A stretch of DNA of 64,000 nt, from the NCBI GenBank assembly GCA_949130485.1, contig OX422199.1, positions 1,483,902 through 1,547,901 on the forward strand, in the 5' to 3' direction. Positions 1 through 64,000 of the stretch are shown here, piece after piece. Both the position numbers and the translations under genes were made by a program. The notes under the pieces were generated by a model. The model was given only the letters and a program-made list of their open reading frames with translations. It did not search any database and was not told where the DNA came from. Origin of the DNA: Agelas oroides (Eukaryota; Porifera; Demospongiae; Agelasida; Agelasidae). Within the stretch, counting starts at the first letter, position 1; each line of letters opens with the position of its first letter.

Positions 1-275
1 TGTCTCTTCGTGTTGCTGTCTTGCTCATTAGGTAGTGTCTCTTCGTGTTGCTGTCTTGCTCATTAGGTAGTGTCTCTTCGTGTTGCTGTCTTGCTCATTA
101 GGTAGTGTCTCTTCGTGTTGCTGTCTTGCTCATTAGGTAGTGTCTCTTCGTGTTGCTGTCTTGCTCATTAGGTAGTGTCTCTTCGTGTTGCTGTCTTGCT
201 CATTAGGTAGTGTCTCTTCGTGTTGCTGTCTTGCTCATTAGGTAGTGTCTCTTCGTGTTGCTGTCTTTCTCATTT
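1..275. repeat. 35-bp minisatellite
   Basis: About eight head-to-tail copies of a 35-bp unit beginning TGTCTCTTCGTGTTGCTGTC; the last copy drifts into unique sequence. The array is cut by the window edge, so its full length is unknown. Single copies of the same motif sit in the equivalent place of the other TFIIS blocks (about 24978, 40845 and 54597), so this is a local expansion of a sequence that is normally single. Confidence 0.95.
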
Positions 276-582
276 TACTACAAACATTGGATTACATGAA
301 GTTAGATAAGGGTTAGAGACAGGGTATCTTGGAGTTACCCAAAGTCCATCTTGTTATATACACCCCAAGATGCAACTTAAAGGACCCGCGTAAATAATAT
401 ATTTAATACGCAGGCCAGAGGAAGCGTTGGACATCCATGGTGCACTTACCCCATGAATGAAACTTTGGTACACCAACAACTCTCCCTTCACCAGCTACAC
501 CACTGTCACCCCTCACAGCGACTCCCGAAGCGATTTTTTCGCTTACGTGACGTCACACGTTCAACAAGAAAATAAAAAACAT
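276..582. other. TFIIS intron remnant, no gene seen
   Basis: The first part (276-360) matches the flank next to the TFIIS exon near 54640-54700. The rest has no coding signal that I can see. Confidence 0.5.
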
Positions 583-1173
583 TAAAAATGTAAAAAGATG
601 TAGGGATGGCATGCCAAAAAGTATGCAAACAAGGTAGGGATGATGCATGAAAGCAAAGGTCAACGTATTGGCAAAGCCCCATCCCTACATCTTTTTCACA
701 CTGCAGTTAGACAGCATCCTTGAGAGCTGCTGCTGGATCTTCTCCCATCCATGCAGTTATTAATGCTATGCATAAGTATTTGAGTTTTACACACTGATTA
801 CTATGACCAGTCTGCAGTTCACTCAAGCTCAGGGTCTAGGTTATACCAAAGGCATGTATAGAGTGCCACTGTCAATACAGACTTATGATAGTGTCATAAA
901 AGTACATGGCATGGTTTTAGCCTCATCCCCAGGCCACTTTCCTCCTCCCACATGGCCTAGGAGCGTATGATCTAGCAGCATATGCATTGCATCAGTTGTA
1001 TAGGTATGTGTGCCTTGTAGGTAGCTATCAAATAGCTACCAAGTAGTGTTCATGCACTAACTGTAGTGTGAAAAATATGTAGGGATGGTATGTTGACCTT
1101 TGCTTTCATGCATCATCCCTACCTTGTTTGCATACTTTTTGGCATGCCATCCCTACATCTTTTTACATTTTTA
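583..1173. mobile_element. Foldback (MITE-like) element with arms of about 100-130 bp
   Basis: The left arm (583-about 715) is the near-perfect reverse complement of the right arm (about 1058-1173); both carry the motif AGATGTAGGGATGGCATGCC. There is no ORF between the arms. Non-autonomous foldback transposon; the target duplication could not be fixed by eye. Confidence 0.8.
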
Positions 1174-2439
1174 AGTCTTGTTTCTGTACTTTTTTGGTGT
1201 TAACCTCAGTTACAGTTAGACCTAAGCCTAAGAAGAGTATTCTTTCAAGTGTCCCCAGAACTTGTGACCCCAGAACTTGAACAGCATTGACAGTTTAATA
1301 GTGGTTCCAAGCATGTATATAAATAAATGTGTAACATAATTTGCCAGCTAGAACCTGATGAAGGGCCAGCCACTGTCCGTACCTCCCTTTGTGCAGCTGA
1401 TTTCTTTCACCTAAAAACTGACAACCGTACTCAGGCAACTGCATGACCACCCTAGTGTTACTAAGGCTGTGGGTAGATTATTTCTTAGCATAGCTTAAGT
1501 AACCAGCTAAATGCAGTGCCCTACCTACGGCATAGCTCTGTCCCACCACACTTCTTTCTGAGTTTGTTGACTGACATTCCCACATGAGATTTCTGAGGAG
1601 GTAAGAAACAAACAAAGTCATCAAGTTCATCATTAGCTAACATACATATATCATACTCTATAGCATATCTAGATGGTTTCTTTTGTCACTGGACAATTCT
1701 CATATGTACACTGGCCTCCAAAGTTTTGGTGAGTGATAAAACCAGTATAGCTTGATAGACACATACTTTAATGTATTTGTGATCAAAGTGGATCAAGTAA
1801 TCAGAGGATGATCAAGTGATCAATCAAGCAGTATCAAAATGATCTGTGACACAGATTAACATAAAACTTGATATCTTTGTCAAAGTTAGGCAAATCAAGA
1901 TCTTGCATCACAATCGTATCATAGTGACTACCACTTTAAATCTTTACTCACTTTCCCACAAACTTCATGTATGCGATTGAGTCTTGTACATTACATCACA
2001 GATTCAGACAGATTTGGCTACCTGCAAAATGTCCAGTGACATTGCTAAGCCTTGTAGGGACTTCAAAAGATCCAGTGCCATCTCATCATTCTGTGAAAGA
2101 AACATACAAAAATAAGACATCAGAATGTTATTCTGGGCATGAGACTAGTTACCATGGAAATGATTGATACAAGTCAGTGAACCACTTGATAGTGTTCAGG
2201 GATATGTGCACCCTAAATAAACCCCTCAGCTCACCTCGTTCTGTGACAAAAGTTGGGGCAGAGCCTGAGAACAAGGCTACCAACACCAGAGCTCTGGAAA
2301 CAGAGCAATGTTTCCAGGTCCCACCGAGCTTTCCGTTGTGGGAGAGGGCTGGTATCTCTACTCATGTGAGCATGATGGTAAGAATTTTTAGAATGCACTG
2401 ACAGCATTTCACATAATATTCAACCAGCGAACATGTGTA

Positions 2440-2952
2440 TATGTATATGTGTGCGCTTCTGATTCGACCAATCAGAATGCTAGTTTGGGTGTCTAGACAG
2501 GAAGTGCCAGTCCATAAATTGCTTATTCTCAGACCACACCAAGCTCTGTCACTTGCAGTACAGCAAACCGTCTCCATTCATTGTAGGATGTGTGGGAGAT
2601 TACATTCCCAGGCCACACCAAGCTTTGTCGCTTGCAGTACAGCAAACCGTCTCCATTCATTGTAGGACGTGTGGGAGGCTACAGGTGTACACTAGTATCT
2701 TAGATTTGGTTGCTAGAACGAGGCTATTCCCAGACACCATCAGGTGGTAGCCTTGTTCCCAGGTCAGCCCAAGATTTTATTTTGTAGCCGTGGAGAAAAA
2801 GTAGTTTTTGGTATATGGCCTGGGAATGAGGCTAATCAGGTGGTCCATGACTGGACTTAGTATCGTGATAGATTTGGATGAGGTGTATTACCTTGAGTTT
2901 CCATGGTAACATAGTGTTCAGCAAACCTCCGTTGACATTAAAGCTTTGTTTA

Positions 2953-3034
<82 letters not shown>

Positions 3035-3200
3035 AGTATAGAGGAGGACATTAAATTTCACAACCTCAGTGCTACAATAGAAGAACATATCCTTTACATC
3101 ATGGGAACACATCAGTCTGTGTGGCCACATGTTGGGGTAACTCTCTACATCTTGTGAGTCATATAGTGCAGGACATGACAAGATTCCAAAGTGCACTAAG
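2440..3200. other. Inverted block inside TFIIS copy T1
   Basis: This stretch is the reverse complement of the arrangement at about 40930-41545 and 54710-55280. For example, the text around 2462-2505 reads in the opposite sense to 41480-41545, and the exon of 54700-54803 appears here on the other strand at 3033-3136. An inversion of roughly 0.75 kb relative to the other copies. Confidence 0.75.
2966..3031. repeat. (CA)n microsatellite
   Basis: Uninterrupted CA dinucleotides preceded by a short (TC)n run, ending directly at the AG in front of a TFIIS-like exon (3033 on). Confidence 0.97.
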
Positions 3201-3731
3201 CTAGCTCAATCTGCTTAAATTCCATATCTGTAATGCTTTCTTGCACAACATTGTAGCTCAGACAATAGTGTAATTACTGCACACTGCATTTAATAAATTA
3301 ATTTTCAGCATATCCATAGTTACATGTTTCCTAGTTACTTCCCTATATATACGAGCAAAGTAACCACACCATGGAAGGTTATTGCTGCAGGTTTACCTTG
3401 GCTCGAACACTTTAGAGTTCAGTGCTATAAGTAGGTAAAATCTTTGTTAGTAGGCTTTAGGGAAGATTCTATTATCTAATCAATCCCAAACCAAAGACCA
3501 CTGGGAGCGAGACTAGTGCACACGTTGCCAAGGCTAGATTATATACATTACACTACAGACATACTTTCATTAAATCCTTTCTTCAGTGCCTTGATAATGA
3601 GGTCACGACATCGGTCTCTGACATCACTTCCTGTCGAGGGCACACGTGCACTGCCGTCTATCGTTGGAGCAAAACAAAGTACCATGTGTTTTGGGGTTAG
3701 CAGTGAAGGGTTGAGAGGGGGACTGGGCAGT

Positions 3732-3735
<4 letters not shown>

Positions 3736-3772
<37 letters not shown>
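3736..3772. repeat. (GT)n microsatellite
   Basis: GT dinucleotides next to the TFIIS-like linker exon remnant. In the intact copies the acceptor of this exon abuts the array; here the acceptor sequence has changed. Confidence 0.95.
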
Positions 3773-4339
3773 CATGTGAAAGGTTTGGGATGAGGAGACG
3801 AGGTGAGTGTAACAACATCCATTGTCTCTGTGCTCATTAATTAACTGACCAATGAATTCCCAGCGTCCTGCTCATTCCTTTTCTGTAGCAAATAACTACA
3901 GTGCTCCAATAAAAGAGAGCACAGGCTCCTCCCAACTTTCTAACATAATATGGCCTCCTTCCCTGGCACTTCTCTGTTACAAATGTACAAAAAGAGCCGA
4001 AGAAGAGCCGGGAAATGAAGTTGTCCCACTCTTTGAGAGTCATGCTACAACAAGAAAGATGTTGTAACATTTCGACACTTGTCCCACTCACGTAATCTGT
4101 TGCTATGGTGATGACTACCATTGTTGTCAATTTGTCAACAGGTGAATTTCAAAGACTGCAGTAAAAACAAGCTCACTGACCTGGTAGCAGCTTCTTCCAA
4201 GACTTGATCAATTTCTTAGCCACGGTGTACAATGAGGGTTAGTGAGCACATGTGTCAGAATGTCAGATGTGAAGACTGGGTCACAAAACTGTCCACAGTT
4301 GCAGGATACTTGAGGTTAAATAGGTCCCTAAACCGGCCT

Positions 4340-4740
4340 AAAGTGATTGTTGTAGACGGAAGGGTTGGGTGAGTGGACATTTGGAGAAGTCAAAACAGAG
4401 AGGGTACGTACACTTACTGTACTGCTCTTCAGATGGAAGGATCACAGTCGAGGGTATGTCTGCAAGATTGACCAACTTCCTCTGCACTGGGAGGATCATG
4501 ATTGGTAGAAGTTGATATGGTCTGCTGGGGCATCTCCAATACCACCCTGCTGGGCTCCCTCAATGCTCATGACAGCTCCGCCCCCTTTGCATCTTGCAGT
4601 TCCATCTTTGTCTCTCAAGCTCCCTCTTCACCTGAGGATGAGGGTCTCCCTCACTCCCAGCTCCATACATGCTCACAGTTTGGTTCCCAGACTCTGCATA
4701 CGGGAAGATTGACTGCGGATCATTGAAAGATTACGCAATT
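4340..4740 (-). other. Conserved block upstream of TFIIS, unassigned exon-like sequence
   Basis: Similar to 43890-44200 and 58230-58520. In those copies the - strand shows exon-like open stretches (LLNREVDTLRD and KGKLSQASKG), which could be a first exon or 5' UTR of the TFIIS gene or a fragment of another gene. I cannot splice it convincingly to the TFIIS exons and do not assign a function. A poly-C run follows at about 4763-4779. Confidence 0.3.
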
Positions 4741-5894
4741 TGAAAGAAGGGGCTTTCCCCAGCCCCCCCCCCCCCCCCCACTTTCTGATTTTGCCCGACT
4801 TTTTACTTTGTGAGCCAGGAACTGCGGACACGGACATTGACGACTCGAGTCAAAAGAGTCATCTCTCTGATTCAGTTAGTTACGTAGGTAAATAGCTACA
4901 CTTATCTACATCTTGCTTGGTACAGGTCGCTAGCTAGATTTAATAGTAAACTGCCAGTTCCAATGTTCAACTGTTTAACGTTCTGTCATAGGGTGTCACA
5001 GGATGGGATGTTCCCCCCATTAAATCATCCTCCCAGATGCGTGGTCCTAGGACCAGCTGTCCCCCTAGGACAACTTGTCCAAGGACCACATGTCCCCCTA
5101 GGACAGCTGGTCCCACGAGTGAGAGGTTACAGAGTAGCTATACTATCCTCTGTAGCCATTCTGTCCACCAAAACTACTGCAAACTTTTATATACAAGCCC
5201 CCCTAAAACATTTTGAACTGAATACTGATAAATATGGGCACCGTTATTTGGACTATATCCGGTGTGTGCCAGGCATGTCAGGCATAGTCTCATATAGCCA
5301 GACTCTTTCTGGTGTGAGTCTGGCTGCACGAGACTAATTCAGGCATTTGACACAACTTGAGTTGATCAGTTGAATGGACTTCCACTTGACGTCAGTAGAA
5401 GCACAGAATGGCTGGAACATGTACATACAACAGCACTAGAACCGTTGTCGGAGAACCACGTGTCCTCCTGGACTTGTGGTCCTAGGACTAGCTGTTCCCC
5501 CGATGCATGGTCCTAGGACCAAATGTCCCCAGTCAAGACAGGATGTCCCCCCACCACTAAGTACCAGGACCACATTTCCAGCGATGGGAAGCTGGGTGCG
5601 GGGCCTGATAACAAGGCTGGCATCATTCAGCAAAAGTCTCAAGCACTCTCACACAGAGAATGGCATGCACTGTGACATCACATAGTTCCCCCTAACCTTG
5701 TGTGGCCAGACCAATTAGTTCACCCCCCCCTCCCCACCTTGGAACTTAGACAAGTCAAAAGTGCCTTATCCTTTATCGGCACTACCAAATATGGCAACTA
5801 GATCAAGTCACTGCATGGTCGCATGATTTAGCAAAATCAAATGTTTCATAAAAATGCCAAAATTGACAAATTTTATACCTGCATACATTTCTAG
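4741..5894. repeat. Intergenic sequence with GGACC/GTCC palindromic clusters
   Basis: No gene seen. Two clusters (about 5038-5110 and 5455-5580) are rich in short palindromes such as GTCCTAGGAC, and parts match the flanks at 44500-44600 and 58900-59000 in mixed orientation, so the block is rearranged relative to the other units. Confidence 0.4.
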
Positions 5895-6228
5895 CATTAC
5901 GCCATGGTTGAGTTGAAAATTAGGTGGGAGGGGCTGGGCAGTCCCAACTTCCCGTTGCAAAATCAGTAAGCTCCAAAGTCAAGCTGAGAGCTGTGTGTGT
6001 GTTTGTGTTCCTCTGTAATGATATAAGAAGAATAAGTTAGTTAAGCCATGGCACTCATGAAGGCTATTTAGGAGGGGGCATGTTACTCAGTTGAATTTTA
6101 GACATCACTTTTCATGTACCAAGCCTTTTGTCAGCAATTTAACCATTCGTGGTGCTCAAATCTCAAATGAGCTTATGCAGTAGATAAAGGAGGTGTGGTT
6201 CATTGAGTGTTCACCTGCATAATTATAT

Positions 6229-6301
6229 GCAGATCAGCAGAGTGCTTACGGAATGTCTCGTAGGCAGGATTGAAGTTTTCTCCATCACCAGTAGTTGTCA
6301 T
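6229..6301 (-). pseudogene. Truncated, inverted CARD exon remnant
   Basis: Read on the - strand from an ATG at 6301, about 24 codons match the start of the CARD exons at 45028 and 59456 (reading ENFNPAYETFRKHSADL), then similarity stops. Sequence like the CARD 5' flank, also inverted, lies at about 5895-6000, but in the wrong order relative to the exon piece. A dead fragment left by rearrangement. Confidence 0.75.
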
Positions 6302-6639
6302 GTGAACAGAGGTTTGGGGACCACGGAACATGTTACAATCTCACAAACCCCAAAAGAAAGCAACATATATTATGCTACCATGCAAATGCAATGTTTTGCA
6401 GAATCTTTGCAACACACAAGTGCCTCCGTGCATGCAGCGTCCACGTTGATTATGCGAGGGGATTTCCCCCAGACCCTCCCCCCCCCCCCCGGCTCCATTT
6501 CCTGACGTTTTTCTTGCGGCGGGTTCAACTACATAAGAGTCGCCCAACACACAGGGTATAACGATATCTTACTGATTTGTTTCATAAGCTCTCAGGAAGA
6601 TTATCTTTACCTGATGAGTCTTTCTCTATCAACATTATC

Positions 6640-6672
6640 TATCTATCTATCTATCTATATATATATATATTT
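6640..6672. repeat. (ATCT)n / (AT)n microsatellite
   Basis: Short tetranucleotide and dinucleotide run in front of the Death-domain exon. It explains the low-complexity N-terminal extension of the open frame here. Confidence 0.9.
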
Positions 6673-6709
6673 ATCTCTCTATTTCACTGTCAATCTAGGA
6701 GCTGAACAC

Positions 6710-7040
6710 ATGGCTAGTATCACATTTGAGGAGCTGATTGCTCATGTTGGCATTTCAGCTGACGAACTGAACAAGCCATGCTCTGATGAGCACATTACCA
6801 GTATATCACTCTTCCTCGCTAACTGGCAGACAGTCGCACCTCTTCTGGGACTCACTGAAACAGATGAAGAGGATGTAGAAGAAGAGGGAAAGAACACACA
6901 GGACAAGAGATATAAAATCCTTCGAAGATGGAAGAAAAAGAATTCATTCAAAGCAACGTATCGAGTTCTAGTTGATGTTTTCTTGAGGCTTGGTGAAGCT
7001 GACCTCGCAGAGAAGGTGTGCACACTTCTGGTCGATAAAG
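6710..7040 (+). CDS. Death-domain exon, probable first exon of NLR-A
   Basis: Encodes about 110 residues starting MASITFEELIAH from an ATG at 6710. The pattern WQTVAPLLGL ... RYKILRRWKKK ... ATYRVLVDVFLRLGEADLAEK fits the six-helix Death domain (helix 2 to 6 hydrophobics, a Trp in the middle, terminal AEK). Death domains recruit partners with the same fold in apoptosis and innate signalling. The exon ends at AAAG|GTACAT, leaving one base (phase 1), which matches the phase-1 acceptor of the NLR-A exon at 8551. An upstream AG at 6697-6698 would also make it an internal phase-1 exon, so a further 5' exon is possible. The frame upstream of the ATG is microsatellite and is not counted. Confidence 0.75.
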
Positions 7041-8189
7041 GTACATATAAATTAGTGGAGCTATTAATGACTGTGTTACGCCAAATTAAAAGTCAAGGAT
7101 AGGGTCATAGGTAAAATTAATCAGCGTTAGAAACGGTGCTCATCACTTTACAACATAATTAGCCACCAAACAATTTAAGACCATTTTTGTTAGGGAGAAC
7201 ATGCAAGTACTTCATAATGTATGAACTCACTTCTTGATGATAGTTCTGTCATCTATGTGAGATAGTCAGAAGAAGTATCCACATGTGATCAAGGGCTAGG
7301 GTCACAGTTAAAATTAAAGTTCCCCACATTCCAAGAGTGTTAAAAGTACAAATTCCCCTGAGCATTGCAAGATTCTTATCTTCACTAACACTTGTCCACA
7401 AACTCAACAATTACTGTGTCTGAAATCCACCAGCAGAAGGGTTTGCAGCTTTCTAATGGTGCAAAAACCTTTCCAAATATTGCTTCAGGAAGTTATTAAT
7501 AACCTGAAAATAGATGAATTTCAAATGTTGTTCAATCGTATCTAGTACAAACTGGAATTGATGCTTGAGTGCAGTGGCCAGGTAGTCTAATGCCCAAACT
7601 CCACCCTCTCATGAGGATAAAGGATCTGGTTAGCCTCGTCCCCAGGCAACTCCCAGATTTTATCTCGCGGCCGTGGAGAAACAACTTTTCGCTTGGCCCA
7701 GTGACATTGTCATCTGATATGTGGATTGGCCAATCAGAGTGAATTTAGAGCAGTTATCAATTATTTTACTGTGTGCCTTGTGAAGAGAGAGAGGTGGTAG
7801 TAGGCGATGTCCCTCATGAGCTGTCACACAAGATTTAGAACTTCTTGGGACACAGCAAGAAAGCTACTTGTGCTTCTGTGTGTGCCTTCTTAGACAATTT
7901 CAATGTCCAGCACAGTGGTGTGGGAAGAAGATTGAGCAATGAATTGGGTGTCTGACCCTTCGTTGAAATCTTTAATTTTATGCTGCACTCGCAATTTTTG
8001 ACATGTGTAGCTAACACCCGGATGTACCAAGTAAGTAGTACACAATGAAAGGAAGAAAGTATGAAATTATACGATTACTAGCTATTAACTGGTCTTGACA
8101 GTATATGAATAAGGCCAGCCACCTGACTGCTGCTCACCCAGCATAGCTGATAAAGCCTGAAAAATATTTTCATATCAGTAGCAGTGTAT
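7041..8189. other. Intron of NLR-A, no gene seen
   Basis: Between the Death exon donor (7041) and the NACHT exon. The second half (about 7565-8189) is nearly identical to 46290-46905 in front of NLR-D, so the duplication joining NLR-A and NLR-D includes this intron. A half foldback end (GCCTCGTCCCCAGG) lies near 7636. Confidence 0.6.
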
Positions 8190-8470
8190 TCGAAGGTACA
8201 AACCCACCTCTTTTTGCCATGGTTTAGGATTACATCCTTGTCTACTCAGAGACAGGAATTAGGTTATGAATGAAATTTATTTTGTTTGCACCAAAAAAGG
8301 GGTGAACTCTGGCTATATTCATGCTTTACATAAGCATTCATGCCTTATTGGAACTTTGAGCTCACAAGGGATGTAACCCAAAACTGTGGTAAAGTGAGAG
8401 GTAGTGTGGGCCAAGGTCCTGCAACTGAGGTGACCCATCTAGGGTATATCGACCCAAGTAATTTTAAGTT
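8190..8470. mobile_element. Degenerate copy of the CACTGTAAAA MITE interior
   Basis: Matches the inside of the MITE at 9697-10160 (phrases such as GCCATGGTTTAGG and GGTCCTGCAACTGAGGTGACC), but the terminal inverted repeats are gone. A near-identical copy lies at 46905-47175 in front of NLR-D. Confidence 0.7.
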
Positions 8471-8550
8471 GTCATAAGTGGTAAGCATAATAGAAGGTTT
8501 AACATTGAAATTAATAAAGGTCAACTTTGTCTGCCTCTACTTTCCTCCAG

Positions 8551-11500
8551 AGTCCAATCCATCTTGCTATCAATGCCCCCAGGAGTATGAGACTAATCTG
8601 CCGGCAAAAAAGATGGCGGCTAAGGACCAAGGAGAAACTGTGTGGCCACATAATCATTCAATTAAAAGATGGAAACTGGTGACCTTTGCCTTGATCATCT
8701 TAATAGCCTTGATAGCCTTGTATTTTTACAGTCCATCAACGGATTTACATCAGCCAGTGAAAGACTCCATGAAAAACTATACACAGTACAGGCCTACACA
8801 GTATATACAGTACGTTGATAATCTCAAGCAGCGGTATAAGAAGCACTTGCCTGATGTGGCACGATCATTTTGGTTGCCAGCAAATATGGATACGTTCATT
8901 CAACTCAGTTTAAAAAGCCAAAATATGCCACATGCTCCAAAAGTTGATCAGTATTCTGCCAATGCACGAATTATCTCTGAGCGATCAATGTCTTTCGACA
9001 ATTTCCTTTCTCAAATTGATACTTGTCCAGGTTCCAGGATTATTGTTGTTGGACAACCTGGAATTGGCAAAACGACCCTTCTGCAGATGATTACTCGTTC
9101 CTGGGCACATGACAAGGCTCTTTCCAGCTGTTTGATTCTACTTCATATTGTTCTACGTGATCTTGTGCTACTGCAGCATGCTCCAAATCTGACAACCTTT
9201 CTTAGTTTTATGGAAACTATCAAGCTCCCGCCTGATATTGAAACTCATGTTTTGGAGTCTGATGGCAAGGGACTATGCTTCATTGTAGATGGACTTGATG
9301 AATACCCAGCAGGTTATGAAGATAAAACTAACTTTATATTTCAATTAATTGGAGAAAAAACTAACACTAAACTTGCACAGTCCACCATTGTGATTTCATC
9401 TCGGCCAGAAGTAGCTTCACGTGTGTGGGATATGTTTGACAAACGTGTAGAGGTTCTTGGTTTTGGTGATGACCAAATAAATGAGTACATTCAAGCAAAG
9501 TACGGTGAAGACAAATCTTTTTCATTGTACCTGGATGATCATCCCCACATCAAATACACATGTTACATTCCTCTCCATTTAGCCATGTTGGTGTACCTCA
9601 AGGACTCCCTTCTTGAAAATTTGCCTGAAACTGAGACAGAAATTTATGAACAATTTACTATTCACAGATTAATTCGGGATTTTTGCAAAGACCCTACACT
9701 GTAAAAAATTGGAGGTTGATTTAACCCAGAAAAGGTCATCTCAGTTGCAGTCTGGATTCATCTAGGTCCAGGCAGTGGCTCACCTCCTTTTGCCAGGGTT
9801 TAGGGTTACACCCTTGTCCAGTGGAGGTTTCTAGCAAACAATGAATTGGGTTGCAAATGAAATTCATTTTGTTGTTTGTGCCAAAGGGGGTGGAACTCTC
9901 ACTATATTCATGTATTATTGGATTGACTCTGAAAAATATTCATGCACTATTGGCTAACCTTTGGACAGTATCTTTTATGCAAGTATTCATGCCATATTGG
10001 AACTTTGAGTACACAAACAGTGTAACCCTACACTGTGGTAAAAGTAGGAGGTGGTATAGATCCTGCAACTGAGGTAACCCATTTTAAACTGGATGATGAA
10101 TCCAGACTGCAACTGAGATGACCTTTTCTGGGTTAAATTAACCTCCAATTTTTTACAGTGTACATCATCCTGCAGCCGCAAGAACACATTGCCTACTTCC
10201 CTTAGTAATGTTGATGAGTTGAAAATTGAAAGCCTGCTTTTTCATATAGCAAACCTCTCCTACAATGGAATTCAGAAAAAACGGTTAATTTTTAAAGAAA
10301 AGGAAGTCAGCTCAGTTCTTCAACACACAAGGAGCAGTCTTTTAGTGGTTGACAAGATGAGTGTTCTTCAACCAGCAACATATAGCTTCCCACATCTAAC
10401 GATACAAGAGTTTCTTGCAGCTTTTTATTTCAACACTTACTTGACACAACAGGAACAGATGAGAGTGTTGGTAGAGTATTCCAATCAGCCAATACGAGAT
10501 GTTTTTTGGAAGTTTTGTTGTGGTCTGAAAAGAAATGAGAATCAAACAACTTTTCGTGAGTTTTTCAATCTGTTGTATCAGTACAATAATAGATCACATC
10601 TTCCCTATCACTGTGCTCATGAAGCACAATCACTAATTGCTTCTCAACAACTGATCAATTTCACTGGAGGGATTGCTGGCCTCTACTTTTTTTCATACTA
10701 TGATGCCGCTTCACTTGCATTTGTTGCTGTCAGTGCTGCTCAAAACTTGCGGGGCATAACATTTGCATTTTCGATAATCTTTTCCAAATTTATCCTACAC
10801 AAACTGTGTGATGCTACTACCAATTATTCTCAACTAAGGATAGTTCATTTACATCGGATTGAACCTTCCAATATTGGATGCCTTCTGCAAAAGTCACCTA
10901 ACCTCGAATCACTTATTGTAGTTGGTGATAACTGGTACAAGTTGCAATCAGAAGATGCTGCTGTTCTAGTTCTGCCTCCTGATGGAACTACACTTTTGAA
11001 CATCAGACATATAGATTTAAGTGGTCTCAATATTGGTGACAAAGGGGTTAAAAAACTTTCTCAACTTCTTCAACAATCGACTTTCTTAGAAACTCTTTCA
11101 CTACAAAACAATGATATTGGTGACAATGGAGCATCAGCAGTTGCTGACTTGATGAAAGCTCTTCCATATTTACAACACGTATATCTTGATGGTAATCGCA
11201 TTGGTGACAAAGGGGTTAAAAAACTTTCTCAACTTCTTCAACAATCGACTTTCTTAGAAACTCTTTCACTAAGAAACAATCATATTGCTGACAATGGGGC
11301 ATCAGCAATTGCTGACTTGATGAAAGCTCTTCCACGTTTACAACATGTATATCTTGTTCATAACCACATAGGAGGACGTGGGGCTGCTTTGCTCTGGAAC
11401 CAGTCCATTCACAAGTGCTGCAATTTAAGCCTGAATTACAATGTCATTGGAGATGACAGACCTGATGCTTTTATTAGTGCTTTGAATGGTACTGTAAACA

Positions 11501-12249
11501 ATGGATATGAAAGGAACAAGTCCTGTCAACTTAAAGTATACATACATGTGATTGGTAATAAATTTCTGTGCTCTGACCTAAGAGATATTCTTACAATCAG
11601 AAAACAACTGCCAAAAGGAGTGACACTAATAACTGATGTTGACTGTTTGGAGATGACTGAGAAGATATTCAAAAGATTTGAATACTATCTTGGTGAGAAT
11701 AGCCTACTCTTGTTCATAGGCTTCCACAAAGCTAAATTCCTATTTCTCCATGGGAGAATTTTGGTGAAAGTAGTGGCGATTCAATGGATATATTGTGCTG
11801 TTTGCATCTTCCACAATTTTTATTCAACTAGAACACTACTGTGGGGGTCATTGTATTTTTTCTGTTGCCTCAGTATTTCCATCTTGTCATCATTTAGATA
11901 TCTTGTGCTGGTAGATGAGTTCATTTTAATGTCATTTCTGTGGTCTTGGATAGTGGTGGGTAGACTTATTTTCTGTGTCTCACTCAAACTTCTCACCAAA
12001 CCATGGGGCTGGGTTCTTATTATTGCAATACTGGTGCAATTATATTTCACTGACTTCAAACTCATTGACTATCAATTATTTGCTTTTTTGTATATTGTAT
12101 TGATTTTAGGATATGTCCTTTTTCGTTTAGTACTGTTTCCACTTTGGTACTGTTTTCGTATTTGTTGTTCTAAGTTCTGTAGTATACTTTGGTCCTATGT
12201 TGGCTATAAATTTGTTATGGAAGTTCTTAAAATTGGTTTGCATTGCTAG
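8551..12249 (+). CDS. NLR-A terminal exon: TM, NACHT, LRR, poly-TM (MITE-interrupted)
   Basis: Phase-1 acceptor TTTCCTCCAG|AG at 8551 and stop at 12247-12249. In order: a charged segment ending KRWK, one hydrophobic helix (LVTFALIILIALIALYFY), NACHT with Walker A GQPGIGKTT and Walker B LCFIVDGLDEYP, sensor ISSRPE, winged-helix motif FPHLTIQEFLAAFY, two 56-residue LRR doublets (about 11033-11368), then about five hydrophobic segments to the end. NACHT ATPases act as nucleotide-driven oligomerisation switches in NLR sensors. The coding sequence is broken at 9697-10160 by a MITE that brings an in-frame stop at 9702-9704. If 9701-10175 is spliced out as a GT-AG phase-2 intron, the frame is kept and the Death exon plus this exon gives about 1184 residues. 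Otherwise this is a pseudogene. Confidence 0.8.
9697..10160. mobile_element. 464-bp MITE with TA target duplication
   Basis: Ends are CACTGTAAAAAATTGG and its reverse complement; the terminal inverted repeats run about 65 bp with almost no mismatches. It is flanked by TA on both sides (9695-9696 and 10161-10162), and removing the element plus one TA restores the sequence seen in the other four NLR genes. TA duplication points to the Tc1/mariner superfamily; no transposase inside. It sits within the coding exon of NLR-A just after NACHT. Confidence 0.93.
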
Positions 12250-13017
12250 TTTTTATACTTGTAATATTTGGCTATTTTGGTATGTGCTTGAGCTGTGAAT
12301 TGTTGTAATACAACACATACATCATGTGAATGAATGCCATATGTGAATGCTGGGAACAAGGCTAACTTATATACTTCTGAAGTTAGCTTTGCTCCCTGCA
12401 CTCATAGAGCTCTGTATCGTATCTACGTAGCTATGTTGTATAGTAATTGTAGTTGTTCACCAAAACATTTAGTTACCACAGTTACATTACTATGCTGATT
12501 GTAAGAATGCACACTATTTACTGAGAGGCTAGTGAAGTTCACTCAAGTATTCTTTTCTTTCTTAAAAGGAACTAAGTAGCTAGTTCACTATGATTGAAAC
12601 GTAGCCAGCCTCTTTTTGAAGAGCAAGTGAGCCTGGGTATGAGGCTACAAAGCAGCAGTTTTGTTTGGTGGAGCACAACAATGAGTCAAAGTGCTATGAT
12701 GGCTCCAAGTGCTCCCATCAGTTGTCATGTACACCAGACTCAATAGCCATGCAGCATCGGGTACTGGTGATTGGAATGGTCTATTTCAGAATGAAGTCTG
12801 GTGTTTTGCATATTTATGCTCTGTGTAGGGTTCTCAGGTACCATAAATTTCAGGTTGGCTAGTTCCAAGGGGCCAAAGGTTAATTCTAGTGTTAAACCAT
12901 CCTTAATTAATTGGGTGTAATAATTATGTTGCTGTGCTGATTACATATCCTGCCTACTCAGTTTCTGTGCAAAGTTTGAACTCTTAAGCAAGCTAGCATA
13001 CATTACAGATGGCTACT
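12250..13017. other. 3' flank of NLR-A, no gene seen
   Basis: No convincing coding sequence. Short pieces of the TAGCCTCGTTCCCAGG foldback family occur near 12350 and 12610-12650. Confidence 0.5.
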
Positions 13018-13091
13018 ATAGCCTCCTTTCCAGGCCCTCACCCAGCTTCATGATCACTTGTACTGTGGGTGAGGGCCTGGGAATGAGGCAT
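13018..13091. repeat. Short hairpin of the TAGCCTC...GAGGC family
   Basis: AGCCTCCTTTCCAGGCCCTC is followed about 40 bp later by its near reverse complement GAGGGCCTGGGAATGAGGC. Non-coding foldback. Confidence 0.8.
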
Positions 13092-13423
13092 ACAACCCAA
13101 TTATCACATACAGTACATTTATAGTCTGGGATGCAGGGGCTTCACAAAAGATCTTTTGGCATGGTCACTTCACCACCGGTCATTTTCCAAGCACATGTTG
13201 TTGATCTAGCTTGATGCATCATCAGCACTTATCACAAATTTTTTTGCAGCAGTAACAAGTTCCTAGCTTGATGCATGTCAACTTGGTGGTGAAATTGCAC
13301 CATATATAGGGCTTAAAATGGTGACACAAAATTGAATGTGCTGTAGCCTTGTTTCTCATCTCTCATAGCCACACCATAAGAGCCAAACTATAAATGTACT
13401 GTATGTGATAATTGGGTGTATGC
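13088..13423. mobile_element. Foldback element, arms of about 36 bp
   Basis: GCATACAACCCAATTATCAC at the left end is matched by its reverse complement at the right end (13386-13423), with a second inner inverted pair around 13165 and 13285. No ORF. Confidence 0.75.
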
Positions 13424-13633
13424 ATATATCATTATGTAGTTTTACATGACACAGAAATACTGAAAGTACGCACACAAATAGAAATGTTTGTCAATGAATC
13501 AGAATGATAATTTGACATTGATCAGATCAGCGAAGAAATTTACTGCAAACATATACGTACCAGCATACATAAAATCATGTACATCAAACATGCAATGTAT
13601 GTGTATGCAATCTGTCTTTGTTGTTCCTGCCTC

Positions 13634-13715
13634 TAGCCTTGTACCCATCCTCCTCTCCAGGCTCCTCCCTCCCTGTTTTTCTAGGGAGGAGCCTGGGTAC
13701 GAGGCTACCTGCCTT
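13634..13715. repeat. TAGCCTYGTACCC hairpin
   Basis: Left arm TAGCCTTGTACCC... and right arm ...GGGTACGAGGCTA, with GGCTCCTCCCTCCC against GGGAGGAGCC inside. Same family as 42391-42448. Confidence 0.8.
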
Positions 13716-13853
13716 CTGAGATCAACAAAACTGAGAGGGAGAAAGTTCAGAGATATCAGGTCAAGGCACTTCAGACCTATATATAAGTGATTTATCACTG
13801 TATATGTACAATAGTCACATGACATCACATGTACAGTCACATGGTACCCCCCT

Positions 13854-14178
13854 TAGTCTCGTGACCAGCCGGATATACCTACGGAAAGTCCGTCTGGTAA
13901 GGTAAGGTTGGATTCCTGGGCTTTTCTAATTTCGACGGAGTTATTTGAACGTGCCAATCAAATTGTAGCATGTCCAATTACTCCAGCGGCCCACTGGTGC
14001 CATAGCACTTGTGCGGATGCTAATTGCTGATAATTGAAGCCATTTAGAGGCGAGAACTTCCATATATGGTCAGCACCAGCTGCATTCAAACCCTGCTGAC
14101 ATGTGCAAAAGCCCAAGAAATGCGCCTTATCTTACCAGACGGATTTTCGTAGGTTATATCCGGCTGGGCACGAGACTA
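13854..14178. mobile_element. TAGTCTCG foldback element
   Basis: Begins TAGTCTCGTGACCAGCCGGA and ends with TCCGGCTGGGCACGAGACTA; inner arms contain CCGTCTGGTAAG and its complement. About 325 bp and non-coding. Confidence 0.85.
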
Positions 14179-14179
14179 C

Positions 14180-14660
14180 TTCCACCTGTTCCCACATAGT
14201 CTCGTGCCAGACTACTTTTCGCCGAGCAGGAAATAGTCTGGTGAACTGCCTATACCGTTTTGGTTCCAATATTTTGAAACCACCATGACGTCACGTCAGC
14301 TGGATTGTGAATTCAAAAACCCTCTAGTGAACAGCGAACTCCAAGACAGCCTACTTGTACTCCTTTCAAAAGATATAATAGCCTAGTCTATACGCGGCAG
14401 CTAGGGTTGCCCGATCAACGTCCATTTCGCTGGTAAATCGTTGGCATGCAATGTGGAATGCAATCTTCGATGACGTCAAGTTAAATTAGAAAAGAACAAT
14501 GCGCCAGCATTCCGGCGCACTTGAACGAAAATGGAATAGGCAGTTCACCGACCCTTTTTTCCGGCGGGCGCGAAAAATGCGGTCTGGGAACGAGACTAGT
14601 TCCCACACTCGTTGCAGTAGACGAAGGTCGTCATGGGCTCATCTGTACTCCTTGTTTGAG
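14180..14660 (-). pseudogene. TFIIS zinc-ribbon exon, split by a transposon
   Basis: Reading the - strand, 14608-14660 encodes [20 protein letters not shown] of the TFIIS zinc ribbon, and the remaining bases of the exon lie at 14180-14196. A 402-bp element (14197-14598) separates them. The acidic DE pair of the catalytic hairpin and the CNEC zinc ligands remain, but the exon cannot be read through. No other TFIIS exon stays attached on this side. Confidence 0.85.
14197..14598. mobile_element. TAGTCTCG foldback element with 9-bp target duplication
   Basis: Terminal inverted repeats TAGTCTCG ... CGAGACTA, with longer imperfect arms. It is flanked by GTTCCCACA at 14188-14196 and again at 14599-14607. 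The uninterrupted TFIIS exons at 38949, 26373 and 52753 have a single GTTCCCACA at this place, so the insertion site is exact. A 9-bp duplication is typical of Mutator-like (MULE) elements; no transposase inside. Confidence 0.9.
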
Positions 14661-14929
14661 CCTGCAGCACAAGGAACACTTCCATGCGCAATTATGGCCA
14701 CACAAATCCTATCTAGTATTATCATAGCAGGAACCCTTTCATGCCTACCTCTCAGCTCACCTTGAGGCAAGATTGATCCATTAAACTTATCCGCAGCTCA
14801 TCACACACAGAGACACTCTCAAATCAGCAGAATTACTGCTCGTTTCCATCACTCACCACCAACCATGGCAGGCATGTGACAATAAAGGGGCTTCCCCCTG
14901 TCCTCCCACGTTTTGAGTTCGGTTACAAA

Positions 14930-15050
14930 ATGGAACCTGTTCCTAAGGTACACGAACCAACACTGCCTCCTTCGACCGCGGGAGAGGGCGAATGCGAGTC
15001 ATCCGACACTGGAAGAGTCGAGACAAAGGAAGAGTCAGCTCTTGGATCCG
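14930..15050 (+). CDS. PNP1 exon 1 (disordered N-terminus)
   Basis: ATG in the context AAAATGG, 40 codons rich in Pro, Glu and Ser (start MEPVPKVHEPTLPPST), then the donor GGATCCG|GTTAGT leaving one base (phase 1). The copy at 26707-26839 keeps the same start region and the same donor, which supports this being a real first exon. No fold is recognisable. The next phase-1 exon in this direction is at 16733, and the two join as ...ALGSGSTPEQ. Confidence 0.65.
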
Positions 15051-15087
15051 GTTAGTTATTACAAAATTGCGAATGGGACAGGAAACC

Positions 15088-15137
15088 TTAGTCTCGCAGG
15101 CCAGACTTACACACGCTGGCCCGCGAGACTAAGGAAA
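15088..15137. repeat. Near-perfect 50-bp hairpin
   Basis: CCTTAGTCTCGCAGGCCAG against CTGGCCCGCGAGACTAAGG with an 11-base loop. A minimal member of the TAGTCTCG family in PNP1 intron 1. Confidence 0.85.
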
Positions 15138-15714
15138 CCTACACTGGCCTGGGAACGAGGCTAGCCTACAGATTACATTCTGTGGAAATGCCAACCTCCA
15201 AAATGACAAAACATTCATTGAGCCTAGTGCAGGATAATTTATACTAGATACCCCAAACTTCACTGGGCTGAATAGGGCCTCACAGCTGCTTTCATTTGCC
15301 CACACACAAATCAAGTAAGTGGCTGATGTGAAATCTTCCTCCTAGCTGGTCAACACTATAACAGGGCCTGCGCTATAACCATATATAGAAGTTGGTTGGC
15401 TTTATTTATCGGCTTGCCTCTACTTAGTTTCAATTAGCACCAAGTAGCACCCACTGCAGGTCGGCAAAGTACTTAAACATATCCCATAGCAAGTCAAGTA
15501 GCCGTTATTATTTCAGATTCAGAAGTAAGCTTCTAATCATACAATAAAACTACTTTGCCTGGCCTTGTAACATTACTTGTTTGGCTTCTGGACTTGTAAG
15601 ACCATGCTCCCTGCAAAAGAAGCATATCTAGTGATATTTTTTTCAGTATAGCTTGGTACTATAGTGATAATCATACAAACTACACTGCACGTTCAGGCAT
15701 AGCATGCATGACTA

Positions 15715-15880
15715 GCAGTACCTGATACGGATCATGTGACTTGTAGTACCTGATACGGATTGCATGACTTCAGCACCTGATACGGATCATGTGACTTGTA
15801 GTACCTGATACGGATCATGTGACTTGTAGTACCTGATACGGATTGCATGACTTCAGCACCTGATACGGGTTCTCACGAGA
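15715..15880. repeat. 28-bp minisatellite
   Basis: About six copies of a unit containing ACCTGATACGGATCATGTGA, with a variant reading GATTGCATGACTTCAGC. Lies in PNP1 intron 1. Confidence 0.9.
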
Positions 15881-16732
15881 CATGTAGTAAACAATACATT
15901 TGGTTTGTTTTTTTCAACTGTGAGTACCTGCAAGGCTTCCCCATTGACTCTTGTACATTTGTGTGAGTTAGGCATGTGATACCAGGCTTGTACCAATGGT
16001 AGAGTCATTATTCTAGTATGTAATATGTTGTGACCTTACATTAGATTAGATTCATGATAAATTCTTGGAATTAACATTGGCCAGTATTAGATTAATGACA
16101 GTAATCTTACTACTCTACTATCTATGATTGTACACACCTTGCACTAGCCTCGTTCCCAGGCCTCCCCTGTTTTTGTTTTTCAGTTTGCGTTCAGAATAAT
16201 ACACGGAAGCAGAAGAGCGGCGAAAAACGGGGAAGGCCTGGGAACACTTATCACATGAATGACGTCAGGTGGACGTGAGGGGGGAGGAGTCCGCATTCAA
16301 ATAATGTACTAGACTTCATCATCGAGCGCTCCATCGCTGGGCAAGAAACTCGCTCTCAGGTTTATTGCACACATACTTGTAGTCGAGCACTGACCTTTGA
16401 CCTTATCTTCAAGTCCCCAAACCTAGGCACTTGTAGCATTCAGCAGAGCCTGGGTCTGTATGGGCTCCACTGTACTTGCCACTTTATGTTAACTCAGATA
16501 CAGTCCTTGAGACACCACAAGGCTACCTAATTTTGGTCCAGCCCGACCACATATCATGACACGTTCCCCTCCTGAAGTCAAAGCTAGGTCACATTCAAAT
16601 ACTGAACTCTGAACTACAGGAGACAATTACATATGTCATCACCTCTCCATGGTAACTGGTTTCCTTATCATCTGGAACTTGAAGATGGGTGGAGCCTAAG
16701 TATCAGCTGTTGCATATTGTTTGTGCCTTCAG
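15881..16732. other. PNP1 intron 1, second half
   Basis: Contains a foldback of the GCCTCGTTCCCAGGCC family at about 16145-16245 (arms with CCTCCCCTGTTTTTG and its complement). From about 16480 on it matches 28640-28895 in front of PNP2 exon 2. No coding sequence seen. Confidence 0.6.
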
Positions 16733-16921
16733 GTAGTACACCTGAACAGCCACAGCCATACCACCCACCACACCAGCCTGGGCCACCTACCTACACCTCT
16801 GTGGGTGACAACTCCTGTCTACCTCCCCCAATGGCTGAACGACCTGGAAAAGACACCTTGCAATCCCAGCATCCCTTGGAACACACCATGCAAATATCTG
16901 ACTCCCAACAACCAACACTAG
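16733..16921 (+). CDS. PNP1 exon 2 (proline-rich linker)
   Basis: Acceptor TTGTGCCTTCAG|GT, 63 codons, donor ACACTAG|GTATGC; phase 1 at both ends. Encodes a Pro/Gln/His-rich stretch (GSTPEQPQPYHPPHQPGPPT, then YTSVGD) without a fold. PPTY resembles a WW-domain ligand, but that is only a motif match. The same exon occurs at 28896-29093, with conserved frame and a 9-bp length difference, which supports coding use. Confidence 0.7.
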   Translation, partial: VVHLNSHSHTTHHTSLGHLPTPLWVTTPVYLPQWLNDLEKTPCNPSIPWNTPCKYLTPNNQH

Positions 16922-17474
16922 GTATGCAATTATTACTTAGTGAGTGCAGTAGTTAGTCTTGTGCCCAGACCTCTCACGAGTGTAAGGCACGGGCACGAGA
17001 AAGAAAAGTCACACAGAGCGCCAGCCAGTTCCTCTCACAAGTACACAAAAGAGTGTCTGGTGTTCAGAGCAACTTTTCATGTTGCATGGGGTGAGGTCGC
17101 TCTACGAGCTGAGAGCCTGAATCAGATTACAAAATGCGTAATTATATGTGCAGACATAAGCGTTTGTACTTTGAACCAAATTGGAGGTAGAATAAACGGC
17201 TTGTTCCCATGAGATTCATTTGTAAACCCGCAATCATGAGAAAGCTTGAATTTCGGATGTAAAATGCAGTTATGGTATTTGTTATGCATAGGCCCCGCCC
17301 CATGTGACAAGAAATGTTGCTCAGAACACCAGACCTCTTTCTGCTTTTGTGACGGTCTGGGAATGAGACTATGCAGTATAGTGTGGTACCTAACAATGGG
17401 TCCATACAGTTAAACTGGAATGACAACTGCTGCATTACCCAACTGATATATACTCGTTTGTTTACCCTTCTCAG

Positions 17475-17633
17475 CAAGCACACCGGCCAGGGTAGACCCC
17501 CTTGTGTCCAGTGGGAGCAGCTCTGTGGGACACTCTGGAAGCCAACAAGGAAGGGGAAGGGGGAGGGGCAGGGGGAGGGGCAAGAGAACCAGCACACCAA
17601 CTGAAGCAACCAGACCAGGTCTCAACTCTGAAG
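17475..17633 (+). CDS. PNP1 exon 3 (Gly-Arg repeat linker)
   Basis: Acceptor CCTTCTCAG|CA, 53 codons, donor CTGAAG|GTACAT; phase 1 at both ends. In the phase-1 frame it reads ASTPARVDPL, a Ser-rich stretch, then QQGRGRGRGRGRGK. GR repeats of this kind are common in RNA-binding or arginine-methylated disordered regions. Two other frames are also open over the purine-rich part, so the frame choice rests on phase agreement with exons 2 and 4. Confidence 0.6.
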
Positions 17634-18306
17634 GTACATTGTAGTGTATGTACTGACCTCTCTGGAACACTGTTGAAAATAACTTACTCCATTGCATGGA
17701 TGAATTTCTCACACCATGTATCTATTAGTAGCCGTATTCCAGCTGTCCAATTTTTGATTGCTTGCAGTGTGCAAAAGCAGAAGGGGAAGGCCAGGGGCGG
17801 ATCAAAAACTGGGGGCTGGTACATCGTGATGGAACATGCTTAGGCAGACCAATATTGCGCCGGATGGGTGGGGGGGCTCTGGAAACACTATTTTTGAGCT
17901 TGGACCCTCATCAAAATGGCACTCGAACGTTGACGAGTCGTCAAAGCACGCATGAAACTGTACTGGCATGTAGCTACTCAAATGTCAATGAGATATTCGG
18001 TGACTCCAAGTACATGTAACACTTTTAATACTTTCGGCGTCGTTCACTATCACTGGCAATATAAAATATGTGCCGTGCCACCTGGGCAAACTCTAAAGAG
18101 TGGGGGGGGGGGGGGGGCTGGAGCCCCCCCCCCCCCTCTCAGATCTGCCCTTGAAGGGCCGGTACGTTTTATCATGGGAGTGTCAATCTACCTAGGTAGG
18201 CAGAGGAGAGAGCAGAAAACTGGAGGTGCCTTGTTGAGTATTGTATAACCTATTCTAGGTTGGTAACATTTCGTGTGCTTCAACTTTCTCACACGCATAC
18301 ACGCAC
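17634..18306. other. PNP1 intron 3
   Basis: Conserved with 29360-30008 of PNP2. Holds a G-run/C-run foldback at about 18100-18140. No gene seen. Confidence 0.5.
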
Positions 18307-18311
18307 GCACG

Positions 18312-18354
<43 letters not shown>

Positions 18355-18356
18355 AT

Positions 18357-18395
<39 letters not shown>

Positions 18396-18410
18396 CACAC
18401 ACACACACAT
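18307..18410. repeat. (CA)n microsatellite abutting a splice acceptor
   Basis: CA dinucleotides with a few CG/CATG interruptions, ending CACATTCAG at the acceptor of PNP1 exon 4. The array occupies the place where a polypyrimidine tract is expected. Confidence 0.95.
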
Positions 18411-18414
18411 TCAG

Positions 18415-19310
18415 AGGAAGAACCACTGTATGACAATGATGCATACAGGAATGAGATATTCAAAAAGTGTGACCCAATACAATGCGCAAACAGTGAGGAG
18501 CATCAAGCCATCAAGAAGTTTGCGAAGGAAGTCATAATTGTCATCCTATCTTGCAACAAAAATGAATACTATGCATCTCTTGAGCTGATGAAGGCTCCTA
18601 AAATCACGAAGCCTGATGGTCAGCAGTTGTTTGAAAGAGCTGTTCGATTTCCAAATGAGCATAACATGATAATTGCCGCTGGTATGTTTGCTGGACACAA
18701 AGCTGCCATTGCATTTACAGAACAAGGAGCATCCTGTGAAAGAGATATACGAAAGGTTCTTAACTGGTTCCCGAACACCAAGGCTCTCCTCGGAGTGGGT
18801 GTGGCCTATGGCATGAGCAGAGATGTAACTAAATTTTGTGACGTTCTTGTTGCATCGCAGATTGTTGACTATGGTGATAGGCCAAGAGTTGAGCATGGGG
18901 GATTTTATCAACGTGGTGCCATTGTTCCTACAAAGACTACCCTGAGGAACATATTCTGCAAAGATGACACAGGGTGGGAGTTTTCATGCACGAAAACCGA
19001 TCAGAAAGCCAAAGTTGTTGTTGGCCGGTTGGCTAGTGGCTCATTTCTCCTTGATGATGCTGGTGTCAAGAAGAGTATCCAGGAACAATTCAAAGATGCC
19101 AAGGGAGGTGAAATGGAAGGGTGGATCCTGTATACCCATATCGCGGAGGATTATCCTAATTTGGAGGTGATTATCATCAAGGGTGTGTCCGATTACGGTG
19201 ACGGAAGCAAAGATGGGCGATGGCAGCTCACTGCTGCAATGGCTGCTGCAAGCTACACCCACTTCCAGTTAGGGCGCTGCACCCCTTTCGATGGTATGAG
19301 GACTGTCTAA
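18415..19310 (+). CDS. PNP1 exon 4: nucleoside-phosphorylase-like (PNP_UDP) domain
   Basis: Phase-1 terminal exon, 297 residues plus stop at 19308-19310; with exons 1-3 the protein is about 454 residues. After an acidic start (EEEPLYDNDAYRN) the fold shows PNP_UDP superfamily marks: a glycine-rich strand-turn LLGVGVAYGM, the GGEMEGWILY helix (the EMEG motif of MTA/SAH nucleosidases and phosphorylases) and IKGVSDYGDGSKDGRWQLTA, where the Asp after Ser is the usual purine-contacting acid. The superfamily cleaves the N-glycosidic bond of nucleosides; in animals and fungi such domains also occur in immune-type receptors. The open frame upstream is only (CA)n translation and is excluded. Substrate and activity are unknown. 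Confidence 0.85.
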
Positions 19311-19967
19311 TTTTGCGTTAGATTGGCATAAGTATGAACTATTGTCTGTACTTGCTATCACGTCCCCTCTGTGTTCTAAAGTGGGGAGGTGACTTTTACA
19401 TTTCAACTATACACCCCACAGAGCTGCTGATTCAACAGAAAGTCAACAGTGCATGTGTTCATGGCAAAATTAAGTTCTCTTGCTCCCCCTCTGCAGTACA
19501 TGACTAAAGACCTTGCTGTTCTTCTGAATAGCTATAGTCGGCATTGTCTGTATTGACAGGTATAGCCAATGTTGAAGAGAAAAGATTGGCACCCTTTTTA
19601 AGGTGGCTCCACAGTCTCACACCTGCCCAATGTGTATGAGAGTCTGGCTATGTGACAGTGGTTTCTTGTATCAATTGAAAACCGTTCACTAAGCTAAACT
19701 GTGAACTAATAAATAGATTCAAACTGGCTTTTCCAAGCCATCACTGTGTGTTTTACATGTACAAAGCACACGTGTTCTAGAAGACGTTTACCATGGACAT
19801 TTACCATGGGATGTTTAAATGAGTGGAACTTGCCTATGTAGTTTACAGAAGGGGGAGGGTGTACATTTACTCAAAGGGGACATATTAGTGTGTGTCTACA
19901 GTACTCTAAAACACTGTAATATGTGGACTTTTTGTTCATTTCACCTTCGTTGAAGGACGTTTATAGG
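19311..19967. other. 3' flank of PNP1
   Basis: Matches the PNP2 flank (31023 on and 32140-32540). An AATAAA at 19708-19713, also kept in PNP2 near 32313, may be the poly(A) signal about 400 bases after the stop. No further gene seen. Confidence 0.45.
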
Positions 19968-20217
19968 CCCCTCCACTCATTTTAGGCTACTTACAGATTA
20001 ATTCATTGTTTCTCATCTCTATATGTGGGCAGGTCAGCTGGGAAATGAAGATTAATCAACTATGACATCACTACCTACTTACCATATTCATTCATACATG
20101 TACACTTTTGTCATGTATTGTTGAGGTAGATTCATGTGAAAGAGGGAGGTCAACATGAATATTCTCTTTCACTGTCTCTTAAGAAGGGGATGAAAACATT
20201 GAGTGGAGGGGCCTTAA
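19968..20217. mobile_element. Foldback element with AGGCCCCTCCACTCA ends
   Basis: TAGGCCCCTCCACTCATTTT at the left is matched by the complement of ATTGAGTGGAGGGGCCTTA at the right. The same element sits at 32545-32795 after PNP2, so it predates the duplication. Confidence 0.8.
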
Positions 20218-20617
20218 TTGCAAGTAAGTGGTCATGCTTAACAATTCAGTAGAAAATTTCTGGCGAGACAAGGCTGTCTCTTTGGCTTCAAATTCTAAGG
20301 CTGAAATATATGATTAGTACTCACATGCATTCTTGTGCCATTTTGGAATCACTTGAATCCATGCGATTACCTATGCAAATAACACATATTATCTTCTGTC
20401 TGCATTACGGTAATTAAAGCACTGTTGGTGCCTTTGATCACAGTAAATCTGCAGTATATGCCCATCCATGTACATTGTAGCCACACAACTTTAGTATACC
20501 AAAGATAAACCAGACTACTTTCAGCAAGTAAACAGGTCGGCAAAGCCACTACTACTGTAGCCTATCTTTTTCTATATAGATAGTACTAATGTTACTCTAA
20601 ACATATACATGTACCTA

Positions 20618-20777
20618 TAGCAGAGTCTGAAATGACACATCTGCAGTGCAAAGAAGAAATGACATCAAACCACTTTATACCAAAGTTGTGCAGTTGGAAT
20701 ATGCTAGTGTATCATGGTATGTACATGGACAGATGTCTGATACATTGCTAGTGTATCATTTCAGACTCTGCTATGTT
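20618..20777. repeat. Foldback with AGCAGAGTCTGAAATGA ends
   Basis: Left arm AGCAGAGTCTGAAATGACAC and right arm GTATCATTTCAGACTCTGCT are reverse complements. Two related copies lie before NLR-C at about 33845-34062 and 34265-34480. Confidence 0.75.
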
Positions 20778-20849
20778 CAAAGTAAGAATATGCATGTACT
20801 TGGAGCAGTCTATACTCAGCAGTTTTAATGACTTTATATATGCATGCAG

Positions 20850-23752
20850 GGATCTGTGAAAGGATTGCTCAGGACCAAGGAGAAACCAAGCCACACAATT
20901 GTTCAAGATTAATGTGGGTTTCTGCCTTGATTGCCTTGGTGATTGCCTTGGCATTGATTGCAATTGGTTATTATAATTATACACCGTATGCACAGTATGT
21001 TCACAATGTCAAGCAACGCTACAAGACACACCTCCGTGATGTAGCACAATCATTTTGGTTACCAGCAAATATGCATACATTCATTCAACTCAGTCTAACA
21101 AGCCGAGATAAGCCACATGCTCCTAAGGTTGATGAAGATTCTCCTAATAAACGAATTGTCTCTGAGCAATCAATGTCTTTTGGCGATCTCCTCTCTGAGA
21201 TTGATGCTAGTCCAGGTTCCAGGATTCTTGTTGTTGGACAACCTGGAATTGGTAAAACAACTCTTCTGCAGACGATTATTCGTTCCTGGGCACATGACAA
21301 GGCTCTTTCCAGCTGTTGGATTCTACTTCATATTGTTCTACGTGATCTTGTGCCACTGCAACATGCTCCAAATCTGACAACCTTCCTTAGTTTTATGGAA
21401 ACTATCAAGCTCCCGCCTGATATTGAAACTTTTGTTTTGGACTCTGATGGCAAGGGACTATGCTTCATTGCAGATGGACTTGATGAATACTCAGCAGGTT
21501 ATGAAGATAAAACTAACATTGTATTTTCTGAATTGATTGGACCAGAACAAAAAACTAACATTAAACTTCCACAGTCCACTGTTGTGATTTCATCTCGACC
21601 AGAAGTAGCTTCACGAGTACGGCATTTGTTTGACAAACGTGTAGAAGTTCTTGGTTTTGGCAATGATCAAATAAATGAGTACATTCAAGCCAAGTATGGT
21701 GAAGACAAATCTCTTTCATCGTACTTGGATGATCATCCCCACATCAAACACACATGTTACATTCCTCTCCACTTAGCAATGTTGGTGTACCTCAAGGACT
21801 CCTTTGTTGATGATACGAATTTGCCTGAAACTGAGACAGAAATGTATGAACAGTTTATTATTCACACATTAATTCGTGATTTTTGCAAAGACCCTACATC
21901 ATCCTGCAGCTCCAAGAACACATTGCCTACTTCTCTCAATAATGTCGACGAGTTAAATTCATCACAAATTGTAAGGTTGCTCTTTCATATAGCAAACCTC
22001 TCATACAGTGGAATTCAGAAAAGACAGTCAATTTTTAAACAAAATGAAGTTGAGCCAGTTCTTCAACACACAAATAGCAGTCTTTTAGTGGTTGACAAGA
22101 TGAGTCTTCTTCATCCAACAACATATAGCTTCCCACATCTAACAATGCAAGAGTTTCTTGCAGCTTTTTATTTCAACACTTACTTGAACCAAACAGAACA
22201 GAAGAGAGTGTTAGAATATTCCAATCAGCCAATACGACGTGTTTTTTGGAAGTTTTGTTGTGGTCTGAAAAGAAATGAGAATCAAACAACTTTTCTTCAG
22301 TTTTTCAATCTGTTATATCACAATAATGAATCAAATCTTCCATATTACTGTGCTCATGAAGCACAATCAGTAATTGCTTCTCAACAACTGATCAACTTCA
22401 CTGAAGGAATTGTTGCACTTCGAATTCATTGGTATTCTTCGATGACATACTATGGTGCTGCTTCAGTTGCATTTGTTTCTGTCAGTGCTGCTGAAAACTT
22501 GCAGAAGTTAATAGTATATTCCGATGAGTATAGTCAATTTTTTCTGCACAAACTGTGTGATACTGCTACTGTTTATTCTCGACTAAGTAAAGTTGTTTTT
22601 TTCGGGATTCACCCTTCCAATATTGGATGCTTTCTACAAAAGTCACCTAACCTTGAATCACTTGTTATAAGTGGTTGGAAGTGGGACAAGTTACAATCAG
22701 AAAATGCTGCTGCTCTGGTTCTGCCTCGTTATGGAACTACACTATTAAACATCAGACATATAGATTTGAATAATTTGAAACTTGGTGACAGAGGGGTTAG
22801 AAAGCTTTCTCAACTTCTTCAAGAATCAACTTGCTTAAAAACTCTTTCACTAAGTCACAATGGTATTAGTGACAGTGGAGCATCAGCGATTGCTGACTTG
22901 ATGAAAACTCTTCCACATTTACAACATGTAAATCTTGCTCGTAACCACATAGGAGGACATGGGGCTGCTTTGCTCTGGAACCAGTCCATTCACAAATGCT
23001 GCAATTTAAGCCTGGATTATAATATCATTGGAGATGACAGACCTGATGTTTTTATTAATGCTTTGAATAGTACTGTAAAAAACAATTCTTGTCAAGTTCA
23101 AGTAAGTGTGTTTGGTAATAATTTTCTGTGCTCTGACCTAATAGATATTCTTACTATCAGCAAAATATTACCAAAAGGATCACCTATGCAAAGAACTGAT
23201 TTATGTTTGGAGATAATTGAAAAGATACTGAAAAGATCGGATTACTATACGAATACATATGTTAGTAAGAATTTCCAGTCTTGTAAGATGTGGCTGCACT
23301 GGATACTGTATGCTGTTTGCACCTTGCACGTTCTTCATTCAACTAAAAAACTACAATGGAGTTTGTTGTATTTATTTTGTTGCCTCACTATTTATATGTT
23401 GTCATCATTTGACTATCTTGTGCTGGTAAAACATTTCAATTTCACTCTGTCAGTTCTGTGGTGTTGGATAGTGGTGGGTAGACTTATTTTCTGTGTCTCA
23501 CTCAAACTTCTCTCCAAACCATGGGGCTGGGTTCTTATCATTGCAGTAGTGGTGAAATTATACTTCACTGACTTCAAACTCATTGATCATCAATTATTTG
23601 CTTTTTTGTATATTCTGTTGATTTTAGGGTATATTCTCTTTGATTTAGGACTGTTCCCACTTTGGTACTATGTAGGTATTTGCTGCTCTAAGTTTTATGA
23701 TAGACTTTGGTCCTATCTTGCTTATGAATTTGAAATTGGTTTGCATTGTTAG
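20850..23752 (+). CDS. NLR-B terminal exon: TM, NACHT, LRR, poly-TM
   Basis: Phase-1 acceptor TGCATGCAG|GG at 20850 and stop at 23750-23752, about 967 residues. Order: GICERIAQDQGE leader, hydrophobic helix (VSALIALVIALALIAIGYY), NACHT (GQPGIGKTT, LCFIADGLDEYS, ISSRPE), winged-helix SFPHLTMQEFLAAFYF, one 56-residue LRR doublet, and about five hydrophobic segments ending in YLAYEFEIGLHC. The frame is intact throughout. No CARD or Death exon is visible between the PNP1 stop (19310) and this exon. Either the first exon is unrecognised, or upstream phase-1 exons of PNP1 are spliced to it, or translation starts at an ATG just upstream (20828). Confidence 0.88.
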
Positions 23753-24390
23753 GTATTATTAATTCTTGTATGTATTATTCAGTGGTGCTATCACCTCTTT
23801 GCAGCTCCATACCACTGCAGCTAAGTGTGTGACCATGCATGCTGATTTGCAAAATATTTACTGGGAGACTGATGAAGTCTATTACTGAAATATCAGCATG
23901 GGGAGGACTGTCATAGCTGTACGTTATAGCCTTGATCCCACCACTCACCATCCATAGCTATACATTGTAAATACCAAGTCATGCCAAAGTACTGGAAATT
24001 GCCTGAATTGCAATAAAACATGCATGCACACCCTATGAATGTATGGTCAGAAATTTGAAAATCTTACATTTTAGCAGCTCCTAAAGTAGCCTCCCTTGCC
24101 CAGCTTGCCGTCGCTTGCAGTACGATAAAGCGCCCATGTACGTATTGCCACGTACTGCACCATACTTACATACAACTTAATAATGTTGTGGTACACAGCA
24201 GTCAGTTTCCAACACATATTTTTGTGGGCATACATTATTGGTTTTTACACACAGAAATACTGAAAGTACATACAAATAGAAATGTTAGAAAGTTTGTCGA
24301 CATCGATCAGGTCAGTGAAGAAATTTACTGCAAACATAAACAGCGTAGGTGAATTATTGTGTACATTAAACATAATAATTATGTGTAACA
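23753..24390. other. 3' flank of NLR-B
   Basis: Matches flanks of NLR-C (37920 on) and NLR-D. The end (24180-24390) is the same sequence that precedes the TFIIS blocks at 38560-38780 and 52370-52560. No gene seen. Confidence 0.5.
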
Positions 24391-24656
24391 GTCATTTCCT
24401 GGGAGGAAAGTGAGTACACCAGGTGCAATTCAATGAACAACACCTCCCTTATCTAGGCTATAGCAAGAACACACAACAAATGGATGGAGACAGAAATCTC
24501 TAACTGCACAAAATTTACCACCAGTGCAGAATATGTATTGCACATAGTTTGTTGGTTTTGCATATGAGTCTGTCCAGTTAGTACCTAGCACCTTTAACCA
24601 ATATGACATCATGCACATAATCAAACATAATTATACATAAATATCCCCCCCCCCCC

Positions 24657-24679
24657 ACACACACACACACACACACACA

Positions 24680-24718
<39 letters not shown>
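24657..24718. repeat. (CA)n array forming a TFIIS splice donor
   Basis: On the - strand the exon ends GAG and continues directly as (GT)n, so the donor GT is the first repeat unit. Preceded by a C-run. Confidence 0.95.
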
Positions 24719-24720
<2 letters not shown>

Positions 24721-25182
24721 CTGTTGTCATGACGGCAATCTGTGAGGGGGTGATGGCACCAGAAATGACGTTCTGTCTCAGGCTGGGGTTGCAGAGGTCA
24801 CCAAGGTTAGCCACTCGGCTCCTCACCTTCATCTTATACTTGTTACCAGTGTCTCTAAACTCCGAGAAGATCAGTTAACATCAGTTAAGAAAAATGGTGT
24901 CCAAAAGGACAGAGACAATTGACCTGACTCTCAGTAAACTCTCTTGTACATAAAGAAGCTAGATACTGTACACAGGTAGTGTCTCTTCGCGTTGCTGTCT
25001 TGCTCATTTTAATACAAACATTGGTACATGTAGGATTACATGAAGTCTGGTAGGGTCAGAGGCAGGGAATCTCGGAGTTACCCAAACACATGTCCTCACA
25101 GACTGATGTGTTCCCATGATGTAAAGGATGTTCTTCTATTGTAGCTGAGGTTGTGAAATTTAATGTCTTCCTCTATACTAAC

Positions 25183-25184
25183 TG

Positions 25185-25217
<33 letters not shown>

Positions 25218-25270
25218 TGGTGAAGATGTGAAAATGTGTGTGTGTGTGGGGGGGGGGGGGGGGGGGGGGG
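25183..25270. repeat. (GT)n followed by a G-run
   Basis: GT array interrupted once, then more than 20 consecutive G. It abuts the acceptor of the TFIIS SIEED exon on the - strand. Confidence 0.93.
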
Positions 25271-25416
25271 AATAGAGAGATAAACCAAGCTTTAATGTCA
25301 ACGGAGGTTTTGAATTTGCTGCACAAAAAAGAAAGCATGTTACCATGGAAACTCAAGGTAATACACCTCATCCAAATCTATCACGATACTAAGTCCAGTC
25401 GTGGACCACCTGATTA

Positions 25417-25497
25417 GCCTCGTTCCCAGTCCATACCAAAATCAATTTTTCTCCACGACTGCAAAATATAATCTTGGGGTGGTCTGGGAACGAGGCT
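25417..25497. repeat. TAGCCTCGTTCCCAG hairpin
   Basis: Left arm TAGCCTCGTTCCCAG and right arm CTGGGAACGAGGCTA with a short AT-rich interior; the same element occurs at 41241-41327. Confidence 0.8.
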
Positions 25498-26372
25498 ACC
25501 ACCTGATGGTGTCTGGGAATAGCCTCGTTCTAGCAACCAAATCTATGATACCAGTGTACACCTGTAGCCTCCCACACGTCCTACAATGAATGGAGACAGT
25601 ATGCTGTACTGCAAGCAACAGAGCTTGGGAATGAGACTAAGATCAAGATCAATTTAAGGGCTAGCACTTCCTGCCTAGAGTAGCATTCTGATTGGTCAAA
25701 TACGAGTATGTACATTATATCACATACTTTCATTAAATCCTTTCTTTAGTGCCTTGATAATGAGGTCACGACATCGGCCTCTGACATCACTTCCTGTGGA
25801 GGACACACGTGCGCTGCCGTCTATCGTTGGAGCAAAACAAAGTACCGTGTCCAAACTGGGCATTTGTGATGAACTAGACTCTTGTGATGACGGGAGCTTC
25901 CTCCGTTAGGTAATGATGTAATGGTACTATGCGTGTGTGTGTGGATGTGTGTGGGCATGTGTGTGTGTGGATGTTTTTGGGTGTACATAGTCTCGTCCCC
26001 AGACCCCACCCTCTCACGAGGAGAAACGGTCTGGTGAACCAAGTCAAATTCCTTGGGCTAGTGCACGCTTTTGCAACAATGTAACCTAGCAACGATCAAA
26101 ACATTTTGCGGCCAACCTGCTCAAAAAAGGTACGGATACACAAATGGAGATGAACAAATTTTACTGTTGTAAGTGAAGTGCTACGTAATAATTACCGATC
26201 TCGAAATCTCATTGGGTAATAAGCCCACTTTTGGGTAATAAGCCCAAGAAATTCGACTTCGTTCACCAGACCATTTCTCGCCGGGAGGCGTGCGTGGGTG
26301 GGGCATGAGACTAGGGTGTACTGTCCACTCATTGCAATCACATGACATCAGATGACATCCCTCACCCCTCAC

Positions 26373-26444
26373 CTTCCACCTGTTCCCACACTCATTGTAG
26401 TAGACAAAGGTCGTCATGTGCTCATCCATACTCCTGGTTTGAGC
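26373..26444 (-). pseudogene. Isolated TFIIS zinc-ribbon exon with a lost ligand
   Basis: On the - strand reads AQTRSMDEHMTTFVYYNECG, then NRWK. Compared with the intact exon ([16 protein letters not shown]) the first Cys of the CNEC pair is Tyr and the Pro after DE is His, so the zinc site lacks one ligand. It lies in front of PNP2 exon 1, just as the fragment at 14608-14660 lies in front of PNP1 exon 1, so it travelled with the PNP block. Confidence 0.85.
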
Positions 26445-26706
26445 CTGCAGCACAGAAGGAACACTTCCATGTGCAATTATGGCCACACAAAACCTATGTA
26501 GGATTATCATTGTGGGAATCCTCACCTACCTCTCAGCTCACCTTGAGGCAAGACAGCTCATTACACACAGAGACATGCACACATTTCCTCTCTCAATCTG
26601 CAGATTTACTGCTCACTTACCACCATGGCAGGCATGTGTGTGACCAATGTGCATGTGACCAAGGGGCTTCCCCCTGGTCCTCCCACGTTTTGAGTTCGGT
26701 TACAAA

Positions 26707-26839
26707 ATGGATCGTCCTAAGCCACACGAACCTAGTCTCGCGGACCCGCTTTTCATGTGAGAGTCTGGCTCCGCGAGAGAGGGCGAATGCGAGTCATCCG
26801 ACACTGGAAGAGTCGAGACGAAGTCAGCTCTTGGCTCCG
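26707..26839 (+). pseudogene. PNP2 exon 1, interrupted
   Basis: Same position, ATG context and donor (GGCTCCG|GTTAGT) as PNP1 exon 1. About 47 bp related to the TAGTCTCG foldback (26735-26782) replaces the middle of the exon and brings a stop in frame: MDRPKPHEPSLADPLFM then TGA. Unless another start is used, PNP2 cannot be translated from here. Confidence 0.7.
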
Positions 26840-27689
26840 GTTAGTTATTACTTACTTGCCAATAATGCAATGTAATGGGACAGGAAACCTAGTTAGTTAT
26901 TACAAAATTGCCAATTCAGGAAACTCATGAAACTTACACTGCCTCGTTCCCAGGCCTTTAGGCCTGAGCCTATTATGCTCAAGATTGGACCTATTTTTCT
27001 TTCTGGAAATTCCTAACAATTTATCCAATTATTCCCACAACATCACCCTATTAAGTATATCCATGCATCATGCATAGAAAATGACACACGAATGACATCA
27101 CACATACAGTCCAGAGGGAGTTAACGGTTTAAATATTGTACGCGACTACTCCGACGACTTTGGGGGACGCAAACGGTTCAGAAGGCTGCTTGCGGTAGCA
27201 GAACTGCTTGAACTCTGCGCTCCAGACTCTTCATCTGACTCCACGAGTTCAACAGGTGACGACTCCTCCCCGCTGAATTCACCAGTTTCCGCCATGTATT
27301 CCCAATTATTCCTGTATTATGCTCGGTGACAGGAAGTCCCTATTATTCTTAAAATTATGCCCGCATAATAAGCGCAGGCCTACAGGCCTTGGAACGAATG
27401 TGCTGCTGTTAACAAAATCCAAAATGCCAAAGCATTCATCAAGTGTAGTACAGGATAATTTATACTAGATATCACAAACCTCACTAGACTGAACAGGTCT
27501 TCACTCATCTTGATTGGGATTAGGCCACTATTTGTTGCATATTCGTTTCTCATCAAGTGGTTGATCAGAACAATGAAACTACTTTGACTAGCCTTTTAAC
27601 ATTATTCGTCCGCCATGAAGAAGTTTGGCTCCTGGACTTGTACGGCCATGCTCTTTGAAAAACAGCTAAAAGTTACCTCATTCCCATAT
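26840..27689. other. PNP2 intron 1, first part
   Basis: Starts like PNP1 intron 1. Contains foldback arms with AGGCCTTTAGGCCTGAGCC near 26952 and a partner near 27376-27390 (GCAGGCCTACAGGCCTTGG). No gene seen. Confidence 0.45.
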
Positions 27690-27830
27690 AACAATGAATC
27701 GCTTACCCTCCAGCATGTTTTGGCAGCATCTGGAGGGTAAGCGATCTGATGTGAGGTAACATAGCTGTTTTGCAGCATCTGGAGGGTAAGCGATCTGATG
27801 TGAGGTAACATAGCTGTTTTGCAGCACACT
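27690..27830. repeat. Tandem and inverted repeat of about 49 bp
   Basis: Two direct copies containing GCAGCATCTGGAGGGTAAGC and GATCTGATGTGAGGTAAC, preceded by one inverted copy (27695-27720). Confidence 0.85.
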
Positions 27831-27913
27831 CAGTAGTTTCAAACCATGATGTAAGCAGCAATATCGAAACATACATAGAGCATGAGATTGACAATAGCTA
27901 ATGTCAGTATATT

Positions 27914-28320
27914 CACTGTAACAAATTGTAGGTTGGTTTAACCCAAGAAACACCATCTCAGTTGCAGTCTGGATTCATCCAGGTCCATGCAGTGGCCCAC
28001 CTCTTTTGTCATGCTTTTGCCATGGTTTTGCCATGGTTTAGGGTTACACCCTTTGTCCAGTCAAGGTTTCTAACAAAAACGTTGCAAATGAAATACTTCT
28101 GCCAAAGAGGGGGTAGAACTCAGGCTATATTCATGTATTATTGGATGAACTCTGAAATATTCATGCACAATAGGATAACCTTTGGGCAGTATTTATGTAC
28201 TTTTACACAAGTATTCATCCCTTATTGGAACTTTGAGAACACTAGGGCTGTAACCCTACATTGTGGTAAAAGTGGGAGGTGGTATGGGCCAAGGTCCTGC
28301 AACTGAGGTGACCCATCATG
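27914..28320. mobile_element. Diverged copy of the CACTGTAAAA MITE
   Basis: The left end CACTGTAACAAATTGTAGG and the interior (GTTTAACCCAAGAAACACC, TGCAACTGAGGTGACCCATC) match the MITE at 9697-10160. The right terminal repeat is missing. Confidence 0.8.
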
Positions 28321-28895
28321 GTTTTGGTAGGAGTTGTGTGCTTGCAAAAACAGGTACCAGATATATTAACTCATATAATCTGCTATTTGACTTCATTTAG
28401 GTACCGTTAAATCAGCCATTTTGCTCTTTTCAAGAATACACTTGTAAATCTATTTTTACTCTAACATTGCTATTTTGGTACAGCTAGGTTGTGCATTATT
28501 ATAGAAACGATTCCTTCATGTGCTACAGTTAACTGTGATGAGTATCACCATAGTGCAAAGCTATACCACAAGTTTTGTTGCTGTCTGTATTGTTACGAGT
28601 GTGCATTGTCATTGGGTTCCATTGTAGTTATTATACGCGCCACTTTATGTTAATACAGTCCTTGAGATACCACAAGGCTGCCTAATTTTGGTCCAGCCAA
28701 ACCACATATCACGACACGTTCCCCTTCCTGAAGTCAAAGCTAGGTCACATTCAAATACTGAACTCTGAACTACAGGAGAGTATACATGTCATCACCTCTC
28801 CATGGTAACCGGTTTCCTGTTAGTTTTTATTAGTCTGGAACTTGAAGATGGGCGGAGCCTAATTAACAGTTCTTGCATATTGTTTGTACCTTCAG

Positions 28896-29093
28896 GTAGT
28901 ACACCTGAACAGCCACAGCCATACCACCCACCACATCAGCCTGGGCCATCGTCTATACCTACCTACACCTCTGTGGGTGACAGCTCCTGTCTACTTCCCC
29001 CAATGGCTGAACGACCTGAAACAGACACCTTACAATCCCAGCATCCCTTGGAACACACCATGCAAATATCTGACTCCCAACAACCAACACCAG
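28896..29093 (+). CDS. PNP2 exon 2 (proline-rich linker)
   Basis: Acceptor TACCTTCAG|GT, 66 codons, donor ACACCAG|GTACAC; phase 1 at both ends. Same Pro/Gln-rich sequence as PNP1 exon 2 (GSTPEQPQPYHPPHQPGP) with three extra codons and a few replacements. Frame and splice sites are kept, so the exon itself is sound even though exon 1 is damaged. Confidence 0.65.
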
Positions 29094-29216
29094 GTACACA
29101 GTTATTACTCAGTGCAGTAGTTAGTCTTGTGCACCGACCTCTCGCAAGTGCGAGGGGTCTGGGCACGAGAAAGAAACGTTGCTCAGAGCACCAGATCCTC
29201 TCACAAGTGCGCAAAA

Positions 29217-29359
29217 GAGTGTCCCCCTTGTGTCCAGTGGGAGCAGCTCTGTGGGACACTCTGGAAGCCAACAAGGAAGGGGAAGGGGGAGGGGCAGGGG
29301 GAGAGGCAAGAGTCCCATCACACCAACTGGAGCAGCCAAACCAGGTCTCAACTCTAAAG
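29217..29359 (+). pseudogene. PNP2 exon 3, acceptor lost
   Basis: The Ser-rich and GR-repeat sequence of PNP1 exon 3 is present with its donor (CTAAAG|GTACAT), but about 440 bp holding the intron end and the first codons are deleted relative to PNP1 (17062-17500), which removes the acceptor CCTTCTCAG. As the exon is phase 1-1, skipping it would keep the frame. Confidence 0.55.
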
Positions 29360-30008
29360 GTACATTGTAGTGTATGGAACACTGTTGAAAATAACTTACT
29401 CCACTGCATGGATGAATTTCTCACACCATGTATCTATTAGTAGCCCTATTCCAGCTGTCCAATTTTTGATTGCTTGCAGTGTGCAAAAGCAGAAGGGGAA
29501 GGCCAGGGGCGGATCCAGGATTATCAAAAAGGGGGGGCTGGTACATTGTGATGGAACATGCTTAGGCGGACCAATATTGCGCCGGATGGGTGGGGGGGGG
29601 CTCTGGAAACACTATTTTTGAGCTTGGACCCTCATCAAAATGGCACTCGATCGTCGACGAGTCGTCATGAAACTGTACTGGCATATAGCTACTCAAATTT
29701 CAATGAGATATTCGGTGACTCCAAGTACATGTAACACACTTCTAATACTTTCGTTCACTATCACTGGCAATATAAAATATGCACCGCGCAACCTGGGCAA
29801 ACTCTAAAGAGGTGGGGGGTGCTGGAGCCCCCCCTAGCCCCCCCCTCCCGGATCTGCCCTTGAAGGCCCGGTACATTTTATCATGGGATGTCAATCTAGG
29901 CAGAGGAGAGAGCAAGCAGAAAACTGGAGGTGCCTTGTTGAGTATTGTATAACCTATTCTAGGTTGGTAACATTTCGTGTGCTTCAACTTTCTCACACGC
30001 ACACACGC

Positions 30009-30122
<114 letters not shown>

Positions 30123-30126
30123 TCAG

Positions 30127-31022
30127 AGGAAGAACCACTGTATGACAATGATGCATACAGGAATGAGATATTCAAAAAGTGTGACCCAATACGATGCACG
30201 AACAGTGATGAGCACCAAGCCATCAAGAAGTTTGCAAAGGAAGTCACAATTGTCATCCTATCTTGCAACAAAAATGAATACTATGCATCTCTTGAGCTGA
30301 TGAAGGCTCCAGAAATCACGAAGCCTGATGGTCAGCAGTTGTTTGAAAGAGCTGTTCGATTTCCAAATGAGCATAACATGATAATTGCCGCTGGCATGTT
30401 TGCTGGACACAAAGCTGCCATCGCATTTACAGAACAAGGAGTATCCTGTGAAAGAGATATACGAAAGGTTCTTAGCTGGTTCCCGAACACCAAGACTCTC
30501 CTCGGAGTGGGTGTGGCCTATGGCATGAACAAAGATGTAACTAAATTTTGTGACGTTCTTGTTGCATCGCAGATTGTTGACTATGGTGATAGGCCAAGAG
30601 TTGAGCATGGGGGATTTTATCAGCGTGGTGCCATTGTTCCTACAAAGACTACCCTGAGGAACATATTCTGCAAAGATGACACAGGGTGGGAGTTTTCATG
30701 CACGAAAACCGATCGGAAAGCCAAAGTTGTTGTTGGTCGATTGGCTAGTGGCTCATTTCTCCTTGATGATGCTGGTGTCAAGAAGAGTATCCAGGAACAA
30801 TTCAAAGATGCCAAGGGAGGTGAAATGGAAGGGTGGATCCTGTATACCCATATTGTGAAAGAGTATCCCAATTTAGAGGTGATTATCATCAAGGGGGTGT
30901 CCGATTACGGTGATGGAAGCAAAGATGGGCGATGGCAGCTCACTGCGGCAATGGCTGCTGCAAGCTACGCCCACTTCCAGTTAGGGCGCTGCACCCCTTT
31001 CGATGGTATGAGGACTGTCTAA
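30127..31022 (+). CDS. PNP2 exon 4: nucleoside-phosphorylase-like domain
   Basis: Phase-1 terminal exon of exactly the same length as PNP1 exon 4 (896 bases), stop at 31020-31022. All superfamily marks are kept: LLGVGVAYGM, GGEMEGWILY, IKGVSDYGDGSKDGRWQLTA. Differences are a dozen or so scattered replacements, for example NW to SW before FPNTK and HIAEDYP to HIVKEYP. The domain is open and looks constrained, but expression as a full protein is doubtful because exon 1 carries a stop and exon 3 lost its acceptor; use of another 5' exon is possible. Confidence 0.8.
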
Positions 31023-31311
31023 TTTTGTGTTAGATTTGCATAAGTATGAACTATTGTCTGTACTTGCTATCACGTCCCCTCTGTGTTCTAAAAGTAGGGA
31101 GGTGACTTTTACATTTCAACTATACACCCCACAGAGCTGCTGATTCAACAGAAAGTCAACAGTACATGTGTTCATGGCAAAATTAAGTTCTCTTGCTCCC
31201 CCTCTGCAGTACATGACTAAAGACCTTGCTGTTCTTCTGAACAGCTATAGTCCTCTTGCTCCCCCTCTGCGGTACATGACTAAAGACCTGGCTGTTCTTC
31301 TGAATACCGTA
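31023..31311. other. 3' flank of PNP2 with a repeated 60-bp block
   Basis: A block containing CTCTTGCTCCCCCTCTGC and ACATGACTAAAGACC occurs at about 31190-31250, 31255-31305 and 32073-32130. PNP1 has it once (19476-19535). Confidence 0.75.
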
Positions 31312-31696
31312 TAGAGCGGCTGCAAGGGGTGTGGCCTAAAATTATTCCTGTTGCTATGGAGATGCCAATTTTTTATGGCAATTTTTGTAGCCTAAATTAC
31401 CCAAATCTGAAAGATGAAAGTCTTGGACCTTATGGTTGATTTTATAAAAATGTCCAAAGTTTGGTCCTTATGTATGGAGTTCTATGGCGCATGGCAACTT
31501 CCATGCGCCATAGAACTCCATACATAAGGACCGAACTTTGGACATTTTTATAAAATCAATGGTAAGTCTCAAAATGTCCATACTGCAGATTTGTGTTACT
31601 TGGGCTTCCAAGATTACCTTTAAAAATTTGCAGCTCTGTAGCATCAAAATTAAGGGAAGCCACGCCCCCTGTGACGTCACATGCAGCCGCTCTATA
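31312..31696. mobile_element. Foldback element with TATAGAGCGGCTGCA ends
   Basis: The left end TATAGAGCGGCTGCA and the right end TGCAGCCGCTCTATA are complementary. Inside is a long near-perfect hairpin at about 31451-31544 (arms AACTCCATACATAAGGACC and complement). Confidence 0.88.
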
Positions 31697-32063
31697 GCGG
31701 GAAATTTTCGCGAGGTCCAAATTTTCGCGATTTTCGCGACCCACGACCAAAACAAGAACCGCGAAATATGAACCGGGAAAATTTGAACACATGAACTTTT
31801 GAACTCGTGGAAATTTTCATACGTGTGTTTTATGCGCTAGCTCGCTCGATCTGACGATGGCACTGTAGCGCTATTTCAAACAGGTAGACGACGTCCCACC
31901 CTCTCCCACGGGACATCTTTCGTCCTCCGTTAGACCGGCGACGATAAAGGGGCGTGGCAATAGCTCGCGCTAAACGCGAAAATTAAAACCGCGAAAATTT
32001 CCTCTGGAAGGGAAACGGGATTTTCGCGAAAATTTGGACCAGCGAAAATTTCCCGCTATACGG
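31692..32063. mobile_element. Foldback element with TATAGCGGGAAATTTTCGC ends
   Basis: The left end TATAGCGGGAAATTTTCGCG is complementary to the right end CGAAAATTTCCCGCTATA, and the interior is rich in TTTTCGCG motifs. It directly joins the previous element, so two elements are nested or adjacent. PNP1's flank lacks both, giving an empty site. Confidence 0.88.
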
Positions 32064-34525
32064 TAGCTATAGTCCTCTTGCTCCCCCTCTGCGGTACATG
32101 ACTAAAGACCTTGCTGTTCTTCTGAACAGCTATAGTCGGCATTGTCTGTATTGACAGGTATAGCCAATGTTGAAGAGAAAAGATTGGCACCCATTTTTAA
32201 GGTGGCTCCACAGTCTCACACCTGCCCACTGTGTATGAGAGTCTGGCTATGTGACACTGTAGTGGTTTCTTGTATCAATTGAAAACCGTTCACTAAGCTA
32301 AACCTGGCCTGTGAACTAATAAATCTGGCTTTTCCAAGCCATCACTGTGTGTTTTACATGTACAAAGCACACGTATTCTAGAAGACGTTTACCATGGACG
32401 TTTACCATGGGATGTTTAAATGAGTGGAACTTGCCTATGTAGTTTACAGAAGGGGGAGGGTGTATATTTACTCAAAGGGGACATATTAGTGTGTGTCTGC
32501 AGTACTCTAAAATGTGGACTCATTTCAGTTGAAGGACGTTTATAGGCCCCTCCACTCATTTTAGGCTACTCACAGATTAATTCATTGTTTCTCATCCTAT
32601 ATGCGGGCAGGTCGACTGTGAAATGAAGATTAATCAACTGTGACATCATACCATAACACATACACACATGTACACAAACACTTTTGTCATATATAAATAT
32701 ACTGTTGAGGTAGTGAAAGAGGGAGGTCAGCATGAATATTTGCTCTTTCACTGTCTCTTAAGAAGGGGATGAAAAACAATGAGTGGAGGGGCCTTAATTG
32801 CATGTAAGTGGTCGTGCAAACGATTGCATAACAATTCAATAGATAATGTGGTCTCCTAAGAGAGCTCTGAACCAGTTTCTAATCAGCCCTATCCCAATTT
32901 CTAGCTAGCGAGACAAGGCTTCACCTAATTTACTTGTTGGTAAACACCATATACAGACCATCAAGGTTCCAGCACCACTTTTCCAGGCTTCGTGGTGAAT
33001 GAGGAATGCTGACAGCTGTATGTATCAGGCCTTCAGATCATGGATAATGCCTATTCAACTAGTAATAGTATTCTTATTCATAATGAAATGCATGTTTGTT
33101 TCGAAGTGAATGAATCACAACTGTTTTTTAAGTTTATCACCCTTAGTAACAATGATTTGAATATGACTACTGTGTCTCATTCTTCTTACTTACTGTCACT
33201 GTAAAGGTAGCTGACTAGTAGAAATGCTGCAAAACAAGATGTGCTGACTATAGCATAGAAGCAGGGTGTGTTTGAAGTTTGGCTAGGCTTACTCACACCA
33301 ATGAGTGTTCAGCCATGCTCCCCTGTGCTACTTCAGTGCCTCGCTTGAAACTAATTAGGCCTTTGGGTGGACTCCTTGGCTGACAAAAGCTGACGAAAGT
33401 CACTTGCTTTTGCCCACCTGGGACATGGCTTAATCACTTTGGCTGCATAGCACTGTCTCTTTGGCTTCAAATTCAAAGGCTGATTAGCACTCACATGCAT
33501 TCTTGTGCCATTTGGGAATCACTTGAATCCATGCGATTACCTATGCAAATAACACATACCGTATTATCTGCTGTCTGCATTATGGTAATTAAAGCACTGT
33601 TGGTGACTTTAATCCATCTACACAAGTCACAGTAAATCTGCAGTATATGCCCATCCATGTACATTGTAGCCACAAAACGGTATATCTGCAGTATATGCAT
33701 ATCCTTCTGTGCCCACACAACGTTGGTATATGAAAGGTAAACCAGACTACTTCCAGCAGTAAACAGGTTGGCAAAGCCATTACTACTGTAGTTGTCTATA
33801 GAGATATTATTTTACTAATTACTCTAAACATACATGTACTTATAGCAGAGTCTGAAATGACATCTGCAGTGCAAACAAAATGACATCAGACCACTGTTGT
33901 ATGACTATGCTATAGTTTGTGCTACAATGACATAGTCTGGCATCACTAATCCTTCACTTGCTGGGAGCAGTTTGGTTAACTGTGTACCCAAGTTGTAAGC
34001 TGGTATGTACATGGACAGATGTCTGATACATTGCAAGTGTATCATTTCAGACTCTGCTATGTTCAGAGTAAACATAATAGACATGTACTTGGGGCAGTCC
34101 GTCATAGTCTCAGCTTACTCTACCCTAAGCTTAGTCACTCTGCATACCAGTGTATGACGATGATGCTTACTCTGCCCTAACTGCACACTTCAGGAAGGTG
34201 CACATTATGTAGTTGACCTTTTCCTATGGAGACTAATGTTGCTCTGAACATACATGTACATATAACAGAGTCTGAAATGACATCTGGAGTGCAAACAGGA
34301 AATGACCATCAGACCACTGTTGTATGACAATGCTAGTTGTGCTGGCATCACTGATCCTTCACTTGCTGGTAGTAGTTTGGTAAACTGTATACCCGAGTTA
34401 TGCAGCTGGAATGTACATGGGTGGGTATATGATGCACTACAAGTGTATCATTTATGTTCAAAGTAAGAATATACATGTACTTGGAGCAGTCTATACTCAG
34501 CAGTTTTATGACTTTATATATGCAG
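32064..34525. other. Region between PNP2 and NLR-C, no gene seen
   Basis: 32140-32810 repeats the PNP1 flank, including the AGGCCCCTCCACTCA foldback (32545-32795). 33450-34500 repeats 20290-20840, with an internal duplication: 33840-34105 and 34260-34500 are two copies of the AGCAGAGTCTGAAATGA foldback region. About 32870-33440 is not matched elsewhere in the window; it holds no ORF worth calling. Confidence 0.55.
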
Positions 34526-37491
34526 GCATCTGTGAAAGAATTGCTCAGGACCATAGAGAAAGGGAGCCACACAATTGCTCATGGTGGAAACTAGCAATGT
34601 GGGTTTTTGCCTTGATTGTCTTGGCATTGATTGCAATTGGTTATTATAATTATACACTGAAGTATGCACAGTATGTTGATAAAGTCAAGCAATGTACACT
34701 GTATGCTGGCAAAGTCAAGCAGCGGTACAAGAACCACCTTCGTGATGTAGCACAATCATTTTGGTTGCCAGCAGATATGGATACGTTCATTCAACTCAGT
34801 CTAACAAGCCGAAATAACCCATGTGCTGCAAGAGTTGATAAATATTCTGCCAATCCACGAATTGTCTCTGAGCGATCAATGTCCTTCGACAATCTCCTCT
34901 CTGAAATTGATGCTAGTCCAGGTTCCAGGATTCTTGTTCGTGGACAACCTGGTATTGGCAAAACAACCCTTCTGCAGATGATTACTCGTTATTGGGCACA
35001 TGAAAGAGCTCTTTCCAGCTGTTGGATACTACTCCACATTGTTCTACGTAATCTTGTGTTTCTGCAACCTGCTCCAAATCTGACAACCTTTCTTAGTTTT
35101 ATGAAAACTATCAAGCTTCCGCCTGATATTGAAACTTTTGTTTTGGAGTCTGATGGCAAGGGACTGTGCTTTGTTGTGGATGGACTTGATGAATACCCAG
35201 CAGGTTATGAAGACAAAAGTAACTTTATATTTTCTGAGTTGATTGGAGCACAAAAGCCTTACATTAAACTTGCACAGTCCACTGTTGTGATTTCATCTCG
35301 ACCAGAAGTAGCTTCACGTGTATGGCATTTGTTTGACAAACATGTAGAAATTCTTGGTTTTGGTGATGACCAAATAGATGAGTACATTCAAGCCAAGTAT
35401 GGTGAAGATAAGTCTTTTTCAAAGTACTTGGATGATCATCCCTACATCAAACACACATGTTACATTCCTCTCCACTTAGCCATGTTGGTGTACCTCAAGG
35501 ACTCCCTTCTTGAACATTTGCCTGAAACTGAGACAGAAATGTATGAACAGTTTATTTTTCACACATTAATTCGTGATTTTTGCAAAGATCCTACATCATC
35601 CTGCAGCCGCAAGAACACATTACCTACTCCTCTCAATAATATTATCAATGAGTCATCAGAAATTGGAAGCCTGCTTTTTCATATAGCAAACCTCTCATAC
35701 ATTGGTATTCTGAAAAGACAGTCAATTTTTACAGAAGTCGAGTCAGTTCTTCAACACACAAACAGCAGTCTTTTAGTCGTTGACAAAATGAGTGTTCTTC
35801 AACCAACAACGTATAGCTTCCCACATCTAACAATACAAGAGTTTCTTGCAGCTTTTTATTTCAACACTTACTTGAAGCAACAGGAACAGAAAAGAATATT
35901 GGTAGAGTATTCCGAACAGCAAATACGACAGGTTTTTTGGAAGTTCTGTTGTGGTCTGAAAAGAAATGAGAATCAAACAACTTTTCTTGAGTTTTTCAAT
36001 CTGTTGTATCAGTACAATAATGAATCAATACTTCCATATCACTGTGCTCATGAAGCACAATCACTAAATGCTTCTCAACAACTGATCAATTTCACTGGAG
36101 GGATTGCTGAACTCAATGGTTTTCCAACGTACTATGATGCTGCTTCATTTGCATTTGTTGCTGTCAGTGCTGCTCAAAACTTGCGGGAGATAATGTTAAG
36201 AATTTGGAACAGATTTTTTCGGCACAAACTGTGTGATGCTACAACCAATTATTCTCAACTAAGGAAAGTTAAGTTACTGATTCCCCCTTCCAATATTGGA
36301 TGCCTTCTGCAAAAGTCGCCTAGCCTTGAATCACTTCATATAGATGGTTTGTTCTGGGACAAGATACAATCAGAAGATGCTGCTGCTCTAGTTCTGCCTC
36401 CTTATGGAACTACACTTTTGAACATCAGACATATAGGTTTGAACCGTCTCAACATTGGTGACAAAGGGGCTAAAAAGCTTTCTCAAATTCTTCAAAATTC
36501 GAGTTTTTTAGAGATTCTTTCACTAATAGACAATAGTATTAGTAACAAAGGAGCATCAGCAATTGCTGACCTGATGAAAACTCTTCCACATTTACAAGGT
36601 GTATATCTTAATGATAATCTCATTGTTGACAAAGGGGTTGAAAAACTTTCTCTACACCTTCGAGATTTGATATTCTTGAAAACTCTTTCACTAAGTCACA
36701 ATGGTATTAGTGACAATGGAGCATCAGCAATTGCTGACTGGATGAAAGCACTTCCACATTTACAACGTGTACATATTGCTCATAACCACATAGGAGGACA
36801 TGGGGCTGCTTTGCTCTGGAACCAGTCCATTCACAAGTGCTGTAATTTAACCCTGGATTGGAATATCATTGGGGATGACAGACCTAATGCTTTTATTAAT
36901 GCTTTGATTGATACTGTAAACAATGGACATGAAAGGAACGAGTCCTGTCAACTTGAAGTAAGTATGCTATATAATAAATTTCTGTGCTCTGACCTAAGAG
37001 ATATTCTTACAATCAGAAAACAACTGCCAAAAGGAGTGACGCTAATAACTGGTGATGACTGTTTGGAGATGACTGAGAAGATACTCAAAAGATTTAAATA
37101 CTATCTTGGTAAGATCCACCCCCCTAGTGAGTCAGGGCTCCAATGGATATTTCATGCTGTTTGCACCTTCCACATTTTTTATTCAACTAGAACACCACTG
37201 TGGGTGTTGTTGTATTTTGTTTGTTGTCTCTGTCTTTTTATCCCGTCATTATTCAACTGTCTTGTGTGGTTAGATTATTTCATTTTCACTGTGTCATTAC
37301 TGTGGTCTTGGATAGTTGTGGGTAGACTTATTTTCTGTGTGTCACTCAAACTTCTCTCCAAACCATGGGGCTGGGTTCTTATCATTGCAGTAGTGGTACA
37401 GTTATATTTCACTGACTTCAAACTCATTGACTATCAATTTTTTGCTATTTTGTATGTTGTATTGATTTTAGGGTATGTGACTAGAAGTTAG
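34526..37491 (+). CDS. NLR-C terminal exon: TM, NACHT, LRR, poly-TM (shortened C-terminus)
   Basis: Phase-1 acceptor TATATGCAG|GC at 34526, stop at 37489-37491, about 988 residues. Hydrophobic helix LAMWVFALIVLALIAIGYY after an Arg/Glu-rich leader, a duplicated short segment before NACHT (YAQYVDKVKQCTLYAGKVKQ), Walker A GQPGIGKTT, Walker B LCFVVDGLDEYP, ISSRPE, SFPHLTIQEFLAAFYF and two LRR doublets. The C-terminal hydrophobic block ends early (LILGYVTRS), because the last part of the gene is present downstream in inverted orientation (37545-37741). Function would be as in NLR-A with the last hydrophobic segment cut short. No first exon was recognised between PNP2 and this exon. Confidence 0.87.
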
Positions 37492-37544
37492 AGCCTTGTT
37501 CCCTACACTCACATTTAATTCACATAATGTTTGCACTACAACAC

Positions 37545-37741
37545 TTCATAGCACCACACGCCAAAATGAATAATACATACAAGAAATTAATATTACAGAC
37601 ATCAAACCTAACAATGCAAACCAATTTTAAGAACCTCCATAAAAAAATTCATAACCAAGATAGGACCAAAGTCTACCAGAGAACTTAGAACAGCAAATAC
37701 CTAAATAGTACCAAAGTGGGAAAAGTCCTAAATCAAAAAGG
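37545..37741 (-). pseudogene. Inverted 3' end of an NLR gene
   Basis: Read on the - strand this matches the last coding bases and 3' flank of NLR-B (23645-23790), with recognisable text such as CCCACTTTGGTACTAT and GGTTTGCATTGTTAGG. It is the missing end of NLR-C turned around, so the truncation of NLR-C is due to a local inversion. Confidence 0.85.
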
Positions 37742-38948
37742 ATGGCTGGAAGTTAAGTTTATGCTAGCATTTCAAATCGGCTTACGTTTAAACTAAACCA
37801 CATCCCATTATGTAGTTTACAGAAAGTGGTTTCCAAACCGCATTAGGGGCATTTACACAGTTGCCCTGAACCAATTTGAAACCAGTTTAAGTTAAACGGA
37901 GCTTAAGCCTAGCAGCTCCATACCACTGCAGCTAAGTGTGTGACCATTGCTGATTAAAGAATGGAAAATATTTAGTGGGAGGCTGATGAAGTTTATTACT
38001 CAAGTCTCAGCTCTCACTGAATTTTAATCTTTTCCAGCATTAGGCATGGGGAGGACTGTCATAGCTGGAAGTTAGCCTTGATCCCATCACTCACTATTTG
38101 CAGCTCCATCTCCACGTAGCTATATACGTAGTAAATACAAAGTCATGCATGTAGCATAATGTAATTGAAGGACCAAGAACTACATGCATAGTGGACCAAC
38201 ACCATATATTAAAGTACTGGAAATTGCCTGAATTGCAATGAAACATGCATGCATCCTATGAACGTATGGTCAGAAATTGAAAATCTTAAATTTTAGCAGC
38301 TCCTAAAGCATATTTTAAAAGTATTTACGGAGAGCTAACCTTGACATTTGTGATTTAAACAGCTGTTGTTACTACAGCTGCACGTTTTGTTTTTAATCTG
38401 GCAATACCATGTATACAAGGACACCGAAACCAGCACTTCTCATGCACATGTGGTGCAAAGCAGTCAGTTTCCAGTTTCCAGTCAATCACGACACAAGGTT
38501 TTTTCAAGGGCTGGGAGAGCCAAAGAAAGAGGCTCACATGACACGTATTGGATTATTGATAATTTGGTTGTGGGCATACATTATTTGGTTTTTACACACA
38601 GAAATACTGAAAGTACATACAAATAGAAATGTTAGAAAGTTTGTCAATGAATCAGAAGGATGATGGACATCAATCAGGTCAGTGAAGAAATTTACTGCAA
38701 ACATAAACAACGTAGGTGAATTATTGTGTACATTAAACATAATAATTATGTAGGTGAATTATTGTGTACATTAAACATAATAATTATGTGTAACAGTGTT
38801 TGTGAGTTGTGTACAACCTATGTTGTAATCTGTTCTTGTTTCTGCCTCATGATCAACAAAACTGTGAGGAAAGAAGTTCAAAATTGGTATCAGGCCACGT
38901 GACCACTGAAACATGACATCACATGTACAGTCACATGACATTCCTCAC
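37742..38948. other. 3' flank of NLR-C, no gene seen
   Basis: From about 37915 it matches the flanks of NLR-B and NLR-D. A direct duplication of about 30 bp (TAGGTGAATTATTGTGTACA) lies at 38714-38787. Confidence 0.5.
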
Positions 38949-39039
38949 CTTCCACCTGTTCCCACACTCGTTGCAGTAAACAAAGGTCGTCATGGGCTCA
39001 TCTGCACTCCTGGTTTGAGTCTGTGAAATATAGGAACAC

Positions 39040-39540
39040 GTACATGCAATACGACTGGTCAAGATACACTTCTACACTGTACGTGCAATACGACTGGTCA
39101 AGATCCACTTCTACACTGTACGTGCAATACGACTGGTCAAGATCCACTTCCACACTGTATGTGCAATACGACTGGTCAAGATACACTTCCACACTGTACG
39201 TGCAATACGACTGGTCCAGATACACTTCCACACTGTACGTGCAATATGACTGGTCAAGATGCACTTCCACACTGTACGTGCAATACGACTGGTCGAGATG
39301 CACTTCTACACTGTACGTGCAATACGACTGGTCATGATGCACTTCTACACTGTACGTGCAATATGACTGGTCAAGATGCACTTCTACACTGTACGTGCAA
39401 TATGACTGGTCATGATGCACTTCCACACTGTACGTGCAATACGACTGGTCAAGATGCACTTCCACACTGTACGTGCAATATGACTGGTCAAGATGCACTT
39501 CCACACTGTACGTGCAATACGACTGGTCCAGATGCACTGT
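39040..39540. repeat. 39-bp minisatellite, about 13 copies
   Basis: Unit contains CGTGCAATACGACTGGTCAA and ACTTCYACACTGTA. It lies in the last intron of TFIIS copy T3; copy T4 has only one partial unit at 53108. As 39 is a multiple of three, long open frames with 13-residue repeats appear on both strands; these are by-products. Confidence 0.95.
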
Positions 39541-40350
39541 ACATGTATGCCATACAAATCCATTAGATTATCATACAAGCTAGTTGGTATGTTGATCTAG
39601 ACAGTTGCTAGGTAGTTATTAGAGCATCCACCTTCCCTTCTCCTCCCTCCCTTCCTTTCCTCCCTCTCTACTCTCCACACACAAAGATGTACACATCATC
39701 GCAAAGCCCCCCCCCCCCCCCCCTCACTCTCTCCCCCCTCACTCTCTCCCCCCTCCCCCTCCACACCGACATACCTGTGTATAAGTACAGTTCCTCTTTT
39801 TACACTTGCCGCACTTCAACAGGTCGGTCTGCGTCCCTCCTCCCGAGGTGGCCATTTGAGCATCACGAATAGCATCCTTTGTAAATTGCTGCCGCAGTTT
39901 CTTCATTGTGTCACTGGCCATTTCCTGGGAGGAAAGTGAGTGCACCAGGTGCAATTCAATGAACAACACCTCCATTATCTAGGCTATAGCACATAATAAA
40001 TGAGTTGGAGACAGAAATCTCAAACTGCACAAAATTTACCACCAGTGCAGAATATGTATTGCACATACTTTGCGGCCCAGCACATAGCACTTCCCTTACA
40101 ACAATAATGTTCTTTATCTCTACTCGCGTATCTGTACCTTTTTTGAGTGGCTTTGATGTAAACGTTTTCAACGTTACTAGGTTACCATTGTCACAAAAGT
40201 GTGCACTAGCCCAAGAAATTTGACTTGGTTCACCACACTGTTTCTCCTTGTGAGAGGGTGGAGTCTGGGGATGAGACTAATGAGTCTGCCCGGTTAGTAC
40301 CTAGCCCATTTAACCGATATGACATTATGCACATAATAAAACATGTACCC

Positions 40351-40355
<5 letters not shown>

Positions 40356-40384
<29 letters not shown>
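40356..40384. repeat. (CA)n array forming a TFIIS splice donor
   Basis: Ends exactly at exon 40385-40525; on the - strand the exon runs GAG|(GT)n. Confidence 0.93.
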
Positions 40385-40386
<2 letters not shown>

Positions 40387-41052
40387 CTGTTGTCATGACG
40401 GCAATCTGTGAGGGGGTGATGGCACCAGAAATGACGTTCTGTCTCAGGCTGGGGTTGCGGAGGTCACCGAGGTTAGCCACTCGGCTCCTCACCTTCATCT
40501 TGTACTTGTTACCAGTGTCTCTAAACTCCGAGAAGATCAGTGAACACCAGTTAAGAAAAATAGTGTCCAAAAGGACAGGGACAATTGACCTGACTCTCCA
40601 TAAACTCTCTTGTACATAAAGAAACTAGATACTGTACACACACGAGCATGACACAGGTTATAGTCTAGTTATACATGAACAACCAATACACCACATCTCC
40701 ATGGAAACAGGCAGGCCTCTGATGTTACACTGCACAGGTCATGTTTCAGCCAATACCATGCCTCTCCAGCCGCACTAGAGCAACCAGGAGATGGGGACTG
40801 CTATCATTCAAGAAAGGCCGTACAGTGCACATTTCGTAGGCAGCATCTCTTCGTGTTGTTGTCTTGCTCATTTAAATACAAACACAGGTACATGTAGGAT
40901 TACATGTTGTTAGGTAAGGGTCAGAGGTGGGGAAACTTGGAGCTACTGAAACACGTGTCCACACAGACAGATGTGTTCCCATGTGTGTAAAGGATATGTT
41001 CTTCTATTGTAGCACTGAGGTTGTGAAATTTAATGTCCTCCTCTATACTTAA

Positions 41053-41087
41053 CTGTGTGTGTGTGTGGGGGGGGGGGGGGGGGGGAG
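41053..41087. repeat. (GT)n plus G-run
   Basis: Short GT array and about 18 G next to the SIEED-like exon of TFIIS copy T3. Confidence 0.9.
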
Positions 41088-41918
41088 ACAGAATGTAAAC
41101 GGAGGTTTTGACTGCACAGCTGAGGTGGACTGGAGCACATTACAAACTAAAAAGATATAAACCATGTTACCATGGAAACTCAAGGTAATACACCTCATCC
41201 AAATCTATCACGATACTAAGTCCAGTCATGGACCACCTGATTAGCCTCATTCCCAGGCCATACCAAAAACCAATTTTTCTCCACAACTGCAAAATAAAAT
41301 CTTGGGCTGACCTGGGAACAAGGCTACCACCTGATGGTGTCTGGGAATAGCCTCGTTCTAGCAACTAAATCTAAGATACTAGTGTACACCTGTAGTCTCC
41401 CACACGTCCTACAATGAATGGAGACGGTTTGCTGTACTGCAAGCAACAAAGCTTGGTGTGGTCTGGGAATGAGACCAAGCAATTTAAGGGCTGGCACCTC
41501 CTGCCTAGACACCCAAAGTAGCATTCTGATTGGTCGAATCAGAGATTATGTACATTATATCACAGACATACTTTCATTAAATCCTTTCTTATAATGAGGT
41601 CACGACATCGATCTCTGACATCACTTCCTGTCGAGGGCACACGTGCACTACCGTCTATTGTTGGAGCAAAACAAAGTACCGTGTCCAAACTGGGCATTTG
41701 TGATGAACTAGACTCTTGTGACGATTGAGAGCTTCCTCCGTTGTTAGGTAATAATTTTGGTGATGTAATGTTACTATTTATAGCTACATCTGTGGATGGG
41801 GAGTAGACTACGGGGGGTGGGGTGGGTGGGTTGGAAGGTCGTCTCTGAATGGTGGGCGTGTCTTCTTGTGAGGGTGTCTTTGTGTTAGCAGTGGAGGGTT
41901 GGGAAGGGGACTGGGCAG

Positions 41919-41930
41919 CTGTGTGTGTGT

Positions 41931-42012
<82 letters not shown>
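41919..42012. repeat. (GT)n array at a TFIIS splice acceptor
   Basis: On the - strand (CA)n ends CACACAG at the acceptor of the linker exon 41572-41918. Confidence 0.95.
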
Positions 42013-42016
<4 letters not shown>

Positions 42017-42390
42017 GTGCTTGGGATGAGCAAGTACAGATTTACAGATCCAGAAAGTAGGGTAGCCATTGTCCCTGTGCTGATTAATTAACTGACTAAT
42101 GAATTCCAGGCTCCTCCCCTTTTTGTAGCAAATAACAACAATGCTCCAATCAAAGAGAGCCCAGGCTCTTCCGTAACATAATGTACAAAATACCAGCCTC
42201 GTTTCCTTGCCCTTCCTCAATTTTTGGTTGCAAAAAATACAAGAAAGTGGCAAAAGCAGAAGAACAGCTAAAAATGAAGCTATCCCACTCTCATAATCTG
42301 TTGCCTTGGTTACCAATTTCTACATTTTTAAATGATGGTGTAAAAACAAATGTGCCCACTGACCCAGGCTCATGAGAAAGAGCGTGCGGG

Positions 42391-42448
42391 AGGTAGCCTC
42401 GTACCCAGGCTCTTTCCTCTACGAGAAAGAGCCTGGGTATGAGGCTAC
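42391..42448. repeat. Near-perfect hairpin TAGCCTCGTACCCAGGCTC
   Basis: TAGCCTCGTACCCAGGCTCT and its reverse complement with a very short loop. CCCACTGAC occurs on both sides of the larger insert (42357-42365 and 42449-42457), while copy T1 at 4173-4181 shows the empty site with one copy, so it looks like a 9-bp target duplication. Confidence 0.75.
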
Positions 42449-42754
42449 CCACTGACCTGGTAGCAGCTTCTTCCAAGACTTGATCAATTTCTTAGCCACG
42501 GTGGACAGCTCTGTCCTACCACATTTCTTTCTGAGTTTGTTGACTGACATTCCCACATGTGATTTCTGAGGAGGTAAGAAACAGTGGCCAAAACAAAGTC
42601 ACCAAGTTGATCATTAGCATATTTACATATATCATACTCCATAGCATATCTAGATGGTTTCTTTTGTCACTGGAAATTTTCCCAATGTATACCTGCACCT
42701 AACTTTTTGGTTGCGTGTTAAAAGCAATATAGACTATATACATACTTTAATGTG

Positions 42755-43090
42755 ATCATTAGTAAACATACACTAGCACTAGTTATAGTGTATGTTGATC
42801 ATTAGTAAACATACACTAGCACTAGTTATAGTGTATGTTGATCATTAGTAAACATACTCTAGCACTAGTTATAGTGTATGTTGATCATTAGTAAACATAC
42901 ACTAGCACTAGTTATAGTGTATGTTGATCATTAGTAAACATACACTAGCACTAGTTATAGTGTATGTTGATCATTAGTAAACATACACTAGCACTAGTTA
43001 TAGTGTATGTTGATCATTAGTAAACATACACTAGCACTAGTTATAGTGTATGTTGATCATTAGTAAACATACACTAGCACTCCATTAGCA
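42755..43090. repeat. 43-bp minisatellite, about 8 copies
   Basis: Unit contains TGATCATTAGTAAACATACA and CTAGCACTAGTTATAGTG. Lies in a TFIIS T3 intron; T4 has no array at the matching place. Confidence 0.95.
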
Positions 43091-43530
43091 CTAGCACTAG
43101 TTGTATCATACTGCATAGTGTATCTAGATGGTTTCTTTTGTCACTGGAAATGTTTCCTACGCACACCGGCCTCCAAGTTTTGGTGAGCGATAAAACCAGT
43201 ATGGCTTGATAGACACATACATACTTTAATGTATTTGTAATCAAAGTGGATCAAGTAATCAGAGGATGATCAAGTGATCAATCAAGCAGTATCAAAATGA
43301 TGTGTGACACATAAAAACTTGATATCTTTGTCAAATTAAGGCGCATCGTAGTGACTACCACTTTAAATCTTTCAAAAGTCCCACAAGTCACACACTCACT
43401 CTCCCACATACTGCATGTATGCAAGTCTTGTTACATCACATGTTCAGACAGATTTGGCTACCTGTAAAATGTCCAGTGACATTGGTAAGCCTTGTAGGGA
43501 CTTCAAAAGATCCAGAGCCATCTCATCATT

Positions 43531-45027
43531 CTGTGGGAGAAACATACAAAAATAGGCCAAGTAAGATATCAGAATGTTATTCTGGGCATGAGACTAGTTA
43601 CCATGGAAACACAAGGTAAGATATACACCTGATTGTGATACCAGTCAGTGAACTACTTGATGGTGTTCAGGAATATGTATCTTCGGTCTGTGACAAAAGC
43701 TGGGGAGGAGCCTGAGAACAAAGCTACCAGGAACAACACCAGAGCTCTGGAATGACCAGGGGGAACAGACAGTGTAGCAATGTTCCCAGGCTCCCACCCA
43801 GCTTTCCATCGCTTGCAATAAAGCAGATGGTATCTTTCCTCATGTGAGCATGATGGTAAATATTTTCAGAATTCACAGACGAGCAGCCTGGGTACGAGGC
43901 TAGTACACTTGCTGTACTGCTCTTCAGATGGAATGCTCAAAGCCGAGGGTATGTCTGCAAGATTGACCAACTTCCTCTGCATTGGGAGGATCATGATTGG
44001 TGCAGGACTTGACGTGGTCTGTCTCTCCTGTTGGCCTCCCTTGGATGCTTGTGACAGCTTCCCCTTTGCATCTTGCAGCATCTTTGTCTCTCCGAGCTCC
44101 CTTTTCACCAGGAGGCGAGAGTATCCCTCAATGTGTCCACCTCCCGGTTCAGCAGATCTGGAACTACAGCTCCTCTAGGATCCATACCTAGTTTGGTTCC
44201 TGTGCGGATCATTGAAAGATTACGCAATTTAGAATAAGGGACTTCCCCCAGACCCCCCCCCCCCCCCCCCCCTTCGAGCATCGTGAGCGATCAACTGCAA
44301 GCAGACACGGGCATTGGGAGAGTCAAGTCGAAAAGAGAGTCATCTCTCTGATCCAGTTAGTTACGTAGACAACTCCAGGTAAACAGCTACACTCATCTAT
44401 ACAGTTTGATTGGCACAGGTGGTTAGATAATTTAGTAAAACTTTTTTCAAAACAGCCAGTTCCAATGTTCAACTGTTCAACGTTCTGTCATTTGCAACGG
44501 TTCTAGTGCTGTTGTATGTACTGGCCCACTGTAACATCACATGGTTCCCCCTAGTCTTGCGTGGCCAGACTGACTAGTTCCCTCCCCCCTGGAACTTAGA
44601 CAAGCCAAAAGTACCTAGCTTATTGGCACTACCAAATATAGAAACTAGGTCCATTCATAAACAGTGAAAAGAATCCATAAAATGATGATCTCAGAGGGTC
44701 TAAACTTCAACTGGGTGGCACACCCCCAACCACCCCCCTGTCATCAACGTAGTGGGCTGCCATAGCTTTGTTCCTAGGTCTCATACAGCACAGTACACAA
44801 TGTGTGCAAGCACATGAGGCCTGGAATGAAGCCCTGCCCCTAACATCACAATGGGAGCGAAATATTTGCCCACCTATAAAGCCTTCATGCGTGCTATGGC
44901 TTAACTGACTTATTTTTCTTACATCATTTACAGAGGAGCACCAACGCACAGCTCTCAGCTTGACTTTGGAGCTCGCAATAGGAAGTTTGGACTGCCTAGC
45001 CCCTCCCACCCAATTCTCCACATAATC
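43531..45027. other. Spacer between TFIIS copy T3 and the CARD exon
   Basis: 43890-44200 holds the conserved exon-like block described at 4340-4740 (on the - strand VKRELGETKMLQDAKGKLSQ). A C-run lies at 44252-44272. 44930-45020 resembles the 5' flank of the CARD exon of NLR-E. This is the region where divergent promoters for TFIIS (-) and NLR-D (+) would lie. Confidence 0.4.
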
Positions 45028-45340
45028 ATGGCTACTGGTGGTAGAGAAAGCTTCAATCCTGCCTACGAGGCATTCCATAAGAACTCTGCAGATCTGCTGA
45101 CGGTAATACAGGACCCCGAGGTCCTGGCATGGGATCTGTATTCAAAAGATATCATCACTGCAGACGAACGTAAAGCTGCCTGTTACCATCTGCACAGCAG
45201 AAGCATGAGGACTTCAAACCTGCTGTCGGCTGTAGAGTCACGGATCGCAGTGAACCCAGGAGCATTTGATGTATTTCTGGCTGTGCTTGCCAAGCAACCC
45301 TCGATGAGTGACCTCTGCAGGCGAATGAAGGATGCGTATG
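45028..45340 (+). CDS. CARD-like exon, first exon of NLR-D
   Basis: ATG at 45028 (context ATCATGG), 104 codons plus one base, donor GCGTATG|GTAAGT (phase 1). The helix pattern ADLLTVIQDPEVLAWDLYSK, a charged loop, SNLLSAVESRIAVNPGAFDV, then FLAVLAKQPSMSDLCRRMKD fits a CARD: LL..v..R in helix 4, F..fl..L in helix 5. CARDs form homotypic filaments with CARD adaptors. The exon is the same length as the one at 59456-59768, with many replacements but no indels, so both are under coding constraint. The intron to 47274 is 1.9 kb. Confidence 0.82.
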
Positions 45341-46904
45341 GTAAGTGAGTGGGGCAAGCTAGTTTGGATGGAAGGATCATGTTTTAAGACTTGTAAATCA
45401 CACATGATTGCTGATGCTTTGCATCTGATGGACGAGCACAAAATGGCTGATACCATACAAAGAAAATACATCATTTCCACTACCACCACTAGTACTGGAG
45501 GAGCATTTTTTTTGTACATGCATAACAGTAGTAGCTTGAGATGCATAGTAGTGGCATGCTGAGTAGACACCATACAAACATTAGCCCATGCATTGTGCTA
45601 GTCTACACTTCCCTATTTATATGTTAAGCTCTATCTTCCAACCACCTATTATGCTCAAAGTACCACTCATTTCACTTGCATATACAAATGAGACCACAAA
45701 GAGCTTGTTGTCACTTTTCCAGCTATGTACTGTCTGGGGTTCAAATATGGATCCAAAATACATCTTCCATTTTCAGTTTAGTTCACTCAATGCTGGTATC
45801 TTCAGCTTTATTTGAGAACGATGCAGCATTGCCGCTGCCTCTGCTAGAGACATTCAAATGAATCAACACACGTGGTAAGACACCACTAAAACATTCCGTG
45901 AATATTTTTGCTCCATTTTGTGCTTTGAACTCCTGTACCCACATCTACTGAGTATGTTAAAACTATATGAGCATAATATGCACCTTCCTGAAGTGTGGAG
46001 TTAGGGTAGAGTAAGCATCAATGTATAGCTGGCACCAATAGTCATACACCAGTATGCAGAGTAGACTAAGCCACACAAACACTTGCAATTGGTCTTATCA
46101 CTGCAACTACCAGACAAGTGTCAACTCTCATCTAGATACACTTGAAACCCATCAGATTCTGAAATCCTACTCTCTGCAGCAGAAAAGTTTTGCAGCTTTT
46201 CAATGGTGCAGAAATCTTTCCAAATATTGTGTCAGGAAGTTATCAATAAGGTAAAAATGAATGGATTCAATGTTGTTCAATCGTATCTGGTACCAACTGG
46301 AATTGATGCTTGTGTGCAGTGACCACATAGTCTTATGCCCAACCCCCACCCTCTCTTGAGGGTAAAGGATCTGGTTACAATACAACATCTCACTTGGCCC
46401 AGTGACATTGTCATCTAATATGTGGAATGGCCAATCAGAGTGGACTTAGAGCAGTTATCAAGTTTATTTTGCTGTGTGCCTTGTGAAGAGAGAGAGGTGG
46501 TAGTAGGCCATGTCTCTCGTGAGCTGTCACACAAGATTTAGAACCTCTTGGGACACAGCAAGAAAGCTACTTATGCTTCTGTGTGTGCCTTCTTAGACAA
46601 TTTCAATGTCCAGCACAGTGGTGTGGGAAGAAGATTGAGCAATAAATTGGGTGTCTGACCCTTCGTTGAAATCTTTAATTTTATGCTGCACTCACAATTT
46701 TTGACATGTGCAGCTAACACCCGGATGTACCAAGTAAGTAGTACACAATGAAAGGAAGAAAGTATGAAATTATACGATTACTACCTGTATGTACCTATTA
46801 ACTGGTCTTGACAGTATATGAATAAGGCCAGCAACTTGACTGCTGCTCACCCAGCATAGCTGATAAAGCCTGAAAAATGTTTTCATATCAGTAGCAGTGT
46901 ATTC
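45341..46904. other. Intron of NLR-D, no gene seen
   Basis: 46290-46904 is nearly identical to 7565-8189 of NLR-A. The first kilobase is not matched there and shows no coding feature. Confidence 0.6.
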
Positions 46905-47175
46905 AAAGGTACAAACCCACCTCTTTTTGCCATGGTTTAGGATTACATCCTTGTCTACTCAGAGACAGGAATTAGGTTATGAATGAAATTTATTTTGTAA
47001 TTGCATGTTTGCACCAAAAAAGGGGTGAACTCTGGCTATATTCATGCTTTACATAAGCATTCATGCCTTATTGGAACTTTGAGCTCACAAGGGATGTAAC
47101 CCAAAACTGTGGTAAAGTGAGAGGTAGTGTGGGCCAAGGTCCTGCAACTGAGGTGACCCATCTAGGGTATATCGA
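46905..47175. mobile_element. Degenerate copy of the CACTGTAAAA MITE interior
   Basis: Near-identical to 8190-8470, differing by small indels; no terminal repeats remain. Confidence 0.7.
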
Positions 47176-47273
47176 CCCAAGTAATTTAAAGTTGTCATAA
47201 GTGGTAAGCATAATAGAAGGTTTAACATTGAAATTAATAAAGGTCAACTTTGTCTGCCTCTACTTTCCTCCAG

Positions 47274-50200
47274 AGTCCAATCCATCTTGCTATCAACATT
47301 CCCAGGGGTATGAGACTAATCTGCCGGCAAAAAAGATGGTGGCTAAGGACCAAGGAGAAACTGTGTGGCCACATAATCATTCAATTAAAAGATGGAAATT
47401 GGTGACCTTTGCCTTGATCATCTTAATAGCCTTGATAGCCTTGTATTTTTACAGTCCATCAACGGATTTACATCAGCCAGTGAAAGACTCCATGAAAAAC
47501 TATACACAGTACAGGCCTACACGGTATATACGGTATGTTGATAAAGTCAAGCAGCGGTACAAGAAGCACCTGCGTGATGTAGCACAATCATTTTGGTTGC
47601 CAACAAAGATGCATACGTTCATTCAACTCAGTTTAAAAAGCCAAAATATGCCACATGCTCCAAAAGTTGATCAATATTCTGCTAATAAACGAATTGTCTC
47701 TAACCGATCAATGACCTTTGACAATCTTCTGTCTGAAATTGATGCTAGTCCAGGTTCCAGGATTCTTGTTGTCGGACAACCTGGTATTGGCAAAACGACC
47801 CTTCTGCAGATGATTACTCGTTACTGGGCACATGACAGGGCACTTTCCAGCTGTTGGATTCTACTTCATATTGTTCTACGTGATCTTGTGCTACTGGAAC
47901 ATGCTCCAAATCTGACTACCTTTCTTAGTTTTATGGGAACTATCTGGCTCCCGCCTGATATTGAAACTTTTGTTTTGGAGTCTGATGGCAAGGGACTGTG
48001 CTTCATTGTAGATGGACTTGATGAATACCCAGTAGGTCATGAAGATAAAACTAACTTTATATATTCTGAGTTGATTGGAGCACAAAAGCCTAACATTAAA
48101 CTTGCACAGTCTACTGTTGTGATTTCATCTCGACCAGAAGTAGCTTCACAAGTACGGCATTTGTTTGACAAACGTGTGGAGGTTCTTGGTTTTGGTGATG
48201 ACCAAATAAATGAGTACATTCAAGCCAAGTACGGTGAAGACAAATCATTTTCAAAATACTTGGATGATCATCCCCACATCAAACACACATGTTACATTCC
48301 TCTCCACTTAGCCATGTTGGTGTACCTCAAGGACTCCCTTCTTGAAAATTTGCCTGAAACTGAGACAGAAATTTATGAACAATTTACTATTCACAGATTA
48401 ATTCGGGATTTCTGCAAAGACCCTACATCATCCTGCAGCCGCAAGAACACATTGCCTACTTCTCTCAATAATATTGATGAGTTGAAAGTTGAAAGCCTGC
48501 TTTTTCATATAGCAAACCTCTCCTACAATGGAATTCAGAAAAAACGGTTAATTTTTAAAGAAAAGGAAGTCAGCTCAGTTCTTCAACACACAAATAGCAG
48601 TCTTTTAGTAGTTGACAAGATGAGTGTTCTTCAACCAGCAACGTATAGCTTCCCACATCTAACGATACAAGAGTTTCTTGCAGCTTTTTATTTTAACACT
48701 TACTTGAGCCAACAGGAACAGAGAAGAGTGGTGGTCGAGTATTCCAGTCAGCCAATGCGAGATGTTTTTTGGAAGTTTTGTTGTGGTCTGAAAAGAAATG
48801 AGAATCAAACAACTTTTCTTCAGTTTTTCAATCTGTTGTATCAGTCCAATAATGAATCAGAACTTCCATATCACTGTGCTCATGAAGCACAATCACGAAT
48901 TGCTTCTCAACAACTGATCAAATTCACTAAAGGGATTGCTAAACTCAGTTTATCAACATACTATGATGCTGCTTCATTTGTTTTTGTTGCTGTCAGTGCT
49001 GCTGAAAACTTGCTGTGGATAGACACATTTTTTGTAAGGTTTCACACAGTTTTTCTGCAAAAACTCTGTGATGCTACTACTGTTTTCTCTCAACTAAGGA
49101 GAGTTTATTTACGCAACATTTACCCCTCCAATATTGGATGCCTTCTGCAAATGTCACCTAAACTTGAATCACTTCGTTTAGAGGGTTCAAACTGGGACAA
49201 GTTACAATCACAAGATGCTGCTGCTCTAGTTCTGCCTCCTTATGGAACTACACTTTTGAACATCAGACGTATACGTTTAGATGATCTCAACATTGGTGAC
49301 AAAGGGGTTAAAAAGCTTTTTCAACTTATTCAAGATTCGAGATTCTTAGAAGCTCTTTCACTACAACGAAATGGTATTAGTGACGATGGAGCATCAGCGA
49401 TTGCTGACTTAATGAAAGCTCATCCACGTTTACGATGGGTATTTCTCAATGGTAATCACATTGGTGACACAGGGGTTAAAAAACTTTCTCAACTTCTTCA
49501 AGATTCGATATTTCTGGAAACTCTTTCACTAAATGGTAATAGCATTAGTGAAAATGGAGCATCAGCAATTGCTGACTTGATAAACGCTCTTCCACATTTA
49601 CGACATGTAGGTATTGATGGTAACCACATTGGTGACAAAGGAGTTGAAAAACTTTCTCAACTCCTTCGAGATTCAATTTTCTTAGAGACTCTTTCACTAG
49701 AGGGCAATCATATTGGTGACAATGGAGCATCAGCAGTTGCTGACTTGATGAAAGCTCTTCCACATTTAAGACATGTTTATCTTGCTCGTAACCACATAGG
49801 AGGAACTGGGGCTGCTTTGCTCTGGAACCAGTCCATTCATAACTGCTGCAATTTAAGCCTGGAATTTAACATCATTGGACATGACAGACTTGATGCTTTT
49901 ATTAGTGCTTTGAATGATACTGTAAACAATGGGTATGAAAGGAATGAGTCCTGTCAATCTCTAGTAAGTATGCGATATGGTAATATATTTCTGTGCTCTG
50001 ACCTAAGAGATATTCTTACAATCAGCAAAAAACTGCCAAAAGGAGTGATACTAATAACTGATAATTCTCACTGTGTGAAGACGATTATCAAAAAATTACA
50101 ACCTGGTTCTGAATTTTTGAAGATGACTGAGAAGATATTCCAAAGATTTCAATACTATCTTGTTGAGAATCAGGCAGTGTTTCAATGTATATATCATGTT

Positions 50201-50602
50201 GTTTGCACCTTCCACATTTTTTATTCAACTAGAACAAAACTGTGGGGGTTGTTGTATTTTGTTTGTTGTCTCAGTCTTTTTATTCTGTCATCATTTAACT
50301 ATCTTGTGCTGGTAGATTATTTCATTTTCATTGTGTCATTTCTGTGGTCTTTTACAGTGGTGGGTAGACATATTTTCTGTGTGTCACTCAAACTTCTCTT
50401 TAAACCATGGGGCTGGGTTCTTATCATTATTATTGCAGTAATAATGCAATTATATTTTATTGACTTCAAACTCATTGACTATCAATTTTTTGCTTTTTTG
50501 TATATTGAATTGATTTCAGGGTATATTCTTTATCGTTTACGTCAGACAGTTTTCACTGTATTATTTTTGTATTTGCTGCTCCAAGTTGCTTTGGTAGACT
50601 AA
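47274..50602 (+). CDS. NLR-D terminal exon: TM, NACHT, LRR, poly-TM
   Basis: Phase-1 acceptor TTTCCTCCAG|AG; stop at 50600-50602. Joined to the CARD exon the protein is about 1213 residues: CARD 1-104, hydrophobic helix about 146-164 after SIKRWK, Walker A GQPGIGKTT about 272-280, Walker B LCFIVDGLDEYP about 346-357, sensor TVVISSRPE about 385, winged-helix FPHLTIQEFLAAFY about 564-577, three LRR doublets of exactly 168 bp (49292-49795), then about five hydrophobic segments from about residue 1075 to the end. The longest LRR of the five. The last about 25 residues (RQTVFTVLFLYLLLQVALVD) differ from NLR-A and NLR-B, as if the tail had shifted frame. Otherwise the gene is fully open and is the best candidate for a working member. 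Confidence 0.9.
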
Positions 50603-51773
50603 GGTCTGGGGACTGTGTTGGCTATGGAATTATTAATGAAAGTTCTTAAAATTTGTTTGCATTAGGTTTTATGCCTGTAATATCCATCCTGTAAGTTCAT
50701 TTTTGTGCTAATGACTTTAGACAATGTACTGTTTTCACTTTTAGCATTGTCTACACACATGATATCTACCTCTGGTGAAGACTGCCTTTGGCTAATCAGG
50801 CTTTGCAGGGGTACGCTCAAGCTTACCTTATGATGCTGAGATTCAAGATCTATTGTTTGTTAACTCAACTTCCACCCTAATAGTATGACAGCTATGTGTG
50901 AGCTGTCAAATGAGATATTTTGTGTACATAATATTCATGGTTTGGTATTTTGTGTTATAGCCCTAGCAGCTCCATACCACCGCAGCTGAGTGTGTGACCA
51001 TGCTAATTTAAAGAATACAAAATATTTAGTGGGAGGCTGCTATTACTCAAGTATCAGCTCTCACTGAATTTGATCTTTTCCATCACTGGGCATGGGGAGG
51101 ACTGTCGTTAGCCATCACTCACTATTTGCAGCTCCATCTCCACGTAGCTATACGTTGTAAATACGAAGTCATGCATATGCATGCAATTGAAGGGCCAAGA
51201 ACTATGCAAAGTACTGCATGGAAATGCCCTGAATTGCAATGAAACATGCATATCCTATGAATGTATGGTCAGAAATTTGAAAATGTTACATTTTAGCAGC
51301 CTCTAAAACATATTTTAAAAGTATTTTCATGTCACAGAGAGCTAGCCTTGTCATTTTGTGGGTTAGACAACTCTGGTTCTTGCTACTACAGTTGCATGAC
51401 TGGTTGTAAGAATGCTACTATTTAGTGGGAGTTTACTCAAGTATCAGTTCACAATGAATTCTTCCAGCACTTGAGTTGCCATGGGAAAGACAGTCACACA
51501 ACTGCAGTAATTGGGTGCATTACTTATAATTAGAACAGTCATCCAGCCTCGTGCTGGAAATGAAGAGATTTAATTTTAATTTATTACACAGAGAAAACTA
51601 CTCAGCATGGGCTCTCTCCTGATGGAGGCAATTTTCTGGTTAACCCCTAACTGATTTCGGGTGGCCCACACTGATTACTGAGTATATACATAGCTGCTGG
51701 ATGAGCAACTGAGGCATTCAGTATGTGCCACCTGTGCAGTACATTTAGAGGATTGTGAAGGCTGGTGGTTGTC
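50603..51773. other. 3' flank of NLR-D
   Basis: 50600-51305 is nearly identical to 63290-64000 after NLR-E. No gene seen. Confidence 0.6.
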
Positions 51774-51857
51774 CAGTTGTTATAGCTCAGTGGTAGAGCA
51801 CTGCATTGGCAGTTCAATCCAGGAGCCTTGAATTGGGTTCGATTCTCGGCAGCTGCA
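51774..51857 (+). tRNA. tRNA-like element (probable tRNA-derived SINE or decayed tRNA)
   Basis: An internal Pol III A box TAGCTCAGTGG (51783-51793) and B box GGTTCGATTCT (51836-51846) are present. CAGTTGT at 51774 can pair with GCAGCTG at 51849 with two GT wobbles, and GCTC/GAGC forms the D stem. The anticodon arm does not fold properly and the spacing between the arms is about 10 bases longer than in a standard tRNA, so I do not assign an amino acid. Confidence 0.45.
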
Positions 51858-52752
51858 CTTAATGCAGGACTAATGCCTATTACTCTCACAGGTCTGGATA
51901 TTTGTTGCTAGTATTCCAGCATAATTCTAAAAAATTATGGTTTTGAGTACCCATATTCTCAAATTAGACTAGCATAATTTGTCAACACCTAGTCAGCACT
52001 TTTTATTTTTAATCTGGCCACACTGTGTAAAAAGGACAGTGAGACCAGCACTTCTCATGCACACTAATACATTAGAGAATACGAGGACAGTGAGACCAGC
52101 ACTTCTCATGCACACTAATACATTAGAGAATGGTGTAACACTATGGACGACAACTTCATTGGTGGTAAAACTGCACCATACGTACAACTTAATAATGTTG
52201 TGGTCCACACTGTGTACAAGGACAGTGTGACCAGCACTTCTCATGCACACTAATACATTAGAGAATGGTGTAACACTATGGACGACAACTTCATTGGTGG
52301 TAAAACTGCACCATACGTACATACAACTTAATGTTGTGGTACACAGCAGTCAGTTTCCAACACATGTTGCATGATATTTTTGTGGGCATACATTATTTGG
52401 TTTTTACACACAGAAATATTGAAAGTACATACAAATAGAAATGTTATAAAGTTTGTCAATGAATCAGAAAGTTGATAGACATCAATCAGGTCAGTGAAGA
52501 AATTTACTGCAAACGTAAACAACGTAGGTGAATTATTTTGTACATTAAACATAACAATTATGTGTAACAGTGTATGTGAGTTGTGTACAACCTATGTTGT
52601 AATCCTGTTTCTGTCTCATGAGGTCAACAAAACTGTGAGAGAAGTTCAAAATTGGTATCAGGTCAAGGTGACTAAAACAGGACATTATCACCATCACATG
52701 ACATCACATGACATCACATGTACAGTCACGTGACATCACATGACACCCTCAC
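51858..52752. repeat. Spacer with tandem repeats
   Basis: Three copies of a unit with GTGAGACCAGCACTTCTCAT and CACACTAATACATTAGAGAA at about 52033-52270, the last two with a longer shared tail. The remainder matches 38560-38900 in front of TFIIS copy T3. Confidence 0.8.
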
Positions 52753-57849
<5,097 letters not shown>

Positions 57850-59325
57850 CTGTGGGAGAAGCATACAAATATAAGACATCAGAATGTTATTCTGGGCATG
57901 AGACTAGTTACCATGGAAATGCAAGGTAAGATATACACCTGATTGTGATACCAGTCAGTGAACTACTTGATGGTGTTCAGGGATATGTATACCCTGTATA
58001 GGTAGCCTTGGTCTGTGACAAAAGCTGGGGAGAAACCTGAGAACAGAGCTACCAGGAACAACACCAGAACTCTGGAATTGGCCAGAGGGAATAGAAGCAA
58101 TGTAGCAATGTTCCCAGACACTCACCCAGCTTTCCATTGCTTGCAATAAAGCAATTGGTATCTTTCCTCATGTGAGCATGATGGTAAATATTTTCAGAAC
58201 GCACAGACGAGTGGCCTGGGTACGAGGCTAGTACACTTGCTGTACTGCTCTTCAGATGGAATGCTCCAAGTCGAGGGTACATCTGCAAGATTGGGCAACT
58301 TCCTCTGCACTGGGAGGATCATGATTGCTGCAGAAGTTGATGTGGCTGGGAACACCTTGTTGGTCTCCCTTGGATGCTTGTGACAGCTTCCCCTTTGCAT
58401 CTTGCAGATCCATTTTCATGATTTTTGTCCCTCCGAGCTCCCTCTTCACCTGGAGGTGAGGATATCCCTCAATGTGTCCACCTCCCGGTTCAACAGATCT
58501 GGAATTACAACTTCTTTAGGATCCAATATATGCTACCATAGATATTATGGACTAGTACTAGTTACTAGTCTATGATGCTACACAGCCTAGTTTGGTGTCT
58601 GGATCATTGAAAGATTACGCAATTTGAAAGAAGGGACTTCCCCCAGACCCTCCCCCATTTTCTGACCTTTCACCTCGTGAGCGATTAACTACAGACTGCG
58701 GACACTGACATTGAAAGAGTCAAATCGAAAGAGAGTCATCTTTCTGGTTACGTAGACAACTCCAGGTAAACAGCTACACTCATCTACACAATTTGCTTGG
58801 TACAGGTGGTTAGATTAGTAATTGTAATGAGTATTAGTATACAAAATAGCCTAACTGCCAGTTCCAATGTTCCAATCATGTTCAACGTTCCGTCATTTGC
58901 AACGGTTCTAGTGCTGTTGTGTATGTACTGGTCCACTGTAATATCACATGGTTCCCCCTAGTCTTGCGTAGCCAGACTGACTAGTTCCCTCCCATGCCTC
59001 CCCCCATTGGAACTTAGGCAAGTCAAGGTGCTTTACAGCACTACCAAATATGGGAAAAAGGTACATAATACATGAAAAATGATGTCTAAAATTCAATGGT
59101 GGCACACCCCCAACGGCCCGCCCCCCTTGTCATCAACGTAGTAGGTTGCCATGGCTTTGTTCTAGGTCTCACACAACACTTGTTACCCTCAGCACAAAAT
59201 GTGTGCAAGCAATGAACACTGTGTGAGGCCTGAAATAAAGCCACCCCAAACATCGCAATGGGAGCAAAATATTTGCCCCCCCCACCTATATAGCCTATTT
59301 TTCTTATATCATTTAAAGAGGAACT

Positions 59326-59328
<3 letters not shown>
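57850..59328. other. Spacer between TFIIS copy T4 and the CARD exon
   Basis: 58230-58520 is the conserved exon-like block (see 4340-4740); here its two open pieces are in different frames. A palindromic stretch with ACTAGTACTAGTTACTAGT lies near 58550. Divergent promoters for TFIIS and NLR-E are expected here, but no motif can be named. Confidence 0.4.

Positions 59329-59369
<41 letters not shown>
59329..59369. repeat. (CA)n array in the CARD 5' flank
   Basis: Ends ACACAG at a possible acceptor in front of the conserved CTCTCAGCTTRACTTTGGAG leader. The NLR-D counterpart has GCACAG without an array. Confidence 0.93.
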
Positions 59370-59370
<1 letters not shown>

Positions 59371-59455
59371 CTCTCAGCTTAACTTTGGAGCTCGTTGATT
59401 CTGCAATAGGAAGTTGGGACTGCCCAGCTCCTCCCACCTAATTCTCAACATGACC

Positions 59456-59768
59456 ATGGCTACTGGTGGGGAAGAGAGCTTCAATCTTGCCTACAAGGTG
59501 TTCCGTAAGCACTCTGGGGACCTGCTCACGGTCATACAGGACCCTGAGGTCCTTGCATGGGAGCTGTATGCTGAAAACATCATCCCTCCAGCAGTACGAG
59601 ACGCTGTCACTTACATGATGCACGAGAAGGGTGCAAGGACCACGAAACTGCTGATAGCTGTGGAGTCAAAGATTAAGGTGGACCAAGGAGCATTCAACGT
59701 GTTTCTGTCCGTGCTTGCCAAGCAACCTTCAATGAGTGACCTCTGCGGGAGAATGAAGGATACATATG
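59456..59768 (+). CDS. CARD-like exon, first exon of NLR-E
   Basis: ATG at 59456 (context ACCATGG; a second ATG is 6 bases upstream), 104 codons plus one base, donor ACATATG|GTAAGT, phase 1. Same CARD pattern as the NLR-D exon: LLTVIQDPEVLAWELYAENI, TKLLIAVESKIKVDQGAFNV, FLSVLAKQPSMSDLCGRMKD. The phase-1 acceptor of the NLR-E exon lies only 427 bases downstream. Confidence 0.83.
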
Positions 59769-60195
59769 GTAAGTGGGGCAAGCTAATTTGGATGGAAGTA
59801 AGAATCTTGAATATCCTGTTGTAAGACCTGTAAAGCACACATGATTGTACCATGAGTCTCACACCTGCCCACAGAGCCTGTGAAAATAGAAATAGTTGGT
59901 TCCTTGTCGATTGCAGGGCCGTAGCTGCCGATCCAGTTAGTCCGGTTTCAACCGGACCACTTTTTTCCTCACTTTTGGCTTGCTTGGCATCACCAATTAG
60001 CGCAACGGCTCAACGGATGCCCATGCATGGAAGCTCCACACACATACAACATGCACGTTAAGTCAGTAGTCTGTGAAATGGACTATATAGTGTCTAGTAT
60101 TCTTCATTTCTAAGCAAGTGTGTGGCTTCATAGTACTGTTCACCTGAGTACTTGTTTTTGTTATATCTCAGTATTTTGATCCATTATTTTTGCAG

Positions 60196-63194
60196 GGATT
60201 TTTGAAAGAGAGAAAAATCAAATGCTGGCTGGTTCAGTCCATGAACCTGCTCAGCACCAAAGAGAAACTGAGTCACACAATCGAAGACGGAAATTAGCAA
60301 TGTCCTTTTTTGCCTTGGTCATTTCGATTGTAGCATTGCTTACAATCTGTTACATATTTTTACATCAGCCAGTGAAAGACTCCATGCCAGAACATTATGC
60401 ACAGTATGTTCACAATGTCGAGCAACGGTACAAGAGACACCTCCGTGATGTAGCACAACCATTTTGGTTACCAGCAGATATGGATATGTTCATTCAACTC
60501 AGTCTAACAAGCCAAAATAAGTCACGTGTTCCAAAAGTTGATCAATATTCTGCTAATAAACGAATTGTCTCTGAGCGATCAATGTCCTTCAATGATCTTC
60601 TCTCTGAAATTGATGCTAGTCCAGGTTCCAGGACTCTTGTTGTCGGACAACCTGGTATTGGCAAGACAACCCTTCTGCAGATGATTACTCGTTACTGGGC
60701 ACATGACAAGGCTCTTTCCAGCTGTTGGATTCTACTTCATATTGTTCTACGTGATCTTGTGCTACTGCAACATCCCCCAAATCTGACAACCTTTCTTAGT
60801 TTTATGGGAAATACGGTGTTCCCGCCTGATATTGAAACTTTTGTTTTGGAGTCTGATGGCAAGGGACTATGCTTCATTGCAGATGGACTTGATGAATACC
60901 CAGCCGGCTATGAAGATAAAACTAACTTTGTATTTCAAGTAATTGGAGAAAAAACTAACACTAAACTTGCACAGTCCACTGTTGTGATTTCATCTCGGCC
61001 AGAAGTAGCTTCAAAATTAAGGGACATGTTTGACAAACGTGTAGAGGTTCTTGGTTTTGGTGATGACCAAATAAATGAGTACATTCAAGCAAAGTACGGT
61101 GAAGACAAATCTTTTTCATCGTACCTGGATGATCATCCCCACATCAAAGACACATGTTACATTCCTCTCCATTTAGCCATGTTGGTGTACCTCAAGGACT
61201 CCCTTCTTGAAAATTTGCCTGAAACTGAGACAGAAATTTATGAACAATTTACTATTCACAGATTAATTCGGGATTTCTGCAAAGACCCTACATCATCCTG
61301 CAGCCGCAAGAACACATTGCCTACTTCTCTCAATAATATTGATGAGTTGAAAGTTGAAAGCCTGCTTTTTCATATAGCAAACCTCTCCTACAATGGAATT
61401 CAGAAAAAACGGTTAATTTTTAAAGAAAAGGAAGTCAGCTCAGTTCTTCAACACACAAATAGCAGTCTTTTAGTAGTTGACAAGATGAGTGTTCTTCAAC
61501 CAGCAACGTATAGCTTCCCACATCTAACGATACAAGAGTTTCTTGCAGCATTTTATTTTAACACTTACTTGAGCCAACAGGAACAGAGAAGAGTGGTGGT
61601 CGAGTATTCCAGTCAGCCAATGCGAAATGTTTTTTGGAAGTTTTGTTGTGGTCTGAAAAGAAATGAGAATCAAACAACTTTTCTTCAGTTTTTCAATCTG
61701 TTGTATCAGTCCAATAATGAATCTGGTCTCGTACTTAAATACGTCTCCAAAAGAAAAATTGGTTGGGTACCAGATTTTAACATATCAGAAATTCCATTTC
61801 ATCGCAAAGAACTTCTATATCACTGTGCTCTTGAAGCACAATCACTAATTGCTTCTCAACAACTGATCAATTTTACTAGAGGGATTGCTGAACTCAATGG
61901 TTTTCCAACATACTATTTCACTGAAGGAATTGTCACTTCTATCCATCCTTCATACTATGATGCCGCTTCATTTGCATTTGTTGCTGTCAGTGCTGCTCAA
62001 AATTTACGGGAGATAAACGGATACTATTATAAGTATCCTCAATTTCTCCTGCACAAACTGTGTGATGCTACTACCAATTATTCTCAACTAAGGAAGGTTA
62101 TTTTACTTTTGAATGAACCTTCCAATGTTGGATGCCTTCTGCAAAAGTCACCTAAACTTGAATCACTTATTGTAGTTGGTTTGAACTGGGACAAGTTGCA
62201 ATCAGAAGATGCTGCTGCTCTAGTTCTGCCTCCTTATGGAACTGAACTTTTGAACATCAGATATATACATTTAGAAGATCTCAACATTGGTGACAAAGGG
62301 ATTAAAAAACTTTCTCAACTTCTTCAAAATTTAACTTCCTTAGAAACTCTTTCACTAGAGGGCAATCATATTGGTGACAATGGAGCATCAGCAATTGCTG
62401 ACTTGATGAAAGCTCTTCCACATTTAAGACATGTTTATCTTGCTCGTAACCACATAGGAGGACGTGGGGCTGCTTTGCTCTGGAACCAGTCCATTCATAA
62501 GTGCTGCAATTTATACCTGGATTACAATGTCATTTGGCATGACAGACCTGATGCTTTTATTCATGCTTTGAATGATACTGTAAACAATGGACATGAAAGG
62601 AATGAGTCCTGTCAATTTCTAGTAACTATGCTATATGGTAGTAATTTTCTGTGCTCTGACCTAAGAGATATTCTTACAATCAGCAAAAAACTGCCAAAAG
62701 GAGTGATGCTAATAACTGATGATTCTCACTGTGTGAATATGATTATCAAAAAATTGCCAATAACGCTACAAACTGGTTCTGAATTTTTGAAGATGACTAA
62801 GAAGATACTCAGAAGATTTGAATACTTCCTTGGTGAGAATCATCCCCCTATTTGGGCAGGGTTTCAATGGATATCTTATGCTGTTTGCACCTTCCACATT
62901 TTTTATTCAACTAGAACAAAACTGTGGTGGTTGTTGTATTTTTGTTGTTGTCTCAGTCTTTTTGTCTTGTCAACATTTGACTATCTTGTGCAGGTAGATT
63001 CTTTCAGTTTCATCATGTCATTTCTGTGGTCTTGGATAGTGGTGGGTAGACTTATTTTTCGTGTGTCACTCAAACTTCTCTTTAAACCATGGGGCTGGGT
63101 TCTTATCATTATTATTGCAGTAGTGGTGAAATTATATTTTATTGACATCAAACTCATTGACTATCAATGTTCTGCTGTTTATATATTGGATTGA
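60196..63194 (+). CDS. NLR-E terminal exon: TM, NACHT, LRR, poly-TM (C-terminal frameshift)
   Basis: Phase-1 acceptor TTTTTGCAG|GG at 60196. With the CARD exon about 1103 residues: CARD 1-104, hydrophobic helix about 139-160 (MSFFALVISIVALLTICYIF) after RRRK, Walker A GQPGIGKTT about 255-263, Walker B LCFIADGLDEYP, ISSRPE, FPHLTIQEFLAAFY, one LRR doublet and about four hydrophobic segments. Two oddities: an insert of about 30 residues (GLVLKYVSKRKIGWVPDFNI...) plus a small duplication (GFPTYYFTEGIVT) before the LRRs, unlike the other members; and one base missing at about 63172 relative to NLR-D, so the protein ends YQCSAVYILD instead of continuing into the last hydrophobic segment. About 61140-61720 is almost identical to 48300-48870 of NLR-D. 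Confidence 0.88.
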
Positions 63195-64000
63195 TTTCAG
63201 GGTATATTCTTTATCGTTTACGTCAGACAGTTTTCACTGTATTATTTTTGTATTTGCTGCTCCAAGTTGCTTTGGTAGACTAAGGTCTGGGGACTGTGTT
63301 GGCTATGGAATTATTAATGAAAGTTCTTAAAATTGGTTTGCATTAGGTTTTATGCCTGTAATATCCATCCTGTAAGTTCATTTTTGTGCTAATGACTTTA
63401 GACAATGTACTGTTTTCACTTTTAGCATTGTCTACACACATGATATCTACCTCTGGTGAAGACTGCCTTTGGCTAATCAGGCTTTGCAGGGGTACGCTCA
63501 GGCTTACCTTATGATGCTGAGATTCAAGATCTATTGTTTGTTAACTCAACTTCCACCTTAATAGTATGACAGCTATGTGTGAGCTGTCAAATGAGATATT
63601 TTTGTGTACATATTATTCATGGTTTGGTATTTTGTGTTATAGTACTACTTAACCCCTAGCAGCTCCATACCACCGCAGCTGAGTGTGTGACCATGCTAAT
63701 TTAAAGAATACAAAATATTTAGTGGGAGGCTGCTATTACTCAAGTATCAGCTCTCACTGAATTTGATCTTTTCCATCACTGGGCATGGGGAGGACTGTCA
63801 TTAGCCATCACTCACTATTTGCAGCTCCATCTCCACGTAGCTATACGTTGTAAATACGAAGTCATGCATATGCATGCAATTGAAGGGCCAAGAACTATGC
63901 AAAGTACTGCATGGAAATGCCCTGAATTGCAATGAAACATGCATATCCTATGAATGTATGGTCAGAAATTTGAAAATGTTACATTTTAGCAGCCTCTAAA
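63195..64000. other. 3' flank of NLR-E
   Basis: Nearly identical to 50520-51305 after NLR-D, including the frame-lost end of the coding sequence. No gene seen before the window ends. Confidence 0.6.

Follow-up and report, generated by a model that had tools for sequence, protein, structure and literature searches.

The window analysed here, a 64,000-nt stretch of Agelas oroides contig OX422199.1 in which position 1 is the first letter, carries an array of five NLR-type units (U1–U5), each with an N-terminal effector exon and a large exon encoding a pre-NACHT helix (TM1), a NACHT domain, leucine-rich repeats (LRRs) and a hydrophobic C-terminal tail:

6710..7040, + strand: U1 Death-domain start exon (PF00531, E=2.9e-9; donor GTACAT, phase 1 from sequence)
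8551..9698, + strand: U1 large exon, first part, with TM1 (8667-8732) and NACHT; phase-1 acceptor
9699..10160, + strand: inverted-repeat (MITE-like) insertion splitting U1, with TACA target duplication
10161..12246, + strand: U1 large exon, second part, with helical domains, LRR and tail (TMb-TMe about 11836-12144)
18415..19293, + strand: U2 PNP nucleosidase-like exon, 879 nt, symmetric phase 1-1 (PF01048, E=6.6e-4, below cut-off)
20850..23752, + strand: U2 large exon with TM1 (20906-20974), NACHT, LRR and tail (about 23288-23662)
30127..31005, + strand: U3 PNP nucleosidase-like exon, symmetric phase 1-1, 95% identical to that of U2
34526..37491, + strand: U3 large exon with TM1 (34582-34647), NACHT, LRR and tail (about 37135-37485)
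37636..37755 (C17:1521537-1521656), − strand: match to the last part of the tail, just past U3
45028..45340, + strand: U4 CARD start exon (PF00619, E=7.4e-4, below cut-off; donor GTAAGT, phase 1)
47274..50602, + strand: U4 large exon with TM1 (47390-47455), NACHT, LRR and tail (about 50243-50596)
59456..59768, + strand: U5 CARD-like start exon, 66% identical to the CARD of U4 (donor GTAAGT, phase 1)
60196..63194, + strand: U5 large exon with TM1 (60294-60362), NACHT, LRR and tail (about 62850-63143), with a frameshift near the end

NACHT (PF05729) and a C-terminal LRR_6 match scored above cut-off in all five units, and the solved relatives of the NACHT domain found by profile search include 5irm and NLRP3 entries; Rfam gave no match at gathering scores. 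Protein identity to U2 is 71–74% for U3–U5, and 71% and 77% for the two pieces of U1, so the window units are diverged copies. Four further copies (A–D) lie outside the window in the 259 Mb assembly, for a total of nine found in the genome, and membrane segments flank NACHT-LRR on both sides in all nine. A single open frame holds Death, TM1, NACHT, LRR and tail in copy A (1074 aa) and likewise in copy D (1073 aa). The "five large exons" of the original prediction are single exons in U2–U5, whereas that of U1 is split by the insertion. The end of the U4 tail differs from that of the other units and is common to U4 and copy A.

Several copies show damage: a mobile element interrupts U1, the tail of copy B has stops, a 1-nt deletion in U5 stops the frame ahead of TMe, and the end of the U3 tail is rearranged. 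Decay may be under way in U1, and perhaps also in U3 and U5. One could extend this to most of the array, such that the layout would say little about a working protein, but we consider that improbable, given that the frames of U2, A, C and D remain open for 966–1074 codons, that NACHT dN/dS is 0.27, and that the layout is kept in copies on another contig and ~1.3 Mb distant.

Hydrophobic segments on both sides of NACHT-LRR

Candidate membrane segments were scored as dG (kcal/mol) on a Hessa-type scale, with a cut of dG < 0. The hydrophobic helix originally placed ahead of NACHT in all five units was recovered in each of them, with best values of −4.1 (U1), −3.7 (U2), −3.5 (U3), −4.1 (U4) and −3.5 (U5) and Kyte-Doolittle 19-residue means of 2.4–2.9; across the nine copies, TM1 was always below zero (−4.1 to −0.3, copy C being the weakest). 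After the LRRs, where "about five" segments had been proposed, membrane-type segments are indeed present, but their number is 3–5 per unit by dG counts: four below zero in U1, U2 (one at −0.00) and U3, three in U4 and U5, and an additional marginal segment, TMa (dG 0.6–2.5), in U1, U2, U3 and U5. Another stretch, ALSSCWILLHIVLRDLVLL, has a high Kyte-Doolittle score but lies inside NACHT with a dG of 0.7–2.2, and was excluded from the segment count. Forty composition shuffles each of U2, U4 and copy D gave means of 0.7–0.95 segments with a maximum of 3, versus 5, 4 and 5 observed, respectively.

TM1 retains its hydrophobicity at a mean identity of only 35% between seven copies, and in simulated neutral drift from U4 a dG < 0 survived in 20% of 300 runs at 35% identity and in 65% at 60%; its dN/dS of 0.38 comes from a gappy alignment in which dS is close to saturation. 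The helix is missing from 37 of the 38 other NACHT frames sampled: none of 17 frames (among which two pairs score identically) contained a segment with dG < 0, nor did any of 20 additional frames before NACHT, one of which (L079) extends just 75 residues upstream of the P-loop and is too short to show TM1. The exception, locus L028, is the closest relative of the family and has a TM1 dG of −3.1. A death-like frame seen by eye upstream of L028 had no Pfam match at E<=1, and hence no effector is claimed for this locus. Related Death/CARD exons also occur 1–7 kb upstream of 12 examined NACHT exons, none with TM1, L079 being too short to judge.

At the sequence level, the tail is under purifying selection, with a dN/dS over seven copies of 0.53 for TMb-TMe (NACHT 0.27, LRR 0.96) and of 0.32 for the interval across TMc-TMd; the TMa region is without constraint (1.03). 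Because TMa is marginal and unconstrained, both the number of passes and the fit of tail charges to an outward NACHT depend on it. With a 158-residue tail query, all 11 match rows at E<=10, from 9 loci, fell within the family, and neither viral contigs nor bacterial and archaeal genomes (101 and 138 pattern stretches) yielded a confirmed tail homologue. An AlphaFold2 model of the 966-residue U2 exon, built with six window sequences, had a mean pLDDT of 43.9, with the LRR part alone usable; its tail helices (pLDDT mostly <50) were not used as evidence, as the model tests nothing about membrane. Whole-codon gaps were likewise dropped as evidence, the alignment used having been of translated frames. 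With the tail selected and both sets of segments in all nine copies, the pattern is, as originally proposed, a real feature of a family of diverged copies.

Might these segments be absent from the mature protein, either spliced out or, for TM1, cleaved off as the signal peptide when a shorter product is initiated in the large exon? U4 does have an in-frame ATG ~18 codons before TM1, and in-frame ATGs also lie upstream in the large exons of U1 and U5. We nevertheless find this unlikely, since the tail is selected, since length changes in the DNA alignment from TMb up to TMe are of 3 and 6 nt (the U5 1-nt deletion aside), and since in copies A and D a single open frame covers Death, TM1 and NACHT. 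The family products are very probably, as judged from these features, integral membrane proteins.

Differing effector exons on a shared body

The original prediction overlooked that the N-terminal effectors differ, and that TM1 sits between effector and NACHT. The effector is a Death domain in U1, PNP nucleosidase-like in U2 and U3, and a CARD in U4 and U5; all five effector exons have phase-1 donors and all five large exons phase-1 acceptors. Death reached or exceeded its cut-off in U1, A (exactly at cut-off), B, C and D. The U4 CARD is below the Pfam cut-off, with a predicted model resembling the CARDs of Apaf-1 and NOD1, and the U5 exon, itself without a Pfam match, is called a CARD by homology to U4 only. 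No exon scanned matched a TIR domain.

The PF01048 matches in U2 and U3 (19.6 and 18.7 bits) did not reach the cut-off of 25.1, and a sequence search of the PNP exon against solved structures gave weak nucleosidase matches only (E 0.4 and above); in PADLOC, the U2 exon matched PDC-M60C (1.7e-15) and a PN-superfamily effector (2.3e-13) best. Both U2 and U3 contain GGEMEG and KGVSDYGDG motifs, of which we take the MEG Glu and SD Asp to be the catalytic residues of PNP/UDP nucleosidases, and GEMEG recurs in 17 of 18 other PNP loci. We infer that the PNP exon is spliced to the TM1-NACHT-LRR body. Searches with the window's Death, CARD and PNP exons, and DNA comparisons against further PNP loci, found no start exon before the PNP exons of U2 and U3, and two candidate frames upstream had no Pfam match. 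PF01048 is a frequent N-terminal domain of fungal NLRs and, in bacteria, an immune ATP nucleosidase, according to the part of PMC10197012 consulted; the likeness lies in a NACHT protein having a PNP-family domain as its N-terminal effector, whereas in A. oroides that domain occupies a symmetric phase 1-1 exon before a TM1-NACHT-LRR body.

In DNA, U1 and U4 are 97–99% identical from ~46,480 to 47,500 and only 52–54% identical before 46,020, the one carrying Death and the other CARD. We regard it as highly likely that effectors were swapped by recombination; the array would then show swapping on a shared sensor body with at least one intronic breakpoint, the output changing while the sensor stays.

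Membrane orientation and relation to known receptors

Most descriptions present NLRs as sensors in the cytosol, with effector and NACHT switch in one compartment. With a membrane helix conserved between them, either this assumption would fail or a new mechanism would be required. If TM1 spans, effector and NACHT-LRR lie on opposite sides of the membrane. Lys+Arg around TM1 in 10 proteins number 34 before and 22 after, a modest bias in which U1 and U4 are alike. In the family, N is followed by Ser/Thr at +2 in 105 of 397 cases (26%), versus 10–18% at 11 other offsets, an excess partly seen in 15 controls (73/370, 20%, versus 9–16%). Over the whole core the enrichment (1.89x, versus 1.49x in all controls) is too weak alone, and in the LRR region controls exceed the family (2.07x versus 1.61x expectation), which counts against an outward NACHT-LRR. 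Column-level sequons number 12, versus 3–7 at other offsets; two sites, present in 8 of 9 copies each, recur in L028 and are missing in all seven aligned TM-less relatives, while L028 alone has no sequon excess (10/58). Together, the type of effector, the charges beside TM1 and the N-glycosylation motifs tilt the balance towards an effector inside and NACHT-LRR outside.

The competing arrangement keeps NACHT-LRR in the cytosol, with the tail as anchor and TM1 either a non-spanning surface or hairpin helix or a span placing the effector outside. The residues of Walker A, Walker B and sensor 1 do not vary across seven aligned copies, which suits a cytosolic, ATP-using NACHT, and without TMa the four tail helices, read by eye, fit the positive-inside rule with the LRR cytosolic. 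Against it, TM1 has the hydrophobicity of a genuine membrane helix in every copy but C (−0.3), Lys/Arg are commoner overall on its N side, and Death, CARD and PNP, from established knowledge of these families, would be misplaced on the outside. We rate a cytosolic NACHT-LRR as a plausible minority reading, and its placement on the non-cytosolic side, from sequence, as about an even call.

The broader scheme, of integral-membrane NLRs ordered effector, TM1, NACHT, LRR and multi-pass tail, is on balance probable; the sequences themselves show the domain order, selection on the tail, the hydrophobicity of TM1 and the differing phase-1 effector exons, and immune sensing is the likely function of the family. 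Somewhat short of an even chance, we posit an inside-out NLR, with a cytosolic Death/CARD/PNP effector, a glycosylated lumenal or extracellular NACHT-LRR ectodomain anchored by the multi-pass tail, and effectors swapped via phase-1 intron recombination. TM1 would act as a signal-anchor that leaves the effector in the cytosol, because it is the first hydrophobic segment off the ribosome, behind a folded domain of ~100+ residues and with Lys/Arg just before it; NACHT-LRR would cross to the lumenal or outer side, and the tail would return into the membrane and anchor the protein. The fast-changing LRR region might contact ligand and NACHT cluster the receptors, the clustered cytosolic effectors being the output, with Death/CARD recruiting adaptors or caspases and PNP cleaving nucleotides, and intronic recombination would exchange outputs on the shared sensor body. 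In this scheme the STAND switch would play the part of a Toll-like receptor ectodomain, powered perhaps by lumenal or extracellular ATP; torsins, which are not NLRs, are a precedent for an AAA+-type ATPase active in the ER lumen.

An "undescribed class of membrane-bound sensors", as first proposed, is too wide a claim. Transmembrane domains are reported for NLRs of the sponge Dysidea avara, with their first report credited to Amphimedon queenslandica, and sea-anemone NLRs are described as having 3–5 N-terminal transmembrane domains, in the portions of these articles consulted (PMC12909245; PMC5094078). The sponge NLRs resemble ours in NACHT-LRR, in some Death/CARD N-termini, in some predicted membrane segments and in near-identical neighbouring copies, a comparison by description only, as the text consulted leaves segment position and number unstated; "Phosphorylase" is absent from the Dysidea main text (PMC12909245). 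The actiniarian proteins are likewise animal NLRs proposed to be membrane-bound, with the 3–5 segments N-terminal, whereas the A. oroides family has one between effector and NACHT and 3–5 after the LRRs (PMC5094078, in part). The sponge and sea-anemone NLR literature, as consulted in part, yielded no description of a two-ended membrane layout with swapped effectors; relative to it, membrane-bound NLRs are already known and this combination is what appears to be new. If NACHT-LRR lies outside, the family would resemble Toll-like receptors in having LRRs outside and a signalling domain inside, and would differ from them in having no TIR match, a STAND NTPase adjoining the LRRs, and a multi-pass tail.

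Family layout and predicted membrane segments

All five tandem NLR units in the window (U1-U5) lie on the + strand, each with one large exon (that of U1 interrupted by an insertion) in which a hydrophobic helix (TM1) and a linker precede NACHT, and helical domains, LRRs and a hydrophobic tail (segments TMa-TMe) come after it. The window spans G000:C17:1483902-1547901 of a 259 Mb assembly, in which four further family copies (A-D) lie beyond it. Searching with the U2 tail (158 residues) recovered the nine family loci alone at E<=10; 13 candidates were scored, and two of the 11 match rows are additional fragments of U3 and B.

Family copies outside the window
Copies A and B: contig C17, just upstream of the window, making an array of seven units
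Copy C: ~1.3 Mb further on from the window
Copy D: contig C14

Some copies carry tandemly duplicated 168-nt LRR units (window 49266-49901 and 11006-11473), so that LRR number differs among paralogues. The linker of copy B contains a coding minisatellite, an in-frame unit of about ten residues (HNQDRGETEP-like), between its Death domain and TM1.

The original prediction of a helix before NACHT and a hydrophobic tail in all five units was borne out: on a Hessa-type dG scale, TM1 had dG < 0 in 9/9 family copies and in L028, the family's closest relative, and shuffled sequences of three proteins gave about one segment each versus the 4-5 observed. TM1 is hydrophobic throughout despite a mean identity of 35%, versus 85% for NACHT (seven copies); when random drift from U4 was simulated 300 times, 65% of the runs still had a hydrophobic TM1 at 60% identity and 20% did at 35%. 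In the tail, dN/dS was 0.53 over TMb-TMe and 0.32 in the interval spanning TMc-TMd, compared with 0.57-1.35 for intervals in the LRR region, whereas TMa and the stretch preceding it showed no constraint (1.03). This tail and LRR pattern is as expected for translated membrane-anchoring sequence beside a diversifying sensor, and not as expected for an intron.

L028 is ~31% identical to the family, which provides its best matches after itself, and no C-terminal membrane segment with dG < 0 occurs within its frame, suggesting that TM1 arose before the tail.

Closest relative
L028: G000:C2:6669086-6672289, minus strand, NLR with TM1 and no membrane tail in frame

Among 17 other NACHT frames, of which two pairs score identically and some are cut at the locus end, no segment with dG < 0 was found at any position, nor was one found upstream of NACHT, the only part scored, in 20 further frames, among which that of L079, another NACHT locus, extends only 75 residues ahead of the P-loop and is too short to tell. 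TM1 was thus present in 1/38 NACHT frames sampled outside the family, from a genome search that listed 314 candidates, 105 of them scored.

The proposal of an undescribed class needs narrowing, since membrane NLRs are known: transmembrane domains are reported in Dysidea NLRs, with credit to Amphimedon (PMC12909245), and sea-anemone NLRs with N-terminal transmembrane segments are described (PMC5094078). A segment between effector and NACHT combined with a multi-pass tail was absent from the available parts of these two and of PMC8260672, PMC6040629, PMC8195603, PMC10197012, PMC12409349 and PMC7308585, as was effector swapping on such a membrane body. The two-ended layout with swapped effectors may be new, and an earlier Amphimedon or Dysidea description is possible.

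N-terminal effector exons

While the original prediction recognised the common body of the five units, it missed that the N-terminal exon differs from unit to unit.

N-terminal exons
U1: Death (PF00531, E=2.9e-9)
U2 and U3: PNP nucleosidase-like domain
U4: CARD
U5: homologue of the U4 exon

The PNP exons of U2 and U3 score under the Pfam cut-off, have only weak nucleosidase matches among solved structures, and hit the NCBI model for MTA/SAH nucleosidase under its cut-off (E 2.4e-7 and 3.7e-7, respectively); against PADLOC, the U2 exon matched PDC-M60C at E=1.7e-15 and a PN-superfamily effector at E=2.3e-13. The U4 CARD also scores under the Pfam cut-off. Its AlphaFold2 model is a helical bundle (best of five pLDDT 76.7, others 72.2, 49.3, 42.8 and 40.4) whose best PDB matches were mostly Apaf-1 and NOD1 CARDs (query TM-scores 0.64-0.77, top 20), none at E<=0.001 and with a designed protein in the top row.

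A phase-1 donor ends 5/5 effector exons and a phase-1 acceptor opens 5/5 large exons, from which we infer splicing of the one to the other; with these matching ends, effector exons would be exchangeable with the frame intact. The PNP exon is symmetric in phase. Between U1 and U4, identity is 97-99% from ~46,480 to 47,500 and 52-54% before 46,020, and the breakpoint in this comparison falls within the predicted intron, downstream of a Death exon in U1 and of a CARD exon in U4.

Related Death and CARD exons occur genome-wide at E<=0.01 (at least 119 Death matches and 121 CARD matches). In the 12 cases examined, paired by position, such an exon is followed on its own strand by a NACHT exon 1-7 kb away; no TM1 was found in these, of which L079 is too short to tell. 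Elsewhere in the genome, too, PNP-like exons have NACHT exons in their vicinity (C3:545697 and C3:543017, respectively, in one example), so PNP may act as an NLR effector beyond this family.

Possible orientation in the membrane

In copies A and D, a single open frame (1074 and 1073 codons) holds Death, TM1, NACHT, LRR and tail, placing TM1 between effector and NACHT without any splice model. If TM1 spans the membrane, effector and NACHT would lie on opposite sides. We give an even chance to the arrangement with the effector inside and NACHT-LRR outside. Death, CARD and nucleosidase domains work in the cytosol, TM1 comes after a folded domain, and Lys+Arg number 34 before versus 22 after TM1 (ten proteins), all of which we counted for this arrangement. 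We also counted for it Ser/Thr at +2 of Asn in 105/397 (26%) versus 10-18% at other offsets, 12 conserved Asn-Ser/Thr columns at +2 versus 3-7 for other offsets, and two Asn sites, each in 8/9 copies, that are shared with L028 and missing from 7/7 aligned TM-less relatives.

A cytosolic NACHT-LRR is somewhat less probable. Against the outer placement, some Ser/Thr +2 excess occurs in 15 controls too (73/370), L028 by itself has none, and the excess in the LRR region is greater in controls than in the family (2.07 versus 1.61 times). Also against the outer placement, the family's nucleotide-binding motifs are intact, TMa is marginal, and tail charges read by eye without TMa would leave the LRRs inside.

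State of the copies and other elements

An inverted-repeat element, inserted with duplication of 4 bp (TACA), interrupts U1, copy B contains stops, the U5 tail has a 1-nt deletion, and the last part of the U3 tail matches on the opposite strand; the U4 tail end differs and recurs in copy A. The large exons of U2, A, C and D appear intact. Some units of the array may thus be in decay, but not the family as a whole.

Insertion in U1
Window 9699-10160: MITE-like element, ~460 bp, inverted ends almost identical over the 50 bp or more that were compared, TACA target duplication

Stretches akin to parts of this element or its kin lie at window 27914-28316, 8325-8439 and 47055-47161. The window also holds a 39-bp minisatellite (38962-39624, 12 registered start points) and, between U4 and U5, a predicted tRNA-Ala (GGC; 51776-51858), which may be a chance match or a SINE-like copy.
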